Source: Pseudomonas sp. ADAK18 (lineage in GTDB: Bacteria; Pseudomonadota; Gammaproteobacteria; Pseudomonadales; Pseudomonadaceae). From it: DNA of 64,000 nucleotides. A program made the translations under genes and the position numbers. A model generated the notes under the pieces. That model saw only the letters and a program-made list of their open reading frames with translations, did not search any database and was not told the DNA's origin. Positions 1 through 64,000 of this stretch are shown here, piece by piece; position 1 is the first letter of the stretch; each line of letters begins with the position of its first letter. Where the stretch lies: NCBI RefSeq assembly GCF_012935695.1, contig NZ_CP052859.1, positions 2,335,001 through 2,399,000 on the forward strand, read 5' to 3'.

Positions 1-864
1 GACCTGGCGGCTGCTTTCGCCAAACGCCTGGCCTCGGTTCAGGCCGATTTCGTCCCAGGTGCTGGCGGGCAGCGGCTCAGTGGCGACGATCAGGCTTTGT
101 ACCGGCAACTGATAACGCCCCAACGGCGCCAAGGTCGTGGCATAGCCCTCGACGGCCGGCACCACCCAGGAAGCGCGGACCACTGCCTTGCCGGTGCGTA
201 GACTGCCGGACTGCCAGTGGGTCACCGGGCTGTTTTCGTAGATGTTGACCCCCATTTGCTCGACCACGCGCGCCAGGCCGCGCACCAGCTTGGCCGGGTG
301 AATAGTCGCAACATGGGGGGCGTAGATCCCGCCGTAGGGCTTGGCGATACGGATCTGCTCGGCCAACTGCTGCGGACTCAACCAGCGGTAATCGTCTTCG
401 GTGAGGCCTTGGGCACGGAGCTTTTCCAGGTACTGGCGCAGGCTGGCTTCTTGCTCTGGATAACGGGCGGCGCAGTACAGCACGCCGCCCTTGCGGTAAT
501 CACAGGCGATGCCTTCGCGCTCGATCACCTGGGCCACTTCATCGGGGATGCCATGCAGCAAGTCGAACGACGCGCGGCGTTGCTCGGGGGACAAACCCGA
601 CAGTAAGCGGTCTTCCCCCAACAGATTGCCCATCAACCAGCCACCGTTGCGGCCCGAAGCGCCAAAACCGGCGGTTTGCGCCTCGATGATGGCGATCTTC
701 AGTTCAGGGGCCTGGCGCTTGAGGTAGTAGGCGGTCCACAGCCCCGTATAACCGGCACCGATAATCACCACGTTGACGTCCAGGTCCTGCTCCAGGGACG
801 GCCGCGCCACCAGCGGCTCGTCCAACTGGTCCATCCATAAACTGATATTGCGCCACGCCGGCAT
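1..864 (-). CDS. FAD-dependent oxidoreductase (DAO family), 3' end outside the window
   Basis: The reading frame stays open from 864 to the left edge, giving at least 288 residues of a protein normally about 430 long. Near residue 33 it has the Rossmann dinucleotide motif VVIIGAGYTGLWTAYYL, followed by a GFGASGRNGGW segment, both typical of the D-amino-acid oxidase superfamily (gamma-glutamylputrescine or glycine/sarcosine oxidase-like). The expected role is FAD-linked oxidation of a small amine or amino acid in the cytoplasm; the substrate cannot be read from the sequence. The ATG at 864 is preferred over one at 879 because GGAG lies six bases before it. It follows the AraC gene in the same direction after 48 bases, so co-transcription is likely. 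Confidence 0.85.
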   Translation of the reverse strand, partial: MPAWRNISLWMDQLDEPLVARPSLEQDLDVNVVIIGAGYTGLWTAYYLKRQAPELKIAIIEAQTAGFGASGRNGGWLMGNLLGEDRLLSGLSPEQRRASFDLLHGIPDEVAQVIEREGIACDYRKGGVLYCAARYPEQEASLRQYLEKLRAQGLTEDDYRWLSPQQLAEQIRIAKPYGGIYAPHVATIHPAKLVRGLARVVEQMGVNIYENSPVTHWQSGSLRTGKAVVRASWVVPAVEGYATTLAPLGRYQLPVQSLIVATEPLPASTWDEIGLNRGQAFGESSRQV

Positions 865-912
865 ACCCAACTCCACCATCCAAAATCGATGGTGTGATCC
901 TAGTGCCTGACC

Positions 913-1737
913 TCAGGGAGCGTCTTGCGCGCGTGCACGCAGGGAAATTTGTTTGACGTAGGCCTTGGGCGACAGGCCAGTGTGCTGACGAAAGCAGCTG
1001 TAGAAGGCCGACAGGGAATTGAAACCGGCGGCAAAGGCCAGCTCATCGATGCGAATCGGCGGCAGGGCCTTATCCAGCGTCGTAAGCAAATGCTGCAAAC
1101 GCGCCTGGTTGACGTAGCGGTAAAAGCTCTGCCCCAGCACCTGATTTAACAGGTAGGAAATCTGGTTGCGGCTGTAACCACACTCCTTGGCCACCTGTTG
1201 GAGGTCCAGCTCCGGGTCCAAATAGGGTTGCTGGCGCTGGAAGTACTGCTGCAAGTCGTTGGCCAGGTAACTCAACTGCTGGGGCGACAGGCCCAGACGG
1301 CTGACGGTTGGGCGCAGCGCCTGGGAGCGCGTGCGGCTGGTGGGTTGCTCATGTACCAGTGATGCATATTCATTGACCCGCCAGATCAAGCCATCGCGCA
1401 CGGTGATCGCTTCACTGGTGCGAAACGACACCAGGCCCTGACTGCCCCGCAGCGTAATGCGGTATTGAATGAACGCGGTGTCGCCGTCGACACGGATGCG
1501 ATCACTGTGCTCAATGGCTTCGTCGGGGCCGCGGGGCATGCTGGCGTGCAGGTATTCGCGCAGCTCATCGAAGCCCACGACGCGGTTCTGGAAGAAGTCG
1601 TGGTACTGGATAGCCGGGTGGTAGTACGCCATTACGCCTTCCAGGTCCCGGCGCTTCCAGCAAAGATGATGGCGCAGGACGATCTCGCCGGTAGCCTGGG
1701 ATTGGTGGGAATCATCGTCTGGGGCGATGTCGGGCAT
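913..1737 (-). CDS. AraC-family regulator with N-terminal SnoaL/NTF2-like domain
   Basis: This 274-residue protein has two parts. Residues about 10-130 resemble a SnoaL/NTF2-like fold (RHHLCWKRRDLEGVMAYYHP, then beta-rich segments ending near WRVNEYASL). Residues about 180-265 are a typical AraC double helix-turn-helix with the FAAGFNSLSAFYSCFRQHTG signature. The N-terminal domain probably binds a small ligand that switches DNA binding; this is inference. The start is set at MPDIAPDD (1737), because the upstream in-frame extension is not family-like. It is transcribed toward the FAD oxidoreductase and probably regulates it. NTF2-like sensor domains on AraC proteins are uncommon compared with cupin sensors. 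Confidence 0.85.
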   Translation of the reverse strand: MPDIAPDDDSHQSQATGEIVLRHHLCWKRRDLEGVMAYYHPAIQYHDFFQNRVVGFDELREYLHASMPRGPDEAIEHSDRIRVDGDTAFIQYRITLRGSQGLVSFRTSEAITVRDGLIWRVNEYASLVHEQPTSRTRSQALRPTVSRLGLSPQQLSYLANDLQQYFQRQQPYLDPELDLQQVAKECGYSRNQISYLLNQVLGQSFYRYVNQARLQHLLTTLDKALPPIRIDELAFAAGFNSLSAFYSCFRQHTGLSPKAYVKQISLRARAQDAP

Positions 1738-1994
1738 AAAACGCTCTGAGGCTGGCAAACGTCGGAGCTTGCCGAACTTTTCCAAGGGCTTCAATGGCCA
1801 ATTGATGGTTCTGACTAATGGCCTATTGCCCAAAGTTCTGTGGGATATGACGCACATCAAATTAATGGATGACAACCGCCGAACGGAGCTAAAAAACTAC
1901 CCATGGTGTTGCGAACGAATGCTATTTTTATGATTCGACGGCCAAGACCAGTGACGGTCATGGCACCCCTGCCGCGAGCTAAAGGAAGCGCTCA

Positions 1995-2267
1995 ATGAAC
2001 AAGGTGGGCAATATGAATAAAGTGACGTTCCCCAACGCCTGCCAGCTGATGCGCTGGCATTTTCACCCGATGGGCTTTGAGGCGAGTATGGATACTCCCG
2101 CAAGCATGATCGCCCGGCTGTTTGATCGAGCCACCGGCGAAACCTTGATCGCCATTGCTGGCATCCCCTGCGCCACCGTGATGAACGCGGCGGATGTGGA
2201 GCGGATTATCGAGGCCGTCGAGGACGAGCTGGAGTCGTTTGTGCCGCCGCTGTCCCTTCGGGCCTGA
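1995..2267 (+). CDS. DUF1652 domain protein
   Basis: A 90-residue protein with the pattern of the Pseudomonas-specific DUF1652 family: an N-terminal LMRWHFHPMGFEA segment, a central TGETLIAIAGIPC strand region, and a C-terminal acidic helix IIEAVEDELESF. The function of the family is unknown. The ATG at 1995 follows AAGGAAG by seven bases and is chosen over the internal ATG at 2013. A perfect palindromic repeat follows directly and may terminate it. The gene stands alone between two minus-strand genes. Confidence 0.8.
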   Translation: MNKVGNMNKVTFPNACQLMRWHFHPMGFEASMDTPASMIARLFDRATGETLIAIAGIPCATVMNAADVERIIEAVEDELESFVPPLSLRA

Positions 2268-2271
2268 TTTT

Positions 2272-2301
2272 CTGTAGGAGCGAGCGTGCTCGCTCCTACA
2301 G
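2272..2301. repeat. REP-like perfect palindrome, likely bidirectional terminator
   Basis: A perfect inverted repeat: CTGTAGGAGCGAGC, GT, then the exact reverse complement. The GAGCGAGC...GCTCGCTC core is of the kind found in many copies in fluorescent Pseudomonas genomes. It lies between convergent genes, and the TAG stop of the helicase gene (2296-2298, minus strand) is part of it. Confidence 0.85.
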
Positions 2302-4764
2302 TTTTGATCCGCGCTGATCATCAAAAAACACCTTGCTCCCCGTAATACGATCCGACGCCTTCGGCACATTCACCCCTTGGGCGTCCTGCCCTTCGATATA
2401 CCAATAGCAATGGCTTACCGTCCGGGTAATGCCCACATAGGCCAGGCGCAATACTTCGTCCTTTTGCGCAGAATCGTAAGCGTCGGCATCACCCTCTTTG
2501 CCCAGTCCCGCCATGCGGTAGACCTGATTCTTGTAGGGCGAACTCGTCAGATGCTGGCAATCTCCGAGCAGGAACACGGCGTCCGCCTGCAGCCCTTTGG
2601 CACTGTGATAGGTCAATTGCTTGAGCCTGCGTGCTGCGGGCGGCAAGCTCGAATCCAGATTAACAACAGATTGAATATGCTCTTGAATCAATAGCTTATC
2701 GCTACTTTTTCGATACAACATTAATATTGAATCGCCCTGTTGATAATGCGCTAACAGCTCCCGACCCAGGGCCGCATCGTCGCGGTCACGCACCACCACA
2801 GGCACCAGGGCTTTCGGTGCTCCACTCGCCTTGGCCTTCTTGCCACTGATGGCCGGAGCGGCCCGCACGATATGCTCAGCGGCATCAATCACATGTTGAT
2901 GACTGCGGTAATTCTCCCCCAGCATCACCCGGGTCGTGGCGGGCGACGGGAACTCCTTGTTGAACTCCATGAAGTATTTGGGCGAACTGCCACGCCAGCC
3001 ATAGATCGACTGCCAGTCGTCCCCCACGCACAGCAGCGAAGAGCGCTGCGCGCCACGGCCCACATGCATCGCTGGGCCACGGCTGCGAATCTCCCGCAGG
3101 CTGGCGCGCAGCCACGAGACGATCTGCGGTGACACGTCCTGGAATTCATCGATCATCAGGTGCGACATCGGCCGCAGTAGCCCATCACTGAGTAACTTCA
3201 GGTTTTCCGGGGTATTTTCGCCAAACAGCGAGAACATCCGGTTGTAGGTCATGATCGGCGGTGATTGGTCCAGCAAGTGATCTTCCAGGGCCTTCCAGAA
3301 GATGCTCAGGGCTTCAAAAAAGAAACGGTCTGGGTCGTCCTTGGCAAAGCTCATTTGTCCCACGGCGGTGGGTACATCCAGGCCCAGGTTCTCGATAAAA
3401 CCGGCAGCCGTGACAAAACTATCCAGCAGAGGTGCCGACGCCAATTCGCCTTTGACCTTGTAATCGAAGCCTGGCCCGGCGGTTGCGTCCCCAGCCAGGC
3501 TGCTCAGTAGGCGCTTTGATGATTCATAGCTTTCAAGCCATATCAATGGCTTACGACAGAAAGCTTGAAATAGTGTGCGCTTAACCGCCCACTCCGCACG
3601 CACCGACAGTTTGGAACCTGGGCGGCTGATCTGGGCGTTCTCACGAGGGTCGAAGCCCAATACCACCCAGGCGTCCAACTCGGCGATATAGCCGTGGCAG
3701 TGGAACTGCGCCCCGTTGATCTCCAGCGTTTGCCGATTCGGTTCGATGCCCTTGATCGGCCAGGCGCCGGCACGAAACCACAGGTCTTCGATCACATCAC
3801 AGAGTTCTTCATCGCGCTTGGCCGCCAGCTCCGTCACCGCTACCCGTTTTTGCACGTCCGGATGGTCGCGCTCCAGCTCCTTGAGTTGCAGGGCGTGGCG
3901 TGCCAAAGGCGCTATCAGCTCACGGAACCGCTCATGACGAGTGTGGAGCCCGTAATAACAGGCGTTCAGTTGCTGGCGCTGGGTATCGTTGATGCGCAGC
4001 TCGAAGGGGTTGCTGTCCGCCTCATCAAAACCTGCTTCAGTGCGGGCGTTGAGGTTTTCAAACGCTTGCAGCCGCTCAAAGCCTGGCAGGCTGCGCACCA
4101 TCGGCAAGATACGCGAATGGAAGGTACGCACCACCGCCTGCGCTTCTTTCATGCCAAGGGGTTGGCCCCACAGGCTGAGAATCTCCATGAGCTTGTTGAT
4201 GAAGTCTTTACGCGACTCCCGGGTGAATGTCACCACGGTCATCGAGCTCAGTTCAAAGCCCAGGTAATGGGTGAGCAACAAGATGCGCAGCACCAGGGAG
4301 GTGGACTTGCCCGCACCGGCGCCAGCAATCACCGAGGTGGACGGCGTATCGCTGAAAATCATCTTCCACTGGGCAACGCTCGGTTGCGCATGGGCGGGCA
4401 GCAGGCGCGCCACATCGGCCTTGATGCGTTTTTTCAGCTCGGCGGTGAGCGGCAGACGCCAATCATCGAACAGGTGATCGTCCACGCCCGGTGCGCGGTG
4501 TTCATCGGGACGGAAGTCGCGAATCAGCAGGACTTGACGACCCTCCTCGATACCATCGAGCTTGCCTTCCTTGTAGCCATAATCCACACCTGCCGTGTGC
4601 CCGCTGCGAAAGCCGTCGGCCTGGCCGTGTAGCCAGGAGAAACGGTGCTGGGCGCGCAGGCGCGTCAGGCCGTGGCCGAATAATCGAGCGGCGAGCCGTT
4701 TCAACAGGGGCATTTCGGCCAAGGGCCGCAGTTCGGGAGGAAGATCGGGGGTGTGTTGCGGCAC
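2296..4764 (-). CDS. UvrD/helicase-IV-like superfamily 1 DNA helicase
   Basis: An 822-residue ATP-dependent DNA helicase. Visible motifs: Q-like AQPSVAQW near 126, Walker A GAGAGKST at 148-155, motif Ia TFTR at 179-182, Walker B MIDEFQD at 537-543, motif III GDDWQSIYGWRG at 581-592, NYRS at 618-621, HSAKGLQAD at 720-728 and motif VI YVGITR at 776-781. The order and the long stretch between motif Ia and Walker B (about 350 residues) resemble helicase IV (HelD) more than UvrD proper. The 140-residue N-terminal extension has repeated G-Y/G-K and G-E segments (DYGYKEGKLDGIEEG). A DNA repair role is inferred. The stop codon lies inside the adjacent palindrome. Confidence 0.9.
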   Translation of the reverse strand: MPQHTPDLPPELRPLAEMPLLKRLAARLFGHGLTRLRAQHRFSWLHGQADGFRSGHTAGVDYGYKEGKLDGIEEGRQVLLIRDFRPDEHRAPGVDDHLFDDWRLPLTAELKKRIKADVARLLPAHAQPSVAQWKMIFSDTPSTSVIAGAGAGKSTSLVLRILLLTHYLGFELSSMTVVTFTRESRKDFINKLMEILSLWGQPLGMKEAQAVVRTFHSRILPMVRSLPGFERLQAFENLNARTEAGFDEADSNPFELRINDTQRQQLNACYYGLHTRHERFRELIAPLARHALQLKELERDHPDVQKRVAVTELAAKRDEELCDVIEDLWFRAGAWPIKGIEPNRQTLEINGAQFHCHGYIAELDAWVVLGFDPRENAQISRPGSKLSVRAEWAVKRTLFQAFCRKPLIWLESYESSKRLLSSLAGDATAGPGFDYKVKGELASAPLLDSFVTAAGFIENLGLDVPTAVGQMSFAKDDPDRFFFEALSIFWKALEDHLLDQSPPIMTYNRMFSLFGENTPENLKLLSDGLLRPMSHLMIDEFQDVSPQIVSWLRASLREIRSRGPAMHVGRGAQRSSLLCVGDDWQSIYGWRGSSPKYFMEFNKEFPSPATTRVMLGENYRSHQHVIDAAEHIVRAAPAISGKKAKASGAPKALVPVVVRDRDDAALGRELLAHYQQGDSILMLYRKSSDKLLIQEHIQSVVNLDSSLPPAARRLKQLTYHSAKGLQADAVFLLGDCQHLTSSPYKNQVYRMAGLGKEGDADAYDSAQKDEVLRLAYVGITRTVSHCYWYIEGQDAQGVNVPKASDRITGSKVFFDDQRGSKL

Positions 4765-4991
4765 GCGGACTCCTGCGATAAAGCGGTAAAAGCGGGGGCC
4801 TATGGTCGCCGGAATCCTTCGCCAGTTCCAGCCAATTGCTTTGCACTCATGCAGTTAGGCGATGAAGTGAAGATGGGATCTAAGTAGCGGCACCTGGAAA
4901 ACATCGAATCAACTGATGAAAAACCGGCAGTTTTTACGCTTTTTATCGATCTTGGCCTGTTGGATGATACGGCCATCAACAGGAGACGATC

Positions 4992-5687
4992 ATGCTTGAA
5001 CTTCGACCTTTCAACTCCCTGGGCGGCGCTCACCACGGCTGGCTGGATGCTCATCACCACTTTTCATTCTCCGAGTACCACGATCCCAAGCGCATGCATT
5101 GGGGCAACCTGCGGGTCTGGAACGACGACATCATTGCCGCGGGTACCGGTTTCCCGAAACACCCGCACCGGGACATGGAGATCATCACCTATATCCGTGA
5201 AGGCGCCATCACCCACGAGGACAGCCTCGGCAACAAGGGCCGTACCGAAGCCGGTGACGTGCAGGTAATGAGCGCGGGCACCGGTATCGTTCACAGCGAA
5301 TACAACCTTGAGGCCACGCCTACCAAGCTGTTTCAGATCTGGATTATTCCCAATGAAGCCGGCTCCGCGCCGTCGTGGGGGGCCAAGCCGTTTCCGAAAG
5401 GCAATCGTGAGGGGTTTGTGACCTTGGCCAGTGGTAAGGCTGACGATAGCGAAAGCCTGCGGATTCGGGCGGATGCGCGGTTGGTCGCGGCCAACTTGAA
5501 AGCCGGGGAAAGCGCCGAGTACCGGTTGGACAGCGGACGCCGGGCGTATTTGGTGCCGGCTACGGGGGTCATTGAAGTCAATGGCTTACGTGCGCAAGCT
5601 CGAGACGGTGTAGCCGTTGAGGATGAGCAGGTGTTGCGGGTGACGGCGATTGAGGACAGCGAGATCGTGTTGGTGGATCTGGCTTGA
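4992..5687 (+). CDS. Pirin family protein (YhaK/quercetinase type)
   Basis: A 231-residue bicupin of the pirin family. The N-terminal cupin holds the metal-binding set seen in YhaK/pirins: HHGWLDAHHHFSF, then GTGFPKHPHRDMEIITY with closely spaced His and a Glu, and SAGTGIVHSEYN. The C-terminal half (KADDSESLRIRADAR onward) is the second, metal-free cupin. Family members bind Fe(II) or Ni(II); some cleave quercetin, others act as redox sensors. Which applies here is open. The start is supported by AGGAG eight bases upstream. It is monocistronic, with a degenerate REP and a long inverted repeat downstream. Confidence 0.92.
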   Translation: MLELRPFNSLGGAHHGWLDAHHHFSFSEYHDPKRMHWGNLRVWNDDIIAAGTGFPKHPHRDMEIITYIREGAITHEDSLGNKGRTEAGDVQVMSAGTGIVHSEYNLEATPTKLFQIWIIPNEAGSAPSWGAKPFPKGNREGFVTLASGKADDSESLRIRADARLVAANLKAGESAEYRLDSGRRAYLVPATGVIEVNGLRAQARDGVAVEDEQVLRVTAIEDSEIVLVDLA

Positions 5688-5690
5688 GCC

Positions 5691-5745
5691 AATGTGGGCT
5701 GGGTTCGGCTTGTCTGCGATAGCGGTGTGGCAGTTGCTGGATGGG
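5691..5745. repeat. Degenerate REP-like sequence downstream of pirin
   Basis: The stretch beginning CAATGTGGGCTGGG and continuing TTGTCTGCGATAGCGGTG resembles the frequent Pseudomonas element TGTGGGAGCGGGCTTGCTCG followed by CGATAGCGGTG, with several substitutions that ruin its palindrome. Identification is from memory of the element, not a search. Confidence 0.5.
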
Positions 5746-5788
5746 GTGAGTGGATTCACTCGTTGCGGTGGGCGTTGGGGGGCATATC

Positions 5789-6462
5789 CGTTGCTGCGGT
5801 CATGGCGGCTATGGGTTTCGCCCTTACGGCGACTCACTTTGCAAAAGCGGCAAAGTAAGCAAAACGCTCTTGCCCCACTCGGTACCTCGCTAGTGCTCGG
5901 TGTACCTTCTCTCCGGCATTGCTCCGTGGGCCGCCGCAATGGGCCATCCCTGGCCCAGTGCGGCTAAACCGGCGTCCTGCCGGTTTGCCCATGGACCAAT
6001 GCCTACGTTCAGCCAGCGTGGTTTAACGGGGCGCCCAAGATCAAAAACAGAGCGAGGCGGCCTAGTAGCCGACCTAGTATCTGAAGCGTATGCGTTTCTT
6101 CCTCCCCACCCTCGCGTAGCAGCTGTCGAGCGCCAGCGAGGCTGCGTGCTCTTGATCTTGCAGTTGATCTGCTTTTGATTTTGATCTGAGGCGCCCCGTT
6201 AAACCACGCTGGCCGAACGCAGGTATTACGCAGTGGGTAAACCGGCAGGACGCCGGTTTAGCCGCGTTGGGCCATGGATGGCCCGTCGCGGCGGCCCACG
6301 GAGTAATGCCTGCGTTCGGGCACACCGAGCACTAGCGAGGTGCCGAGTGGTGGGGCAAGAGCCCTTTTGGTTACTTTTGGCTGGGCCGGCATTCCGGGCT
6401 CTTTTCCAAAAGTGACTCGCTGTAAGAGCGAAACCAATAGCCGCCGTGACCGCAGCAACGAA
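5789..6462. repeat. Long imperfect inverted repeat (two arms of about 250-270 bp)
   Basis: The left arm (5789-6035) and right arm (6191-6462) are imperfect reverse complements. Both read, from outside in: TTGCTGCGGTCA, GGCGGCTAT, CTTGCCCCA, CTCGCTAGTGCTCGGTGT, CGTGGGCCGCCGC, GGGCCATCC, GGCTAAACCGGCGTCCTGCC, AGCGTGGTTTAACGGGGCGCC. The spacer (6036-6190) also starts and ends with AGATCAAAA-type sequence. Short open frames within it (for example 5900-6178 and 6226-6609) are read across the repeat and look non-coding. It resembles long dispersed repeats reported in P. fluorescens genomes. Apart from this and the REP remnant, the 790-base gap holds nothing else I can see. Confidence 0.85.
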
Positions 6463-6478
6463 TACACCCCCTACCCAA

Positions 6479-8125
6479 TCAGTTGGACGAAATAGCCCCA
6501 TCCACCAACACCTGCGCCTCTTCCACCAACCGCTTGAGGTGATCCTCGCCAATAAAGCTCTCGGCATAGATCTTGTAGATATCCTCAGTGCCCGATGGCC
6601 GCGCAGCAAACCAGCCGTTTTCGGTCATGACCTTCAACCCGCCAATCGCCTGATCGTTGCCCGGTGCATGGCTGAGGATCTGCTGAATGCTCTCCCCGGC
6701 CAGTTGTTTGGACGTCACCTGCTCCGGCGACAGCTTGCCCAGCAAGGCTTTCTGCGCCGGCGTAGCCTTGGCATCAACCCGAATGGCAAACGGCTCACCC
6801 AACTCGTCCGTCAGGCCACGGTAGATCTGGCTCGGGTCCTGGCCTTTACAGGAAGTCATCTCAGCGGCCAGCAAAGCCGGAATCAAGCCGTCCTTGTCGG
6901 TACTCCAGACGCTGCCATCCTTACGCAGGAAGGAAGCTCCGGCACTCTCTTCGCCCCCAAAACCCAAGGTGCCGTCGAACAAACCATCGGCGAACCATTT
7001 GAAACCCACCGGGACCTCATAGAGGCGTCGACCCATGCGTTTGGTGACCCGATCAATCAATCCGCTGCTGACCACGGTCTTGCCCACGGCCGCATCGGCG
7101 CGCCAGTCGGGACGGTTCTGGAACAGGTAGTCGATGGACACTGCCAGGTAGTTGTTCGGTGCAAGCAAACCACCGGACGGCGTGACGATGCCATGGCGAT
7201 CGTGGTCCGGATCGCAGGCGAAAGCCACGTCGAAGCGTTCCTTGAGGCCGATCAAACCTTGCATGGCATAGCTGGAGGACGGGTCCATGCGGATCTGACC
7301 GTCCCAATCCACGCTCATGAAGCGGAAAGTGGCGTCGACTTCGGTGTTCACCACGTCCAGGTTCAGACGGTAGTGCTCGGCAATCGCCGACCAGTAGCGC
7401 ACGCCGGCGCCGCCCAGCGGATCGACGCCCAGGCGCAGACCGGCGCTGCGGATCGCGTCCATATCAATGACGTTGACCAAGTCCGCAACATAACTGTTGA
7501 GGTAATCATGACGGTGAGTGGTGTCAGCTTTCAGTGCTTGCGCATGGGTGATGCGCTTGACCCCGGCCAGCTTGTTGGCCAGCAACTCGTTCGCCTTGGC
7601 TTCGATCCACTTGGTGACGTGGGTATCGGCCGGGCCACCGTTGGGCGGGTTGTACTTGTAGCCACCGCTTTGCGGCGGGTTGTGGGACGGCGTGATGACG
7701 ATGCCGTCCGCCAGGCCGCTGGTACGACCACGGTTGTAGCAAATGATGGCGTGGGAAATCGCAGGCGTCGGGGTGTATTCGTCGCCTTCGGCGAGCATCA
7801 CATGCACGCCATTGGCGGCCAACACTTCCAGGGCACTGGCGCCGGCCGGGGTCGACAATGCATGAGTGTCCAGACCAACAAACAATGGGCCGTTGATGCC
7901 TTGGGCTTCGCGGTACAGACAGATAGCCTGGCTGATGGCAAGCACATGCCATTCGTTGAAGCTCAGGTCGAAGGAGCTGCCACGGTGCCCGGAGGTACCA
8001 AAGGCCACGCGTTGAGTGGAGATCGCTGCATCAGGCTGGCCGGTGTAATAGGCCGTTACCAGTCGCGGGATGTCCACCAGCAACTGAGCTGGCGCCGGTT
8101 TGCCCGCAAAAGGACTGAGAGTCAT
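6479..8125 (-). CDS. pgm: Phosphoglucomutase (alpha-D-glucose phosphate-specific)
   Basis: At 548 residues this matches the length of E. coli Pgm (546). It interconverts glucose-1-phosphate and glucose-6-phosphate in the cytoplasm, feeding exopolysaccharide and glycogen/trehalose synthesis. The phosphate-binding FGTSGHRGS lies near 42, the catalytic phosphoserine loop TPSHNP at 145-150 (Ser147), the metal loop DPDHDRHG near 305, and the sugar-phosphate-binding [16 protein letters not shown] close to the C terminus. It appears monocistronic; the long inverted repeat lies immediately downstream. A 561-codon open frame on the opposite strand is a composition artefact. Confidence 0.96.
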
Positions 8126-8241
8126 GCATAAACCTCTGAAAGAGAAGAATTCGGGAAAAGTGCAGTTTACTGGGAGTTGGACTGCTGCGCGACGATATCG
8201 ATCCTACAACAACTGGCAAAACTTCTGACATTTCCTCACAG

Positions 8242-9645
8242 TCACCCCACTTGCGCCTGTTTTAACGCCTGAGCCAGCTCAATCAGGGCACGGTCCAGAT
8301 TGTGCTGCCCGTTAAAGCTGTGGCTCAACCGCAAGTGTTGTTGATGCAAACCGCTGACGCTGAACAGTTCGCCCGGCGCAATCACTACCTGCCTGCCCAG
8401 CATGTGCTGGAACACTTGACGCATGTCCACGGCTTGTCGCGAGGATAACCAAGAAGTCGCGCCGGCCACCGGCACCCGGTAGCTGACCCAATCAGTCAGG
8501 TGCTCGTCCAGGCGCTGGCTCATCAAGGTCGCCTGCTCTTTCAACAAACGCCGCAACGCCTGCAGATGTTGGTCAATTCGCCCGGTTTGATAGAGCCGGG
8601 CAAGCGCCCGCTGGCGGATTGAAGAGAGACGAAATGCCCGCAGCAGAAACTGGCGCTGCAACTCGGCACTCAAGTAGCGAGACAACAGGTAGCCAAAGGG
8701 CGCTTCCGGCCCGAGCACCTTCTCGAACGTGGAAAACACCATCAACCGTTCGGGGTTTACCAAGTCCCGTAACGCCGTCACCGGTTGTTCAAAGCCCAGC
8801 TCACCCTCGGTATCGTTTTCCAGCAGCCAGCAACCGTACTGATCCAGCAGGCGCACCACCTGCAAGCGCTCACCGCTGGACATGACCGAGCCCGAGGGCT
8901 GGCTGACCCTTGATGAGAGCAAAGTCAGGTGCACCGACTCGTTACGTAGCAGTAGCTCAAAAGCCGCCAGGTCCAGGCTGCCATGAAGGTAGGGCAACTC
9001 AATGACGCCCACGCCAGACTCTTGCAACAGCCGCAGAATCGACCAATCGCAGGGCGACTCCACCACAACGGTCGCGCCCTTGAGGCCCAGTACTTCAATC
9101 AGAATTTCCAGAACACCCCGCAGGTCGGCGCCAATGTAGACGTCATCTGCTTGCCAGCAACGGGTCGGTGACGAGGTGTAGCGCGCCGCCAACGCTGCCC
9201 GCAGCTCCCAGACCCCGCATGGCTGTGACCAGGGCTGCAAATGGCGCGGGTACTGGCGCACCAGTTCACGCTCCAACAGCAGTAATGGACCGTCCAGGGA
9301 CAACTGCAGTGCCGGCTCGTCTGCGCTCAGCACCAGCATGCCCGGACGGCGGGTGCCGGCATACAGTCGCTCCAGCAGGTCGCCCCCCGTACACCCTGCT
9401 GGCTGAGTGGGCACCGGCCAGGCGTAGTAGCCAGACTTGGCCACCGAGTAGATCCTGCCCTCCTTCTCCAGCAAGGAATAAGCGTACTGCACCGTCGAGA
9501 TCGATACGTTCAGGCGCCCCGACAATTGCCGCAAGGAAGGCAACTTGACCCGGGCGTCGGTGCCGACCTCGTTGATCAGGTTGATCATATAGCGATAGAC
9601 CGCCTGGTAGGCGAAGTCCGTTTGCCGATCGCCCTTGAGGATCAT
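8242..9645 (-). CDS. MocR/GntR-family regulator with aminotransferase-like domain
   Basis: A 467-residue MocR-type regulator. Residues about 8-75 form a winged helix of the GntR type (RVKLPSLRQLSGRLNVSIST, VQYAYSLLEKEGRIYSV). The rest is a fold-type I aminotransferase-like domain. The PLP-binding lysine appears retained in STFEKVLGPEAPFGYLL, which corresponds to the usual SFSKxLxPxxRxGY segment although slightly divergent. MocR proteins usually control a neighbouring gene in response to PLP or an amino compound. The ATG at 9645 has AAGGGG seven bases upstream; a GTG at 9663 is the alternative. It lies 36 bases after the 473-residue orphan in the same direction, so they likely form one unit. 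Confidence 0.88.
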   Translation of the reverse strand: MILKGDRQTDFAYQAVYRYMINLINEVGTDARVKLPSLRQLSGRLNVSISTVQYAYSLLEKEGRIYSVAKSGYYAWPVPTQPAGCTGGDLLERLYAGTRRPGMLVLSADEPALQLSLDGPLLLLERELVRQYPRHLQPWSQPCGVWELRAALAARYTSSPTRCWQADDVYIGADLRGVLEILIEVLGLKGATVVVESPCDWSILRLLQESGVGVIELPYLHGSLDLAAFELLLRNESVHLTLLSSRVSQPSGSVMSSGERLQVVRLLDQYGCWLLENDTEGELGFEQPVTALRDLVNPERLMVFSTFEKVLGPEAPFGYLLSRYLSAELQRQFLLRAFRLSSIRQRALARLYQTGRIDQHLQALRRLLKEQATLMSQRLDEHLTDWVSYRVPVAGATSWLSSRQAVDMRQVFQHMLGRQVVIAPGELFSVSGLHQQHLRLSHSFNGQHNLDRALIELAQALKQAQVG

Positions 9646-9681
9646 CTCCGGCCCCTTGCACACACCTGCAACGCCAACCGC

Positions 9682-11103
9682 TTAACGCCCTGACAGCCGA
9701 TAGTCCCGCGCCGCGCCACCCGCCGGGACAGCTGCTTCATGCCGTCCCTCGGCGACAGTGCCAGGTCGCTTACGATACAGATGGAGCACCAGCGACATCG
9801 GCAAGCCGCTGATATGGGCGATCCAGTTTTGGAGCATATCGGCCACAGGCTTGCCCTGAAGCGCCTTGTGCAATTCGGGGAGCGCCACCAGCATGCCTGG
9901 GTGACATTGACGCAAAAAACTTTCGAGCCGTTCGCCATGGTGGATAAAGGGCGAAAACAACAAACAAATCAGCTGGCTTTCGTCCAGGCCAAAGAATTCC
10001 TGTGCATAGGTTGCCGCCAGGATGCGTCCGTCCTGGGTGCCCGCCTGGGCGATCAAGTCGTCAGGGATATTTTTATGCGCCATGAACAGGCACGCCTCCT
10101 GCACGAAGCCATCGACGCCAGATGCGTAATCAAGCTCGCGCAAACACTGGGCCTGCAGACCACGCATATGCGCCATCAACAAGGGGTTGGCGCAGGCCGG
10201 ATTGCTGAAGTGAAAACCAAACGTGTCCACGTGGTAACCCAGGAACTCGGCCAGCAGGGGCGTGAACTCTTTATTCAAATCGCTGATCAGGTCGGCGATG
10301 CCAATGTAGGACAAATGGCGATGGCCGTCCTTGCCCGACGCGTCAGGCGTCACGTAATGCTCGCCATAAACATCCTGGTAATAGCCGGTGCTCCATTCAT
10401 CCATGCGGGCAAACAAGGGGTTGAGCGCCACGGGCCAGCGCTCAGGCACGGACAATCCCGCTGCCTGTGCCGTTTTTTTCAGCCACGCCAGGTATTGCCG
10501 TTGCTTGCGCGATGAGTCACCGCTGACCAGGGCGTGCACGCCGCCGCCCCACGAAGTGACACGCTGGTAGAAATCGCCCAGGGCCAGGTAGCCGTCACTG
10601 CACAACGTCGCGCGAATATCCCCTGACGTCAGGTGGCCGATCATCAACATATTGCGCCGGCTGGCTTCCTGCCCCGCACTGGAAGCCGGGCGCAGGGGGT
10701 TGAACGGCAGCACTTCCTGGTTCTCCACCATCAGCAGCTCTACGCGCGGGTCGTCATGAAAAAACAGTGCGCTGTAGCCACGATGAATGGTGTCCAGGGC
10801 GGTCTGTGTCATGCCAGCGTGCCTCAGAGTGGCGACACGCAGTTGAAAGGTCCTGGGGGATCGACCGGCAATGGTCAGTTGCGCGGCGCGCAAAAACGCC
10901 AGGCTATAGCTGCTGCCCTTGCCGGCGCCGTGGGCCACGAGCACCTTATAGTCGCCAATCTGTTCAATCCCGCCGGCCGCCACGATTAATCGTTGAATCA
11001 GTAATTGAAGTGCCGTGCGTTCAATCCGGGAAAAGTGCCCTAACAGGCGCTGTAACACTTGTTGATAAACATAGTTCATGGCCTGCTCATGAATAGCGCT
11101 CAT
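9682..11103 (-). CDS. Unrecognised 473-residue protein, co-directional with MocR regulator
   Basis: I do not recognise the family. The protein looks soluble: no signal peptide and no clear membrane segment. Visible features are a glycine-rich VLVAHGAGKGSSYSL near 52-66, which resembles but does not match a P-loop; a SPRTFQLRVATLRHAGMTQT segment; HHGERLESFLRQCHPG near 395; and many His, Asp and Glu residues that could bind metal (HRGYSALFFHDDPRVELL). The ATG at 11103 has an AGGTAG upstream. Its partner is the MocR regulator 36 bases downstream, and a 63-codon frame lies 217 bases upstream. A biosynthetic or modifying enzyme under MocR control is possible but unproven. Confidence 0.75.
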   Translation of the reverse strand: MSAIHEQAMNYVYQQVLQRLLGHFSRIERTALQLLIQRLIVAAGGIEQIGDYKVLVAHGAGKGSSYSLAFLRAAQLTIAGRSPRTFQLRVATLRHAGMTQTALDTIHRGYSALFFHDDPRVELLMVENQEVLPFNPLRPASSAGQEASRRNMLMIGHLTSGDIRATLCSDGYLALGDFYQRVTSWGGGVHALVSGDSSRKQRQYLAWLKKTAQAAGLSVPERWPVALNPLFARMDEWSTGYYQDVYGEHYVTPDASGKDGHRHLSYIGIADLISDLNKEFTPLLAEFLGYHVDTFGFHFSNPACANPLLMAHMRGLQAQCLRELDYASGVDGFVQEACLFMAHKNIPDDLIAQAGTQDGRILAATYAQEFFGLDESQLICLLFSPFIHHGERLESFLRQCHPGMLVALPELHKALQGKPVADMLQNWIAHISGLPMSLVLHLYRKRPGTVAEGRHEAAVPAGGAARDYRLSGR

Positions 11104-11181
11104 AGTTTTACTACCTGAGTTTAAGTATCAGCTTCGAGCAACCGTTAACGGATTTTCTCGACTGTTATTTCCATAGGGATA

Positions 11182-11199
11182 ACGTCCATTGCGGGACGT
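11182..11199. promoter_or_regulatory. Small palindrome upstream of the 473-residue gene
   Basis: ACGTCC, six bases, GGACGT forms a perfect inverted repeat about 80 bases before the start codon at 11103. It could be an operator for the MocR regulator. This is a position-based guess. Confidence 0.3.
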
Positions 11200-11320
11200 A
11201 TTGGCTGCCAAAGATTAGCACCGCATAACCGGACAAAAACTGGAAAACACTGGGTGACAAGCCCTCTGAAGCATAAGAAAAACGAGAGACTAGCGCAGCA
11301 GCAGTGCTTCACCGGACACC

Positions 11321-11512
11321 CTAGGAATATTCCGACAGCCTCCTACTCCGGTTTAACTCACAAACTAAAGAAGTGCCTGACGTATATAGCCAAAGCAAGT
11401 TAATCGATAGTTGCTGTTCCGATTGAACTGCCCACGACGCACATCCGTATCCTTGGATCTGCGGATGATTAATTTCGACAGGCATAGGCTGTAACTTGAG
11501 ACATTGGTTCAT
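11321..11512 (-). CDS. Possible 63-residue peptide upstream of the orphan/MocR unit
   Basis: The frame reads MNQCLKLQPMPVEINH, then a GYGCASWAV segment, a hydrophobic NLLWLYTSGTSLVCEL stretch, and a basic RSRRLSEYS tail. It has three cysteines. AAGGA stands seven bases before the ATG, which is better than expected by chance. It lies in an otherwise gene-free 703-base stretch (11104-11806), on the same strand as the downstream 473-residue gene, 217 bases away. It could be a leader peptide, a peptide precursor, or a chance frame. The 294 bases between it and mexS hold only overlapping short frames without support. Confidence 0.4.
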   Translation of the reverse strand: MNQCLKLQPMPVEINHPQIQGYGCASWAVQSEQQLSINLLWLYTSGTSLVCELNRSRRLSEYS

Positions 11513-11806
11513 TGCTCAGTCCTTGAGATGAAAATGACTCGGCAATTATCAGCGCTTGAATAATGATTAACAGATACAGAACCGGCGTATAAACCAGTTC
11601 AGATGAGGGAAAGGGAAAACAGCAGATGCCCACAAACAACGACGCCGCACTGGGATTCAGGGCGACGTCAGGGTCGGGCATATCATTTACGGGGGGTACG
11701 CGTTGGGTCAGTTGCTCAGCACCCGTGCGGATTCAATCCTTTCAAATGGCGCATTTGCCCCATTCACAGCACTGGGGCAATAGCCGTTTGCGAATTTTCC
11801 CACGGG

Positions 11807-12829
11807 TCAAACAGCTTCTACCTGCAACGCCACACGCTCACGGCACGGGCATTCGTCCATATAACGGTGAGCCTCGACGAACTGGCTGAACGGAAACACC
11901 GTCGTCTTCAATGGCACCAGCACCTTGTCAGCGGTCAACTGGTTGATATCACGCAGGGCCCGTTGCAGTGCCACCTGGTCCTGGATAATGCCCAGTTCCG
12001 GCTTGCCGGTGAAGTTGCCGATGCAGTGTACAAAGAACTGAATGTTCTTCTGGAACGCGGCACAGGCCGGGAACGGCGTCTGATTGCCGCCTTGCAAGCC
12101 ATAAAGCACCAGGCTGCCACGGGGAGCCAGAACATCCCCCAATAGCGACATCTGCGGGCCACCCAAGCCATCGAACACCACATCGACGCCACGGTTGTCG
12201 GTGAACTTGTTGATCTGCATCAGCAAATCCTGTTCTTCCGTGACAATCACCTTCTCTGCGCCCAGGGACAGCAGGTATTCACGCTCATCAGCCGTCTTGG
12301 TCGCGGCAATCACCCGCACACCCAGGGCTTTGCCCAGTTGCACAAACGAAGGGCCGGCGCAGTGGCTGGCGTCCGTCACCAGGGCAAATTGCCCAGGTTT
12401 GACCCGCGCCAGGTCGATATAGGCAAAGTAGGCAATCAGCAACGGTGTGTAGTGCACGCTGGCCTGCACCGGGCTCAAGACATCCGGATAACGGGTCAGG
12501 GCCGAACGGGGCAGGACGATCTGTTCGCCATACACCGGGTAGTCATTGGGGCTCTCGGCCGGAAAGCTGGCGACCTTGTCACCCACCGCCAAGTCGTCGA
12601 CACCCTCGCCGACGGCAACCACCACACCGGCCATTTCATGGCCCAGGCCTGACGGAAGACGTGCATGGGACGACGCCAGGTTCTGGCGCCAGAGAATGTC
12701 GTACCAGCTGATGCCAATCGCTTCGACACGCACCTGCACTTCGCCCGGTGCGGGCTTTGCGGCTGCATGCTCTTCGCATTTGAGCACCTCGGCCGGACCA
12801 AACTTGTGAAAACGGATCGTGCGGGACAT
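11807..12829 (-). CDS. mexS: MexS-like quinone oxidoreductase / MDR alcohol dehydrogenase
   Basis: A 340-residue medium-chain dehydrogenase/reductase. The N-terminal GroES-like domain includes GLGHEMAGVVVAVGEGVDDLAV, and the NAD(P)-binding domain includes VTDASHCAGPSFVQLGKALG and GVDVVFDGLGG. The opening MSRTIRFHKFGPAEVLK and the divergent pairing with a MexT-type LysR gene match MexS (PA2491 of P. aeruginosa), thought to detoxify an electrophilic metabolite. Loss of MexS there switches on MexT and the MexEF-OprN pump. The start at 12829 is preceded by GAGG six bases upstream; an upstream in-frame ATG at 12862 is less likely. Confidence 0.87.
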   Translation of the reverse strand: MSRTIRFHKFGPAEVLKCEEHAAAKPAPGEVQVRVEAIGISWYDILWRQNLASSHARLPSGLGHEMAGVVVAVGEGVDDLAVGDKVASFPAESPNDYPVYGEQIVLPRSALTRYPDVLSPVQASVHYTPLLIAYFAYIDLARVKPGQFALVTDASHCAGPSFVQLGKALGVRVIAATKTADEREYLLSLGAEKVIVTEEQDLLMQINKFTDNRGVDVVFDGLGGPQMSLLGDVLAPRGSLVLYGLQGGNQTPFPACAAFQKNIQFFVHCIGNFTGKPELGIIQDQVALQRALRDINQLTADKVLVPLKTTVFPFSQFVEAHRYMDECPCRERVALQVEAV

Positions 12830-13076
12830 CGCAAACCTCGTCAAAGTAACCTCTAATGCCACGAACTTTATCTGGGCTTTGGGAGCAAGACCATCGGTCG
12901 CCGTTAATAGTCGACATGCCTGTCATTGATTCCGCAGATGAGGAAAGCAGCTCCATCCACGTAGGAAATCTCAATTAGCCGGTGCAGAGTAGCAGTCTTT
13001 CCCCGTAAGATTCATGCCGGCCATTGTTCTCATGTGGCTGCTCTCGTCAAGTTTGCTGACTCTTCCAGGACACAAG

Positions 13077-13991
13077 ATGAACCGTAACGACCTACGTCGT
13101 GTCGACCTTAACCTGTTGATCGTATTCGAAACCTTGATGCATGAGCGCAGTGTGACTCGCGCCGCCGAGAAGCTATTCCTCGGCCAGCCGGCCATCAGCG
13201 CCGCCTTGTCACGCCTGCGCGGACTGTTCGATGACCCCTTATTCGTGCGTACCGGCCGCAGCATGGAGCCCTCGGCCCGGGCCGTAGAAATCTTCGCCCT
13301 GCTCTCCCCGGCCCTGGATTCGATCTCCACGGCGGTCAGCCGTGCCTCCGAGTTCGACCCGGCCACCAGCACTGCGGTGTTTCGCATTGGCTTGTCCGAC
13401 GATGTCGAATTCGCGTTGCTGCCGCAGTTGCTCAAGCGCCTGCGGGCCGAGGCCCCGGGAATCGTGCTGGTGGTACGCCGCGTCAACTACATCTTGATGC
13501 CAGGCCTGCTGGCCTCCGGGGAAATTTCCATCGGCGTCAGCTACACCACCGACCTGCCGGCCAACGCCAAGCGCAAGGTACTGCGGCGCAGTGTGCCCAA
13601 GCTGCTGCGGGCCGACAGCGTGCCGGGTGCGTTGAGCCTGGATGATTTTTGCGCTCGCCCCCACGCCCTGGTGTCATTCGCTGGAGACTTGAGCGGGTTT
13701 ATCGATGAGGAACTGGAAAAGCTCGACCGCAAGCGCCACGTGGTGCTGGCCGTGCCGCAGTTCAACGGGTTGGGCACGCTGCTGGCGGGCACGGACATCC
13801 TGGCCACCGTGCCAGACTATGCCTCCGAAGCGTTGACCGCTGCCGGTGGCCTGCGCGCGGAAGACCTGCCATTGCCAACACGCTCTTTTGAGCTGCACAT
13901 GGCGTGGCGCGGGTCGCAGGATAATGATCCGGGGGAACGTTGGTTGAGATCGCGGATTCAGATGTTCTTTGGCGATCCGGACAGCCTGTAA
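13077..13991 (+). CDS. mexT: MexT-like LysR-type activator
   Basis: A 304-residue LysR regulator opening MNRNDLRRVDLNLLIVFETL, with the helix-turn-helix in VTRAAEKLFLGQPAISAALSR, and effector-domain segments GEISIGVSYTTDLPANAKR and NDPGERWLRSRI. These agree with my recollection of MexT of P. aeruginosa, the activator of mexEF-oprN and mexS. AGGA lies six bases before the ATG at 13077. It is divergent from mexS but is separated from mexE by a second RND pump and a two-component system, about 8.9 kb in all. No frameshift or deletion, common in P. aeruginosa mexT, is visible: the frame is intact. Confidence 0.87.
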   Translation: MNRNDLRRVDLNLLIVFETLMHERSVTRAAEKLFLGQPAISAALSRLRGLFDDPLFVRTGRSMEPSARAVEIFALLSPALDSISTAVSRASEFDPATSTAVFRIGLSDDVEFALLPQLLKRLRAEAPGIVLVVRRVNYILMPGLLASGEISIGVSYTTDLPANAKRKVLRRSVPKLLRADSVPGALSLDDFCARPHALVSFAGDLSGFIDEELEKLDRKRHVVLAVPQFNGLGTLLAGTDILATVPDYASEALTAAGGLRAEDLPLPTRSFELHMAWRGSQDNDPGERWLRSRIQMFFGDPDSL

Positions 13992-13995
13992 ACCG

Positions 13996-14025
13996 GCAAG
14001 AGCTACCGACACCGGCAGCTCTTGC
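13996..14025. terminator. Hairpin between convergent mexT and RND gene
   Basis: GCAAGAGCT and AGCTCTTGC form a perfect nine-base stem with a 12-base loop in the 75-base gap between convergent genes. There is no run of T on either side, so it is at most a weak or factor-assisted terminator. Confidence 0.5.
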
Positions 14026-14066
14026 GCTTGGAGTTGCAAGTACTCCTTGAAAAAGTAATCACGTTG

Positions 14067-17000
14067 CTACCGAAGTGACTCAGCCAGTATCGCTGCTGAA
14101 TCTGCAACCTTGCGCCGCCGACGTTCGAACCATAGATACACCACGGGTGTGGTGTAGAGCGTGAGGATCTGCGACACCGCCAACCCGCCGACAATCGCGA
14201 TACCCAGCGGCTGACGCAATTCGGAGCCGGCGCCGTGACCAAAGGCCAGTGGCAGCGCTCCCAGCAACGCTGCCAACGAGGTCATCAGGATCGGGCGCAG
14301 CCGCAACAGGCAACCTTCACGCACCGCCTCACGGGGTGACAAGCCCCGCTGCTGCGCCTGCAAGGTGAAGTCGACGATCATGATCGCGTTTTTCTTGACG
14401 ATGCCGATCAGCAGGATGATGCCGATCATGCCCAGCACCGAAAGGTCCTGGCCGCACAGGATCAAGGCGAGCAAGGCGCCAAAGCCGGCTGACGGTAACG
14501 TCGAGATGATCGTCAGGGGATGAATCGCGTTTTCGTAGAGCACGCCAAGCACGATGTACACCGTCAGGATCGCCGCGAGAATCAGCCACGGTTGCGACTT
14601 CAACGAATCCTGGAAGGCCTGGGCGGTGCCCTGGAAACTGCCGACCACCGTGTCCGGCATGGCCACCGCCAATTTTGCCTGATCGATGGCATCCACTGCC
14701 GCACTCAAGGCCTGGCCGGGCGCCAGGTCGAACGACAGGGTAATTGCCGGGAACACCCCCTGGTGGTTGATGATGATGGGCACCTGCTCGGTCTGCACCT
14801 TCGCAAGCAGGCTCAACGGCACCAGGCTACCGGAACTGGCACGCACGAACAGATGCTCAAGGGTGGCCGTGGAGGTCTGCCAGCTGGGGTCGAGTTCGAG
14901 AATCACGTGATTCTGGTCCAGCTGGGTGAACATCGTCGCGATCTGGCGCTGGCCGAAGGCGTCATACAGCACATCGTCGATGGCTTGCACCGTCACCCCC
15001 AGCCGCGCAGCGGTCGGACGATCAATCACCAGCGTCGACTGGGCAATCGCCTGTTGCTGGTCGGAGGTCACGTGTTGCAATTGCGCCAAGGTCTTGAGCT
15101 TGTCCAGCAACACCCCGCTCCAGTGGTCCAGTTCGAGACTGTCGGGGTCCTGCAAGGTGTATTGGTACTGGGTCTTGCTGGCCCGGCCGCCAATCTGGAT
15201 GTCCTGGTTGGCCTGCATGAATACCTTGACCCCGGACAACGCATCCAGCGCCGGTTGCAAGCGGCGGATCACCTCACCAGCGCTGGCGGTACGCTCGCTG
15301 AACGGCTTGAGGTTGATCATCACCTTGCCTTGGCTGACGGTCGGGTTGGGGCCGATCCAGAAATACACGCGGGCCACTGCCGGGTCCTGGCCGATGACTT
15401 CAGCGGCGCGATTGACCTGGGCACGCATGGCAATCGGTGAGATGTCCGGCGCCGCTTCCGCCACGCCCTGGATCAAGCCATTGTCCTGCTGTGGGAAGAA
15501 GCCCTTGGGAATTTCCACGTACAACACTGCGGTGGCGGCCAAGGTGGCGATCGCCACCGCCAACGTCAGCCGCTGATGATCGAGTACCCAATCGAGGCTG
15601 CGCCGGTAGCCGTCATGCAAGCGACTGAAGACGCGCTCGCAGGCCTGGGCGAAGCGCCCTTCTTCATGCTCGGCATGGGGTTTGAGCAGCCAGGCGCAGA
15701 GCATCGGGGTGATGGTCAGCGAAACGATGCACGACATGATGATCGCCACACTGACGGTCACCGCGAACTCGCGCATCAGGCGTCCGACAATCCCCGACAT
15801 CAACAGGATCGGCAGGAACACCGCAATCAACGACACCGTCATCGACACAATGGTGAAGGCCACCTCGCGCAGGCCATCGACCGCCGATTGCAGCCGCGAC
15901 TTGCCCATCTCCAGGTGGCGCACGATGTTTTCCATGACCACGATGGCGTCATCCACCACAAAGCCGACGGCAATCGCCAGGCCCATGATCGACAAGTTGT
16001 CGAGGCTATAGCCCAACAAGTACATCGCCCCGAAAGTCGCCACCAGCGACAGCGGAATGGTCAGGCTGGGAATCAGCGTGGCGGTGGCTTTGCGAAGGAA
16101 CACGAAGATCACCACGACCACCAGGGCGATGGACAGCAGCAAAGTGAACTGCATGTCATTGACTGAGGCTTCGATGGTTTGGGTGCGGTCGCCGACCACT
16201 TGCACCTGCACGTCCCGAGGCAAGGAGGCGGTGAGTTCCGGCAGCTTGGCCTTGATCGTGGCGATGGTCGACAGCAGGTTGAAGCCCGGCTGTTTGTGGA
16301 TGTCGACGATCACCGTGGGCTCGGCCCCCAGTTGCGCGGCTTGCTGGGTGTCTTCGGCACCGGCAATCACCCGGCCGAGATCGCCCAGCTTGATCGGCAT
16401 GCCACTTTTATAGGCGATGACCTGATCACGGTAGTGCTGGGGATCGAGCAACTGGTCGGTGGCGCCCAAGGTAATCGAACGGCTCTGCCCGTCCAGGCTG
16501 CCCTTGGGCTGATCGAGGGTGCTGACGCCGATCACGTTGCGCACGTCCTCCAGGGTCAGGCCGCGGGCAGCCAGTGCATCCGGGTCGATCTGCACGCGCA
16601 CCGCAGGTTTTTGTTCGCCGTGAAAATCCACCAGGCCGACGCCCGGCATTTGCGACAGACGCTGGGCGATGTAGTTGTCGGCGTAGCGATCCAGCTCCGG
16701 CAACGTGCGGGTGGGCGATGTCAGCGCCAGGGACAACACAGTGCCTTCGGCCGGGTTGACCTTGTTGAAGGTCGGCGCGCTGGACATGGTTTTGGGCAGG
16801 TTGGGCGTAGCGGTGTTGATCGCCGTTTGCACGTCCTGGGCAGCGCCGTCGATGTCCCGATTGAGATCGAATTGCAAGACAACTTGGGTTTTCCCTGCCG
16901 CACTCGACGAGGTCATCGAGGTGACTTGCGGTACGGCGGCAAACGCCCGCTCCAGGGGCGTGGCCACTGAGGACGCCATGGTCTCGGCGCTCGCGCCGGA

Positions 17001-17153
17001 CAACTTGGCGGTGACTTGAATGGTCGGAAAATCCACCGTCGGCAATGGCGCCACCGGCAGTTGAAAATAGGCAAACGCGCCCAGCAACATGATGCCGACT
17101 GCCAACAGGCTAAGGCCGACACGGCGCTGAATCAGTCCGGCAAGGCCGTTCAT
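14067..17153 (-). CDS. RND multidrug efflux permease (MdtC-like)
   Basis: A 1028-residue inner-membrane proton/drug antiporter of the HAE1 RND family. The N terminus (MNGLAGLIQRRVGLSLLAVG) starts the first membrane helix, two large periplasmic loops follow, and the proton relay residues are visible as the Asp pair in GFVVDDAIVVMEN (TM4) and Lys in GIVKKNAIMIVDF (TM10). Sequence style is that of MdtB/MdtC rather than MexB or MexF, but only one such permease is encoded. It is the last gene of an OMF-MFP-RND unit; its ATG overlaps the MFP stop by four bases, implying translational coupling. Substrates cannot be inferred. Confidence 0.93.
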   Translation of the reverse strand: MNGLAGLIQRRVGLSLLAVGIMLLGAFAYFQLPVAPLPTVDFPTIQVTAKLSGASAETMASSVATPLERAFAAVPQVTSMTSSSAAGKTQVVLQFDLNRDIDGAAQDVQTAINTATPNLPKTMSSAPTFNKVNPAEGTVLSLALTSPTRTLPELDRYADNYIAQRLSQMPGVGLVDFHGEQKPAVRVQIDPDALAARGLTLEDVRNVIGVSTLDQPKGSLDGQSRSITLGATDQLLDPQHYRDQVIAYKSGMPIKLGDLGRVIAGAEDTQQAAQLGAEPTVIVDIHKQPGFNLLSTIATIKAKLPELTASLPRDVQVQVVGDRTQTIEASVNDMQFTLLLSIALVVVVIFVFLRKATATLIPSLTIPLSLVATFGAMYLLGYSLDNLSIMGLAIAVGFVVDDAIVVMENIVRHLEMGKSRLQSAVDGLREVAFTIVSMTVSLIAVFLPILLMSGIVGRLMREFAVTVSVAIIMSCIVSLTITPMLCAWLLKPHAEHEEGRFAQACERVFSRLHDGYRRSLDWVLDHQRLTLAVAIATLAATAVLYVEIPKGFFPQQDNGLIQGVAEAAPDISPIAMRAQVNRAAEVIGQDPAVARVYFWIGPNPTVSQGKVMINLKPFSERTASAGEVIRRLQPALDALSGVKVFMQANQDIQIGGRASKTQYQYTLQDPDSLELDHWSGVLLDKLKTLAQLQHVTSDQQQAIAQSTLVIDRPTAARLGVTVQAIDDVLYDAFGQRQIATMFTQLDQNHVILELDPSWQTSTATLEHLFVRASSGSLVPLSLLAKVQTEQVPIIINHQGVFPAITLSFDLAPGQALSAAVDAIDQAKLAVAMPDTVVGSFQGTAQAFQDSLKSQPWLILAAILTVYIVLGVLYENAIHPLTIISTLPSAGFGALLALILCGQDLSVLGMIGIILLIGIVKKNAIMIVDFTLQAQQRGLSPREAVREGCLLRLRPILMTSLAALLGALPLAFGHGAGSELRQPLGIAIVGGLAVSQILTLYTTPVVYLWFERRRRKVADSAAILAESLR

Positions 17154-18316
17154 TGATTAACCTCCACTAGATCCGCTGTGGTATCGGTCTTGACCGGCAT
17201 CACCTTCACCCCCGGCGCTACCCGCGACTGCCCTTGCACCACCACGGTTTCTCCGGCCGCCAGGCCCTGGCGAATCCACTGTTTGCCGTCAACTACGCTG
17301 CCCGCGTCCACCAAGCGCGGCTGCACCCGCTGATCCGCACCGACCACATAGACAAAGTTACCCTGGCGGCCGAATTGCACCGCTTCGGCCGGCACCACAG
17401 TGACGTCCTGGCGGGTTTGCACCAGCAACCGGGCGCTGACCAACTCGCCGGGCCACAGTTGGCCGGTGGCATTATCGAACTGCGCCTTGAGCTGAATCTG
17501 GCCGCTGGCGGCGGTGACCTGGCTGTCGATAAAGCTCAAGGCACCCTTGGCGATTTCCTGACGACCGTCGCGGGTCATCGCCACCACCTGCAAGGCGCCT
17601 TTGGCGTTTTCTTCGAGGATTTGCGGCAGATCGTCCTGGGAGACCGCAAACGCCACGGAGATCGGATTCATCTGGGTAATGGTCACCAGCCCGGTGGCTT
17701 CAGCACCATGGGCAATGGCGCCCACATCCAGTAAACGCTGGCCGGTGCGCCCGGTGAGCGGTGCCTTGACCTGGGTGAATTCCAGTTGCAGGCGTGCCGT
17801 GTCCAGCGCGGCCTGATCGGCCTGCACCGCGGCTTGTTGCGCGGCCAGTTGTGCACGAAAGGTATCGACGTCCTGGGTCGGGCCGGCCTTGGCGGCGGCC
17901 AGTTTACTCGCCCGATCAAGGTTGACCCGCAGGTTGGCCAGTTGCGCCTGATCCTTGGCCACCAGTGCCTGAGCCTGAGCGACTTGCGCCTGATAAACCC
18001 GTGGGTCAATCACCGCCAGCAGACTGCCGGCGGCGACGGTTTGGCCCTCGTTGAACAGGACCTTTTGCAGCTCCCCATCCACCCTCACCCGCACATTGAC
18101 GCTGTTAAGCGGCTGCACATTGCCGATGGCGCTGATCCAGATCGGCAGGTCCTGGCGGCTGACGGGTGACATCTGCACCGGCACCGCGCCGGCCTCGGTT
18201 TTCAGTGGCGCCGCCTGGGCATGCCTGATCCATTGAAATCCGCTGATGGCCGCTACCAGCGACAACACCACCAGCGTTCCGAGCGCAAGACGATGACGAG
18301 GGTGTAAAACATTCAT
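17150..18316 (-). CDS. Periplasmic adaptor (MFP) of RND pump, MdtA-like
   Basis: A 388-residue membrane-fusion protein. An N-terminal hydrophobic segment (LVVLSLVAAISGF, residues about 15-27) anchors or exports it, followed by a lipoyl half-motif (VDGELQKVLFNEGQTV), a coiled-coil hairpin rich in Ala, Gln and Asp (VAQAQALVAKDQAQLANL), the second lipoyl half (FTQVKAPLTGRTG), and beta-barrel and membrane-proximal domains (RQDVTVVPAEAVQFG). It links the permease and outer-membrane channel. The start overlaps the upstream OMF stop and its stop overlaps the permease start, so the three genes are tightly coupled. Confidence 0.93.
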   Translation of the reverse strand: MNVLHPRHRLALGTLVVLSLVAAISGFQWIRHAQAAPLKTEAGAVPVQMSPVSRQDLPIWISAIGNVQPLNSVNVRVRVDGELQKVLFNEGQTVAAGSLLAVIDPRVYQAQVAQAQALVAKDQAQLANLRVNLDRASKLAAAKAGPTQDVDTFRAQLAAQQAAVQADQAALDTARLQLEFTQVKAPLTGRTGQRLLDVGAIAHGAEATGLVTITQMNPISVAFAVSQDDLPQILEENAKGALQVVAMTRDGRQEIAKGALSFIDSQVTAASGQIQLKAQFDNATGQLWPGELVSARLLVQTRQDVTVVPAEAVQFGRQGNFVYVVGADQRVQPRLVDAGSVVDGKQWIRQGLAAGETVVVQGQSRVAPGVKVMPVKTDTTADLVEVNQ

Positions 18317-19716
18317 GGTTGAGCCACCTGAGCAGAAGAGTTGGAGGCGATGGCAGCGGCGGAAAAGTCCCCGCCCAAGGCTCGAAAAAGACCGACGGAG
18401 GCCTGTAAATGCTGGAGCCGTACCTGAAGCAACGCGTCTTCGGCCTGGTATTGAGTGCGTTCGACGATCAGCAAGGTCTGGAAATCGGTGGAACCCAAGC
18501 GGTAGCGCACCTGCGCCAGGCGCGCAGCTTCTCGGGCCGAGTCCACTGCTGCCTGGTTCAAGGCATAGCTCTTGTCCAGTTCACTGGCGGCACTGAGTTG
18601 GGTTTCGACGTCTTGCAGGGCCTCGATGATCGACTCGCGGTAACTGGCCGTCAGTTCCTGCACATGAGCCAGGTCAAAATGCAGCTGGCCCTTGAGTTGA
18701 CCACCGGCGAACAGCGGCTGGCTGAGGGTGCCGATGGCGCTCCAGATCTGGCCACCGGCGAGCGTATCGATGCCGCCCAGCAGGTCCAGGGACAGGTTGG
18801 GCAGAAACGCGGCGCGGGCCACACCGACATCAAAGTTGGCCGACTGCAAACGGGCTTCGGCGGCTTGAATGTCCGGGCGCTGACGCAGCAAGCCAATGGG
18901 CAACCCGGTGGCTGGCTGCGGTACTTGCAGGTCTTTGAGGCCGTCGCCGTGCAGATGAAAACCCTCAGGTGGCGCGCCCACCAGCACGGCCAGTTGATAC
19001 AGCGCCTGATCACGTTGCTGGCGCAGGGGCGGCATGGCCGCTTCAAAGGTTTGCATGGCATTGCGCTGTTGGGCGACCTCCAGGTTGGAGACCGCGCCCT
19101 GGCTGGCCTGGATTTGCACCAGTTCGAGCACTTGGCGCGCATCATCGGCAATCGACTGGGCCAGGCGCAGGCGCTCTTCCAGCGACAGCACCTGGAAGTA
19201 ACTGTCGGCGATGCTCGCGCCTAATGTCATGCGCAAGGTGCCGGCATCAAACACGCTGGCATGGGCCAAGGCATCGGCTGAGTCAGCGGCGGCCCGCTGT
19301 TTACCCCAGAAATCCAGCTCGTAGGTGGCCTCGGCAAACACGCTGCGTTTTTGTGTGGTGCCATAGTTGTTCTGGCGTTGGAAGTTGCCGCCCAGATTCA
19401 GTGCCGGGTATTGCGCGGCGCCCACCACCTGGGCTGACGAACGCGCCTCGTCGATGCGACTGACCGCCGCCTTCAAGGTGTAGTTGGCCGTCAGGCCGCG
19501 GGCGATCAATTGATCCAGTTCGGCGCTATGGAACTCGCGCCACCACTGCCCACCTGCGACCGCTCCGGCGCCCTGCCCGGCGTCCCACTGGGCCGCCAGG
19601 GGAATTTCAGGCGGTTTATAGTCAGGCACCATTGAACAGCCGCTGAGCATCAGCAGCCCAAGGGCAATCAAAGTAATGGAGGTTGGGCGCATCGAGCGCC
19701 CGGTTGCAACTGACAT
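18313..19716 (-). CDS. Outer-membrane efflux lipoprotein (OprM/NodT family)
   Basis: A 467-residue TolC-like outer-membrane factor. After a signal sequence it has the lipobox LMLSGCSMVPDY, so it should be lipidated at Cys. Two OEP repeats follow, with characteristic segments EATYELDFWGKQRAA, RQRPDIQAAEARLQSAN and YRLGSTDFQTLLIVERTQ. It is the first gene of the OMF-MFP-RND unit; having the channel gene first is a less usual order than MFP-RND-OMF. Start chosen at 19716 (GGGAG about ten bases upstream); an ATG at 19692 would also retain the signal peptide. A response regulator lies 103 bases upstream in the same direction. Confidence 0.92.
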   Translation of the reverse strand: MSVATGRSMRPTSITLIALGLLMLSGCSMVPDYKPPEIPLAAQWDAGQGAGAVAGGQWWREFHSAELDQLIARGLTANYTLKAAVSRIDEARSSAQVVGAAQYPALNLGGNFQRQNNYGTTQKRSVFAEATYELDFWGKQRAAADSADALAHASVFDAGTLRMTLGASIADSYFQVLSLEERLRLAQSIADDARQVLELVQIQASQGAVSNLEVAQQRNAMQTFEAAMPPLRQQRDQALYQLAVLVGAPPEGFHLHGDGLKDLQVPQPATGLPIGLLRQRPDIQAAEARLQSANFDVGVARAAFLPNLSLDLLGGIDTLAGGQIWSAIGTLSQPLFAGGQLKGQLHFDLAHVQELTASYRESIIEALQDVETQLSAASELDKSYALNQAAVDSAREAARLAQVRYRLGSTDFQTLLIVERTQYQAEDALLQVRLQHLQASVGLFRALGGDFSAAAIASNSSAQVAQP

Positions 19717-19819
19717 GGGCAAGCTGTCTCCCGCTTGAGCCGCTGTGGACAGGTCCACGAATGCGCCAAAGATAGCGAGAGGTGCCTGGCAGAGCGTTCG
19801 CCGGCAGATAAACTTTTGT

Positions 19820-20509
19820 TTAATCGCGGGTTGCGGTGCCCTCGAAACTGTAGCCGGCGCCAGGAACAGTTCTGATCAGCGAGTACTCAAAGCCTTCATC
19901 CAGTTTGCGGCGCAGGCGGTGAATGTGTTTGTCGATCACGTTGTCGTTGGGGTCGAAGTCGTAATCCCAGGCGCTGTCGAGCAGCATGTCGCGGGTCACC
20001 ACCTGGCCGCTGTGGCGCATGAGTTTTTCCAGCAGCAACGTTTCGCGGTGTTGCAGGACAATCACCCGCCCCTGGCGCACCGCGGTGCGGGTCGCGCAAT
20101 CGAGTTGCAGCTCACCGACTTCCAGGGTGCGCGCCGGGTTGCCAGGCTGATCGCGGCCACGCAGCAAGGCATCGAGCCGGGCCAGCACTTCGGCGAAGGC
20201 ATAGGGTTTGCCCAGGTAATCATCGCAGCCGGCTTGCAGGCCTTCGACCTTGTCCGCCGTCGAGGACTGGGCACTGAGCATCAGCACCGGCACCCGCCGC
20301 TGTTGCGCGCGCAAGGCCTTGACCAGGCCGATACCGTCCAGGCCCGGCAAGCGTCGGTCGACAATCAACGCATCGTGAATACCTTCCAGGGCCATGCCCA
20401 AACCGCTGTTGCCGTCGCTGGCAACGTCGACGACATGCCCGCCCTCCGTCAAGCCGCGCAGCAGGTACGCGGCGGTCTGGTCATCGTCTTCCACCACAAG
20501 AATGCGCAA
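19820..20509 (-). CDS. OmpR-family response regulator upstream of RND pump
   Basis: A 229-residue response regulator: receiver domain with acidic residues ED-D-D at 7-10, phospho-acceptor Asp51 (LIVDRRLPG), and a Lys in DDYLGKPYAF, then a winged-helix output domain ending IRTVPGAGYSF. It is transcribed toward the OMF-MFP-RND genes, 103 bases upstream of the first, and is divergent from a second response regulator/kinase pair. No kinase gene lies on its own strand, so it must use the divergent kinase or a distant one. Activation of the pump is inferred from position. Confidence 0.92.
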   Translation of the reverse strand: MRILVVEDDDQTAAYLLRGLTEGGHVVDVASDGNSGLGMALEGIHDALIVDRRLPGLDGIGLVKALRAQQRRVPVLMLSAQSSTADKVEGLQAGCDDYLGKPYAFAEVLARLDALLRGRDQPGNPARTLEVGELQLDCATRTAVRQGRVIVLQHRETLLLEKLMRHSGQVVTRDMLLDSAWDYDFDPNDNVIDKHIHRLRRKLDEGFEYSLIRTVPGAGYSFEGTATRD

Positions 20510-20624
20510 AGAGGCGCCTCCAACAAAAACTAAACTTTAATTTATCCTGCGGGAACGTGGCACCGCAGTAGGCTTTGCCACACTATGCCATCTCTGCCCC
20601 GAAGACGTGACCGGTTCCCTTGCC

Positions 20625-21317
20625 ATGACCCATGTTCTGGTCGTCGAAGACGACTTAGCCACTGCCCGCGAAATAGAAGCCGCCCTGTGTGACCACGGCT
20701 TCACCGTCACCCTTGCCGACAACGGCCGCGATGGCCTGTTGAAAGCCTTGAGCGAACCGTTCGACCTGATCGTGCTTGACCGCATGCTGCCGGGCGGCGT
20801 CGATGGCCTGGGCGTGCTCACCGCCTTGCGGGCCGCAGGCACCGCGACACCGGTGCTGATTCTCAGCGCCTTGAGCGCCCTCGACGAGCGAGTCCGTGGC
20901 CTGCGTGCCGGTGGCGATGACTACCTGACCAAACCCTTTGAATTCATCGAATTGACCGCCCGCCTCGATGCCTTGAGCCGGCGCCGCGCCGAGCCGTCGG
21001 CACCTGTCCAGGAGACTCGGCTACGGGTCGGCAACCTGGAAATCGACTTGTTGCGCCGCACGGTGCGCCGTGGCGAACGCATTGTTGACCTGGTGCCCCG
21101 GGAATACGCGCTGCTCGAACACCTGATGCGTAATGCCGGGCAAGTCATCACCCGCACCATGCTGTTTGAAGCCGTGTGGAACTACAGCTACGACGAGCGC
21201 ACCAACGTCATCGAAGTCCACATCGGCCGCTTGCGGCGCAAGATCGATGGCGAAGGCGATGGGCAGATGATCCACACCGTGCGGGGAGCCGGCTATGTCC
21301 TCCGTTCGCCTGAGTGA
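20625..21317 (+). CDS. OmpR-family response regulator (partner of downstream kinase)
   Basis: A 230-residue OmpR/PhoB-type regulator. The receiver has ED-D at 8-10, phospho-acceptor Asp52 (IVLDRMLPG) and Lys in DDYLTKPFEF; the DNA-binding domain includes VPREYALLEHLMRNAGQVITR and ends TVRGAGYVL. The ATG at 20625 begins the canonical MTHVLVVEDD; a GTG at 20607 would add six residues. The kinase gene overlaps its end by 23 bases. It is divergent from the other response regulator across 115 bases that contain the AT-rich run CTAAACTTTAATTTATCC, a possible shared binding region. Confidence 0.93.
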   Translation: MTHVLVVEDDLATAREIEAALCDHGFTVTLADNGRDGLLKALSEPFDLIVLDRMLPGGVDGLGVLTALRAAGTATPVLILSALSALDERVRGLRAGGDDYLTKPFEFIELTARLDALSRRRAEPSAPVQETRLRVGNLEIDLLRRTVRRGERIVDLVPREYALLEHLMRNAGQVITRTMLFEAVWNYSYDERTNVIEVHIGRLRRKIDGEGDGQMIHTVRGAGYVLRSPE

Positions 21318-22653
21318 AATACCGCGCACCATCAGTTTCCGCACCGGATTGCTGTTTCTCGGGCTATTCGGCTGCTCGTTCCTGGCCTTGTTCGGCTACA
21401 TCTATTGGCAGACCGCGTTTTACCTCAAAGGCGAAGCCGACGCCGCGCTCTACCAACAAGTGGAGAACCGCAGCGCACAAGCGCCCGAGGTTCAGTTGCA
21501 GGAAATCCGCAACCATGCGGTGCAAGACGTCGAAGGTCGCTTGCCCCATAGCCTGTTCGATGCGCAAGGAAAGTACATTGCCGGGGTGATCCGTGAATTG
21601 CCTGACTTTGCGACCTACGACAAACCCCAGGAGTTTCGCTGGCTCAAGAGCAGCGGCCACCACCGCCCCGTGCGGTTCATCGCGCACCGCTTGGCAGACG
21701 GCAGGATCCTGCTGGTCGCCCAGGACATGCACGATATTCGCGAGTTCGACGAACTGCTGATCAATGCGCTGATTTCCGGCGGTGTGCTGTTGCTGGTAGT
21801 CGGCCTGATCGGTGCGGTGGTGCTGGGGTTTTCCGCCCACCGGCGTCTGGACAAGGTCAGTCGCTCCATCAAGGGCATCATTGAAGGCGACTTGACCGGC
21901 CGGCTGCCGATCCAAGGCAATAACGACGACATCGACCGTCTCGCCTCGGTGGTCAACGGCATGCTCGACGAACTGGAGCGCCTGATGAGCGAGGTCAAAG
22001 GCGTCTGCGATGACATCGCCCACGACTTGCGCACCCCGCTGACCCGACTGATCGCCGGCCTGGAGCGCGCCCAACGACGCGGCCTGGACCAGGCGCAATA
22101 TGCCGCCAGCATCGACTCGGCGCTCACCGAAGCCAAGGGCCTGCTGTTGACCTTCAAGGCGCTGCTGCGTATTTCGGAAATCGAAAACAGCGCCCGCCGC
22201 AGTCACTTCGCCCCGGTGGACTTGAACCTGATCGCCGCTGATGCGGCGGAGCTCTACGAGCCGCTGGCCGAAGAGCGCGGCATCCGCCTCACCGTCGACA
22301 ACAGCCAGGCCCCAGCGGTGATGGCCGGTGATCCGCAACTGTTGTTTGATGCACTGTGCAACCTGCTGGATAACGCCATCAAGTTTTCACCGGATCACAG
22401 CCATGTACGCCTGAGCGTCATTGCGGACGGGGCCGTCGTGGGAATTCGCGTGGAGGACAACGGGCCGGGCATCCCTCAAGCCGAACGTGAGGCCGTGCTG
22501 CGCCGGTTGTATCGAGCGGAATCCAGCCGACATACACCGGGCAACGGGCTCGGCTTGAGCATGGTCTCGGCGGTAGCGCGGCTGCATGATATGCAGCTGA
22601 CGGTGAGCGATGCGGCACCGGGGTGTCGAGTCGACCTACTGTGCAAGGAATAA
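21295..22653 (+). CDS. Sensor histidine kinase
   Basis: A 452-residue membrane kinase. TM1 is at about 18-38 and TM2 at about 155-178, enclosing a periplasmic sensor of roughly 115 residues. A HAMP segment (RRLDKVSRSIKGIIEGDLTG) and the H-box DDIAHDLRTPLTRL follow, with the phospho-acceptor near His243. The N box (NLLDNAIKFSP), G1 (VEDNGPGIP) and G2 (NGLGLSMV) are all present. It overlaps the response regulator gene by 23 bases; the start is supported by GGGAG six bases upstream. Its stimulus is unknown; by position it probably governs the neighbouring RND pump, possibly via both response regulators. Confidence 0.93.
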   Translation: MSSVRLSEIPRTISFRTGLLFLGLFGCSFLALFGYIYWQTAFYLKGEADAALYQQVENRSAQAPEVQLQEIRNHAVQDVEGRLPHSLFDAQGKYIAGVIRELPDFATYDKPQEFRWLKSSGHHRPVRFIAHRLADGRILLVAQDMHDIREFDELLINALISGGVLLLVVGLIGAVVLGFSAHRRLDKVSRSIKGIIEGDLTGRLPIQGNNDDIDRLASVVNGMLDELERLMSEVKGVCDDIAHDLRTPLTRLIAGLERAQRRGLDQAQYAASIDSALTEAKGLLLTFKALLRISEIENSARRSHFAPVDLNLIAADAAELYEPLAEERGIRLTVDNSQAPAVMAGDPQLLFDALCNLLDNAIKFSPDHSHVRLSVIADGAVVGIRVEDNGPGIPQAEREAVLRRLYRAESSRHTPGNGLGLSMVSAVARLHDMQLTVSDAAPGCRVDLLCKE

Positions 22654-22710
22654 AGGCCGACTGCACATGCCCGATAATGTTCCTTGCGCCTTCTGCAACA
22701 GTCTTTTGTT

Positions 22711-22788
22711 ATCAGCCATATTGATAGCACCCTAACGAAAGCCCCATCCTAGAGGGCTCGATTCGCGCTTATATCATTCCGAATGATA
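22711..22788 (+). promoter_or_regulatory. Two LysR-type (MexT-like) palindromes upstream of mexE
   Basis: TATCA, seven bases, TGATA at 22711-22727 and a perfect palindrome TATCATTCCGAATGATA at 22772-22788 lie with centres about 60 bases apart, 85-160 bases before the mexE start. The second continues as AGTTACCTT and so partly matches my recollection of the MexT box (ATCA, N5, GTCGAT, N4, ACYAT): ATCA, GAT and ACC-T fit. They are likely MexT sites, which would keep mexEF-oprN under mexT despite the separation. Confidence 0.6.
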
Positions 22789-22872
22789 GTTACCTTTGTT
22801 TCATTCGATTCGTGAGATAGCACCTCGCCGAGCATGATCCGCCCATCTCAAATACATTGGCGGATGCACCTC

Positions 22873-24117
22873 ATGGAACAGTCACTCAAACATTTGCGCT
22901 ATCCCCTGGCCCTCTTGGCCGTGCTGGTGATGAGCGCATGCGGCAAGACCCCTGATCAAGCGGCCGCCATGCCACCGAGCAAAGTGAGCGTGGCAAAAGT
23001 CATTGAACAACCTGTCAACGAGTGGGATGAGTTCACCGGCCGCCTGGAAGCCCCAGAGACCGTACAGATTCGTCCGCGCGTGTCCGGCCAGATCGACCAG
23101 GTAGCCTTCACCGAAGGTGCACTGGTCAAGAAAGGCGACTTGCTGTTCCAGATCGACCCGCGTCCGTTCCAGGCCGAAGTGCGCCGCCTCGAAGCCCAGC
23201 TAGCCCAAACCCGTGCCGCCGCGACCCGCAGCGATAACGAAGCCCAACGCGGCGAACGCCTGCGCCAAAGCAACGCGATCTCTGCCGAACTCGCCGACTC
23301 GCGCACCACCGCTGCCCAGGAAGCCCGCGCCGCTGTTGCCGGGATCCAGGCGCAGTTGGACGTGGCCAAGCTGAACCTGAGCTTCACCCGCGTCACCGCG
23401 CCCATCAGTGGGCGTGTCAGCCGTGCCGACATTACCGCCGGCAACTTGGTGACCGCCGATGTCACGGCGCTGACCAGCGTGGTCTCCACCGACAAGGTCT
23501 ACGCCTACTTCGACGCCGATGAACGCGTGTACCTCAAGTACACCGAACTGGCTCGCCAAGGCCGCCGTGGCGCCACCACGCCGGTGTACCTGGGCCTGTC
23601 CAACGAGGATGGCAACCCGCACCTGGGCCAGATGAACTTCGTCGACAACCAGGTCAACCCAGCCACCGGCACCATCCGTGGTCGCGCCGTGTTCGATAAC
23701 ACTGACGGGCGCTTCACCCCCGGCCTGTATGCACGCCTGAAACTGGTGGGCAGCGGGACCTACTCCGCCGTGCTGATCAACGACGAAGCGGTCGGTACTG
23801 ACCTTGGCAAGAAGTTCGTGCTGGTGATGGATGGCGACAATAAATCGTCGTACCGCGCCGTGGAACTGGGGCCAAAGATCGAAGGTTTGCGCATCGTACG
23901 CAGCGGCCTGAACAAGGACGACACCATTATCGTCAAGGGCCTGCAGCGGGTTCGCCCGGGATCGCCGGTAGCCCCGGAAACCATCCCGATGGCCAGCAAG
24001 GAAACCCTCGCCGCATTGGCACAACAACGACAAGCGCTTGAAGCCAGCAACCTGGAGCAAGTGGCGCCGGATAAAGCCGCGCCCAAGCTCGCCAGTACAG
24101 CGACTCCACGCGGTTAA
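22873..24117 (+). CDS. mexE: MexE, periplasmic adaptor of MexEF-OprN
   Basis: A 414-residue lipoprotein adaptor. The start MEQSLKHLRYPLALLA with lipobox VMSACGK matches MexE of P. aeruginosa as I remember it. Domains in order: lipoyl half (RPRVSGQIDQVAFTEGALV), alpha-hairpin (VRRLEAQLAQTRAAATRS), lipoyl half (FTRVTAPISGRVSRADI), beta-barrel and membrane-proximal domain. The pump exports chloramphenicol, fluoroquinolones, trimethoprim and quorum-sensing precursors in P. aeruginosa. An in-frame ATG at 22834 would add 13 residues before the conserved start and is rejected. mexF begins 15 bases after the stop. Confidence 0.92.
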   Translation: MEQSLKHLRYPLALLAVLVMSACGKTPDQAAAMPPSKVSVAKVIEQPVNEWDEFTGRLEAPETVQIRPRVSGQIDQVAFTEGALVKKGDLLFQIDPRPFQAEVRRLEAQLAQTRAAATRSDNEAQRGERLRQSNAISAELADSRTTAAQEARAAVAGIQAQLDVAKLNLSFTRVTAPISGRVSRADITAGNLVTADVTALTSVVSTDKVYAYFDADERVYLKYTELARQGRRGATTPVYLGLSNEDGNPHLGQMNFVDNQVNPATGTIRGRAVFDNTDGRFTPGLYARLKLVGSGTYSAVLINDEAVGTDLGKKFVLVMDGDNKSSYRAVELGPKIEGLRIVRSGLNKDDTIIVKGLQRVRPGSPVAPETIPMASKETLAALAQQRQALEASNLEQVAPDKAAPKLASTATPRG

Positions 24118-24132
24118 GGGACAACACTCAAG

Positions 24133-27100
24133 ATGAATTTTTCCCAGTTCTTCATTTCACGGCCGATCTTCGCAGCGGTGCTGTCGCTGTTGATCCTGAT
24201 CGCCGGCGCCATTTCGCTGTTCCAGCTACCGATCAGCGAATACCCGGAAGTAGTGCCGCCTACCGTGGTGGTACGCGCCAACTTCCCGGGCGCCAACCCG
24301 AAGGTTATCGGTGAAACCGTTGCCGCTCCCCTGGAGCAAGCCATTACCGGCGTCGAGAACATGCTGTACATGTCCTCGCAGTCGACGGCTGACGGCAAGA
24401 TCACCCTGACCATCACCTTCGCCCTCGGCACCGACCTGGATAACGCCCAGGTGCAGGTACAGAACCGCGTCACCCGGACCCAGCCCAAGCTGCCGGAAGA
24501 AGTGACCCGGATCGGTATCACCGTAGACAAGGCCTCCCCCGACCTGACCATGGTTGTGCACTTGACCTCACCGGACAAGCGCTACGACATGTTGTACCTG
24601 TCCAACTACGCCATCCTCAACATCAAGGATGAACTGGCACGCCTGGGCGGCGTGGGTGACGTGCAATTGTTCGGCATGGGCGACTACTCCCTGCGGGTAT
24701 GGCTGGACCCGAACAAGACCGCTTCACGCAACCTGACCGCCACTGACGTGGTGACCGCAATCCGTGAGCAGAACCGTCAAGTGGCCGCCGGTGCCCTGGG
24801 CGCTCCGCCTGCGCCGAATGCCACCAGCTTCCAATTGTCGGTCAACACTCAAGGCCGCCTGGTCACTGAGGAAGAGTTCGAAAACATCATTATCCGCGCA
24901 GGCGATAACGGTGAGATCACCCGCCTGAAAGACATCGCACGGGTAGAACTGGGCTCCAGCCAGTATGCCTTGCGTTCGTTGCTCAATAACCAACCGGCGG
25001 TGGCGATCCCGATCTTCCAGCGTCCGGGTTCCAACGCCATTGAGATCTCCAATGAAGTGCGCGCCAAGATGGCGGAGCTCAAGAAGAGTTTCCCTGAAGG
25101 CATGGATTTCAGCATCGTCTATGACCCGACCATCTTCGTGCGTGGCTCCATCGAGGCGGTGGTTCACACCCTGTTCGAAGCACTGATCCTGGTGGTGCTG
25201 GTGGTGATCCTGTTCCTGCAAACCTGGCGCGCCTCGATCATCCCGTTGGTGGCGGTGCCGGTATCGCTGATCGGTACCTTTGCGGTCATGCACCTGTTTG
25301 GCTTCTCCCTCAACGCCCTGTCGCTGTTCGGGCTGGTATTGGCCATCGGTATCGTGGTGGACGACGCCATCGTGGTGGTGGAGAACGTCGAGCGAAACAT
25401 CGAGCTGGGCCTGCAACCGTTCGAGGCCACTAAAAAGGCCATGAGCGAAGTGACCGGCCCGATCATTGCCACGGCGCTGGTGCTGTGTGCGGTGTTTATT
25501 CCGGCGGCCTTCATCAGCGGCTTGACTGGGCAGTTCTACAAACAGTTCGCCTTGACCATTGCCATTTCGACAGTGATCTCGGCCTTCAACTCGCTGACCT
25601 TGTCCCCTGCCCTGGCCGCTGTGTTACTGCGCAGCCATGACGCGCCGAAGGATCGCTTCTCGAAAATCCTCGACGGGATCTTTGGTGCCTGGTTGTTCCG
25701 CCCGTTCAACCGCTTCTTCGATAAAGCCAGTCATGGTTACGTCGGTACCGTACGCCGGGTAATTCGCGGCAGCGGCATCGCGCTGTTCCTGTACGCAGGC
25801 CTGATGGTGCTGACCTGGTTCGGTTTTGCCCACACCCCGACCGGTTTCGTGCCGGCCCAGGACAAGCAATACCTGGTGGCCTTCGCTCAATTGCCGGACG
25901 CCGCGAGCCTGGACCGCACCGAAGACGTGATCAAGCGCATGTCTGACATCGCCCTGAAACAGCCGGGCGTGGAAAGCGCCGTAGCGTTCCCGGGCTTGTC
26001 GATCAACGGTTTCACCAACAGCCCCAACAGCGGCATCGTCTTTGTGACCTTGAAGCCGTTCGACGAACGTAAAGGTGCGGGCATGTCGGCCGGGGCGATT
26101 GCCGGCGCACTGAATGGCAAGTACAGCGACATCCAGGAAGCCTACATGGCGATCTTCCCTCCGCCGCCGGTACAGGGCCTGGGCACCATTGGCGGGTTCC
26201 GCCTGCAAGTTGAAGACCGTGGCAACCTGGGTTACGACGAGCTGTACAAAGAAGTGCAGAACATCATCACCAAGAGCCGCACCGTGCCGGAACTGGCCGG
26301 GTTGTTCACCAGCTACACGGTCAACGTGCCGCAGGTCGATGCCGCTATCGACCGGGAAAAGGCCAAGACCCACGGCGTGGCGATCAGCGACATCTTCGAC
26401 ACCCTGCAGATTTACCTGGGTTCGCTGTATGCCAACGACTTCAACCGCTTCGGTCGTACCTATCAGGTCAACGTGCAGGCTGAGCAACAATTCCGCCTGG
26501 ATTCCGAGCAGATTGGCCAGTTGAAAGTGCGCAACAACAAAGGCGAGATGATCCCGCTGGCGACCTTTATCAAGGTCAGCGACACCTCGGGCCCGGACCG
26601 CGTGATGCACTACAACGGCTTCATTACCGCCGAGATCAACGGTAACGCGGCACCGGGCTACAGCTCCGGCCAGGCGCAGATTGCCATCGAGAAACTGCTC
26701 AAAGACGAGCTGCCCAACGGCATGACCTACGAGTGGACCGACCTGACCTATCAGCAAATCCTCTCGGGCAATACCGCGCTGTTCGTGTTCCCGCTCTGCG
26801 TACTGCTGGCGTTCCTGGTACTGGCCGCCCAATACGAAAGCTGGAGCCTGCCACTGGCGGTGATCCTGATCGTACCGATGACCCTGCTGTCGGCCATCAC
26901 CGGGGTGATTCTCTCCGGCGGCGACAACAACATCTTTACCCAGATCGGCTTGATCGTACTGGTGGGGCTTGCCTGTAAGAACGCGATTCTGATTGTCGAG
27001 TTTGCCAAGGACAAACAGCAGGAAGGTCTCGATCCGCTCGCCGCGGTACTGGAAGCCTGCCGTCTGCGTCTGCGGCCGATCCTGATGACCTCGTTCGCTT

Positions 27101-27312
27101 TCATCATGGGCGTGGTGCCTCTGGTGTTCTCCAGCGGTGCCGGTGCCGAGATGCGTCATGCCATGGGCGTGGCGGTGTTCTCCGGGATGATCGGGGTGAC
27201 CTTCTTTGGTCTGCTGCTGACGCCAGTGTTCTACGTACTGATCCGTCGTTTCGTCGAGCGCGGCGAAGCCCGCAAAGCGACCAAGGCCTTGACGCTGGAG
27301 ACACAGCAATGA
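24133..27312 (+). CDS. mexF: MexF, RND permease of MexEF-OprN
   Basis: A 1059-residue HAE1-family RND transporter, close to the usual MexF length of 1062. It opens MNFSQFFISRPIFAAVLSLL and has the proton relay Asp pair in GIVVDDAIVVVENVERN (TM4) and Lys in GLACKNAILIVEFAKD (TM10), with two periplasmic porter/funnel loops. It takes up drugs from the periplasm and inner membrane and works with MexE and OprN. The gene lies 15 bases after mexE and overlaps oprN by four bases. The 569-codon frame on the opposite strand is a shadow. Confidence 0.94.
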   Translation: MNFSQFFISRPIFAAVLSLLILIAGAISLFQLPISEYPEVVPPTVVVRANFPGANPKVIGETVAAPLEQAITGVENMLYMSSQSTADGKITLTITFALGTDLDNAQVQVQNRVTRTQPKLPEEVTRIGITVDKASPDLTMVVHLTSPDKRYDMLYLSNYAILNIKDELARLGGVGDVQLFGMGDYSLRVWLDPNKTASRNLTATDVVTAIREQNRQVAAGALGAPPAPNATSFQLSVNTQGRLVTEEEFENIIIRAGDNGEITRLKDIARVELGSSQYALRSLLNNQPAVAIPIFQRPGSNAIEISNEVRAKMAELKKSFPEGMDFSIVYDPTIFVRGSIEAVVHTLFEALILVVLVVILFLQTWRASIIPLVAVPVSLIGTFAVMHLFGFSLNALSLFGLVLAIGIVVDDAIVVVENVERNIELGLQPFEATKKAMSEVTGPIIATALVLCAVFIPAAFISGLTGQFYKQFALTIAISTVISAFNSLTLSPALAAVLLRSHDAPKDRFSKILDGIFGAWLFRPFNRFFDKASHGYVGTVRRVIRGSGIALFLYAGLMVLTWFGFAHTPTGFVPAQDKQYLVAFAQLPDAASLDRTEDVIKRMSDIALKQPGVESAVAFPGLSINGFTNSPNSGIVFVTLKPFDERKGAGMSAGAIAGALNGKYSDIQEAYMAIFPPPPVQGLGTIGGFRLQVEDRGNLGYDELYKEVQNIITKSRTVPELAGLFTSYTVNVPQVDAAIDREKAKTHGVAISDIFDTLQIYLGSLYANDFNRFGRTYQVNVQAEQQFRLDSEQIGQLKVRNNKGEMIPLATFIKVSDTSGPDRVMHYNGFITAEINGNAAPGYSSGQAQIAIEKLLKDELPNGMTYEWTDLTYQQILSGNTALFVFPLCVLLAFLVLAAQYESWSLPLAVILIVPMTLLSAITGVILSGGDNNIFTQIGLIVLVGLACKNAILIVEFAKDKQQEGLDPLAAVLEACRLRLRPILMTSFAFIMGVVPLVFSSGAGAEMRHAMGVAVFSGMIGVTFFGLLLTPVFYVLIRRFVERGEARKATKALTLETQQ

Positions 27313-28724
27313 GCGTGAAAGTGTTCCTGCCAAGCCTACTGGTACTGGCGCTGAGCGCCTGTGCCGTGGGCCCGGACTATAAAACCCAAACCCCGGAGGC
27401 AGCCAATATCACGGCCGCCGCCGACGCCAAACAGTATGACCATGCAAAGTTCGAAGGCATCTGGTGGCAGCAGTTCGACGACCCAACCCTCAACCAGTTG
27501 GTGACGCAATCCCTGCAAGGCAACCGTGACCTGCGCGTAGCGTTTGCCCGCCTGCGGGCCGCACGAGCGATCCGTGATGACGCCGCCAATGACGTCATGC
27601 CAGTGATCACCAGCCGTGTCAGCAGCGATGTGGGTAAAGGCCAGATCCCTGGCCAGACCACCAAACGCGTCAACAGTGAGCGTTACGACCTGGGCCTCGA
27701 TATGGCCTGGGAAGTGGACTTGTTCGGCCGCATTCGCCGTAACCTGGAAGCCAGTGACGCTGACCAAGAGGCCGCCGAAGCGGACCTCTATCAACTGCAA
27801 GTCACCATGATTGCCGAGTTGGTGGACGCTTACGGTCAACTGCGGGGTGCGCAACTGCGCGAGAAAATCGCCGTGGCTAACCTGAAGAACCAGGAAGATT
27901 CGCGCGGCATTACCGTCAGCCTGCGGGATGCCGGTGTCGGCGATCAGCTTGACGTGGAGCGTGCCGACGCGCGCCTGGCGGCGGTAGAAGCCAGCGTGCC
28001 GCAACTGCAGGCCGAAGAAGTGCGCGAGCGTAACCGCATCGCCACCCTCCTCGGCCAGCGCCCGGACAAATTGACCGTGGACCTGAGCCCGAAAGACCTG
28101 CCGGCGATTGCCAAGGCCTTGCCGATTGGTGATCCGGGGCAACTGCTGCAACGTCGCCCGGACATTCTCAGCGCCGAACGCAAACTGGCCGCTGCCACCG
28201 CGCGGATCGGCGTGGCCAAGGCCGACCTGTTTCCACGGGTCAGCCTCAGCGGCTTCCTCGGCTTTACCGCCGGGCGTGGCTCGCAGATCGGTTCGGCCGC
28301 CGCCAATGCCTGGTCCCTGGGCCCGAGCATTACCTGGGCTGCATTTGACCTGGGCAGCGTGCGGGCGCGTTTGCGTGGCGCCGATGCTGAAGCCGATGGC
28401 GCCCTGGCGACCTACGAGCAGCAAGTATTGCTGGCTCTGGAAGAGTCGGAGAATGCGTTCAGTGATTACGGCAAACGCCAACAGCGCCTGGTCTCGCTGA
28501 TTCGTCAGAGTGAGTCCAGCCGCGCCGCTGCGGACCTGGCCGAGATTCGCTACCGCGAAGGCACCGTGGACTTCCTGGTGCTGCTGGACGCTCAGCGTGA
28601 GCGCTTGGCGGCCGAGGATTCCCAGGCCCAGGCCGAAGTGGATCTGTATCGCGGCATTGTTGCGATCTACAAGGCGTTAGGTGGTGGTTGGCAGCCGGAC
28701 ACCACGGTGGCCAGCGCAAAGTAA
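27309..28724 (+). CDS. oprN: OprN, outer-membrane channel of MexEF-OprN
   Basis: A 471-residue TolC-like lipoprotein (P. aeruginosa OprN is 472). The signal peptide ends with lipobox LALSACAVGPDYK. OEP repeats include DMAWEVDLFGRIRRNLEAS, LLQRRPDILSAERKLAAAT and YREGTVDFLVLLDAQRERL. It is the third gene of the operon, its ATG overlapping the mexF stop. Two consecutive hairpin-plus-T terminators follow within 80 bases. Confidence 0.94.
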   Translation: MSVKVFLPSLLVLALSACAVGPDYKTQTPEAANITAAADAKQYDHAKFEGIWWQQFDDPTLNQLVTQSLQGNRDLRVAFARLRAARAIRDDAANDVMPVITSRVSSDVGKGQIPGQTTKRVNSERYDLGLDMAWEVDLFGRIRRNLEASDADQEAAEADLYQLQVTMIAELVDAYGQLRGAQLREKIAVANLKNQEDSRGITVSLRDAGVGDQLDVERADARLAAVEASVPQLQAEEVRERNRIATLLGQRPDKLTVDLSPKDLPAIAKALPIGDPGQLLQRRPDILSAERKLAAATARIGVAKADLFPRVSLSGFLGFTAGRGSQIGSAAANAWSLGPSITWAAFDLGSVRARLRGADAEADGALATYEQQVLLALEESENAFSDYGKRQQRLVSLIRQSESSRAAADLAEIRYREGTVDFLVLLDAQRERLAAEDSQAQAEVDLYRGIVAIYKALGGGWQPDTTVASAK

Positions 28725-28738
28725 TCTGAAGAGCTCCT

Positions 28739-28800
28739 TTGGTTGGTCGCATCCAACCAATTTTTAGCCCCATGCCTCATTCGGTCGTGGGGCTTTTTTT
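28739..28800 (+). terminator. Tandem intrinsic terminators after oprN
   Basis: First: TTGGTTGG, loop TCGCAT, CCAACCAA, then T5 (28739-28765). Second: AGCCCCA, 15-base loop, TGGGGCT followed by T7-8 (28766-28801). Both have stem and T-run expected of Rho-independent terminators. The second can also act for the AraC gene read from the other strand only if its A-run/T-run pairing allows; the T-run favours the plus strand. Confidence 0.85.
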
Positions 28801-28811
28801 TGCCTGGTGTA

Positions 28812-29828
28812 TCAGTTGGCTTCGTTGAGAATCAAGCTGCGGTAATGCCCCGGATTGGACCCCGACCACTTGCGAAAGGCCTTGTAGAACGAGCTTACAT
28901 CGGCAAATCCCAGGCGGGTGGCGATGTCGGCAAAGCTGATATCGGCCTCGGCCAACCAGACGACGGCCAGTTCTTTACGCACACTGTCCTTGAGCCCCTG
29001 ATAAGTCTGGCCTTCTTCCGCCAGGCGACGGCGCAAGGTGGACGCCGACATGCACAGGCGGGTGGCCAGGCTCTCGGTTTCGGGCCAGGTGTCGGCAGGC
29101 ATCTTGCGCAGATCGTTCTTGATGCCCATGGCCAGGCTGTCGGGGTCGCGGTATTTAACCAGGATGTTAGCCGGCGCACGAGCCAGGAAGCGCTTGAGTT
29201 CTTCGGCGCTGCGCTTGATCGGCAAGTCGAGGCAGTCAGCGGAAAAAATCATCCGCGTGCGTGGCCGATCAAAGCGCAGGTTGTCGGAGAACATCACCTG
29301 GTAATCGTCACAGAACGGCGGCGGCGGGCAGCGCAGCTCAATGGCGAGGATCGGGATGCGCCTGCCTACCAGCCAGCACGCCACACCGTGGACGATCATC
29401 CAATAGGTAAAGTAGGTAAACGCCCGCTTGGGCTCCGGATCGGGTTCCAGCAGCACGATCTCCGCCAGACTTTGCTGGCGCACCAACTGGGCAGGCAAGT
29501 GGTCAAGCATCAACGACAGGAAGCCCAGGCCGGTCTCCAGGCCAGCCCCAAGGCCAATCTGCGCCATGGTCGCGCGGCAGAGGAATTCCAGGCTGCCGGA
29601 CTTGAGTTTGCGCGGGTCCATGCCGAAAAACTCATCGTCCATGCGCCGTGCCAGCAAGCGCCATAGCCGTGCATAAGCCATGGCCGGGACGCGGGCAGCC
29701 GGCCGTTCCAGCAGCGCCGGATCAATTCCGACTTTGTTCAGGACTTCATAGGTCGCCGCACCTGGGGCACAGCTCTGTAGCAGGGCTTCGCGGACCAGAT
29801 GGATGGAGATGGTGTCTTTTTCCGCCAT
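28812..29828 (-). CDS. AraC-family regulator with arabinose-binding-like domain (OruR-type)
   Basis: A 338-residue regulator. The N-terminal two thirds match the AraC-associated ligand domain found in OruR/ArgR-like pseudomonad regulators (RLWRLLARRMDDEFFGMDPR, GSLEFLCRATMAQIGLG). The C-terminal double helix-turn-helix includes MSASTLRRRLAEEGQTYQGL and IATRLGFADVSSFYKAFRKW. The start at 29828 (MAEKDTISIHLVREALL) fits family length; an upstream ATG at 29897 is unlikely. Its target is unknown. It is divergent from the iron operon efeUOBM, but that operon has its own Fur box, so a regulatory link is only possible. Confidence 0.87.
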   Translation of the reverse strand: MAEKDTISIHLVREALLQSCAPGAATYEVLNKVGIDPALLERPAARVPAMAYARLWRLLARRMDDEFFGMDPRKLKSGSLEFLCRATMAQIGLGAGLETGLGFLSLMLDHLPAQLVRQQSLAEIVLLEPDPEPKRAFTYFTYWMIVHGVACWLVGRRIPILAIELRCPPPPFCDDYQVMFSDNLRFDRPRTRMIFSADCLDLPIKRSAEELKRFLARAPANILVKYRDPDSLAMGIKNDLRKMPADTWPETESLATRLCMSASTLRRRLAEEGQTYQGLKDSVRKELAVVWLAEADISFADIATRLGFADVSSFYKAFRKWSGSNPGHYRSLILNEAN

Positions 29829-29937
29829 GACGTGTGAGGTAACCCGGTTGTGCTGGAGATGTCGGCCATCATAGTGGGCGCAACGCCTCACCACCACCGT
29901 TCAGCCGCCGTTCAGTAAACGTCAATAATAGCTGTTT

Positions 29938-29956
29938 AGTAATGAGTATCATTATG
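29938..29956 (+). promoter_or_regulatory. Fur box upstream of efeU
   Basis: AGTAATGAGTATCATTATG matches the 19-base Fur consensus (GATAATGATAATCATTATC) at 14 positions and contains a perfect TAATGA-GTA-TCATTA palindrome. It ends 40 bases before the efeU start, as expected for iron repression. Confidence 0.8.
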
Positions 29957-29996
29957 TTACAAATTAGCATCCTATCTAATTACGATTCGGTGCCGA

Positions 29997-30845
29997 ATGC
30001 TTGTTCCATTTCTAATCATGCTGCGCGAAGGGATTGAAGCGGCACTGATCGTTGGCATTATCGCCAGTTACTTGAAGCAGACAGGCCGTGGCCAGTGGAT
30101 GCCAGCCGTATGGATCGGCGTGTTTCTCGCGGCCGCGCTGGCGTTGCTGGTCGGTGGTGGCCTGGAATTGATGAGTGCGGAGTTTCCGCAAAAGCAGCAG
30201 GAACTGTTTGAAGGTCTCGTGGGCCTGGTCGCCGTGGGCATTCTCAGTTCCATGGTGTTCTGGATGCGCAAAGTCGCGCGCTCCATCAAGCATTCCCTGC
30301 ATCAATCCCTCGATCATGCGCTGACCGGCTCCAAACACCAGGTCACGGCCTTGATCGCCATGGTGTTTTTCGCGGTGGCCCGGGAAGGCCTGGAAACGGT
30401 GTTCTTCCTGCTCGCGGTGTTCCAGCAGAGCGAAGGCCCGGCCGCGCCCATCGGCGCCCTGCTCGGCCTGATCCTGGCGATCATCGTCGGCTTCCTGATC
30501 TATACCGGCAGCATGCGCCTGAACCTCGGTGCGTTCTTCCGCTGGACCGGCCTGTTCATTCTGGTAGTGGCCGCCGGCATCCTCGCCAACTCGGTGCAGG
30601 CGCTGCATGAAGCCGGGGTCTGGAATCACCTGCAAACCGTCTTGTTCGACTTTAGCGCCAGCCTGCCCATGGATGGCCCGCTGGGCTCCGTGCTGGCCGG
30701 GATGTTCGGTTATCAGGATGCGCCGACAGTCAGTACGTTGGGTGCCTACCTGATCTACCTGGTGGTAGCCCTGGTGATGTTCTTCCTGCCAGCGGCACCT
30801 GCCAAACCGGCCGCCAGTAGCACTTCTTCCGTTTCCAGCCAGTAA
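29997..30845 (+). CDS. efeU: EfeU/FTR1-family iron permease
   Basis: A 282-residue membrane protein with about seven hydrophobic helices. It has the two paired REGxE motifs of FTR1/EfeU: LREGIEAALIVG near residue 10 and AREGLETVFFLL near 130, whose Glu residues bind iron during transport. It moves iron across the inner membrane after oxidation by periplasmic partners. First gene of efeU-efeO-efeB-efeM; efeO starts ten bases after its stop. The ATG at 29997 is followed by an ATG at 30018 (MLREGIE); neither has a strong ribosome site. A Fur box lies 40 bases upstream. Confidence 0.93.
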   Translation: MLVPFLIMLREGIEAALIVGIIASYLKQTGRGQWMPAVWIGVFLAAALALLVGGGLELMSAEFPQKQQELFEGLVGLVAVGILSSMVFWMRKVARSIKHSLHQSLDHALTGSKHQVTALIAMVFFAVAREGLETVFFLLAVFQQSEGPAAPIGALLGLILAIIVGFLIYTGSMRLNLGAFFRWTGLFILVVAAGILANSVQALHEAGVWNHLQTVLFDFSASLPMDGPLGSVLAGMFGYQDAPTVSTLGAYLIYLVVALVMFFLPAAPAKPAASSTSSVSSQ

Positions 30846-30855
30846 GGACCGTCTC

Positions 30856-32058
30856 TTGTCCAGCCAATCCCCTCAACCCGCCTCGCCTCCCCGTGCCCTG
30901 CGCTGGGCGGTGGCCGGCTCGGTGGTCGTGATGATCGCCGCCGGTGGCCTGTTCTACTATGCCTCGCAACTGGCCGCTGCCAAGCGCCAGGTTAACCACA
31001 ACGAAATCGCTGTGACCATCCACGCCCATAGCTGCGAACCCAACGCGCTGACCGTCCCGGCAGGCCGTGCCAGCTTTCGTATCATCAACCGCTCGGACCG
31101 GGCGGTGGAGTGGGAAATCCTCGACGGTGTGCTGGTGGTCGAGGAGCGGGAAAACATCGCTCCAGGCCTGAGCCAGGTGATCAACGCCAACCTGTTGCCG
31201 GGCGATTACGCGATCACCTGCGGCCTGCTGAGCAACCCGCGTGGCACCTTGCATGTGACACCAACCGCCGAGTCGGACGCCCAAGCCAAGGCCAAGCCAT
31301 CAATGGTGGCCTTTATCGGGCCGCTGTCTGAGTTCCGCGTTTACCTGAGCAGCCAGGGCGGCGCACTGATCAAAGCCGTCAGCGCCCTCGATCAAGCCAT
31401 CGAAGCCGGTGACCTGAACCAGGCTCAGGCGCTCTATGTACCGGCCCGCGAGGCTTATCAGCGCCTGGCACCTGCCTCGCAACGCCTGGCGGAACTGGAT
31501 AACGCCATCAACGCCCGTGCCGATTACTTCGAAAAGCGCGAGCAGGACCCGGCGTTCAGCGGTTTCCACCGCATTGAATACGCACTGTTCCAACAACGTA
31601 GCACTGACAACCTGACGCCGATTGCCCAGCGTTTGCTGAGCGACGTCACCCACCTCAAGCAGCAGTTGCTGGCCCAGTCACTGCCACCGGAACAACTGGT
31701 GAGCATTCTGGTGCGCAACCTCAACAGCCTGGCCGACGTTCGCGCCGCCAGCGGCGAAGAGGAGCGCTACAGCCATATCGATCTCAACGGTTTTGCCGCC
31801 AATCTGGATGTCTCCCGCAAGGTGGTCGACCTGATGCGGCCGCTGCTGACCAAATCAGCCGCGGACCTGCTGCCCGGGATCGACAGCGCCCTTACCGCCT
31901 TCGACGCCGAACTCAATGGCTTGAAAGTCGGTAATGGCTACAGCACGTATGACAGCGTCACCGTCGATCAGCGCAAGCAGATCGCCGACAAGGCCAAGGC
32001 TCTGGCCGTTGCACTCGATGGAATCGATCCGGCCCTTGGCCTCTCCGGCCTACAGTGA
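30856..32058 (+). CDS. efeO: EfeO, cupredoxin + M75 iron-uptake protein (TTG start)
   Basis: A 400-residue periplasmic or membrane-anchored component of the ferrous-iron system. A hydrophobic segment (AVAGSVVVMIAAGGLFYYA, about residues 15-33) is followed by a cupredoxin-like domain (residues about 45-135, with HAHSCEPNALTVPAG and TCGLLSNPRG) and an M75/imelysin-like domain with the GFHRIEYALF metal motif. It delivers iron to EfeU. The start codon is TTG: AAGGA lies seven bases upstream and no ATG or GTG fits before the signal segment. Second gene of the operon. Confidence 0.92.
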   Translation: MSSQSPQPASPPRALRWAVAGSVVVMIAAGGLFYYASQLAAAKRQVNHNEIAVTIHAHSCEPNALTVPAGRASFRIINRSDRAVEWEILDGVLVVEERENIAPGLSQVINANLLPGDYAITCGLLSNPRGTLHVTPTAESDAQAKAKPSMVAFIGPLSEFRVYLSSQGGALIKAVSALDQAIEAGDLNQAQALYVPAREAYQRLAPASQRLAELDNAINARADYFEKREQDPAFSGFHRIEYALFQQRSTDNLTPIAQRLLSDVTHLKQQLLAQSLPPEQLVSILVRNLNSLADVRAASGEEERYSHIDLNGFAANLDVSRKVVDLMRPLLTKSAADLLPGIDSALTAFDAELNGLKVGNGYSTYDSVTVDQRKQIADKAKALAVALDGIDPALGLSGLQ

Positions 32059-32071
32059 AGACCCCAGTTAA

Positions 32072-33382
32072 ATGAGTGATTCAGATCAGTGCTCCTTCAA
32101 CCCCCAGCGTCGTCGCGTATTGCTGGGCATGGCCGCCACCGGTGCGGCCATTGCCGGCAGCAGCCTGAGCTGCCCGGCAATGGCCGCAGGCGCCGCCCAA
32201 GTCACTACCGCGCCGAGCAGTGAAAAGACTCAGGACCACCACGACTTCCACGGCAAGCATCAGACCGGCATCGTCACCCCGCGCCCCGCGTGCGGCATGC
32301 TCGTTTCCTTCGATGTGCTGGCCAGTGACCGCGAGGACCTTACGCGGTTGTTCCGTACCCTGAACGAGCGGATCAGCTTCTTGATGACCGGAGGCACCGT
32401 ACCGCAAGTCGATCCGAAACTGCCGCCTACCGACTCAGGGATCCTCGGGCCGGTGGTGACGCCGGATAACCTGACCATCACCGTCTCGGTAGGCGAGTCG
32501 TTGTTTGATGAGCGCTTCGGCCTGACCAGCGCCAAGCCCAAGCGCTTGATCCGTATGGTCGGCTTCCCCAACGATGCCCTGGAACCGGCCCAGTGCCACG
32601 GCGACTTGAGCCTGCAGTTCAGCTCCAACACCCCGGATACCAACATTCACGCCCTGCGCGACATCGTGAAAAACCTGCCGGACCTGCTGCTGGTGCGCTG
32701 GAAACAGGAAGGTAGCGTACCGCCTCAGGCCCCCGCCCGCCCCGGCACGCCGGCACAAAGTGCGCGCAACTTTCTCGGTTTTCGTGACGGCTCGGCCAAC
32801 CCCGACTCCAACGACAACAAGACCATGGACCAGATTGTCTGGGTCCAGCCCGGCAGCGACGAACCCTCCTGGGCGGCCAATGGCAGCTACCAGGCCGTGC
32901 GGATCATTCGCAATTTTGTCGAGCGCTGGGACCGCACCCCATTGCAGGAGCAAGAAAGCATCATTGGTCGGATCAAGGCCAGTGGCGCGCCCATGGACGG
33001 TCAGAAAGAAACCCAGGTCCCTGATTACAGCAAGGACCCGGAAGGCAAGTTGACCAAGCTCGATGCCCATATCCGCCTGGCCAACCCGCGTACCCACGAG
33101 ACCCAGGCCAACCTGATCCTGCGCCGGCCGTTCAACTACTCCAATGGCGTCAACAAAAACGGTCAGTTGGACATGGGGCTGTTGTTCATCTGCTACCAGG
33201 CAGACCTGGAGAAAGGTTTTATCAGCGTACAAACCAGGCTTAACGGCGAGCCTCTGGAGGAATACCTGAAGCCGGTCGGAGGCGGTTACTTCTTCACCCT
33301 GCCGGGCGTTACCGGGCCCCAGGATTTCATTGGGCGCACGTTGCTGGATGCCACGCACCCGCAAACCACTGCCAATACCTAA
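32072..33382 (+). CDS. efeB: EfeB, Tat-exported DyP-type haem peroxidase
   Basis: A 436-residue deferrochelatase/peroxidase. The Tat signal is NPQRRRVLLGMAATGAAIAG (residues 10-29), so it is exported folded with haem. The DyP motif GFRDGSANPD (catalytic Asp) is present, and the proximal His is probably in LDAHIRLANPRTHE. It oxidises Fe(II) or assists iron release for EfeU. It starts 13 bases after efeO and precedes efeM by 26 bases. Length agrees with E. coli EfeB (423). Confidence 0.93.
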   Translation: MSDSDQCSFNPQRRRVLLGMAATGAAIAGSSLSCPAMAAGAAQVTTAPSSEKTQDHHDFHGKHQTGIVTPRPACGMLVSFDVLASDREDLTRLFRTLNERISFLMTGGTVPQVDPKLPPTDSGILGPVVTPDNLTITVSVGESLFDERFGLTSAKPKRLIRMVGFPNDALEPAQCHGDLSLQFSSNTPDTNIHALRDIVKNLPDLLLVRWKQEGSVPPQAPARPGTPAQSARNFLGFRDGSANPDSNDNKTMDQIVWVQPGSDEPSWAANGSYQAVRIIRNFVERWDRTPLQEQESIIGRIKASGAPMDGQKETQVPDYSKDPEGKLTKLDAHIRLANPRTHETQANLILRRPFNYSNGVNKNGQLDMGLLFICYQADLEKGFISVQTRLNGEPLEEYLKPVGGGYFFTLPGVTGPQDFIGRTLLDATHPQTTANT

Positions 33383-33408
33383 AACAAACCCACAGCGGAA
33401 ACCGTCCC

Positions 33409-34227
33409 ATGAAAAAGTCGTCTCTCGCGTTGTCGTTGTTAATGACCTTATCTCCGCTGGCGGCCTTTGCCGCTACGGCACCACTGGACCTGGTTGGCCC
33501 GGTGTCGGACTACAAAATCTACGTCACCGAAGAAATCGGTGAATTGGTAACCCAGACTCAGGCGTTCACCGACGCCGTAAAAAAAGGCGATCTGGCGACT
33601 GCCAAGAAGCTCTACGCACCGACTCGCGTCCACTATGAATCCATCGAGCCGATCGCCGAGTTGTTCAGCGACCTCGACGCCTCTATCGACTCCCGAGTCG
33701 ACGACCACGAGAAAGGCGTAGAAGCCGAAGACTTCACAGGCTTCCACCGTATCGAATATGCGTTGTTCTCCAAGAACACTACCGAAGGCCTGGGCGCCCT
33801 GGCTGACAAACTGAACAGCGACGTCAAGGACCTGAAGACCCGCGTCGACGGCCTGACCTTCCCGCCAGAAAAAGTCGTCGGCGGTGCCGCCGCATTGTTG
33901 GAAGAAGTTGCTGCCACCAAAATCTCGGGTGAAGAAGACCGCTATAGCCACACTGACCTGTATGACTTCCAGGGCAACATCGACGGCGCGAAGAAAATCG
34001 TCGACCTGTTCCGGCCGCAGATCGAGAAGCAAGACAAGGCGTTTGTCGCCAAAGTCGACAAGAACTTCGCCGCCGTGGACAAGATCCTGGCCAAGTACAA
34101 GACCAAGGATGGTGGTTTTGAAACCTACGACAAGGTCAAGGAAAACGACCGCAAAGCGCTGGTCGGCCCGGTCACTACCCTGGCCGAAGACCTGTCGACC
34201 CTGCGCGGCAAGCTTGGCCTGAACTGA
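33409..34227 (+). CDS. efeM: EfeM, second M75 (imelysin-like) periplasmic protein
   Basis: A 272-residue protein with a cleavable signal peptide (MKKSSLALSLLMTLSPLAAFA) and one M75 domain holding GFHRIEYALF, the same metal motif as EfeO but without the cupredoxin domain. This is the architecture called EfeM (Algp7-like). The operon therefore encodes both a full EfeO and a short EfeM, which may share or divide iron capture. A nine-base stem hairpin follows the stop. Confidence 0.88.
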   Translation: MKKSSLALSLLMTLSPLAAFAATAPLDLVGPVSDYKIYVTEEIGELVTQTQAFTDAVKKGDLATAKKLYAPTRVHYESIEPIAELFSDLDASIDSRVDDHEKGVEAEDFTGFHRIEYALFSKNTTEGLGALADKLNSDVKDLKTRVDGLTFPPEKVVGGAAALLEEVAATKISGEEDRYSHTDLYDFQGNIDGAKKIVDLFRPQIEKQDKAFVAKVDKNFAAVDKILAKYKTKDGGFETYDKVKENDRKALVGPVTTLAEDLSTLRGKLGLN

Positions 34228-34236
34228 GGCTGGAGT

Positions 34237-34260
34237 GCTCGCCCGAACAACCGGGCGAGC
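34237..34260 (+). terminator. Hairpin after efe operon
   Basis: GCTCGCCCG, six bases, CGGGCGAGC: perfect nine-base GC-rich stem starting ten bases after the efeM stop, between convergent genes. No T-run follows, so intrinsic termination would be weak. Confidence 0.6.
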
Positions 34261-34272
34261 GACGGGAACACC

Positions 34273-37200
34273 TCAGGCGCTTACCCTGGGTGGTGAATAG
34301 TCCCGCAGGGGCGGTCCGAAAGGCTCGCCACTGCGTGGATCCACCGAGTACCAGTGCCCGTTGTACTGACGGGGCTGCGCCCTATCCAACTGGCCCGGTG
34401 TGCCGACCACCGGTCGGTCGACGAGCTTCGTGTCACCGTCACTCAGTCCGGCGGCGACCATTAGGTAGCAGCGCAACTTCTCTTCAGCGCTCAGCAAATG
34501 CGGCCCTACTTTTCCAAGCCGCACTGAACCACCCGCAATCAGTCTGGGCAATTTATCCAAGCCTTTGACCGCGGCATTGACCATCTGCGAGTAACCATCC
34601 AGTGGATTCATCGCGGCGCTGCCAAAGAGCACAGTCTCCTTCGCAAAATCAAACGCCCTGTCGCTGAAGCTAATCCCAGGCTTTGCCCAGGCGGCCTTGG
34701 GTGCAAGGGGGCTGACGCTGGGCCTGAGCTTGCCAATAAGCCCGGCTACCGGGGCAGGTCCCAACGCTTTTGCCGAACGAATGAGAGCCCGCGCGCGGCC
34801 CGCCGCACCGATCGCCACACCGGCCAGATCCAGCGTCAGGTAAAACATTCCACGGCCGATATTGCCGTCGGCAAACTCCTGATAAGCCCCCACGAACGGC
34901 ACCAGCCCAACCAGCAAACTATGGTCCCGAGCAATGGCCTCCCGTCGCTCCTCCAATGGAAGTTGCTCTCTGGCGCGTTCAAGCATTGTGTTTTGGGCTT
35001 CGGGGAAGTTGCCCGCGACAAGGCTGCTGACAATGCTCGCAGTCTTTTTCGAGGTATACGTATCTGGAGCAAAGCTATTGAGCCCTTGGTTGCCAGGCAA
35101 GACCCGCGCCTCAAAGGTGCTCCCCAGTTTCTCGATGATGATCTTCGAGGATCTGGCCTTGGGCCGGGGCTCCGATCCCTTTGTATAAGCGTCGAAATCA
35201 AACCCCACCACGTGACCTCGCCGAACATAAAGGTTGGTGCTGCCATTGGGCACCACCAGTTTCTCCCTTTGAACGACACCGTTGAGGGTCAGCACCTCGG
35301 GCAGGTCGGTTCGACGGATGATTTTGCCCTTGGCAAAGATTTCGTAGTAACGAACCTGGTTGTCATGCTCCACCCGCATCAGCGTACCTTGGCGCCCGCG
35401 ACTGGCCTCTCGTTGCGCTTGGATTTCGTTTCCCAGGGTTTCATCCGTCTCCCCCCTGAGAGTGAACAACTCGACCTTGCCCAACTCCAAGGCCCGGCGG
35501 TCCATCAGGGGCAGCTCGGCAATCATCAATTTGAGTTTAGTGGCATAGGCTCCCTGCAGGCTTTTGTAATGATCATCCACCTTCTTTTCGAGCAAACCGC
35601 CCAGCTCTGGCAGGCGGCGCAGGCGCCTGTCCAGATCCGCGCGTTTGTCTGCCGCCGCCTGAGGCCCACGGTATGACTGATAGGGCGTAGCAGGCTTGCT
35701 ACGGCCCGTCGGTGCAACCATATCCTGGGTCAGCGCCCATTTGCCCGGGGTCAGGTCACCCGTCATGTAGGTCTCGATGATCGAGCGGGTGCGAGGCTCG
35801 GAAACACTCATGTTTCTACGCGCCTGATCGTCGGCGATCTGCACGGTGGTGGTTTCCAACTGGGCAGCCGTCAAATCAGGGAAGACCCTGAGCAGTTCCT
35901 TGATGGCCAAGGTCCGTCGAGTGGGCAGCGCACTAGCCGCTGCGGTGAAGGCTGCACTGGCATCCCCACGCTGCTTGAAGAAGGCCTTGGTCGCGTCCTG
36001 AATATCCGCTTGGGAGTAAGCACCGTTGCGTCGTTGACGTACCACCCCATTGAGCACACCCCAGTCGGCCATGATCCTCAGGCCATGGAGTTGCATCAGG
36101 GTCTGGTGCGCCTGGCTGACGGGGGCCAACGTGGTGAGGCCGGTTACCTGCTCTTCATTCATCACCCTGGACGTCCCGGGAGCATGGCTGTCAGCCATGG
36201 CACACCCCAGACGCAGTTCCATCCAGGCGGGCGTACCGATATGAACGGCATCAGGCACGTCCCTGACCAGAAACTCCGGCGCGGCCTGAGCCAGGCAGAG
36301 ATGGGTTGCCAGGATAGCCAGCTTGGGGTCCAGGCCCTTCTTTTCCCGCAGGTGTTTCTCGATATCATCGCGCACATCGTTAAGGCTACGGCCCATATTC
36401 GCGGGTTGGTAAATCGGGTAGCCCCCCACTTCACCGGGTTTGCCGGGCATGTCGGGATCGACATGGAGTTTGATCGCCGCAATAACCAATTGCTGGCGGA
36501 CTTCCTTTGATAGCCCTGGCCCGCCGCGAGCTGCGCCATACCAATTCACCGCCCTGCCCAATTGCTCCCCAAAGGCCAATGCGTCCGGGCTATTGAGCAG
36601 ATTATCCAAGTGCTTGGCGGTATGGGTTCGTAGCACCTGCGGGGCCTTGCCCGCCAGCTCGATGAACCCTCGAGACTGAGTCCCGCTCAGCCGCGTTCGG
36701 GCCAAAGTGCCCAGGGTGCTTTTATCATTCTCGCTCAACTGGCCCGGCGCCCATTCCCTGCCCATCAGGCCGGCGTAATCCCCAAGGGGCGGTGCCGGAG
36801 GCAAGGAAGTTCGCAACCATTCAATGACACTACGCGTCTCACCGGCGGTGCGGGGCGAACCCAAGCCTTTGAAATCAATGAGCTGGCGCATGTCGTAGCG
36901 TCGCGTCGAGTACAGGGCGTTACCCAGTGGCTCACTGAGTTCCTGTAGGGCCGCGAACTCGCCGCTGAGGGCATCCAATCCCTCCACATAACGGGTGAAA
37001 TCACGCCAGCCACCGACAGGTGTCAATTGTTCGAACTTGCCCTCCGATATCCGAAAAGGCAAACCAGGCCAACCTGCGCCCTCGTCCCTGAGCAACTCGC
37101 GCATTTGCGGCAACTCGATAAAACGCCGAAGCCGCTCGCGGGCCTCGTGGTCATCTTTGGCCAAAGGTGATCCAGGCGACAACTCGCTCGCCTGCGAGGA

Positions 37201-37935
37201 CCAGTCGACAGGACTCCCGTCCGGCAAATCGGCAACCAATAAAGAAAGCCGCTCAGCCAGGTTCTGGCGTTCTTGCAGATCGTTGATCGTTTGCCGGGCG
37301 CAATCAAGAGCGGCATCCCGACGGACACGATCATCGGCAGGCAGGGAAAGACCATCGGTGCGCAGCCGGCTAATGAGCAAATCGACGTCTTCCTGCGAAT
37401 CGGGTGCTTGCAGGTTGAAGGCGTGCATCACAACGTTGCGGGGCACCCAGTGGTCGTCATCTCCCACATAGTTCAGCCCTTGATCCGTCGGGTCCAGCAG
37501 CGCGCGAATCCCACGCAGTTTCACCGAAGCCTGCCACCATCCTGAATCGTCCGCAGCGGTGAACTTCACGGCGGTACGCATACCGTAGTTGTCGGCGTAG
37601 CCTTCAATGAAATCCTTGTGCATGTTGATCTTGGCTGTTTCCAGGCCTTTGCTTTTTATCCAGTTCTGCAGCTCAGGCTGGCTCAGCATCTGCTGGTAGA
37701 TGGTCAACAACGGAGACAACGTGCTGCCCGCAGGTACTTGCACCATGGAGTATCCGCTCGTTAACGCGGTGGTCAGTCGTTCGGCGAGGATGGCATCCGC
37801 TGCGGCGCGGTCATGGGTCTCGTTGTGAGCAGAGCGTCTGATGCGTGGCATCAGTTGGGGAAGTGGTATCGATGGAAGCGGGTGAGCAGCGGCGCTCGGG
37901 AGGGTGTGCCGGGTATTGATTATTTGCATCGGCAT
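34273..37935 (-). CDS. Large toxin/effector-like protein of unknown function
   Basis: About 1220 residues, no signal peptide. It is mostly hydrophilic and helical, with a moderately hydrophobic stretch near the C-terminal fifth (MFYLTLDLAGVAIGAAGRA). The final segment YNGHWYSVDPRSGEPFGPP resembles the C-terminal repeats of large Pseudomonas toxin- or effector-like proteins (dermonecrotic/Mcf-like and Hop-type families); this is from memory and needs a profile search. The ATG at 37935 is chosen because AGAGGA is seven bases upstream; an ATG at 37941 is close, and one at 38049 lies within the pssA terminator and is rejected. No secretion or immunity gene is adjacent, so it may be an orphan. Confidence 0.7.
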   Translation of the reverse strand: MPMQIINTRHTLPSAAAHPLPSIPLPQLMPRIRRSAHNETHDRAAADAILAERLTTALTSGYSMVQVPAGSTLSPLLTIYQQMLSQPELQNWIKSKGLETAKINMHKDFIEGYADNYGMRTAVKFTAADDSGWWQASVKLRGIRALLDPTDQGLNYVGDDDHWVPRNVVMHAFNLQAPDSQEDVDLLISRLRTDGLSLPADDRVRRDAALDCARQTINDLQERQNLAERLSLLVADLPDGSPVDWSSQASELSPGSPLAKDDHEARERLRRFIELPQMRELLRDEGAGWPGLPFRISEGKFEQLTPVGGWRDFTRYVEGLDALSGEFAALQELSEPLGNALYSTRRYDMRQLIDFKGLGSPRTAGETRSVIEWLRTSLPPAPPLGDYAGLMGREWAPGQLSENDKSTLGTLARTRLSGTQSRGFIELAGKAPQVLRTHTAKHLDNLLNSPDALAFGEQLGRAVNWYGAARGGPGLSKEVRQQLVIAAIKLHVDPDMPGKPGEVGGYPIYQPANMGRSLNDVRDDIEKHLREKKGLDPKLAILATHLCLAQAAPEFLVRDVPDAVHIGTPAWMELRLGCAMADSHAPGTSRVMNEEQVTGLTTLAPVSQAHQTLMQLHGLRIMADWGVLNGVVRQRRNGAYSQADIQDATKAFFKQRGDASAAFTAAASALPTRRTLAIKELLRVFPDLTAAQLETTTVQIADDQARRNMSVSEPRTRSIIETYMTGDLTPGKWALTQDMVAPTGRSKPATPYQSYRGPQAAADKRADLDRRLRRLPELGGLLEKKVDDHYKSLQGAYATKLKLMIAELPLMDRRALELGKVELFTLRGETDETLGNEIQAQREASRGRQGTLMRVEHDNQVRYYEIFAKGKIIRRTDLPEVLTLNGVVQREKLVVPNGSTNLYVRRGHVVGFDFDAYTKGSEPRPKARSSKIIIEKLGSTFEARVLPGNQGLNSFAPDTYTSKKTASIVSSLVAGNFPEAQNTMLERAREQLPLEERREAIARDHSLLVGLVPFVGAYQEFADGNIGRGMFYLTLDLAGVAIGAAGRARALIRSAKALGPAPVAGLIGKLRPSVSPLAPKAAWAKPGISFSDRAFDFAKETVLFGSAAMNPLDGYSQMVNAAVKGLDKLPRLIAGGSVRLGKVGPHLLSAEEKLRCYLMVAAGLSDGDTKLVDRPVVGTPGQLDRAQPRQYNGHWYSVDPRSGEPFGPPLRDYSPPRVSA

Positions 37936-38048
37936 ATTCATGTCCTCTTCGGCTGAGTCCCTGAAAATAGGATCCGTGCCTCCATGAACGGTGGATGGCA
38001 GTGTATGAAGCCTACTGCCCTGCTGCCTGTAATCTCCTTCCGAAAGCA

Positions 38049-38084
38049 TAAAGGGATGACGGAGCAGGCCCCGTCATCCCTTTA
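38049..38084 (-). terminator. Strong intrinsic terminator of pssA
   Basis: Perfect 14-base stem (TAAAGGGATGACGG and its reverse complement) with an eight-base loop, 50 bases after the pssA stop. On the minus strand the stem ends CCCTTTAT. Confidence 0.8.
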
Positions 38085-38132
38085 CTTGCCCTGCGGTTCA
38101 TTGTCCGCCGGCCGATTGGGTGGCAACCGACG

Positions 38133-39476
38133 TTACAGTATCCGATACAACAACCGCTCGATCCGTACGCGGCTGACTCGACGCAAGAACTTGCCAACCG
38201 CCTCCGGGTACTCCAGCAGCGTCTGCAACTGCTGATAGCGTTCGATCCGTGTGGTGTGCTGGAAAATTTCGGCGAGTTCAATTCGTCGCGGCTCCAGCCA
38301 CTCACCCTTGGGATCATCGATCAACAAGCCGTTTTCCAGGTCCAGACGAAAAGCCCGTGGATTGAGGTTGTTGCCCGTGAGCAAGGTGTAGCGCTGATCG
38401 ACCCACATACCCTTGAGGTGGTAGGTGTTGTCGCCGTCGTGCCACAAGTGCAGGTTCAACTGGCCGCTGTCGATCATCGACTGGTGGCGCTTGGCAAAGC
38501 GCCGCAGGCTGATTTCGTACAGGTATGGCAGTGCGGCGATCACCTTGAATGGCTCGCTGGGTGGGATGTAGAAGTCATTGGCGGTCTTGTCGCCAACGAT
38601 GATGTCGATCTTCACCCCGCGCGCCAGGGCACGGTTGATTTCTCGGGTCACCGGCAACGGCAGATTGAAGTACGGGGTACAGATGGTCAGTTGATGCTGG
38701 GCGCTGGCAATCAGTTCACAGATCACCCGGCTCAGCGGGTTGTTCTTGCCGACGCCCAGCAACGGACTGACCGACAAGCTGGCGCTGGCTACGCTGCCGG
38801 CACTGGTGTCATAGGCCGCATGTTTCAGGCGACTGCGCAGGTCGCCAATGTCATTGCGCAAACTTCGGGTGCTCGGCAGGTTCGGCAGGTCCAGGCGGTG
38901 TACGGCCTTGGAGGCCACCAGGCCGTGCTCCACCAGGTGCTGCATCGAGTCGGCCAGCGCCTTGTTGTGAATCAGGTGATAGCGGTCGAAGCGGTACTTG
39001 TCGAACTTGTGCAGGTACACGTTGTTGAGGCTCGCGCCGCTGTACAGCACGCAGTCATCGATGACAAAGCCCTTGAGGTGCAGCACGCCAAACAGTTCGC
39101 GGGTTTGCACCGGTACGCCGTATACCGGTACTTCGCTGTTGTGGGACTGGGTCATGGCCTGATACCAGGCGCTGTTGCCCGGCTGCTTGCCAGCACCGAT
39201 CAGGCCCCGCTGGGCCCGCAGCCAGTCGACCACCACCACGATATCCAGCTCGGGCCGCGCCGCTTTGGCAGCGTGCAAGGCATCGTATATCTCCTGCCCG
39301 GCCTCATCCTGTTGCAGGTAAAGCGCAACGATGTAGATGCGCTGGGTAGCCTGGGGGATTTTTTCCAGCAGGCAACGGCGAAACTCAGCGGCGCCGGACA
39401 GCACGCTGATGGCCTCGGGAGTGAGAGGGAAACCGCGTAGCTTGGGCAACAGGGAGCGTTTGAAGAACGACGGCAT
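38133..39476 (-). CDS. pssA: CDP-diacylglycerol-serine O-phosphatidyltransferase (PssA type I)
   Basis: A 447-residue phospholipase-D-superfamily phosphatidylserine synthase, close to E. coli PssA (451). Aligned features from memory: IYIVALYLQQDEAG, VDWLRAQRGLIGA, and two HKD motifs, HLKGFVIDDCVLYSGASLNN and HLKGMWVDQRYTLLTGNNLN. KTANDFYIPPSEPF and the RRVSRVRIERLLYRIL tail are also PssA-like. It makes phosphatidylserine, the precursor of phosphatidylethanolamine, at the inner membrane. Many pseudomonads carry both this PLD-type and an integral-membrane Pss. Start at 39476 (MPSFFKRSLLP) by family length. It has its own strong terminator. Confidence 0.93.
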   Translation of the reverse strand: MPSFFKRSLLPKLRGFPLTPEAISVLSGAAEFRRCLLEKIPQATQRIYIVALYLQQDEAGQEIYDALHAAKAARPELDIVVVVDWLRAQRGLIGAGKQPGNSAWYQAMTQSHNSEVPVYGVPVQTRELFGVLHLKGFVIDDCVLYSGASLNNVYLHKFDKYRFDRYHLIHNKALADSMQHLVEHGLVASKAVHRLDLPNLPSTRSLRNDIGDLRSRLKHAAYDTSAGSVASASLSVSPLLGVGKNNPLSRVICELIASAQHQLTICTPYFNLPLPVTREINRALARGVKIDIIVGDKTANDFYIPPSEPFKVIAALPYLYEISLRRFAKRHQSMIDSGQLNLHLWHDGDNTYHLKGMWVDQRYTLLTGNNLNPRAFRLDLENGLLIDDPKGEWLEPRRIELAEIFQHTTRIERYQQLQTLLEYPEAVGKFLRRVSRVRIERLLYRIL

Positions 39477-39564
39477 AGGGCTCGCAATAGGTCTAATCCG
39501 AAGAGTCCGAGAGCTTACACTATGGGTGCACTCAGGTCTTGTTGTTGAAATGTAAAATACCCAA

Positions 39565-39593
39565 TTGACCAAGAAGAACGATCGTTCTACTGT
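39565..39593 (+). promoter_or_regulatory. Sigma-70 promoter of tetR gene with palindromic operator in the spacer
   Basis: -35 TTGACC (39565-39570), 17-base spacer, -10 TACTGT (39588-39593). The spacer contains the perfect 14-base palindrome AGAACGATCGTTCT (39575-39588), a typical place for a TetR dimer to block RNA polymerase. Confidence 0.75.
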
Positions 39594-39600
39594 GTACAGC

Positions 39601-40164
39601 ATGAACGATATGACTAGTAACGAAACCCGCGACATCATCCTGGATGTCACCGAAAAGCTGATCTACAAAAGTGGCATCGCCGCCACTGGCATGGATCTTC
39701 TGGTGAAGACCGCCGGCGTCTCCAGAAAGAGTATCTACCGTTACTTTGCCAACAAGGACGAACTGGTGATCGCCGCCTTGCAGCGCCGCGATGAACGCTG
39801 GATGCAGTGGTTGCGCAATGAGGTGGAGCGTAGCGAAACCACGGGCGGGCGCCTGCTGGCGCTGTTCAGCGCACTCAAGGACTGGTTCGGTTCGGCCGAT
39901 TTTCGCGGCTGCGCGTTCATCAACACCAGCGGAGAGACCGGCAACCCTCAGGACCCGGTACGTCTACTGGCCAAGGCCCACAAACAGAAACTGTTCGAGT
40001 ACGTTCTCCAACTGTGTAAAGCACATGGCACCCCCGACCCGGAACGACAGGCCGCGCACCTGCTGATCTTGATCGATGGCTCTATTACCGTTGCCCTGAT
40101 CATGGGTGATTCAACAGCTGCCGATAATGCGCAATGCATGGCGCAAACGTTATTGGGACTTTGA
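39601..40164 (+). CDS. TetR-family transcriptional regulator
   Basis: A 187-residue repressor. The helix-turn-helix is at about residues 10-55 (IYKSGIAATGMDLLVKTAGVSRKSIYRYFANKDEL split over two segments), followed by an all-helical ligand domain with FRGCAFINTSGE. Autoregulation is likely: a perfect 14-base palindrome occupies its promoter spacer. The -10 ends only eight bases before the ATG at 39601, and no ribosome site precedes this or the ATG at 39610, so the message may be leaderless. The SnoaL-like gene follows 48 bases downstream and is the probable co-regulated target. Confidence 0.88.
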   Translation: MNDMTSNETRDIILDVTEKLIYKSGIAATGMDLLVKTAGVSRKSIYRYFANKDELVIAALQRRDERWMQWLRNEVERSETTGGRLLALFSALKDWFGSADFRGCAFINTSGETGNPQDPVRLLAKAHKQKLFEYVLQLCKAHGTPDPERQAAHLLILIDGSITVALIMGDSTAADNAQCMAQTLLGL

Positions 40165-40212
40165 ACCCTAGACCTCACGCAACTTTCATCTGAACTTTTC
40201 AGGAGTTGTCCT

Positions 40213-40692
40213 ATGTCATCCAACACTGAAGTACGCCCGCCACTGCCGCCGTTCACCCGCGAGTCGGCCATTGAAAAGATCCGCCTGGCCGAAGACGGTT
40301 GGAACTCCCGAGACCCGCAACGGGTATCGCTGGCCTACACCCTGGATACGAAATGGCGCAACCGCGCCGAGTTTGCCAACAACCGCGAAGAGGCCAAGGG
40401 GTTTCTGACGCGCAAGTGGGCCAAGGAGCTCGATTATCGGCTGATCAAGGAGCTGTGGGCCTTTACCGGCAACCGGATCGCCGTGCGTTATGCCTACGAA
40501 TGGCACGACGACTCCGGCAACTGGTTTCGCTCCTATGGCAATGAAAACTGGGAATTCGACGAGAATGGCCTGATGTCCAATCGTCACGCCTGCATCAATG
40601 ATATGCCCATCAAGGAAACCGAGCGCAAGTTCCACTGGCCGCTGGGACGGCGCCCGGACGAGCATCCTGGGCTATCTGAGCTGGGGCTGTAG
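40213..40692 (+). CDS. DUF1348 / SnoaL-like (NTF2-fold) protein
   Basis: A 159-residue protein of the DUF1348 group in the NTF2-like superfamily. The conserved core includes [18 protein letters not shown], a WRNRAEF strand, [19 protein letters not shown] and [17 protein letters not shown]. The biochemical role of the family is unknown. AGGAG is eight bases upstream of the ATG. It lies 48 bases after the TetR gene, so the regulator probably controls it. The TAG stop is the beginning of a Pseudomonas-type palindromic repeat (TGTAGCCGCTGCCG). Confidence 0.85.
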
Positions 40693-40775
40693 CCGCTGCC
40701 GAGGCACGAGGCTGCGATGCGTGTCCGCAGGACCGCCCTCAGCGGGGGCTGTTCCGCCGCCCATCACAGCCTCGT
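40690..40775. repeat. REP-like palindromic element, degenerate in the middle
   Basis: Starts TAGCCGCTGCCGAGG and contains ACGAGGCTG (40706-40714) matched perfectly by CAGCCTCGT (40767-40775), with a GC-rich centre. It resembles the P. fluorescens element whose arms read GTAGCCGCTGCCGAGGC...CAGCCTCG. It lies between convergent genes and supplies the stop of the upstream gene. Confidence 0.7.
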
Positions 40776-40780
40776 ACCCG

Positions 40781-41941
40781 TCAATCCTGATTCAAGCCCA
40801 CCCGATACAGCACCCCATTGTCCTCATCCGTCAGCACATACAGAAAACCATCCGGCCCTTGTCTTACATCACGGATCCGCGCCTTCAAACCACCCAACAG
40901 GCGCTCTTCGTGAATCACCTTGTCCCCGTCGAACTGCAAGCGGATCAGCTCCTGACTGACCAACGCGCCGATAAACAGGTTGTGCTGCCAGGCTTTGAAG
41001 CGATCAGCGTCGTAGAACGCCATACCACTGACACCCGGTGACTTTTCCCAGACATGGTGAGGCGGCACAGTCCCTTCGGCAGTCTTGCCCTTGGCCTCGG
41101 GAATCGGCGTCAGAGAGTAGTTGATGCCATGGGTCGCCAGCGGCCAGCCGTAGTTTTTCCCACGCTCAATGATGTTGACCTCATCACCGCCCCGTGGGCC
41201 GTGTTCGTTCTCCCACAGGGTGCCGCTCCAGGGGTTCAGCGCCGCGCCTTGAGGGTTGCGCTGGCCATAGGACCAGATCTCTGGCCTGGCCCCTTCCTGG
41301 CCGACAAAGGGGTTGTCTTCCGGCACACGGCCGTCAGGGAAGATTCGGACGACCTTGCCTTGCAGTTTGTCCAGGTCCTGGGCGGTCGGACGGTCATTGT
41401 TTTCCCCCAGAGTCACAAACAGGTAGCCATCACGGTCAAACACCAGTCGTGAACCAAAGTGATTGCCAGTGGATAGCTTGGGCTCCTGGCGCAGGATCAC
41501 CTGAAAGTCCTTCAAGCCACTCAAATCATCGCTCAAGCGCCCTCGCCCCACCGCTGTCCCGGCGGTGCCACCCTCGCCGCCGCCTTCGGCGTAAGACAGG
41601 TACACCAGCCGGTCCTGTTTGAAGTCAGGTGACAGCACCACATCCAGCAAACCACCCTGCCCTTTGGCCCAGACCTTCGGCACTCCGCTCAAGGGCGCGG
41701 AGAGCTTGCCATCAGGGCTGACAAATCGCAGGTTGCCAGGAAGTTCGGTCACCAGAAAGCCTTGCTTGCCCGGCAGAAAAGCCACTGCCCAAGGATGATC
41801 CAGGCCTTTGACAATCGCAGTGGCGGTGACGCTGCCCTGTTCGCTGGGGAACTGTTGAATATCGGCAGCAGAAACGGGAAGCGCCAGGGGCAGCAATGCG
41901 CTGGCGCAGAAAGTCGCTAAAAGGGTTTTGCGTAGAAACAT
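40781..41941 (-). CDS. PQQ-dependent aldose sugar dehydrogenase (Asd/YliI-like)
   Basis: A 386-residue periplasmic protein with a signal peptide (MFLRKTLLATFCASALLPLA, cleaved near VSAAD). The six-bladed propeller of soluble glucose/sorbosone dehydrogenases is visible: GLDHPWAVAFLPGKQGFLVTE, catalytic His region in STGNHFGSRLVFD, YGQRNPQGAALNPWSGTLWENEHGPRGGDE and the C-terminal DVRQGPDGFLYVLTDE. It oxidises aldose sugars to lactones with PQQ. Start at 41941 retains the signal peptide; an upstream ATG at 41971 adds ten residues. A small secreted protein gene lies 46 bases upstream. Confidence 0.92.
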   Translation of the reverse strand: MFLRKTLLATFCASALLPLALPVSAADIQQFPSEQGSVTATAIVKGLDHPWAVAFLPGKQGFLVTELPGNLRFVSPDGKLSAPLSGVPKVWAKGQGGLLDVVLSPDFKQDRLVYLSYAEGGGEGGTAGTAVGRGRLSDDLSGLKDFQVILRQEPKLSTGNHFGSRLVFDRDGYLFVTLGENNDRPTAQDLDKLQGKVVRIFPDGRVPEDNPFVGQEGARPEIWSYGQRNPQGAALNPWSGTLWENEHGPRGGDEVNIIERGKNYGWPLATHGINYSLTPIPEAKGKTAEGTVPPHHVWEKSPGVSGMAFYDADRFKAWQHNLFIGALVSQELIRLQFDGDKVIHEERLLGGLKARIRDVRQGPDGFLYVLTDEDNGVLYRVGLNQD

Positions 41942-41987
41942 ACCGTGGATTTCCTTGTTCTCTTTACACACTCAATCGCTGCAGCCC

Positions 41988-42305
41988 TCAGGGCTGGCGA
42001 TTGCCATTGGCATCGCGGGTGGGCGCTTGCGGCTGAGCTGCAGGTGGCGTGGGTGACGCATCGCGCTGCGGATAACGGTTGCCGATCCCGCCATTTTCGA
42101 GGGTCGGCTGGCGAGGCACCGGGGCGATGTTGGTGCCACGAACGGTCGGGGTGTTGGGCTGCGTACCCTGCATGCTATTGGGGTTGGCCCGGTGAATAGG
42201 GCTGTTATACGGATTGTTGTTGCCAGGCAGGTTTTGTGCCTGAGCCAACGAGGTGAGTGCAAGGCCCAGCGCCAGCACTGCGAGATTGCGCATAGGGATG
42301 TTCAT
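41988..42305 (-). CDS. Small secreted Pro/Asn-rich protein
   Basis: A 105-residue protein: signal peptide MNIPMRNLAVLALGLALTSL with cleavage near AQAQN, then a low-complexity chain rich in Asn, Pro, Gln and Thr (NLPGNNNPYNSPIHRANPN) and ending PTRDANGNRQP. No domain is recognised. GAGAGG lies seven to eight bases before the ATG. It probably shares a transcript with the sugar dehydrogenase 46 bases downstream. Confidence 0.75.
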   Translation of the reverse strand: MNIPMRNLAVLALGLALTSLAQAQNLPGNNNPYNSPIHRANPNSMQGTQPNTPTVRGTNIAPVPRQPTLENGGIGNRYPQRDASPTPPAAQPQAPTRDANGNRQP

Positions 42306-42518
42306 GACAAAGCCTCTCTGTGGCGAGTAGTACCTGCTTTGGATAACACGCTACGCCTTGGGTTCGGCTTTGGTAACTAAATAGTTCCTCATCAGGTGTA
42401 ACACGATCTGTCTGAACATCTGTTGATGTGGGGGCCCGTGCCAGCCAGCCGACAGTGGAAACTTTTGCCGAATCCAGCGGGTCACCTGAAGACCTGACCC
42501 TTATAAGGAAACGACGTC

Positions 42519-43355
42519 ATGCCACGGGCCATCTGGAAAGGCGCAATCAGTTTCGGCTTGGTTCATATCCCCGTGTCGCTGGTCTCGGCAACGTCCTCGC
42601 AGGGCGTCGACTTCGACTGGCTGGACAAACGCAGCATGGACCCGGTGGGCTATAAGCGCATCAACAAGGCCACCGGCAAGGAGGTCACCAAGGACAATAT
42701 CGTCAAGGGCGTGGCCTATGAGAAAGGCCGTTATGTGGTACTCAGCGAAGACGAAATACGCTCGGCCCATCCTAAGTCGACCCAGACCATCGACATCATC
42801 GCCTTCGTCGCCAGCGACCAAATCCCCTTGCAGAACATTGATACGCCCTACTTCCTCGCGCCGGATAAACGCGGGGGAAAGGTCTATGCGTTATTACGGG
42901 AAACCCTGAAGAAAACCCAAAAAGTCGCCCTGGCCAATGTGGTGCTGCATACCAAGCAACACCTGGCTGCATTGATGCCACTGTACGCGGCCTTGGTGCT
43001 GGTGATGCTGCGTTGGCCCACCGAAGTGCGCAGCCTGGATGAGCTGGAACTGGGCGGCGATGTGACTAAGGCGACCCTGGCCAAAGGCGAGTTGGACATG
43101 GCCAAGCGTCTGGTGGAAGACATGAGCTCCTATTGGCAGCCAGAGGAGTACCGCGACAGTTTCCAGGACAAGATCATGGCGCTGGTGGCCAAGAAGGCCA
43201 AGGCCGGCAAGATTGAAGACGTGGAGTCGAGCGAGGGCGTTGAGGAACGTAAGTCAGCGGATGTCATCGACCTGACGGAGTTGCTCAAGCGCAGTCTGGC
43301 CGGCAAGCCCGCACGCAAAAAACCAATCCAAAAAAAGACCACCAAGGCCTCTTGA
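42519..43355 (+). CDS. ku: Ku homodimeric DNA-end-binding protein (NHEJ)
   Basis: A 278-residue bacterial Ku. It starts MPRAIWKGAISFGLVHIPVS, the usual opening, and carries the ring core through DELELGGDVTKATLAKGELDMAKRL in two segments, with a basic lysine-rich tail (KPARKKPIQKKTTKAS) that aids DNA threading. It holds broken DNA ends and recruits LigD. AAGGAAA lies eight bases upstream of the ATG. ligD begins 24 bases after the stop, so they form an NHEJ operon. Confidence 0.95.
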   Translation: MPRAIWKGAISFGLVHIPVSLVSATSSQGVDFDWLDKRSMDPVGYKRINKATGKEVTKDNIVKGVAYEKGRYVVLSEDEIRSAHPKSTQTIDIIAFVASDQIPLQNIDTPYFLAPDKRGGKVYALLRETLKKTQKVALANVVLHTKQHLAALMPLYAALVLVMLRWPTEVRSLDELELGGDVTKATLAKGELDMAKRLVEDMSSYWQPEEYRDSFQDKIMALVAKKAKAGKIEDVESSEGVEERKSADVIDLTELLKRSLAGKPARKKPIQKKTTKAS

Positions 43356-43379
43356 GCCCGCCATACGAGGTAGATCGCC

Positions 43380-45866
43380 ATGGCTAAGCCGCTGAGTGAA
43401 TACAACCGTAAGCGCGACTTCGAAATCACCGCCGAACCTTCTGGCGCCCGATCCCGTGGTAAGAACCGAGCCTCGGCCTTGAAGTTCGTGATTCAGAAGC
43501 ACGACGCACGCAACCTGCACTACGACTTTCGCCTGGAGCTCGATGGCGTGCTGAAAAGTTGGGCGGTGCCCAAGGGACCGAGCCTGGACCCGAGCCAGAA
43601 ACGCCTGGCGGTCCACGTTGAGGACCACCCCTTGAGCTATGGCAACTTTGAAGGAAGTATTCCAGCCGGGCAGTACGGGGCCGGTGACGTGATCGTCTGG
43701 GACCGAGGTGTCTGGCAGCCACACGACGACCCTCATAAAGCCTACGTGACCGGCAAGCTGAAATTCACCCTGATCGGCGAAAAACTGGCGGGCGATTGGG
43801 CCTTGGTGCGCACCCGCCTCAAAGGCAGCGGCGACAAGGAACAATGGCTGTTGATCAAGGAAAACGATCAGCAGGCCCGCCCGGTGGCTGACTACGATAT
43901 CGTCCAGGCTGAACCGAAAAGCGTGCTGAGCGGCGAGACGGTCGGCCACATCAAAACACCTGCGCCCCCTAGAAAAGCCAAGCGCAAATCCCCAACTGCC
44001 CTACCCGATCAATTCACACCACAATTAGCAACCCTGGTAGACCGGGCACCTGCGGGCGATTGGGTGTACGAAATCAAATTCGATGGTTACCGCATCCTGG
44101 CGCGCATCCATAACGGCGAGGTACGCCTGTTCACCCGCAACGGTCATGACTGGACCGATCGCTTGCCACGCCAGACCAAGGCCCTGCAAGCACTGAAGCT
44201 AAAGGACAGCTGGCTTGACGGCGAGGTAGTCAGCCTTAACGCCGAGGGCCTGCCGGACTTCCAGGCGCTGCAAAATGCCTTTGATATCGGACGCAGCCTG
44301 GACATTGTCTATTACCTGTTTGACGCACCATTTCTCGAAGGTCGCGACCTGCGTGAGGACCCCGTCGAGAAACGGCGCGCCGCGCTCAAAGAGGTGCTCG
44401 CGCGCAGCAACAACAAATTGCTGCGCTTCTCCGAGGCCTTTGCCGCCAACCAACGCGACATTTTCGAAAGCGCCTGCGACCTGGCGCTGGAAGGTGTGAT
44501 CGGCAAGCGGGCCGGCAGTCCGTATGTGTCCAGGCGCAGTGCCGACTGGATCAAGCTCAAGTGCCGTCTGCGCCAGGAGTTCGTGATTATTGGCTACACC
44601 CGCCCCCAAGGCTCGCGCAGTGGTTTTGGCGCACTGTTGTTGGCGGTAAATGATGATTCAGGCCTGGTGTATGCCGGCCGGGTAGGCACCGGCTTTGATC
44701 AGGCGTCGCTGAAAAAAATCTTCGAGCAGTTGAAACCCTTGGAACGCAACACGTCGCCGCTGGACAGCCCCCTGCCCCCCGCACAAGCCCGTGGTGTGCA
44801 TTGGGTCGAGCCACAGCGGGTTGCAGAGGTGCAATTCGCCGAATGGACCCGTGAAGGTGTGGTGCGCCAAGCCACGTTTGTCGGCCTGCGCACTGACAAG
44901 CCGGTGGCGCAGATCATTCATGAGCAACCGCGTGCGGCGAAGTCACTCAACAAAACAGCCAAAACCAGCGCCACACAGGCCGGCGTCACGATCACCCACC
45001 CCGATCGGGTTATCGACCCACAAAGCGGCCTACAAAAACTGCAACTGGCGCAGTTCTATGAGGGCATCAGCGAATGGATCCTGCCACACCTGCGCCAGCG
45101 CCCCGTGTCATTACTCAGGGCCCCGGAAGGCATCGCCGGCGAGCAGTTTTTCCAAAAGCATTCCGAGCGCCTGGCCATACCCAATATCAAGCAACTGGAC
45201 CAGGCCCTGGATCCGGGTCATGCCCGGCTGATGGAAATTGACCGCACGGCAGCATTGATCGGTGCCGTACAAATGGGCACGATCGAATTTCACACCTGGG
45301 GCGCCACCACGGACAAGATCGGAACGCCTGACTTGTTTGTGCTGGACCTGGACCCTGATCCGGCGCTGCCCTGGAAAACCATGCTGGAGGCGGCACAACT
45401 GACCTTGTCAGTGCTCGATGAATTGGGCCTGGAGGCGTTCGTCAAAACCAGTGGTGGTAAAGGGTTACACCTGATCGTGCCCTTGGCGCGCAAGGCTGAC
45501 TGGGACACGGTCAAAGCCTTCGCCAAGGCCATTGCCCAATTCATGACGCAGCAACTGCCAGAGCGATTCACTGCGACTTCAGGACCGAAAAACCGTGTGG
45601 GGAAAATCTATCTCGACTACCTGCGCAACGCCCGTGGCGCCAGTACCGTGGCGGCCTATTCGGTACGGGCAAGGCCTGGGCTGCCGGTGTCGGTGCCTGT
45701 CAGTCGAGACGAATTGACACGCTTGCGCAGTGCCCAGCAGTGGACTGTCGATAACTTGCAGGAGCGTTTGCGGGGTTTGAAGAAAGACCCATGGGCGGGT
45801 TATGCCAATCGACAGAAGATCAGCAAGAAGATGTGGGAGCAGCTGGGGGCAATCCCACCAGGCTGA
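43380..45866 (+). CDS. ligD: LigD, multifunctional NHEJ ligase (PE-LIG-POL)
   Basis: An 828-residue protein with three domains in the Pseudomonas order. The 3'-phosphoesterase is at about 1-165 with metal and catalytic residues His41, His47, Asp49, Arg51 and His83 (KHDARNLHYDFRLELDG; VEDHPLSYGNFEG). The ATP-dependent ligase is at about 215-520 with nucleotidyl Lys233 in YEIKFDGYR. The primase-like polymerase is at about 550-815 with DLDPDP and TSGGKGLHLIVPL motifs. It trims, fills and seals breaks held by Ku. It ends 16 bases from the convergent lpxO stop, with no room for a separate terminator. Confidence 0.95.
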   Translation: MAKPLSEYNRKRDFEITAEPSGARSRGKNRASALKFVIQKHDARNLHYDFRLELDGVLKSWAVPKGPSLDPSQKRLAVHVEDHPLSYGNFEGSIPAGQYGAGDVIVWDRGVWQPHDDPHKAYVTGKLKFTLIGEKLAGDWALVRTRLKGSGDKEQWLLIKENDQQARPVADYDIVQAEPKSVLSGETVGHIKTPAPPRKAKRKSPTALPDQFTPQLATLVDRAPAGDWVYEIKFDGYRILARIHNGEVRLFTRNGHDWTDRLPRQTKALQALKLKDSWLDGEVVSLNAEGLPDFQALQNAFDIGRSLDIVYYLFDAPFLEGRDLREDPVEKRRAALKEVLARSNNKLLRFSEAFAANQRDIFESACDLALEGVIGKRAGSPYVSRRSADWIKLKCRLRQEFVIIGYTRPQGSRSGFGALLLAVNDDSGLVYAGRVGTGFDQASLKKIFEQLKPLERNTSPLDSPLPPAQARGVHWVEPQRVAEVQFAEWTREGVVRQATFVGLRTDKPVAQIIHEQPRAAKSLNKTAKTSATQAGVTITHPDRVIDPQSGLQKLQLAQFYEGISEWILPHLRQRPVSLLRAPEGIAGEQFFQKHSERLAIPNIKQLDQALDPGHARLMEIDRTAALIGAVQMGTIEFHTWGATTDKIGTPDLFVLDLDPDPALPWKTMLEAAQLTLSVLDELGLEAFVKTSGGKGLHLIVPLARKADWDTVKAFAKAIAQFMTQQLPERFTATSGPKNRVGKIYLDYLRNARGASTVAAYSVRARPGLPVSVPVSRDELTRLRSAQQWTVDNLQERLRGLKKDPWAGYANRQKISKKMWEQLGAIPPG

Positions 45867-45882
45867 CACTCCCATACAAGCC

Positions 45883-46782
45883 TTAGATGAGCAGAAAGAT
45901 CGCCGCCAATCCGGCGAAAATCGCCCATTTTTCCAAGTAGTAGCGTGTGCGATTGCGCTTTTTCAGCTCTTTTCCACGCAGGCGAATCTTGTACAGGCGG
46001 GTAAAGGCGCGGTTCAGGGCACCCGTCTTATCGCCAGCATCATTGGGCGAGCCTGCGGCGGCCATCACGTTGCGGCTGAACCAGCGATTGAATGCCGCCG
46101 CCCAGCGATACTTCATCGGCCGTTCGATATCGCAGAACAAAATGATGCGGTTATGCGGCGTGGTGTTTTCCGCGTAGTGGATATACGTCTCGTCGAACAT
46201 CACCGGCTCACCGTCGCGCCAGTAGTAACTCTCACCGTCGACATTGATGTAGCAGCCCGGATCGTTGGGTGTATCCAGGCCCAAGTGGTAACGGTAGGAC
46301 CCCGCATACGGGTCACGGTGGCGCACCAGCTTGGAGCCCGGTGGCAACTCGGCGAACATCGCCGCTTTGACCGAACCGATGCTTTGCAACAGCTCGGTGG
46401 TCCGTGGGCACAGCTTCATAGCCGAAGGATGGCTGTCGCCATACCACTTCAGATAAAAACGCTTCCAGCCCGATTTGAAGAACGAGTTGAACCCCACATC
46501 GTTGTACTGATCCGAGCGCTTGATCTCCCCTGCCCGCATCAGGTTCTGGCCTTCCTGGCGGATCTCTTCCCAATGCTCCTGCAACGGGCTCAGGTCCGGG
46601 AAATCACTGGGGGATAGATAGGGGCGGCTGGGGAGCTTGGAGAACAAGTAGAGAAAGCAATTCACCGGCGCCAGGAAGGTCGAGTGATCGCTTAGCTGAC
46701 GGCCCAGCTTATGTCGCACCCGGCCACGCAGGTGTACATACGCAATGGAGACAACGTAGAGAGCAACAATAATGAGTTTCAA
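45883..46782 (-). CDS. lpxO: LpxO-like lipid A 2-hydroxylase (Asp/Asn hydroxylase family)
   Basis: A 299-residue Fe(II)/2-oxoglutarate dioxygenase with membrane segments at both ends (MKLIIVALYVVSIAYV and WAIFAGLAAIFLLI). The metal and cosubstrate residues appear in GSKLVRHRDPYAGSYRYHLGL and FDETYIHYAENTTPHNRIIL. LpxO hydroxylates secondary acyl chains of lipid A, altering peptide resistance and inflammation. Length agrees with P. aeruginosa LpxO (about 299). It is convergent with ligD. Confidence 0.9.
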   Translation of the reverse strand: MKLIIVALYVVSIAYVHLRGRVRHKLGRQLSDHSTFLAPVNCFLYLFSKLPSRPYLSPSDFPDLSPLQEHWEEIRQEGQNLMRAGEIKRSDQYNDVGFNSFFKSGWKRFYLKWYGDSHPSAMKLCPRTTELLQSIGSVKAAMFAELPPGSKLVRHRDPYAGSYRYHLGLDTPNDPGCYINVDGESYYWRDGEPVMFDETYIHYAENTTPHNRIILFCDIERPMKYRWAAAFNRWFSRNVMAAAGSPNDAGDKTGALNRAFTRLYKIRLRGKELKKRNRTRYYLEKWAIFAGLAAIFLLI

Positions 46783-47025
46783 GGTAAGTCGTCACAAGTC
46801 AGGAGAGAACAGGCTGCTCCTGCGTGCCCACGACGGCCGAGGATTGAATAAGCAGCACCTGAAATCACATTTCACAAACGGGCAACACGTCCGGTTCGGT
46901 GACAATTCGGACGTGGCCATTGGCTGCTATTTTAGCCACACTTTGTAACCAAAGGTTAACTAAGAATTGTGAAAAGGTGTCCAAACGCTTGGACCAGGCA
47001 CTGCAAACAATCAAGGGCGGCAACG

Positions 47026-47051
47026 AGGTGGGAGGCCTTTGGCCCCCACCT
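47026..47051 (-). terminator. Hairpin downstream of wzz
   Basis: AGGTGGG and CCCACCT form a perfect stem around an inner GGCC-containing loop, nine bases after the wzz stop. No T-run follows on the minus strand. The 277-base gap to lpxO holds no other feature I can support. Confidence 0.5.
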
Positions 47052-47059
47052 GTCCCCAC

Positions 47060-48409
47060 TTAAACCAGGGGCTGGTCATCCTTGTGATCACGCAGAGGAA
47101 GCCGATGACCATCCTCTGCTAAGCGGGGCTCGAGCTCACGTCGAGTCAGAATGAAATGGCGAGCCAACGCTGCGATGACCCCCAATACCAAACCGATCAC
47201 CAGACTCAAGGTGATAACCAGGCCCTTTTTCGGCTTGATCGGGCTCAACGGCTCCTGAGCCCGGCGGTCGATTGTCACGAGCTTCAAGGTGCTCATATCG
47301 ATGTTCAAGCTACGCAGCCGTGCCACTTCAGCACGCAATGGATCAACATCTTTCAGGAAGATGTCTTCATTCCCGCGCTTTTTCAGCACCTCAACCTCGC
47401 GGTTGGTATTCAGCAACTGCAATTCTTTGCCGATTTCAGCAATGCGCGGGTTGGTGAAGTCATCACTGGTGCGCTGCTGCAAGGCAGTGCGCTCGGCCTC
47501 CAACGCTTCCGTCCCCATAAAGTACAACGGAATCTTCTGGTTGTTGACCTCAGTGCGCATGACCTGACTTGAGCCGCTGCGCGACGAGTCAGCCATGGAC
47601 GATGGCGTGGTAGGTTTTTTTATGCCCATGGACTTGGCAATGGAAACCGCCTCAGCCAGTTCCGCCAGACGATTGGTGCGCTCCATTTTCATCTGCAGGC
47701 GCAATGCTTTGAGTTCATCTTCCAGCTGTGCGCGCTTGAGGTTGTCACCTTCGAGCAGTTTGGCGATTTTCGACTCTTTATCGGTATCGTAGTTGGCGCG
47801 AGCGGCGTCGATCTTACCCTTGAGTTCATTGAGGCGGTTGTTGACGATTACTTTGAGGTCAGCACCGATCTGATCGCGTGCCGAGGCAAGGGCGTAATCG
47901 ACGAAGCCATTGAGAATCGCCACGCCGTCAATGTTCGTGGGGTATTGCAACTCCAAACGGATATAGCTGCTCAGAGAGTCAGTTTTTTTAGGGTCCGGGA
48001 GTATCAGGTTGATTGAGTTGCGATTGAACTCTTCAAAACTCTGCTCAAGGGTCTGTCCGGGTTTCTGAAACGGCTTGAACAGTGCTTCGTTGGCTTTGAA
48101 GAAGCCTAACCGGGCTTCATAGGAGTCCAGCTCAGAACCCACCTTGGCCAGCGCGTCCGGCGGAGGCAACTTGTAGACATCGGAGCGGTTGAGTGCGTCC
48201 AGCTCGTTGATCGCTGCAGGGCGTAACACACTGCTGACCTGATACTCCCGTGGCGCCAGGAAGGCATAGCCAACCCCCACAACCCCGGCAAGAATCGTGC
48301 AACCAATGATCAGCTTTTTTTGTCGCCAGATGGATTGAAACAGTTCAAACAGGTCAACTTCGTCTGATACAGCTTGAGCTTGGAGCTGAGGAGTTTTATT
48401 CAAAATCAT
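47060..48409 (-). CDS. wzz: Wzz-type O-antigen chain-length determinant
   Basis: A 449-residue polysaccharide co-polymerase. TM1 at about 33-52 (KLIIGCTILAGVVGVGYAFL) and TM2 at about 405-425 (GLVITLSLVIGLVLGVIAALA) enclose a long periplasmic coiled-coil domain rich in Glu, Lys and Leu (LKRAQLEDELKALRLQMKM). A Pro-rich PLSPIKPKKG precedes TM2, as in Wzz proteins. It sets the O-antigen chain length together with Wzy. It is solitary: no wzy, wzx or glycosyltransferase lies in the window. Confidence 0.9.
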   Translation of the reverse strand: MILNKTPQLQAQAVSDEVDLFELFQSIWRQKKLIIGCTILAGVVGVGYAFLAPREYQVSSVLRPAAINELDALNRSDVYKLPPPDALAKVGSELDSYEARLGFFKANEALFKPFQKPGQTLEQSFEEFNRNSINLILPDPKKTDSLSSYIRLELQYPTNIDGVAILNGFVDYALASARDQIGADLKVIVNNRLNELKGKIDAARANYDTDKESKIAKLLEGDNLKRAQLEDELKALRLQMKMERTNRLAELAEAVSIAKSMGIKKPTTPSSMADSSRSGSSQVMRTEVNNQKIPLYFMGTEALEAERTALQQRTSDDFTNPRIAEIGKELQLLNTNREVEVLKKRGNEDIFLKDVDPLRAEVARLRSLNIDMSTLKLVTIDRRAQEPLSPIKPKKGLVITLSLVIGLVLGVIAALARHFILTRRELEPRLAEDGHRLPLRDHKDDQPLV

Positions 48410-48787
48410 TGCATCCTGAAAAGTTGACGCTCAACGTCTGGAAAGCACTGTCAACCTGAGTAAATAATCAAAAAACAGGGGCAACGCCCTGAACATCGAA
48501 CATGCGGGGTCTACTGATGGCTATCCGACCACTCAGTCACCAGAAAAATCCCACGCATTGCAGATTGTTTTCACAATCAGGTAAGAAAATATTCGTACTA
48601 CCTGTACGAGCGTAGACGAACATCGGTCGGACATTATCCCTACGCGATGTCAAAAGTAAGTTAAATACCTGCCAGCAAAGAGAAAAAACATAGGAATAGA
48701 CCCCAAATGGGAAGCCTCGCACAAAAATGCTTCAGCCAGCCTGAATCAGCACTGAACAACACGACACTCTTATCAAAAGGATTTTGT
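48410..48787. other. 378-base intergenic region between divergent wzz and TIGR03067-like gene
   Basis: AT-rich in its right half. It contains a small palindrome CGTAC-TACCT-GTACG (48594-48608) and CAGGG...CCCTG near 48476. No coding frame with a ribosome site and no recognisable JUMPstart sequence is seen. Presumably it holds the promoters of both flanking genes. Confidence 0.5.
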
Positions 48788-49216
48788 ATGCCGTCTGTAT
48801 CAACCCCCGAACAAATCTGCGTCAGCGAGCATGACTGGCAGCGACTCCAAGGCGCCTGGGTACAAACCGCTCTGGAGGATAGCGGCGTGCTCAACCCTGC
48901 GGATGAACACAGCGCGCCCGGTGCCGTGACTACCATTAGCGGTGACCAATTCGAAGTGGTGACACTCACCGGGGAAGTGCTACTGGCAGGCGCCTTTACC
49001 CTGGACGCCACGACGACACCCAAAACGATTATCTGGGTGGATGCAATTGGGGCTGATGCCGGCAAGCAACTGCCAGCGAGCTATCGTCTGGAAGGTGATC
49101 ACTTCATCTTTATTGCTGCCGACGAAGGCATGCCAAGACCTACTCGATTCAGTACTGCCCCAGGGCAAACCATGCGCACCTTCGTGCGCAAAGCGAGCGT
49201 CACGTCGAACACTTGA
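48788..49216 (+). CDS. TIGR03067-like domain protein
   Basis: A 142-residue protein resembling the TIGR03067 family, best known from planctomycetes: an opening LQGAWVQTALEDSG, FTLDATTTPKTIIWVDAIGAD-like strands and a closing ASYRLEGDHFIFIAADEG. No signal peptide is visible. The function is unknown. AAGGA is six bases before the ATG. Its end overlaps the convergent methyltransferase gene by 17 bases. The assignment is pattern-based. Confidence 0.65.
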   Translation: MPSVSTPEQICVSEHDWQRLQGAWVQTALEDSGVLNPADEHSAPGAVTTISGDQFEVVTLTGEVLLAGAFTLDATTTPKTIIWVDAIGADAGKQLPASYRLEGDHFIFIAADEGMPRPTRFSTAPGQTMRTFVRKASVTSNT

Positions 49217-50012
49217 GCGCCGTCAGGGTGTAGCACAAGGGCAATTGCGCCGGCTGGTGTTCATATTGGTCGTAGAGGTCCTCGCGATTGGAATGCGGAT
49301 ACTCTTTCAGATGACTGATCTGTAGGCCGGCCGCGAGGACGCCACCCACGATGTCCCCCATCGTATGAACGAACCAATAGGAGGCTGCCGTGGCGCCTGC
49401 GGCCTCTCCTTCGTAAACAATGGCCTCCTGCTGTATGAACGGCTCACGCTGAAAATACGAACTGACAGGCACCATCGGATTGGCAGCCTTGGGGTCAAAC
49501 ATCTCCAGGTACGGGTGAGTTTCATAAATCACCAGAGTGCCGCCAAGCTTGAGCGTGCGGGCGACGTGGGCCATGAACAAGCCGATGTCCGGCATCCAGT
49601 TGAGTACGCCGATGGTAATCAAGGCGAGATCAAACCGGTTGTGCAACTCTTCGGGCAATTGATGGATATCGGCTTCGATGAATTCCGGGCTGTGGGGCGA
49701 CCTCTCTGCCAACTCACGAGCCTGCTGCAGGAAGGCTTCGGACTGATCCACCCCTACGACCGTTCTAGCCCCAAGGCCGAACAGCGACAAGCTTTCACGA
49801 CCATTGTTGCAGCCCAGTTGCACCACGTCCTTGCCCTTCACGCCGACATCGAGCAACAAGTCGGTGAGCGTCGGGTCCAGCCGGGAGAAGCCAGCATTGC
49901 CCACGGAGTCGAGCAATGCTTGCCAACTGGCGGTGCCTTTATGATGTTTGGCGGATTCGTTCCAGGCATCCTTGTTACTGGATATCGCCTGCTTAGCTGA
50001 CAGCCTGTCCAT
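49200..50012 (-). CDS. Class I SAM-dependent methyltransferase
   Basis: A 270-residue methyltransferase of the Rossmann type. Motif I is VVQLGCNNGRESLSLFGLG (near 63-81), with the acidic residue after strand 2 in VVGVDQSEAF; later motifs are FIEADIHQLPEE and FDLALITIGVLNWMPD, then LKLGGTLVIYETHP. The substrate is unknown. Its 3' end overlaps the TIGR03067-like gene on the other strand by 17 bases, so the transcripts are antisense to each other there. Confidence 0.88.
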   Translation of the reverse strand: MDRLSAKQAISSNKDAWNESAKHHKGTASWQALLDSVGNAGFSRLDPTLTDLLLDVGVKGKDVVQLGCNNGRESLSLFGLGARTVVGVDQSEAFLQQARELAERSPHSPEFIEADIHQLPEELHNRFDLALITIGVLNWMPDIGLFMAHVARTLKLGGTLVIYETHPYLEMFDPKAANPMVPVSSYFQREPFIQQEAIVYEGEAAGATAASYWFVHTMGDIVGGVLAAGLQISHLKEYPHSNREDLYDQYEHQPAQLPLCYTLTALKCST

Positions 50013-50470
50013 TGCATCTCCGAAGGGTCATTGCGATATGAAGAGGTCCGCCCTACACCGATAGCCTCGCCATCCTTGAACCGGTAAAGAGCCATAACTG
50101 CAGGACGAACGGACAAAAAATATTCCAGCCCCTTGAAATATTCAACTGTCATCAATGAGCGGATCAAAGAAAAGACAGCCGATGCTGTTTTTTTCGATGC
50201 AACTGCATCGTTTTTGTCGATATTTGAACGAAATTAACCGATGTCCTCCTGCCGAATGCGCCCTGCTTGCCGCCCTTGCCTTCCCCGCCATACAACTCAC
50301 GCCTCACATATGCGACAATGCGCGCCAAATTCCAACATGCACCCCAATTTTCTGCTCAGCGACAGGGTTTCGCGCCTTGATATCGCTGTTGACGCATGCC
50401 CGCAGGCCCAGGTCCAGGAATGGCCCAGATGCATTCGGCGCTGCTCGCATCCCATTGATAGGTAAAGTAA
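50013..50470. other. 458-base intergenic region before ybiT, with a hairpin near 50195
   Basis: No convincing coding frame; short frames lack ribosome sites and family resemblance. It holds the CGATGCA/TGCATCG hairpin with a T-run (listed separately). The right half (50220-50470) is pyrimidine-rich leader-like sequence before the TTG start of ybiT. Confidence 0.5.
50195..50215 (+). terminator. Terminator-like hairpin with no gene upstream
   Basis: CGATGCA-AC-TGCATCG followed by T5, and preceded by T7. It has the shape of an intrinsic terminator on the plus strand, but the nearest upstream gene reads the other way. It could end a small RNA or a ybiT leader transcript, or be an operator of the methyltransferase gene. 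Confidence 0.4.
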
Positions 50471-52060
50471 TTGATCTCCACAGCTAACATCACCATGCAG
50501 TTCGGCGCCAAGCCGCTCTTCGAGAACGTCTCGGTCAAGTTCGGTGCGGGCAACCGGTATGGCCTGATCGGCGCCAACGGTTGCGGCAAGTCGACCTTCA
50601 TGAAAATCCTCGGCGGCGATCTGGATCCTTCCGGCGGCCAGGTCATGCTGGAGCCAAACGTGCGCCTGGGTAAACTGCGCCAGGACCAGTTCGCCTACGA
50701 AGAATTCACCGTACTCGACACCGTGATCATGGGTCACGAAGAGTTGTGGAAGGTCAAGGCCGAGCGCGACCGCATCTATTCGCTGCCGGAAATGACCGAA
50801 GCAGACGGTATGGCCGTCGCCGAACTGGAAACCGATTTCGCCGAAATGGACGGCTACACCGCCGAATCCCGTGCCGGTGAACTGCTGTTGGGCCTGGGTA
50901 TCGGCATCGAACAGCACAACGGCCCGATGAGCGAAGTGTCGCCCGGCTGGAAGTTGCGGGTTTTGCTGGCTCAAGCACTGTTTTCCGATCCGGAAGTGCT
51001 GCTGCTCGACGAACCCACCAACCACTTGGACATCAACACCATCCGCTGGCTGGAAAACATTCTGACCCAGCGTTCGAGCCTGATGATCATTATCTCTCAC
51101 GACCGTCACTTCCTGAACAGCGTCTGCACCCACATGGCTGACCTGGACTACGGCGAACTGCGTCTGTTCCCGGGCAACTACGACGAATACATGACCGTGG
51201 CGACCCAGTCCCGCGAGCAGTTACTGTCGGACAACGCCAAGAAGAAAGCCCAGATCTCCGAGCTGCAATCCTTCGTCAGCCGTTTCTCGGCCAACGCCTC
51301 GAAAGCCAAGCAGGCCACTTCCCGCGCCAAGGCGATCGACAAGATCCAGCTGGCCGAAGTCAAGCCGTCGAGCCGCGTCAGCCCGTTCATCCGCTTTGAC
51401 CAGACCAAGAAGCTGCATCGCCAGGCGGTCATCGTCGATCGCATGGCCAAAGGCTTTGACGGCAAGACGCTGTTCAAGGACTTCAGCTTCCAGGTTGAAG
51501 CTGGCGAGCGCGTGGCGATCATCGGCCCGAACGGTATCGGCAAGACCACCTTGCTGCGCACCCTGGTCAACGAGCTGAGCCCGGACGCCGGTACCATCAA
51601 GTGGACTGAAGCGGCCGAACTGGGCTACTACGCCCAGGACCACGCTTCGGACTTCGAAGACGAGTCCAACCTGTTCGACTGGATGGGCCGCTGGACCAAG
51701 GAAGGCGAACAAGTGGTTCGCGGCACCCTGGGCCGGATGCTGTTTTCCAACGACGAGATTCTCAAGTCGGTCAAGGTGATCTCCGGTGGTGAGCAAGGCC
51801 GCATGCTGTTCGGCAAGCTGATCCTGCAAAAACCAAACGTGCTGATCATGGACGAACCGACCAACCACTTGGACATGGAATCCATCGAAGCGCTGAACCT
51901 GGCGCTGGAAAACTACCCAGGCACGCTGATCTTCGTCAGCCACGACCGTGAGTTCGTATCGTCCCTGGCCACTCGTATTATCGAGCTGAGCCCAAGTGGC
52001 GTGACCGACTTCAGCGGCACCTATGATGATTACCTGCGTAGCCAGGGTGTGGTGTTTTAA
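50471..52060 (+). CDS. ybiT: YbiT-type ABC-F translation factor ATPase
   Basis: A 529-residue cytoplasmic ABC-F protein with two nucleotide-binding domains and no membrane segment. NBD1: Walker [10 protein letters not shown] near 35-43, signature VSPGWKLR, Walker [15 protein letters not shown]2: GPNGIGKTT, signature ISGGEQGR, Walker [13 protein letters not shown] charged linker ([19 protein letters not shown]) separates them. It closely follows E. coli YbiT (530 residues), which binds the ribosomal E site and aids translation. The start is TTG, giving (M)[11 protein letters not shown]; no better ATG or GTG exists. A good terminator follows. Confidence 0.94.
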
Positions 52061-52098
52061 GGACAGCAACTCGCTGTTAGCCACAAATTGCAAGTGGA

Positions 52099-52126
52099 AG
52101 CCCCGTCCAACGTGACGGGGCTTTTT
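52099..52126 (+). terminator. Intrinsic terminator after ybiT
   Basis: AGCCCCGTC, loop CAACGT, GACGGGGCT, then a T-run: perfect nine-base stem, 38 bases after the stop. Confidence 0.88.
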
Positions 52127-52190
52127 GTTTTCAGATGAGTCATTGCAAAACTAGTTAGCCTGCTTCCTTTTCCCTTCGCCTCACGCCATC

Positions 52191-53408
52191 ATGCGCTCAC
52201 CGCCCGCCCGCGAACGAGCTCCCATGCCCGCACCCCAGCCTGCCACCCCCAGCTCACTGTCGATCACCCTGCAGATCGTCTCTATCGTTTTCTACACCTT
52301 TATCGCCTTTATCTGCATCGGCCTGCCGATTGCGGTGATTCCAGGCTATGTGCATGAGCAACTGGGATTCAGTGCGGTAGTCGCCGGGATCACCATCGGT
52401 TCCCAATACCTGGCCACCCTACTCAGCCGGCCCATGGCCGGGCGCATGTCGGACACTGTCGGGACCAAACGTGCGATTGTGCTGGGCTTGAGCGGTATTT
52501 TGCTGAGCGGCGTGCTGACGTTTATCGCCACGTTGCTGGAAAGCATGCCGTTGCTGAGCCTGAGCGTGCTACTGATGGCTCGGCTGCTGCTGGGCGTGGC
52601 CCAGGGCCTGATCGGCGTCGGGACCATCAGTTGGTGCATGGGACAGGTCGGCGCGGAGCACACTGCACGCTCGATTTCCTGGAACGGAATCGCCTCCTAC
52701 GGTGCCATTGCCATTGGTGCACCATTGGGGGTAGTGATGGTTGCAGAATACGGCTACACCAGCCTCGGCATCGCCCTGTCGGTGTTGGCTGGCCTGGGTC
52801 TGTTGTTGATCCGTAACAAGCCGTCCGTGCCGGTGATACGCGGCGAGCGACTACCGTTCTGGGCAGTATTCGGACGCATTGCTCCCTTTGGCGCAAGCCT
52901 GTGCCTGGCATCGATCGGCTACGGCACCCTGACCACCTTTATCACCCTCTACTACCTGAGCCGAGGCTGGACGGGGGCCGCGTACTGCCTGACGGTATTT
53001 GGTGTTTGCTTCATCCTGTCGCGGCTGCTGTTTATCTCCAGCATCAGCCGCTTCGGCGGCTTCACGTCGGCGATTGCCTGCATGACCATTGAAACCCTGG
53101 GGCTGATATTGCTGTGGCTGGCGCCGTCCACTGGACTGGCATTGGTTGGTGCCGGGCTGACTGGTTTTGGCTTATCACTGGTGTATCCGGCGCTGGGCGT
53201 AGAGGCGATCAAGCAGGTGCCCAACAGCAGCCGGGGCGCCGGATTGAGTGCCTATGCGGTGTTTTTCGACCTGGCCCTGGCGATTGCCGGACCGTTGATG
53301 GGCGCCGTGGCGCTGAACCTTGGGTATTCGTGGATCTTCTTCTGCGCAGCATTGCTCTCGGTCACCGGTCTAGGCCTGACCCTGCTGCTCAAGCGCCGGG
53401 CCTACTGA
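52191..53408 (+). CDS. MFS transporter (YfcJ/YhhS-like)
   Basis: A 405-residue major facilitator with 12 predicted membrane helices. The loop 2-3 signature appears as RPMAGRMSDTVGTKRA, and ISWCMGQVGAEHTARSISWN lies in the central part, as in the YfcJ/YhhS arabinose-exporter-like group. The substrate is unknown. The start could be the ATG at 52191 or at 52224; neither has a clear ribosome site. The 3' end overlaps the convergent hydrolase gene by seven bases. Confidence 0.88.
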   Translation: MRSPPARERAPMPAPQPATPSSLSITLQIVSIVFYTFIAFICIGLPIAVIPGYVHEQLGFSAVVAGITIGSQYLATLLSRPMAGRMSDTVGTKRAIVLGLSGILLSGVLTFIATLLESMPLLSLSVLLMARLLLGVAQGLIGVGTISWCMGQVGAEHTARSISWNGIASYGAIAIGAPLGVVMVAEYGYTSLGIALSVLAGLGLLLIRNKPSVPVIRGERLPFWAVFGRIAPFGASLCLASIGYGTLTTFITLYYLSRGWTGAAYCLTVFGVCFILSRLLFISSISRFGGFTSAIACMTIETLGLILLWLAPSTGLALVGAGLTGFGLSLVYPALGVEAIKQVPNSSRGAGLSAYAVFFDLALAIAGPLMGAVALNLGYSWIFFCAALLSVTGLGLTLLLKRRAY

Positions 53409-54439
53409 TCGGCGGTCTGCATGCCTGCCCGCGTTTCCTGGCCGAGGGTGTGACTGAAAAAGCGCCCAGCCTCGGAAATCAGGTCACGGTGAATGCCCTC
53501 GCGGTCGACACCATCAGCATCGGTGCACACGGCTGGCATGGCCGCCAGTTGATCGTTATCGCACGGTGCCATGAAGATGAAGTGCCCTGCCCCCGCCAAC
53601 AGTTTGAAGTCCGGTGGTTCCGGCAGCTTGCGTGCCAGGGCGGCGGCGTTCTTGTCCACCGCCACCAGCTTGTCGCCGTCGCCGCTGTACAGCAGTACCG
53701 GCACATGCACGTCTGACAGGGTGTGGCGACCGAACATCAGGCTCAAAGGTGCCATCAGCATCAAGGCATGGATCCGAGGATCGGCCTTGGGCTGCAAGTC
53801 ATCACGATCGACAATCAACTCACCCTTGGTGGTACACGCATCACTGTCTTCCGGGCGCTGCTGGCAATAACGCCGCAACCGATCCAGGTCAGGTTTGGCG
53901 CCCGCCAGGATCAGCGCTGTTTCTCCGCCCGCCGAGTAGCCGATGACGCCCACCTGATCAACGTTGACGAACGGTGACAGCATCGGGTCGCCCAGGGTGG
54001 CGGTGATCGCTTCGGAAATTTGGATCGGCCGACCGTACAAATTGCTCAAGGTGCCCAGCCGGCTGTGGTCCTTGTAGTTGTCGCCGGGATGCAATACCGC
54101 CACCACTACAAACCCCTTGCGCGCCAGGGAGGTCGCCAGGTCATGCAAGGCCAGCGGCGTACCGGTGTTGCCATGGGACAACATCAGCATCGGAAAGCGG
54201 CCGATGGCAACCTTGGAGTCTTCAGTAGCTGCAATGTGATAAGCGCCCACCTGAGTGGAGTGCTCGCGGCCGGTGGAAGGATAAAAGGCAATCGCCTTCA
54301 TCGGCTGCAAATCCAGCGGATCGAGAAAGCTCATGCGATGAAAGCCCACACTCCAATGAGGGTGCGGCGCGGGCGCGGCGTGCACTGAAACCAGGCCGCC
54401 GAGCAATGAAAGAACCAAAACTGCACAAAGACGCATCAT
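53402..54439 (-). CDS. Secreted alpha/beta hydrolase (dienelactone hydrolase/PAF-AH-like)
   Basis: A 345-residue hydrolase with a signal peptide (MMRLCAVLVLSLLGGLVSVH, cleaved near AAPAP). The oxyanion segment LMLSHGNTGTPLAL, nucleophile elbow GYSAGGE (Ser), acid region LLYSGDGDKLVAVD and a late His in GAGHFIFMAP form the expected triad. The family splits ester bonds; the substrate is unknown. GGA lies seven bases before the ATG at 54439. Its end overlaps the MFS gene. Confidence 0.87.
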   Translation of the reverse strand: MMRLCAVLVLSLLGGLVSVHAAPAPHPHWSVGFHRMSFLDPLDLQPMKAIAFYPSTGREHSTQVGAYHIAATEDSKVAIGRFPMLMLSHGNTGTPLALHDLATSLARKGFVVVAVLHPGDNYKDHSRLGTLSNLYGRPIQISEAITATLGDPMLSPFVNVDQVGVIGYSAGGETALILAGAKPDLDRLRRYCQQRPEDSDACTTKGELIVDRDDLQPKADPRIHALMLMAPLSLMFGRHTLSDVHVPVLLYSGDGDKLVAVDKNAAALARKLPEPPDFKLLAGAGHFIFMAPCDNDQLAAMPAVCTDADGVDREGIHRDLISEAGRFFSHTLGQETRAGMQTADQ

Positions 54440-54564
54440 GGGGATGTCCACCTTTGCTGCCTGACCGCCTGCGTGTCTGTTGCAATTCCCATGGGGTATG
54501 GCGCTCGAACGGGGTGATAAACCCATGCGTGCATAACCTGGGCCAAATTAAAGACTGCGCGTAA

Positions 54565-54616
54565 ACGAAAAAACTCCGTACTCCGGTCGCTTTCAGGCTA
54601 CCAGAATACAGAGTTT
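54565..54616 (-). terminator. Intrinsic terminator of azoR
   Basis: On the minus strand a 16-base stem (AAACTCTGTATTCTGG paired with CCGGAGTACGGAGTTT, three G-U pairs) is followed by a T6 run. It begins about 50 bases after the azoR stop. Confidence 0.8.
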
Positions 54617-54667
54617 AGGCGCCTCGAATCAGATTGATATCGAGGTGCGATGAACTTTACACAAGTC

Positions 54668-55279
54668 TTACGCAGCGGCGAACAATTGCTCGCTGATTTG
54701 CACGTTGGCATCGCTCATGGCTTTGCTGCGGAACTCGTCACCGTAGGCCAGGCCATGGGCCCGAACGAACTCGATGTCGGTGATACCGAGGAAGCCCAGC
54801 AGCACTTTCAGGTAGTCTTCATGCGCCACACCAGTGGCTTGGCCTGCGTGCAAACCGCCAGAGGTGGAGACCACAATCACCTTCTTGTTGCCACACAGGC
54901 CTTCAGGACCGGCTTCGGTATAGCGGAAGGTCTGGCCCGCCACCGCGATGCGGTCGATCCAGGCTTTGAGCTGGGTCGGGATGGTGAAGTTGTACATCGG
55001 TGCTGCCAGGACCACAGCATCGGCGGCGAGGAATTCGGCCAGGGTCTGCGCGCTCAGGTCGGCTTCGTGCTTTTGCACGGCATTGCGCAATTCAGCGGCC
55101 GTGCCGAGGGCACCCAAGGTAGCACCGGAGAAGTGACTGATGCCTTCACTGGCCAGGTCACGGTAGGTAACTTCTACGCCCGGCTCAGCGGCTTGCCAGG
55201 CCTTGACCACGCCGGCGCTCAACTGACGGGAAGCAGAGTTGTCACCAAGGATGCTGGAATCGATATGCAAGAGTTTCAT
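54668..55279 (-). CDS. azoR: FMN-dependent NADH:quinone/azo reductase (AzoR)
   Basis: A 203-residue flavodoxin-fold reductase. [20 protein letters not shown] supplies the FMN phosphate loop, followed by [19 protein letters not shown] and STSGGLHAG near the flavin. It reduces quinones and azo compounds by two electrons. The ATG at 55279 has GGAGA seven bases upstream. It is divergent from a LysR gene across 126 bases with a palindrome, a standard arrangement for azoR control. Confidence 0.93.
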
Positions 55280-55345
55280 GGGGGATCTCCAAGTGAGGAC
55301 CGCCACCGGGCGATCAATTGCTGATAATCCTACAGATGAAACCAA

Positions 55346-55363
55346 TAGCCGATTAGTCGGTTA
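55346..55363. promoter_or_regulatory. LysR-type palindrome between azoR and its divergent regulator
   Basis: TAGCCGATTAGTCGGTTA is a palindrome with one mismatch (core CCGA-TTAG-TCGG), lying between the divergent genes about 42 bases before the LysR start. It is the likely binding site of the LysR protein. Confidence 0.6.
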
Positions 55364-55405
55364 AAATGCGATAGTTCGTTCCACTGACAGGACAATAGGC
55401 CGATC

Positions 55406-56314
55406 ATGCAAGATCTCAATGACCTTTACTATTTCGCCAAAGTGGTAGAAGCCGGGGGCTTTGCCGCCGCCGGACGGCTGCTGGGGATCCCCAAGTCACG
55501 GCTGTCCCGGCGCATTGCCGAACTGGAGGAACGCCTTGGCGCGCGACTGCTGCAACGCACCACCCGACAACTGACCCTGACCGCCGTCGGCGAACGTTAC
55601 CTGCGCCATTGCCAGGCGATGCTGCTGGAAGCGGAGATGGCAGATGAGGCTGTCGCCAGCATGTCCAGCCAGCCACGCGGACGCCTGCGAGTGAGCTGCC
55701 CGGTTGGCCTGGCCCATGAGACCCTGCCGGGCATGGTGGCCGACTTTCTGGCGACCTATCCGCAGGTCCAGTTGGAAATGATACTGGTCAATCGTCGCGT
55801 CGATCTGATCGGCGAAGGCGTTGATGTTGCGCTGCGGGTACGGGAGTTGGGGGATGAAGACCCGTTGCTGGTGACTCGCCGACTGCGCCAGGCGCAAACC
55901 GTGCTGGTGGCCAGTCCTGACTTTGTGCGAGAGCATCCGGTCAACGCGCCGCATGACCTCAAAGGGATACCCGTCCTCGGCGCGCTGGAGCCCGACCGAT
56001 TGGTTCATTTGCGCATGCTCGGCCCCAACGAACAAACCTGTGACCTGGCACTGGAAGCCCGATTGGGTATTGACGACTTTCTCGTGCGCCGCACCAGTGC
56101 CCTCGCCGGCCTGGGCTGCACGGTGCTGCCGATGATGTATTGCGAACAGGAACTGCAAAGTGGTCAGCTCGTGCAACTGCTACCCGAATGGTCGCTGCCA
56201 GGCGGCTGGCTGCAGGCGGTCTACCCTCATCGACGCGGGGTATTGCCGGCGATACGGGCCTGGATCGACTTCCTGGATCAAGCGTTCAAAGGGTGCGGAG
56301 ACCGACTGATATGA
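55406..56314 (+). CDS. LysR-family regulator divergent from azoR
   Basis: A 302-residue regulator. Helix-turn-helix in GGFAAAGRLLGIPKSRLSRRIAELEERLGARLLQR (read in two pieces), typical of the CrgA/aaeR-like LysR branch with IPKSRLSRRIA, then a substrate-binding-like effector domain with RLRVSCPVGLAHE and VDVALRVRELGDEDPL. It probably activates azoR in the presence of quinone or azo compounds. The YjbR gene starts within its stop (ATGA overlap). Confidence 0.92.
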   Translation: MQDLNDLYYFAKVVEAGGFAAAGRLLGIPKSRLSRRIAELEERLGARLLQRTTRQLTLTAVGERYLRHCQAMLLEAEMADEAVASMSSQPRGRLRVSCPVGLAHETLPGMVADFLATYPQVQLEMILVNRRVDLIGEGVDVALRVRELGDEDPLLVTRRLRQAQTVLVASPDFVREHPVNAPHDLKGIPVLGALEPDRLVHLRMLGPNEQTCDLALEARLGIDDFLVRRTSALAGLGCTVLPMMYCEQELQSGQLVQLLPEWSLPGGWLQAVYPHRRGVLPAIRAWIDFLDQAFKGCGDRLI

Positions 56315-56682
56315 GCACAAAAAAGATGAGTGAGGAGGATGTCGCCCGCTTCTGCCTGGATTTGCCCGGTGCACGGGAGGACTATAAATGGGGCGGCGTC
56401 CGGGTGTTCTCGATTGCCACAAATAAGATGTTTGCCCTACAGAACCTGCGGGGCGAGTCCCTGGCGTTCAAGGTCGACAAGGAACTGTTCCTGGGGCATG
56501 TGGATCGCCCCGGCATTCATCCGGCGCCTTATCTGGCACGTGCGCAGTGGATCATTATGAATACGCCCTACCCGCTGGGCGCCGAAGAACTGCGTGGCCT
56601 GTTGCAACGCTCTCACCAACTGGTGGTGAACAAACTGCCCAAGCGCACACAGGTTGGCCTGCTTCTAGAACAACGACAGTAG
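56311..56682 (+). CDS. MmcQ/YjbR family protein
   Basis: A 123-residue protein of the MmcQ/YjbR (DUF419) family: EEDVARFCLDLPGAREDYKW at the N terminus, FALQNLRGESLAFKVDKELF and HPAPYLARAQWIIMNT in the middle, and a C-terminal helix with LLQRSHQLVVNKLPKRTQVGL. The family adopts a CyaY-like fold that may bind DNA. The ATG overlaps the LysR stop, so translation is coupled. The 3' end overlaps the convergent DUF1294 gene by 18 bases. Confidence 0.88.
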   Translation: MSTKKMSEEDVARFCLDLPGAREDYKWGGVRVFSIATNKMFALQNLRGESLAFKVDKELFLGHVDRPGIHPAPYLARAQWIIMNTPYPLGAEELRGLLQRSHQLVVNKLPKRTQVGLLLEQRQ

Positions 56683-57048
56683 CGTGCCGCCCAGAAACAG
56701 CTGATCGATCCAGAACACCTGGTGCAGCAGCACGATCAGCCAGAACACCACCTGGTACGACACTTTGCGGGTCTTGTGGCGAAACACTTGCTGGGCAATC
56801 AATGCGCCCGGCCAGCCGCCCGCCAGCTCCACCGCATGCAGGACGTTTTCCGGGGTGCGCCAACTGTCCTCGCGGGCCTTACGCTTGTCACTCCAATACA
56901 GGAAAAACGCCACGACGCTGACCGTGCCATAAGCCACCAGTGGAATCAACGAAACCCCGCGATACCAAAGCAATGCCGAGCCGAACAACGGCACGGCACA
57001 CAACAGCACGAACACCAGGGCCTTCAAACGTGGATGCTGGATGTTCAT
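56665..57048 (-). CDS. DUF1294 membrane protein
   Basis: A 127-residue small membrane protein with about four hydrophobic helices. The family signature is YWSDKRKAREDSWRTPENVLHAVELAGGWPGALIAQQVFRHKTRK, seen across residues about 52-97 (quoted in pieces: YWSDKRKA, WRTPE, LAGGWPGA, RHKTRK). Function unknown. It follows uppP by five bases in the same direction; start chosen at 57048 (MNIQHPRLKAL). Confidence 0.86.
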   Translation of the reverse strand: MNIQHPRLKALVFVLLCAVPLFGSALLWYRGVSLIPLVAYGTVSVVAFFLYWSDKRKAREDSWRTPENVLHAVELAGGWPGALIAQQVFRHKTRKVSYQVVFWLIVLLHQVFWIDQLFLGGTLLSLF

Positions 57049-57053
57049 GGTCT

Positions 57054-57884
57054 TCACGCCTTGACTGCCGCCCATTCAACCCAGCCGAACTGCCAGGTCG
57101 CCAGAATCACCAGGCCAAAGGCAATACGATACCAGGCGAATGCCGCATAGCTGTGGCTGGCGATGAACTTGAGCAGGCCCTTGACCGCAATCATCGCGAA
57201 GATGAACGAGGTGACAAATCCAATGGCGAACACCGGCAGGTCATCGGGCTGGAACAGGTGACGGTATTTGTAGCCCGAATAGACCGCAGCACCGACCATG
57301 GTTGGCATCGCCAGGAAGAACGAAAACTCGGTAGCGGTCTTGCGCGACAGACCAAACAGCAGACCGCCAATGATTGTGGCGCCGGAGCGGGAGGTGCCTG
57401 GAATCATCGCCAGACACTGGGCAAAACCCACCTTGAGGGCATCTTTCCAGGTGATCTCATCGACAGTTTCGGCGTGTACTTCATGCTGCCGGCGCTCAGC
57501 CCACAGCATGATGATGCCGCCCACCACCAGCGCCGTGGCCACGGTGATCGGGTTGAACAGGTAGTGCTTGATCAGATCGGCAAAAATCACTCCCAACACC
57601 ACCGCTGGCAAGACGGCGATCAGCAGGTTAAGGGTGAACCGTTGGGCATTGCGCTGGGTGGGCAAGCCGACAACCACATCAAGAATCTTGCGTCGAAACT
57701 CCCAGACCACGGCCAGGATGGCGCCCAGTTGGATGATGATATTAAACGCTTCAAATCGCTCGCCACCGAAACCGATCAAGTCGGCGACGATAATCTGGTG
57801 ACCGGTACTGGAGATCGGTAAAAACTCCGTCAGTCCTTCGACAACGCCAAGTATCAATGCCTGTGCGGCAGTCCAAAGATCCAT
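57054..57884 (-). CDS. uppP: Undecaprenyl-diphosphatase (UppP/BacA)
   Basis: A 276-residue inner-membrane enzyme with eight hydrophobic helices. The active-site motifs are [14 protein letters not shown] near residue 16-29 and [10 protein letters not shown] near 163-172. It recycles undecaprenyl diphosphate to the monophosphate lipid carrier for peptidoglycan and O-antigen, and confers bacitracin resistance. DUF1294 follows after five bases. Length equals the usual 270-280. Confidence 0.95.
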
Positions 57885-58138
57885 GCTTCCCCCATGAGGT
57901 CATGTCTGCTGCATGCCTCGTTGATATTTCTTAGTGGTTCACTAACGAAGAGTGCACTGAAAACCAGCGCAAAAAAAATCAACACCGAACTGCGAAAATT
58001 CCGTGAAAAATCAGGCAGGACTCAGGTTTTTTGATTCCGGGCCGAAAGCCTATCAGACAAGCTCGTTTTTCGCTTTGCGATATTGAAATACAGATGGATG
58101 CAGCACCAAAAACTATAAGAACACGGAGTGATTGGACC

Positions 58139-59773
58139 ATGAACAGTTTGCGCACCATGTCGATCAGCCGCCGCCTTTGGCTGATCCTGATCGTCGCCGT
58201 ATTGATGCTGCTGACGCTGGGCCTGCTGATGCTCAAGCAGGTCCATGACGGCCTTTATCAGGCCAAGAGCCAACAAACCCAACACGTGGTGCAGACCGCC
58301 AATGGGGTCCTGGCCTACTACCATGCCCTGGAAACCACGGGCGTTCTGACTCGCGACGCTGCGCAAAAACAAGCCTTGAGAGTGGTGCGCGGCCTGCGTT
58401 ATGACCACGACGATTACTTCTGGATCAACGACCTGACGCCGGTGATGATCATGCACGCGGCCAACCCTAAGCTTGACGGCCAGAACCTGTCGGCCATTCG
58501 CGACCCAGACGGTTTTGCAGTGTTCAATGAGTTTGTCATCCTGGCCAAGGCCAAGGGCGCCGGGATCGTCAACTATCGCTGGCCGAAACCGGGAGCCGAC
58601 GCGCCGGTAGAAAAGACCTCCTATATCCAGTTATTCGAACCCTGGGGCTGGATCATCGGCTCCGGCGTCTACGTCGATGACGTACAAGCCGAATTTCGCG
58701 GTCAGGTATGGAAAGCCTCGGCGATTGGCGTGGGGATTGCCGTGATCATGGCCCTGCTGGTGGTGCTGATCGCCCGCAGTATCGTGCGTCCACTGCAAGA
58801 GGCGGTTAACGCCATGGCCAATATCGCCAGCGGCGAAAGTGACCTGACCCGTAGCCTCGACACTCATGGCCAGGACGAAGTCACCCAACTAGCCCAGCAC
58901 TTCAATAGCTTCACCGCCAAGTTGCGCCAGGTGGTTGGGCAGTTGCAGAGCTGCGCCAATGCCCTGGGCCAGTCGTCCGCAGAGTTGGGCAGCAATGCCA
59001 GCCAGGCCCATGACCGCAGCCAGCAGCAGTCCCAGCAAATGGAACTGGTGGCCACGGCTATCAACGAGGTCACCTATGGTGTACAGGACGTCGCCAAGAA
59101 CGCCGAGCACGCCGCCAGCGAAATGCGCGACGCTCAAGCCCAGGCTGAGCAAGGCCAAGTCAATATCGACGGCAGCCTGAGGCAGATCGATCAGTTGTCC
59201 AGCACCATCAACCAGGCCGTGGAGGTGATCCGCACTCTGTCCAGCGAAAGCACCCAGATCGGTGGTGTGCTGGAAGTGATACGTTCCATCGCCGACCAGA
59301 CCAACCTGCTGGCCCTCAATGCCGCCATCGAGGCGGCACGCGCCGGTGAACAAGGCCGCGGTTTTGCAGTGGTCGCCGATGAGGTGCGATTGTTGGCCCA
59401 ACGTACGCAAAAATCCACCGCTGAAATCCAGTCCATGATCGAGCGCCTGCAAGGCCACTCGGAGGCGGCGGTCAAGGTGATCAGCGACAGCCACCAGGCT
59501 TCGCAGTTGACTATCGAGCAAGCAGGCCAGGCCGGGGCCAGCCTGAACGCGATCGGCCAGGCTTTGCGCAATCTCAATGGATTGAATGCTTCGATTGCCA
59601 GCGCCACTTTGCAACAGGCCCACGTGGTGGAAGATATCAACCAGAACGTCACACAGGCGGCCGGGCTTTCCCACAGCACCGCGTTGGCGGCTCAACAGTC
59701 CAGCGAGGCGAGTACGCATTTGAAAGACCTGAGCGAGCAATTAGATGGGTTGTTGCGCCAGTTCAAGGTATGA
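58139..59773 (+). CDS. Methyl-accepting chemotaxis protein with sCache sensor
   Basis: A 544-residue chemoreceptor. TM1 at about 15-33 ([18 protein letters not shown]), a periplasmic single-Cache domain ([48 protein letters not shown]), TM2 near 198-216, a HAMP segment ([20 protein letters not shown]), and the signalling hairpin tip [34 protein letters not shown] (quoted as two pieces). GGAG lies ten bases before the ATG. Ligands of sCache receptors are often short-chain organic acids; the ligand here is unknown. No C-terminal CheR-tethering pentapeptide is seen. Confidence 0.93.
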
Positions 59774-60062
59774 GCGTACGCCTACCTAAAGGCATAGGTA
59801 TCTGCACAACGCTTGATGCGTCGGTCATATCCGTTGCGGTCAAACTCAACTTCAAAGAAAGCTCCTACACTGCTATCCGTAACTGCCTGTATCAATCACC
59901 CTTCCTGCATTTGGATCCCAATTGTAGACTCTCCTCTCACCTCATCTAATTAATCAACACCCGTAGTCTGAATTCGGCGCAGAGCCTTCTCACTCTGCGC
60001 TGCGATTGCCGGGCCGACTGTTAATACCTATAAAAACGCCATAAAAAGTAGAGGAACGTTTC

Positions 60063-60278
60063 GTGTCCGATGATCAATTACCCGACCCTGCCCACCTCGG
60101 CTACATACCCATCCCCGTTCCGGACATGGACCGATTGATGGAACTGCGTGATGCACTGGTAGCGCTGAAAGGACCGTTGGCCAACGATCCTGGGTGGCGA
60201 GAAAATCTTCATAAGCGGCTGTTCAACGCCGACACTGCTGAGCAGGTTCTGGGAAAGCTCAGCAGCGCCCTCTCCTGA
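60063..60278 (+). CDS. Small 71-residue protein, GTG start
   Basis: The chain reads (M)SDDQLPDPAHLGYIPIPVP, then an amphipathic MDRLMELRDALVALKGPLAN helix and GWRENLHKRLFNADTAEQVL. It is acidic and soluble-looking; no family is recognised. GAGGAA lies six to seven bases before the GTG at 60063. The 289 bases upstream include a GCGCAGAG/CTCTGCGC hairpin (59977-60000). Downstream lie an AT-rich palindrome and a terminator. Confidence 0.7.
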   Translation: MSDDQLPDPAHLGYIPIPVPDMDRLMELRDALVALKGPLANDPGWRENLHKRLFNADTAEQVLGKLSSALS

Positions 60279-60295
60279 ACGACCTGACTGCAAAA

Positions 60296-60328
60296 TTAAT
60301 GCATTTAACCTGCATTAATATGCATTAG
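60296..60328. promoter_or_regulatory. Three related half-sites upstream of the HPP gene
   Basis: TTAATGCA (60296), seven bases, TGCATTAA (60311), TA, TGCATTAG (60321). The first two form a perfect inverted repeat and the third repeats the second in tandem. The arrangement suggests a cooperative operator. Confidence 0.5.
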
Positions 60329-60387
60329 CGGTGAATCGAACAGATCGGCACACTGCGCCGGTTCCTCCCCCAAATGCAGGAACTTTC

Positions 60388-60426
60388 GAAGGGCTTTCCG
60401 GGAAACCAGATGAGCCCTTCTTTTTT
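60388..60426 (+). terminator. Intrinsic terminator just before the HPP gene
   Basis: GAAGGGCT, 17-base loop, AGCCCTTC, T6. It lies 110 bases after the 71-residue gene and only 31 bases before the chosen start of the HPP gene. It could terminate the former or act as an attenuator of the latter. An upstream hairpin GTTCCT/AGGAAC (60361-60383) sits next to it. Confidence 0.75.
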
Positions 60427-60457
60427 GCCCGTTTTTTATCGCCTGGATCGTCTTTCA

Positions 60458-61171
60458 ATGCTTGCTCGCTGGTTACCCGCTGCTATCAACACCCGTCCCG
60501 CCGAATGGAGTCGTGCCGCCCTGGGCATGGCCTTGGGCACTCTGCTCAGCGTCTGGGTCTGTGCCCAGGTGTTTGGAATGGATGTCGCCTTGCATCTGGT
60601 TGGTCCTCTTGGAGCCTCGGCGGTGCTGCTGTTTGCCGTATCGTCTGGGGCGTTGGCCCAACCTTGGTCGATCATCGGCAGCTATTTATGTGCAGGTGTG
60701 ATTGCGCTGCTGGTGGCACGGGTCCTGGGGCGAACACTGGGCAGTGCGTGCCTGGCCGCCGGCATGGCGCTGATCCTGATGTGCTGGCTGCGCTGCCTGC
60801 ACCCGCCGGCCGGGGCGCTGGCGCTGACGCTGGTACTGGCGGATCCAGCGACCATCGCCTTGCAATGGTGGGAAATCGGGCCGGTGATGCTCGGCGCCGG
60901 TACGTTGCTGCTGACGGCCCTTGCCTATAACAATTTGACGCGCACCCGCTACCCTAAAGGCGCAGTTGAACCCACAGCGCAGGCCTTCGTATCCACGTCG
61001 GCGGAAAATCCTGCGATCTGCGCCGACGATCTGAAACTGGCGCTGGAAGAAATGGAGCAGTTCTTTGACGTCACCCCCCAGGAGTTGGAACAACTGATCC
61101 AGGCCAGTGAACGTCATGCCCGTCGCAGGAGCATCGGCGCCGTGCTGGCAAGTGCGCCTGAGCGCCGTTAG
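60458..61171 (+). CDS. HPP-family membrane protein
   Basis: A 237-residue protein with four to five hydrophobic helices and the family signature CLHPPAGALALTLVLAD near residue 110, followed by a soluble C-terminal helix bundle of about 60 residues (DDLKLALEEMEQFFDVTPQE). HPP proteins include plastid/cyanobacterial nitrite transporters; the substrate here is unknown. The start at 60458 (MLARWLPAAI) is favoured because a strong terminator lies at 60388-60426, within any longer frame starting at 60374. Its ribosome site is weak. Confidence 0.82.
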   Translation: MLARWLPAAINTRPAEWSRAALGMALGTLLSVWVCAQVFGMDVALHLVGPLGASAVLLFAVSSGALAQPWSIIGSYLCAGVIALLVARVLGRTLGSACLAAGMALILMCWLRCLHPPAGALALTLVLADPATIALQWWEIGPVMLGAGTLLLTALAYNNLTRTRYPKGAVEPTAQAFVSTSAENPAICADDLKLALEEMEQFFDVTPQELEQLIQASERHARRRSIGAVLASAPERR

Positions 61172-61322
61172 CCCGGAAAAAGCCGGCGCTGTCTGCATTG
61201 CAAAAATGCACACCTGACCTGCACATATCGGCGTTGTACTTGGCAAATTTGCGCTGGTACGATCGAGAGAAAGTTCGTCCGCGAACATCTTAATAAAGAA
61301 CAATAAAAGCAGGGAGTTAGAG

Positions 61323-62429
61323 ATGACTGCTCAGGTTCCATCCGAGGCCACTCGCAGCCCCGGGATTCTTCAGGACGACGTCCTGGCCGAAGTCCGCAAC
61401 CATATCGGTCACCTGACCCTTAATCGTCCCGCTGGCCTGAACGCCATTACGCTGGATATGGTCCGCAGCCTTGCCGGGTATTTGCGAGCCTGGGCCGATG
61501 ATCCAAATGTGCATGCCGTTGTGCTGAGGGGGGCCGGTGAAAAAGCCTTCTGCGCCGGCGGCGACATTCGCTCGCTATACGACAGCTACAAAAGCGGCGA
61601 CAGCCTGCACGAAGACTTCTTCGTCGAGGAATACGCACTCGACCTGATGATTCATCACTACCGTAAGCCCGTACTGGCACTGATGGACGGCTTTGTCCTG
61701 GGCGGCGGCATGGGCCTGGTACAAGGCGCAGACCTGCGGGTGGTCACCGAGCGCAGCCGCCTCGCGATGCCGGAAGTGGCCATCGGTTATTTCCCGGATG
61801 TCGGCGGCAGCTACTTCTTGCCGCGCATCCCCGGTGAGCTGGGGATCTACCTGGGCGTGACCGGCACCCAGATCCGCGCGGCCGATGCGCTGTATTGCGG
61901 ATTGGCGGACTGGTACCTCGACAGCGCCAGGCTCATTGACCTGGACCGCAAGCTCGACCAATTGAAATGGCAAGACTCGCCGCTCAAGGACCTGCAGAGC
62001 GTTCTGGCCAAACTGGCCGTGCAGCAACTGCCCAATGCACCGCTGGCACCACTGCGCCCGGCCATCGATCATTTCTTCGCCCTGCCCGATGTCCCCAGCA
62101 TCGTTGAACAGCTGCAACAAGTCACCGTTGCCGACAGTCATGAATGGGCGCTAAGCACCGCGAAGCTGATGCAAACCCGCTCGCCCCTGGCCATGGCTGT
62201 CACCCTGGAAATGCTCCGGCGCGGGCGTCACCTGACCCTGGAAAACTGCTTCGCCCTAGAATTGCATCTGGATCGCCAGTGGTTTGAACGGGGCGACCTT
62301 ATCGAGGGCGTGCGTGCGCTGCTGATCGACAAGGACAAAACCCCACGCTGGAACCCACCGACACTCCAGGCGCTGGACGCCACCCATGTCGAAAGCTTCT
62401 TCAGCGCCTTCGACCAGAACGGGAACTAA
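61323..62429 (+). CDS. 3-hydroxyisobutyryl-CoA hydrolase (crotonase fold)
   Basis: A 368-residue crotonase-superfamily enzyme. The oxyanion-hole segments are FCAGGDIRSLYDSYK and GFVLGGGMGLVQGADLRVV, and the HIBCH-type MPEVAIGYFPDVGGSYFL is present, which separates it from enoyl-CoA hydratases; length (about 350-370) also fits. It hydrolyses 3-hydroxyisobutyryl-CoA in valine breakdown. The acyl-CoA dehydrogenase starts three bases after its stop, so the pair is one operon. GGGAG is upstream of the ATG. Confidence 0.88.
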   Translation: MTAQVPSEATRSPGILQDDVLAEVRNHIGHLTLNRPAGLNAITLDMVRSLAGYLRAWADDPNVHAVVLRGAGEKAFCAGGDIRSLYDSYKSGDSLHEDFFVEEYALDLMIHHYRKPVLALMDGFVLGGGMGLVQGADLRVVTERSRLAMPEVAIGYFPDVGGSYFLPRIPGELGIYLGVTGTQIRAADALYCGLADWYLDSARLIDLDRKLDQLKWQDSPLKDLQSVLAKLAVQQLPNAPLAPLRPAIDHFFALPDVPSIVEQLQQVTVADSHEWALSTAKLMQTRSPLAMAVTLEMLRRGRHLTLENCFALELHLDRQWFERGDLIEGVRALLIDKDKTPRWNPPTLQALDATHVESFFSAFDQNGN

Positions 62430-62432
62430 GCC

Positions 62433-63584
62433 ATGCAAGATATTGAACTGACTGAAGAACAAGTCATGATCCGCGACATGGCCCGGGACTTTGCCCGTGG
62501 CGAAATAGCCCCTTATGCCCAAGCCTGGGAAAAGGCCGGCTGGATTGACGATGCCCTGGTGGCGAAGATGGGTGAACTGGGCCTGCTCGGCATGGTGGTT
62601 CCGGAAGAATGGGGCGGCACCTACGTCGACTACGTGGCCTATGCCCTGGCCGTGGAAGAGATTTCCGCAGGTGACGGCGCTACCGGCGCACTAATGAGTA
62701 TCCACAATTCAGTGGGTTGCGGGCCAATCCTCAACTACGGCTCAACAGAGCAGAAACAAACCTGGCTGGCGGACCTGGCCAGCGGGCAAGCCATTGGTTG
62801 CTTCTGCCTGACCGAACCCCAGGCCGGCTCCGAAGCCCACAACCTGCGCACCCGTGCCGAGCTCAAGGACGGCCAGTGGGTAATCAATGGTGCCAAACAG
62901 TTTGTCAGCAACGGCAAACGGGCCAAGCTGGCCATCGTGTTTGCCGTCACCGACCCGGAGCTGGGCAAGAAAGGCCTCTCGGCGTTCCTGGTTCCCACTG
63001 ACACCCCTGGCTTCGTGGTGGACCGCACGGAACACAAGATGGGCATCCGCGCCTCGGACACCTGCGCCGTCACCCTCAATCAATGCACGGTGCCTGAAGC
63101 CAACCTGCTGGGAGAGCGCGGCAAGGGTCTGGCTATCGCCCTGTCCAACCTCGAAGGCGGCCGCATCGGCATCGCCGCCCAAGCCCTGGGCATTGCCCGG
63201 GCTGCGTTTGAAGCGGCACTCGCCTACGCCCGAGACCGTGTCCAGTTTGACAAGGCCATTATCGAGCACCAGAGCGTGGCCAATCTGTTGGCCGACATGC
63301 AAACCCGCCTGAACGCTGCGCGCTTGCTGATCCTGCATGCCGCACGGCTACGCAGTGCCGGTAAACCGTGCCTGTCAGAAGCCTCACAGGCCAAGTTGTT
63401 TGCCTCGGAAATGGCGGAAAAGGTCTGCTCTTCGGCGATGCAGATTCATGGCGGGTACGGCTACCTGGAGGACTACCCGGTAGAACGTTACTACCGGGAT
63501 GCGCGGATTACTCAGATTTATGAGGGGACCAGCGAAATTCAGCGGATGGTGATTGCCAGGGAACTGAAGAACTATCAGCTTTAA
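62433..63584 (+). CDS. Acyl-CoA dehydrogenase (isobutyryl-CoA dehydrogenase-like)
   Basis: A 383-residue flavoenzyme. FAD/substrate segments: [90 protein letters not shown] (in pieces) with the usual catalytic Glu in YEGTSE. Pairing with the HIBCH-like gene suggests branched-chain substrate (isobutyryl-CoA, valine pathway), but short-chain acyl-CoA cannot be excluded. A long hairpin follows. Confidence 0.9.
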
Positions 63585-63592
63585 TCAATCCA

Positions 63593-63626
63593 TGTTGATC
63601 GTTCCCGGTGGCGGGAACGATCAACA
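63593..63626. terminator. Perfect 15-base-stem hairpin between convergent genes
   Basis: TGTTGATCGTTCCCG, loop GTGG, then the exact reverse complement, nine bases after the dehydrogenase stop. It has no T-run, but the stem is long and lies between convergent genes. Confidence 0.75.
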
Positions 63627-63642
63627 GTAGATGAGCTTCGTC

Positions 63643-63999
63643 TTATACATTTTTAATATTGAAGTCCACATCAACTTCTTTTTCTATAGTGCCTTGCTTG
63701 CACTTGAACAGAAACCTCCCATGAACGGCTTTCCTTTCTGAATCGAAATAAATTAAAAAAGCACCACCCGTCGTCTCGTAGTGCCCCTCGGAAATAGGCG
63801 GGTAGTAACCCAAGTAAATGACTTCTTCGGCATCAAACTGATACAAACCAGACCCTGTACCCGGTTTCAGTTGAAGCAAAATCACAGAAGACTCCGGCGT
63901 TTCTGGTTTTTCTATGCCGTATATCTGGATGAGGGTCGAAAGATTTTCGAGGTAAACGGCATTCGCTTTAAAGAGCCTTTCATATATGCATCCAACGAA
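63643..63999 (-). CDS. Unrecognised AT-rich gene, 5' end outside the window
   Basis: The frame is open from the right edge to the stop at 63643, giving at least 118 residues: it begins within FVGCIYERLFKANAVYLENL, continues QIYGIEKPETPESSVILLQL and ends VDVDFNIKNV. A GTG at 63885 is internal to this open frame, so the true start is probably beyond the edge. It looks like a small beta-rich cytoplasmic protein (FLIYFDSERKAVHGRFLFKC). Base composition is clearly more AT-rich than the neighbouring genes, suggesting acquisition. No family recognised. Confidence 0.65.
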   Translation of the reverse strand, partial: FVGCIYERLFKANAVYLENLSTLIQIYGIEKPETPESSVILLQLKPGTGSGLYQFDAEEVIYLGYYPPISEGHYETTGGAFLIYFDSERKAVHGRFLFKCKQGTIEKEVDVDFNIKNV

Positions 64000-64000
64000 T

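What the first reader, a model, noticed from the sequence alone, without database searches (positions are those of the whole stretch)
11807..28724. mexS-mexT separated from mexEF-oprN by a second regulated RND pump
The sequence shows MexS- and MexT-like genes, then OMF-MFP-RND plus response regulator, then a divergent response regulator/kinase pair, and then mexE-mexF-oprN. In P. aeruginosa mexS, mexT and mexEF-oprN are adjacent. Here about 8.9 kb encoding an independent efflux cassette lies between mexT and mexE. Two pumps with different control (LysR redox sensing and two-component) are thus side by side, and cross-regulation is possible.
Basis: partly seen in the sequence, partly recalled or inferred. 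Interest (0 to 1): 0.7.

Follow-up and report, generated by a model that had tools for sequence, protein, structure and literature searches.

The report
Genomic islands docking at mexT's end
In this Pseudomonas genome a second efflux pump with its own regulators lies between the regulator gene mexT and the mexEF-oprN pump operon, and several related genomes carry extra copies of the end of mexT in this same gap, so the end of mexT is likely a docking site where genomic islands insert and separate a regulator from its target.

Summary
In detail: mexS-mexT and mexEF-oprN are separated by 8.85 kb holding a six-gene module (RR2-OMF-MFP-RND, divergent RR1-HK). Adjacency (0.13-0.35 kb) is the likely ancestral state. 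In the 86 measurable genomes of 149 sampled, the mexT-mexE gap runs from 129 bp to 217 kb with mostly different cargo, while gaps on the mexS side stay constant. The 26 bp encoding MexT's last residues (MFFGDP[DE]SL) occur two or more times in 37 of 149 genomes. All 31 extra copies listed on mexT's contig are downstream on the same strand. All 16 matches of one tyrosine-integrase family (15 of 149 genomes) begin 94-387 bp after mexT or such a copy. Three islands end in a reciprocal site 271-395 bp before mexE. So the mexT 3' end is most likely an attB for integrative islands. The window's mexT has the island-type C-terminus (SL*, not SLA*), but no integrase and no second site were found, so I read it as a relic. 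The pump module occurs in 20 of 398 genomes; in the other 19 it is not beside mexT. Two MexT boxes remain at mexE; none was found at the module's promoters. My searches found no paper describing mexT as an attachment site.

The parts
11807..12862 (-). mexS: quinone-oxidoreductase-like MexS ortholog
   Evidence: Divergent from mexT in 80 of 80 named loci; ADH domains
13077..13991 (+). mexT: LysR activator (304 aa; a longer frame opens at 13014)
   Evidence: PDB 6l33 MexT, E 5e-114; LysR domains
13962..13987 (+). 26-bp stretch encoding MFFGDPDSL, the proposed attachment site at the mexT 3' end; the gene ends SL* (island-type tail)
   Evidence: Only copy in the window at up to 4 mismatches; tail against occupancy
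13996..14025 (.). Hairpin between the convergent mexT and RND2 ends, possible bidirectional terminator (inferred)
   Evidence: Fold z-score -3.13 for the 91-nt stretch 13985-14075
14067..17153 (-). RND2: HAE1-type permease, own single-permease lineage near MdtB and MdtC
   Evidence: ACR_tran; tree; DD and K proton-relay motifs present
17150..18316 (-). MFP2: periplasmic adaptor
   Evidence: RND_mfp above cut-off
18313..19758 (-). OMF2: outer-membrane channel with a lipobox-like start
   Evidence: outer_NodT above cut-off; OEP; N-terminus
19820..20509 (-). RR2: OmpR-type response regulator heading the pump genes
   Evidence: Response_reg and Trans_reg_C; 48% identical to RR1
20510..20606 (.). 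Divergent RR2/RR1 promoter region, conserved CTAAACTTT-like and CACACTATGCC-like blocks
   Evidence: Alignment of 18 cassettes
20607..21317 (+). RR1: OmpR-type response regulator
21295..22653 (+). HK1: sensor histidine kinase, IAHDLRTPL phospho-acceptor motif
   Evidence: HATPase_c, HisKA; motif
22684..22833 (+). mexE promoter block conserved across 46 aligned loci whatever the gap (approximate limits)
22711..22725 (+). MexT (nod) box I
   Evidence: ATYAN7YGAT match; exact in 33 of 46 loci
22773..22787 (+). MexT (nod) box II, palindrome
   Evidence: ATYAN7YGAT match; exact in 46 of 46 loci
22834..24117 (+). mexE (alternative start 22876)
   Evidence: NCBIfam MexE equivalog
24133..27312 (+). 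mexF
   Evidence: RND_permease_1, 1526 bits
27309..28724 (+). oprN
   Evidence: OEP

Best explanation
In this Pseudomonas an 8.6-kb six-gene efflux module lies between mexT and the conserved mexE promoter, most likely inside the remains of a genomic island that integrated at the 3' end of mexT, a gene end likely used as attachment site by a family of integrase-bearing islands across the genus. Shown in relatives: extra copies of the last 26 bp of mexT lie between mexT and mexE, a tyrosine integrase family sits just after mexT or such a copy, and three islands end in a reciprocal mexT tail just before mexE. Inferred: integration swaps about the last nine codons of mexT for an element-borne version coding the same or nearly the same residues, so MexT stays whole while mexEF-oprN is pushed away; repeated integration stacks islands. 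In the window the mexT tail is of the island type, but no integrase, distal site or native spacer before the mexE promoter was found, presumably because of deletion; whether the pump module came on the island or later is open. MexT likely still activates mexEF-oprN in trans through its two retained boxes, as reported for P. poae across 300 kb (PMC11432991). The module likely runs on its own HK1/RR1/RR2 circuit, independent of MexT.
For: Gap: of 149 genomes (window's included), 102 have mexT and mexE on one contig, 86 of them with mexE downstream on the same strand; 17 at 450 bp or less, 69 from 0.46 to 217 kb (coordinates). Cargo: 326 of 471 gap ORFs in the named loci are singletons; 123 Pfam families among 120 cargo proteins from 62 named loci. 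Local controls: mexS-mexT 167-286 bp in 80 of 80, up1-mexS 424-1187 bp in 77 of 77 measurable loci. Site copies: 37 of 149 genomes have two or more, against 1 hit of the reversed control pattern in all 149; 31 of 31 listed same-contig copies downstream on mexT's strand; 18 of 18 copies in the 14 genomes with mexE downstream on that contig lie between mexT and mexE; an extra copy in 18 of 69 separated and 0 of 17 empty genomes, p 0.018. Integrase: 16 of 16 matches at E 1e-60 or better begin 94-387 bp after mexT or a copy. Reciprocal ends [ML]FF[GA]DPDSLA* 271, 349 and 395 bp before mexE in G128, G021, G002, in G021 followed by sequence like the native empty site of L070. MexT tail: SL* in 0 of 17 empty loci and 57 of 64 others, p 3e-12 uncorrected for kinship; window SL*. 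Boxes.
Against: The window's genome has no integrase match of this family at E 1e-60, the window has no second site copy at up to 4 mismatches, and its sequence after mexT belongs to neither of the two common island-end types (29 of 57 SL* loci, window included, are 'other'). None of 19 cassette loci elsewhere carries a site copy, so the module was not seen as cargo of such an island. 51 of 69 separated same-strand genomes keep no recognisable second copy, so most separations rest on erosion or other events. In genomes where mexE lies elsewhere on the contig (G051, G144, G024, G104, G119) the extra copies are downstream of mexT but not between it and mexE. Three of 64 non-empty loci end SLA* and four end otherwise. 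One named locus (L059) has an integrase fragment in the opposite orientation. The tail association is confounded by kinship. No excision or integration was observed. MexT box I is exact in only 33 of 46 loci, and the box pattern alone is not rare (9 in the window, 4.05 expected).
Confidence: 0.77

Rival explanations
1. The junction is only one place in a generally fluid part of the chromosome; unrelated insertions and deletions separate mexT from mexE by chance, without a site-specific process.
For: Cargo is diverse and 51 of 69 separated genomes show no second site copy. 9 of 18 short gaps hold REP-like motifs against 15% of random 260-bp stretches, which could invite other recombination.
Against: Neighbouring gaps on the mexS side are constant, the oprN 3' flank is fairly stable within clades, listed same-contig copies are strictly oriented, and 16 of 16 integrase matches sit at the site.
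Confidence: 0.12
2. The pump module inserted into the gap on its own, by a route unrelated to the mexT site, in a lineage whose earlier island had already been lost.
For: Cassette homology ends near the RND2 and HK1 stop codons (window 14102-22648 at most) and flanks are not shared; the 19 other cassette loci lack the site.
Against: A module that stops at its coding ends is also what an eroded island would leave; I saw no mark of an independent insertion (longest direct repeat between the two edges is 9 bp; no further gene in the gap).
Confidence: 0.4
3. The module was recruited here for function, placing a second pump under MexT control.
For: Precedent: in P. poae MexT activates sacIJ of the sac cluster next to mexT (PMC11432991, abstract and passages).
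Against: No MexT box at up to one mismatch in the RR2-RR1, OMF2-RR2 or mexT-RND2 stretches; the module has a promoter region conserved at other loci. Caveat: the same scan found no box in the mexS-mexT stretch, where PMC11432991 reports one for P. poae and notes that MexT may bind DNA without a box.
Confidence: 0.08

Closest known systems
MexS-MexT-MexEF-OprN of P. aeruginosa (adjacent genes; passages in PMC7697342 and PMC11432991)
   Same: Same regulator pair, pump and two MexT boxes at mexE
   Different: Here 8.85 kb with a second pump separates mexT from mexE
P. poae PMA22: safracin cluster next to mexT, mexEF-oprN 300 kb away (PMC11432991; outline with abstract, passages and section 2.1 seen)
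   Same: Cargo directly beside mexT, mexEF-oprN distant, MexT boxes kept; that paper says mexT is distant from the pump in most Pseudomonas species
   Different: Different cargo, some of it under MexT control; the passages I read give no integration mechanism
Genomic islands integrated at tRNA or protein-gene 3' ends by P4-like tyrosine integrases (recalled; domains)
   Same: Integrase just inside one end, target gene end rebuilt, tail copy at the far end, several copies in a row, defence and toxin-antitoxin-like cargo
   Different: Target is a drug-pump activator gene lying directly upstream of its own target operon
MdtABC / MuxABC RND pumps
   Same: Nearest permease clades, 44-50% identity to their members in the tree
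   Different: Single permease, OMF first, own clade
RND operons with a divergent two-component pair, such as AdeRS-AdeABC (recalled)
   Same: Divergent RR-HK beside the pump genes
   Different: A second response regulator without its own kinase heads the pump genes

Membership tests
MexS-MexT-MexEF-OprN system | MexT and MexE orthologs by solved or curated references | tested here: met
   6l33 match; MexE equivalog 759 against cut-off 714
MexS-MexT-MexEF-OprN system | MexS ortholog by direct comparison with P. aeruginosa MexS | not tested
   No P. aeruginosa MexS sequence at hand; synteny only
MexS-MexT-MexEF-OprN system | MexT boxes upstream of mexE | tested here: met
   Two ATYAN7YGAT sites, 22711 and 22773
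MexS-MexT-MexEF-OprN system | mexS-mexT directly upstream of mexE | tested here: not met
   8.85-kb insert; adjacency varies in the genus
MexS-MexT-MexEF-OprN system | MexT activates mexEF-oprN | not testable with these tools
   Needs expression data
MdtABC/MuxABC RND pump | Score above the MdtB or MdtC equivalog cut-off | tested here: not met
   1158 of 1584 and 1170.8 of 1774 bits
MdtABC/MuxABC RND pump | Two tandem permeases | tested here: not met
   One permease gene
MdtABC/MuxABC RND pump | Permease nested in the MdtB or MdtC clade | tested here: not met
   Separate clade, stem support 1.0; its order relative to the two clades is weakly resolved
Integrative island at a gene 3' end (the mexT islands of relatives) | Integrase gene adjacent to the target gene | tested here: met
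   16 of 16 matches in 15 of 149 genomes; whole or fragmentary in 11 of 80 named loci, one fragment reversed
Integrative island at a gene 3' end (the mexT islands of relatives) | Site duplicated at both ends, target gene rebuilt | tested here: met
   G002, G021, G128 reciprocal tails
Integrative island at a gene 3' end (the mexT islands of relatives) | Excision or integration activity | not testable with these tools
   Bench work
Integrative island (the window's own insert) | Integrase and distal site copy present | tested here: not met
   No integrase match in G000, one site copy only
Integrative island (the window's own insert) | Island-type mexT tail (SL*) | tested here: met

The most novel reading that the evidence does not exclude
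The 3' end of mexT is a genus-wide attachment site for a dedicated family of integrative islands that donate MexT's last codons, repeatedly cut the activator off from its own pump operon, and open a regulator-adjacent slot where pumps, antibiotic clusters and phage-defence systems land and can be drafted into the MexT regulon; the pump module of this window is one such settler.
Probability: 0.5. Interest if true: 0.78.

Novelty: new member of a known kind. Interest (0 to 1): 0.66.

Why it matters
It offers a concrete cause for a known observation: mexT sits next to mexEF-oprN in P. aeruginosa but far away in most other Pseudomonas. It also gives a simple sequence read-out (the MexT C-terminal tail) of whether the site has likely been used, and a defined address where cargo can be looked for. 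One bounded island carries a full Wadjet set, and the published safracin cluster also lies beside mexT. It shows gene order around a resistance regulator being remade, most likely by mobile elements, without breaking the regulator or its target promoter.

Tried and rejected
Recent horizontal transfer of the module: cassette nucleotide identity to its five nearest relatives (79-87% by gene) is about that of mexS-mexT in the same genomes (78-88%), so no clear signal. REP elements as the cause: enriched in short gaps but do not explain the oriented tail copies; kept as a minor factor. MdtC orthology of the permease: rejected. Edge repeats in the window: longest direct repeat 9 bp. Phage or plasmid origin of the integrase: every matching record is below 60% identity, about 28-32% in the rows listed; IMG/VR gave one contig with the island-end pattern, not followed further. 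In one search I left two genomes (G071, G043) out of the between-test by oversight (16 of 16); one search includes them (18 of 18). The searches behind the statement that I found no print on mexT as an attachment site are (listings only, apart from PMC11432991 as above and passages of PMC2809737); subscription journals are mostly outside this library. Passages of PMC8562477 showed another two-component system acting on MexEF-OprN, not this module.
Full report
What is there. The window lies in a 6.47-Mb single-contig genome. mexS (11807-12862, -) and mexT (13077-13991, +) are followed by RND2, MFP2, OMF2 and RR2 on the minus strand, RR1 and HK1 on the plus strand, then mexE, mexF and oprN. MexT matches the solved MexT domain 6l33 and MexE passes its curated cut-off. 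MexS rests on family and synteny. The genome has 19 RND permease matches over the family cut-off.

The pump module. RND2 forms its own clade beside, not inside, the MdtB and MdtC clades, in a tree of 24 permeases, and fails both equivalog cut-offs. It keeps the DD and K proton-relay motifs. RR1 and RR2 are 48% identical; HK1 has an intact phospho-acceptor motif. The module's permease (75% identity or more) occurs in 20 of 398 genomes including this one; the next match falls to 52%. I fetched stretches around the other 19: 17 show all six genes in the same order and 2 are cut by contig ends (one of the 17 has 2.4 kb between RR2 and OMF2); none has mexT or mexE in the stretch, and mexS-mexT lies on another contig or far away in all 19. 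Homology covers at most 14102-22648 and stops at the outer coding ends. The RR2/RR1 promoter region is conserved in 18 cassettes, window included. The module is thus a portable unit with its own regulators, found beside mexT only here in this sample.

The gap. Among 80 named loci found by MexT (two of them from one genome), 30 have mexE within the fetched flank and 50 do not, three of these flanks being shorter than 10 kb. In 149 genomes of the genus, including this one, 16 lack a mexE match at the limit used, 31 have it on another contig, 102 on the same contig: 86 downstream on the same strand, 3 upstream on the same strand, 13 on the opposite strand. Of the 86, 17 are at 450 bp or less, 15 up to 3 kb, 12 up to 10 kb (the window, 8,887 bp by this measure, is one), 15 up to 30 kb, 24 up to 140 kb, 3 beyond. 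In this sample the genomes with the most similar MexT (96-97%) whose gap could be measured all have longer gaps than the window; among the named loci L018 (MexT 97%) has a shorter one, 7.9 kb. Cargo is mostly different: 326 of 471 ORFs called in the named gaps are singletons at 50% identity. By contrast mexS-mexT (80 of 80) and up1-mexS (77 of 77 measurable) are constant, and the oprN 3' side is fairly stable within clades in the loci I fetched, with exceptions. The fluid point is the mexT-mexE junction.

Why. In seven named loci a tyrosine integrase (Arm-DNA-binding plus catalytic domains, scanned for L053) begins 114-145 bp after mexT's last sense codon; fragments lie near mexT in four more, one of them reversed. 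A first look for a copy of the mexT end in those seven genomes gave one extra match, in the P. nabeulensis genome, encoding MFFGDPDSL*. Over 149 genomes the degenerate 26-mer for MFFGDP[DE]SL (up to 2 mismatches) has two or more matches in 37, one in 109, none in 3; the reversed control pattern has 1 match in all. The listing was truncated; all 31 extra copies listed on mexT's own contig lie downstream on the same strand, and all 18 copies in the 14 genomes with mexE downstream on that contig lie between mexT and mexE. In five further genomes (G051, G144, G024, G104, G119) mexE lies elsewhere on the contig and the copies are not between. Several genomes have two or three extra copies, as expected for stacking. 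A GTCAAA island end precedes 21 of the 33 copies printed, some from genomes counted twice. In G002, G021 and G128 the last copy reads [ML]FF[GA]DPDSLA* and lies 395, 349 and 271 bp before mexE, like the mexT-to-mexE distance of empty genomes; in G021 the sequence after it resembles the native empty-site sequence of L070. An extra copy is present in 18 of 69 separated and 0 of 17 empty same-strand genomes (p 0.018). A search with the integrase found 16 matches at E 1e-60 or better in 15 of 149 genomes; all 16 begin 94-387 bp after mexT (14) or after an extra copy (2). Three carry an in-frame stop and several are partial.

The tail as a scar. Empty-site mexT ends ...DSLA* in 14 of 17 loci and is otherwise extended in 3; none ends SL*. 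Of 64 other loci, 57 end SL* (48 of 50 with mexE out of reach, 9 of 14 with a 0.4-10 kb gap, window included), 3 end SLA*, 4 end otherwise (Fisher p 3e-12, not corrected for kinship). The window's mexT ends DSL*.

The window read in this light. It carries the island-type mexT tail, its genome has no integrase match, the window has no second copy, and the HK1 stop lies only 57 bp before the first MexT box, so the native spacer seen in empty genomes is missing. I read this as an eroded occupied site whose surviving content is the pump module; whether the module came on the island is not shown. The mexE promoter block is recognisable in all 46 aligned loci, some from the same genome, whatever the gap; box II is exact in 46 and box I in 33 of them. 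The window has both (the pattern alone has 9 matches in the window against 4.05 by chance). No box was found at the module's promoters or in the mexS-mexT stretch at up to one mismatch, although PMC11432991 reports one at mexS in P. poae. So MexT likely acts in trans on mexEF-oprN and not on the module.

Cargo. Among 120 proteins (up to two nearest mexT, 110-899 aa, from 62 named loci) integrase and HipA-like families lead with 7 members each. The bounded G002 island carries JetA, JetB, JetC and JetD of Wadjet plus a GajA-like protein. Small AbrB-like plus 153/154-aa protein pairs lie near a distal copy in G002, G072 and G092 (a toxin-antitoxin reading is from sequence look, untested).

Known and new. 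That mexT is often distant from mexEF-oprN is in print (PMC11432991), as is a biosynthetic cluster beside mexT under partial MexT control. I found no text describing the mexT 3' end as an attachment site (searches listed in Tried and rejected). Integration at gene 3' ends is a known kind (recalled); mexT would be a new target with a regulatory twist.

Noticed in passing
   Followed up: partly
L282, L291, L279 near distal site copies: A similar AbrB-like antitoxin plus 153/154-aa protein pair recurs beside a distal mexT-tail copy in three gaps with otherwise different content.
   Followed up: no
L009, L025, L034, L038, L043, L059, L060, L084, L171, L172: A HipA-like protein cluster has a member in the gap, often first after mexT, in ten loci (some may be the same genome) with otherwise different cargo.
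   Followed up: no
L079 and L080 (P. frederiksbergensis 36C6): Two mexS-mexT loci with the same neighbours 1.1 Mb apart on one joined contig; duplication or assembly artefact.
   Followed up: no
   Followed up: no
window 8242-11103: Two neighbouring 473-codon genes next to mexS: a MocR-type regulator (GntR plus aminotransferase) and one without a Pfam match at the limit used; the pair accompanies mexS-mexT in most named loci.
   Followed up: no
window 28812-32058: oprN is followed by an AraC-type regulator and an FTR1 plus imelysin/cupredoxin iron-uptake pair, a flank shared by most of the near relatives fetched.
   Followed up: no
L295 (IMG/VR contig IMGVR_UViG_3300021197_001243): The only viral contig with an exact match to the island-end plus mexT-tail pattern.
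   Followed up: no
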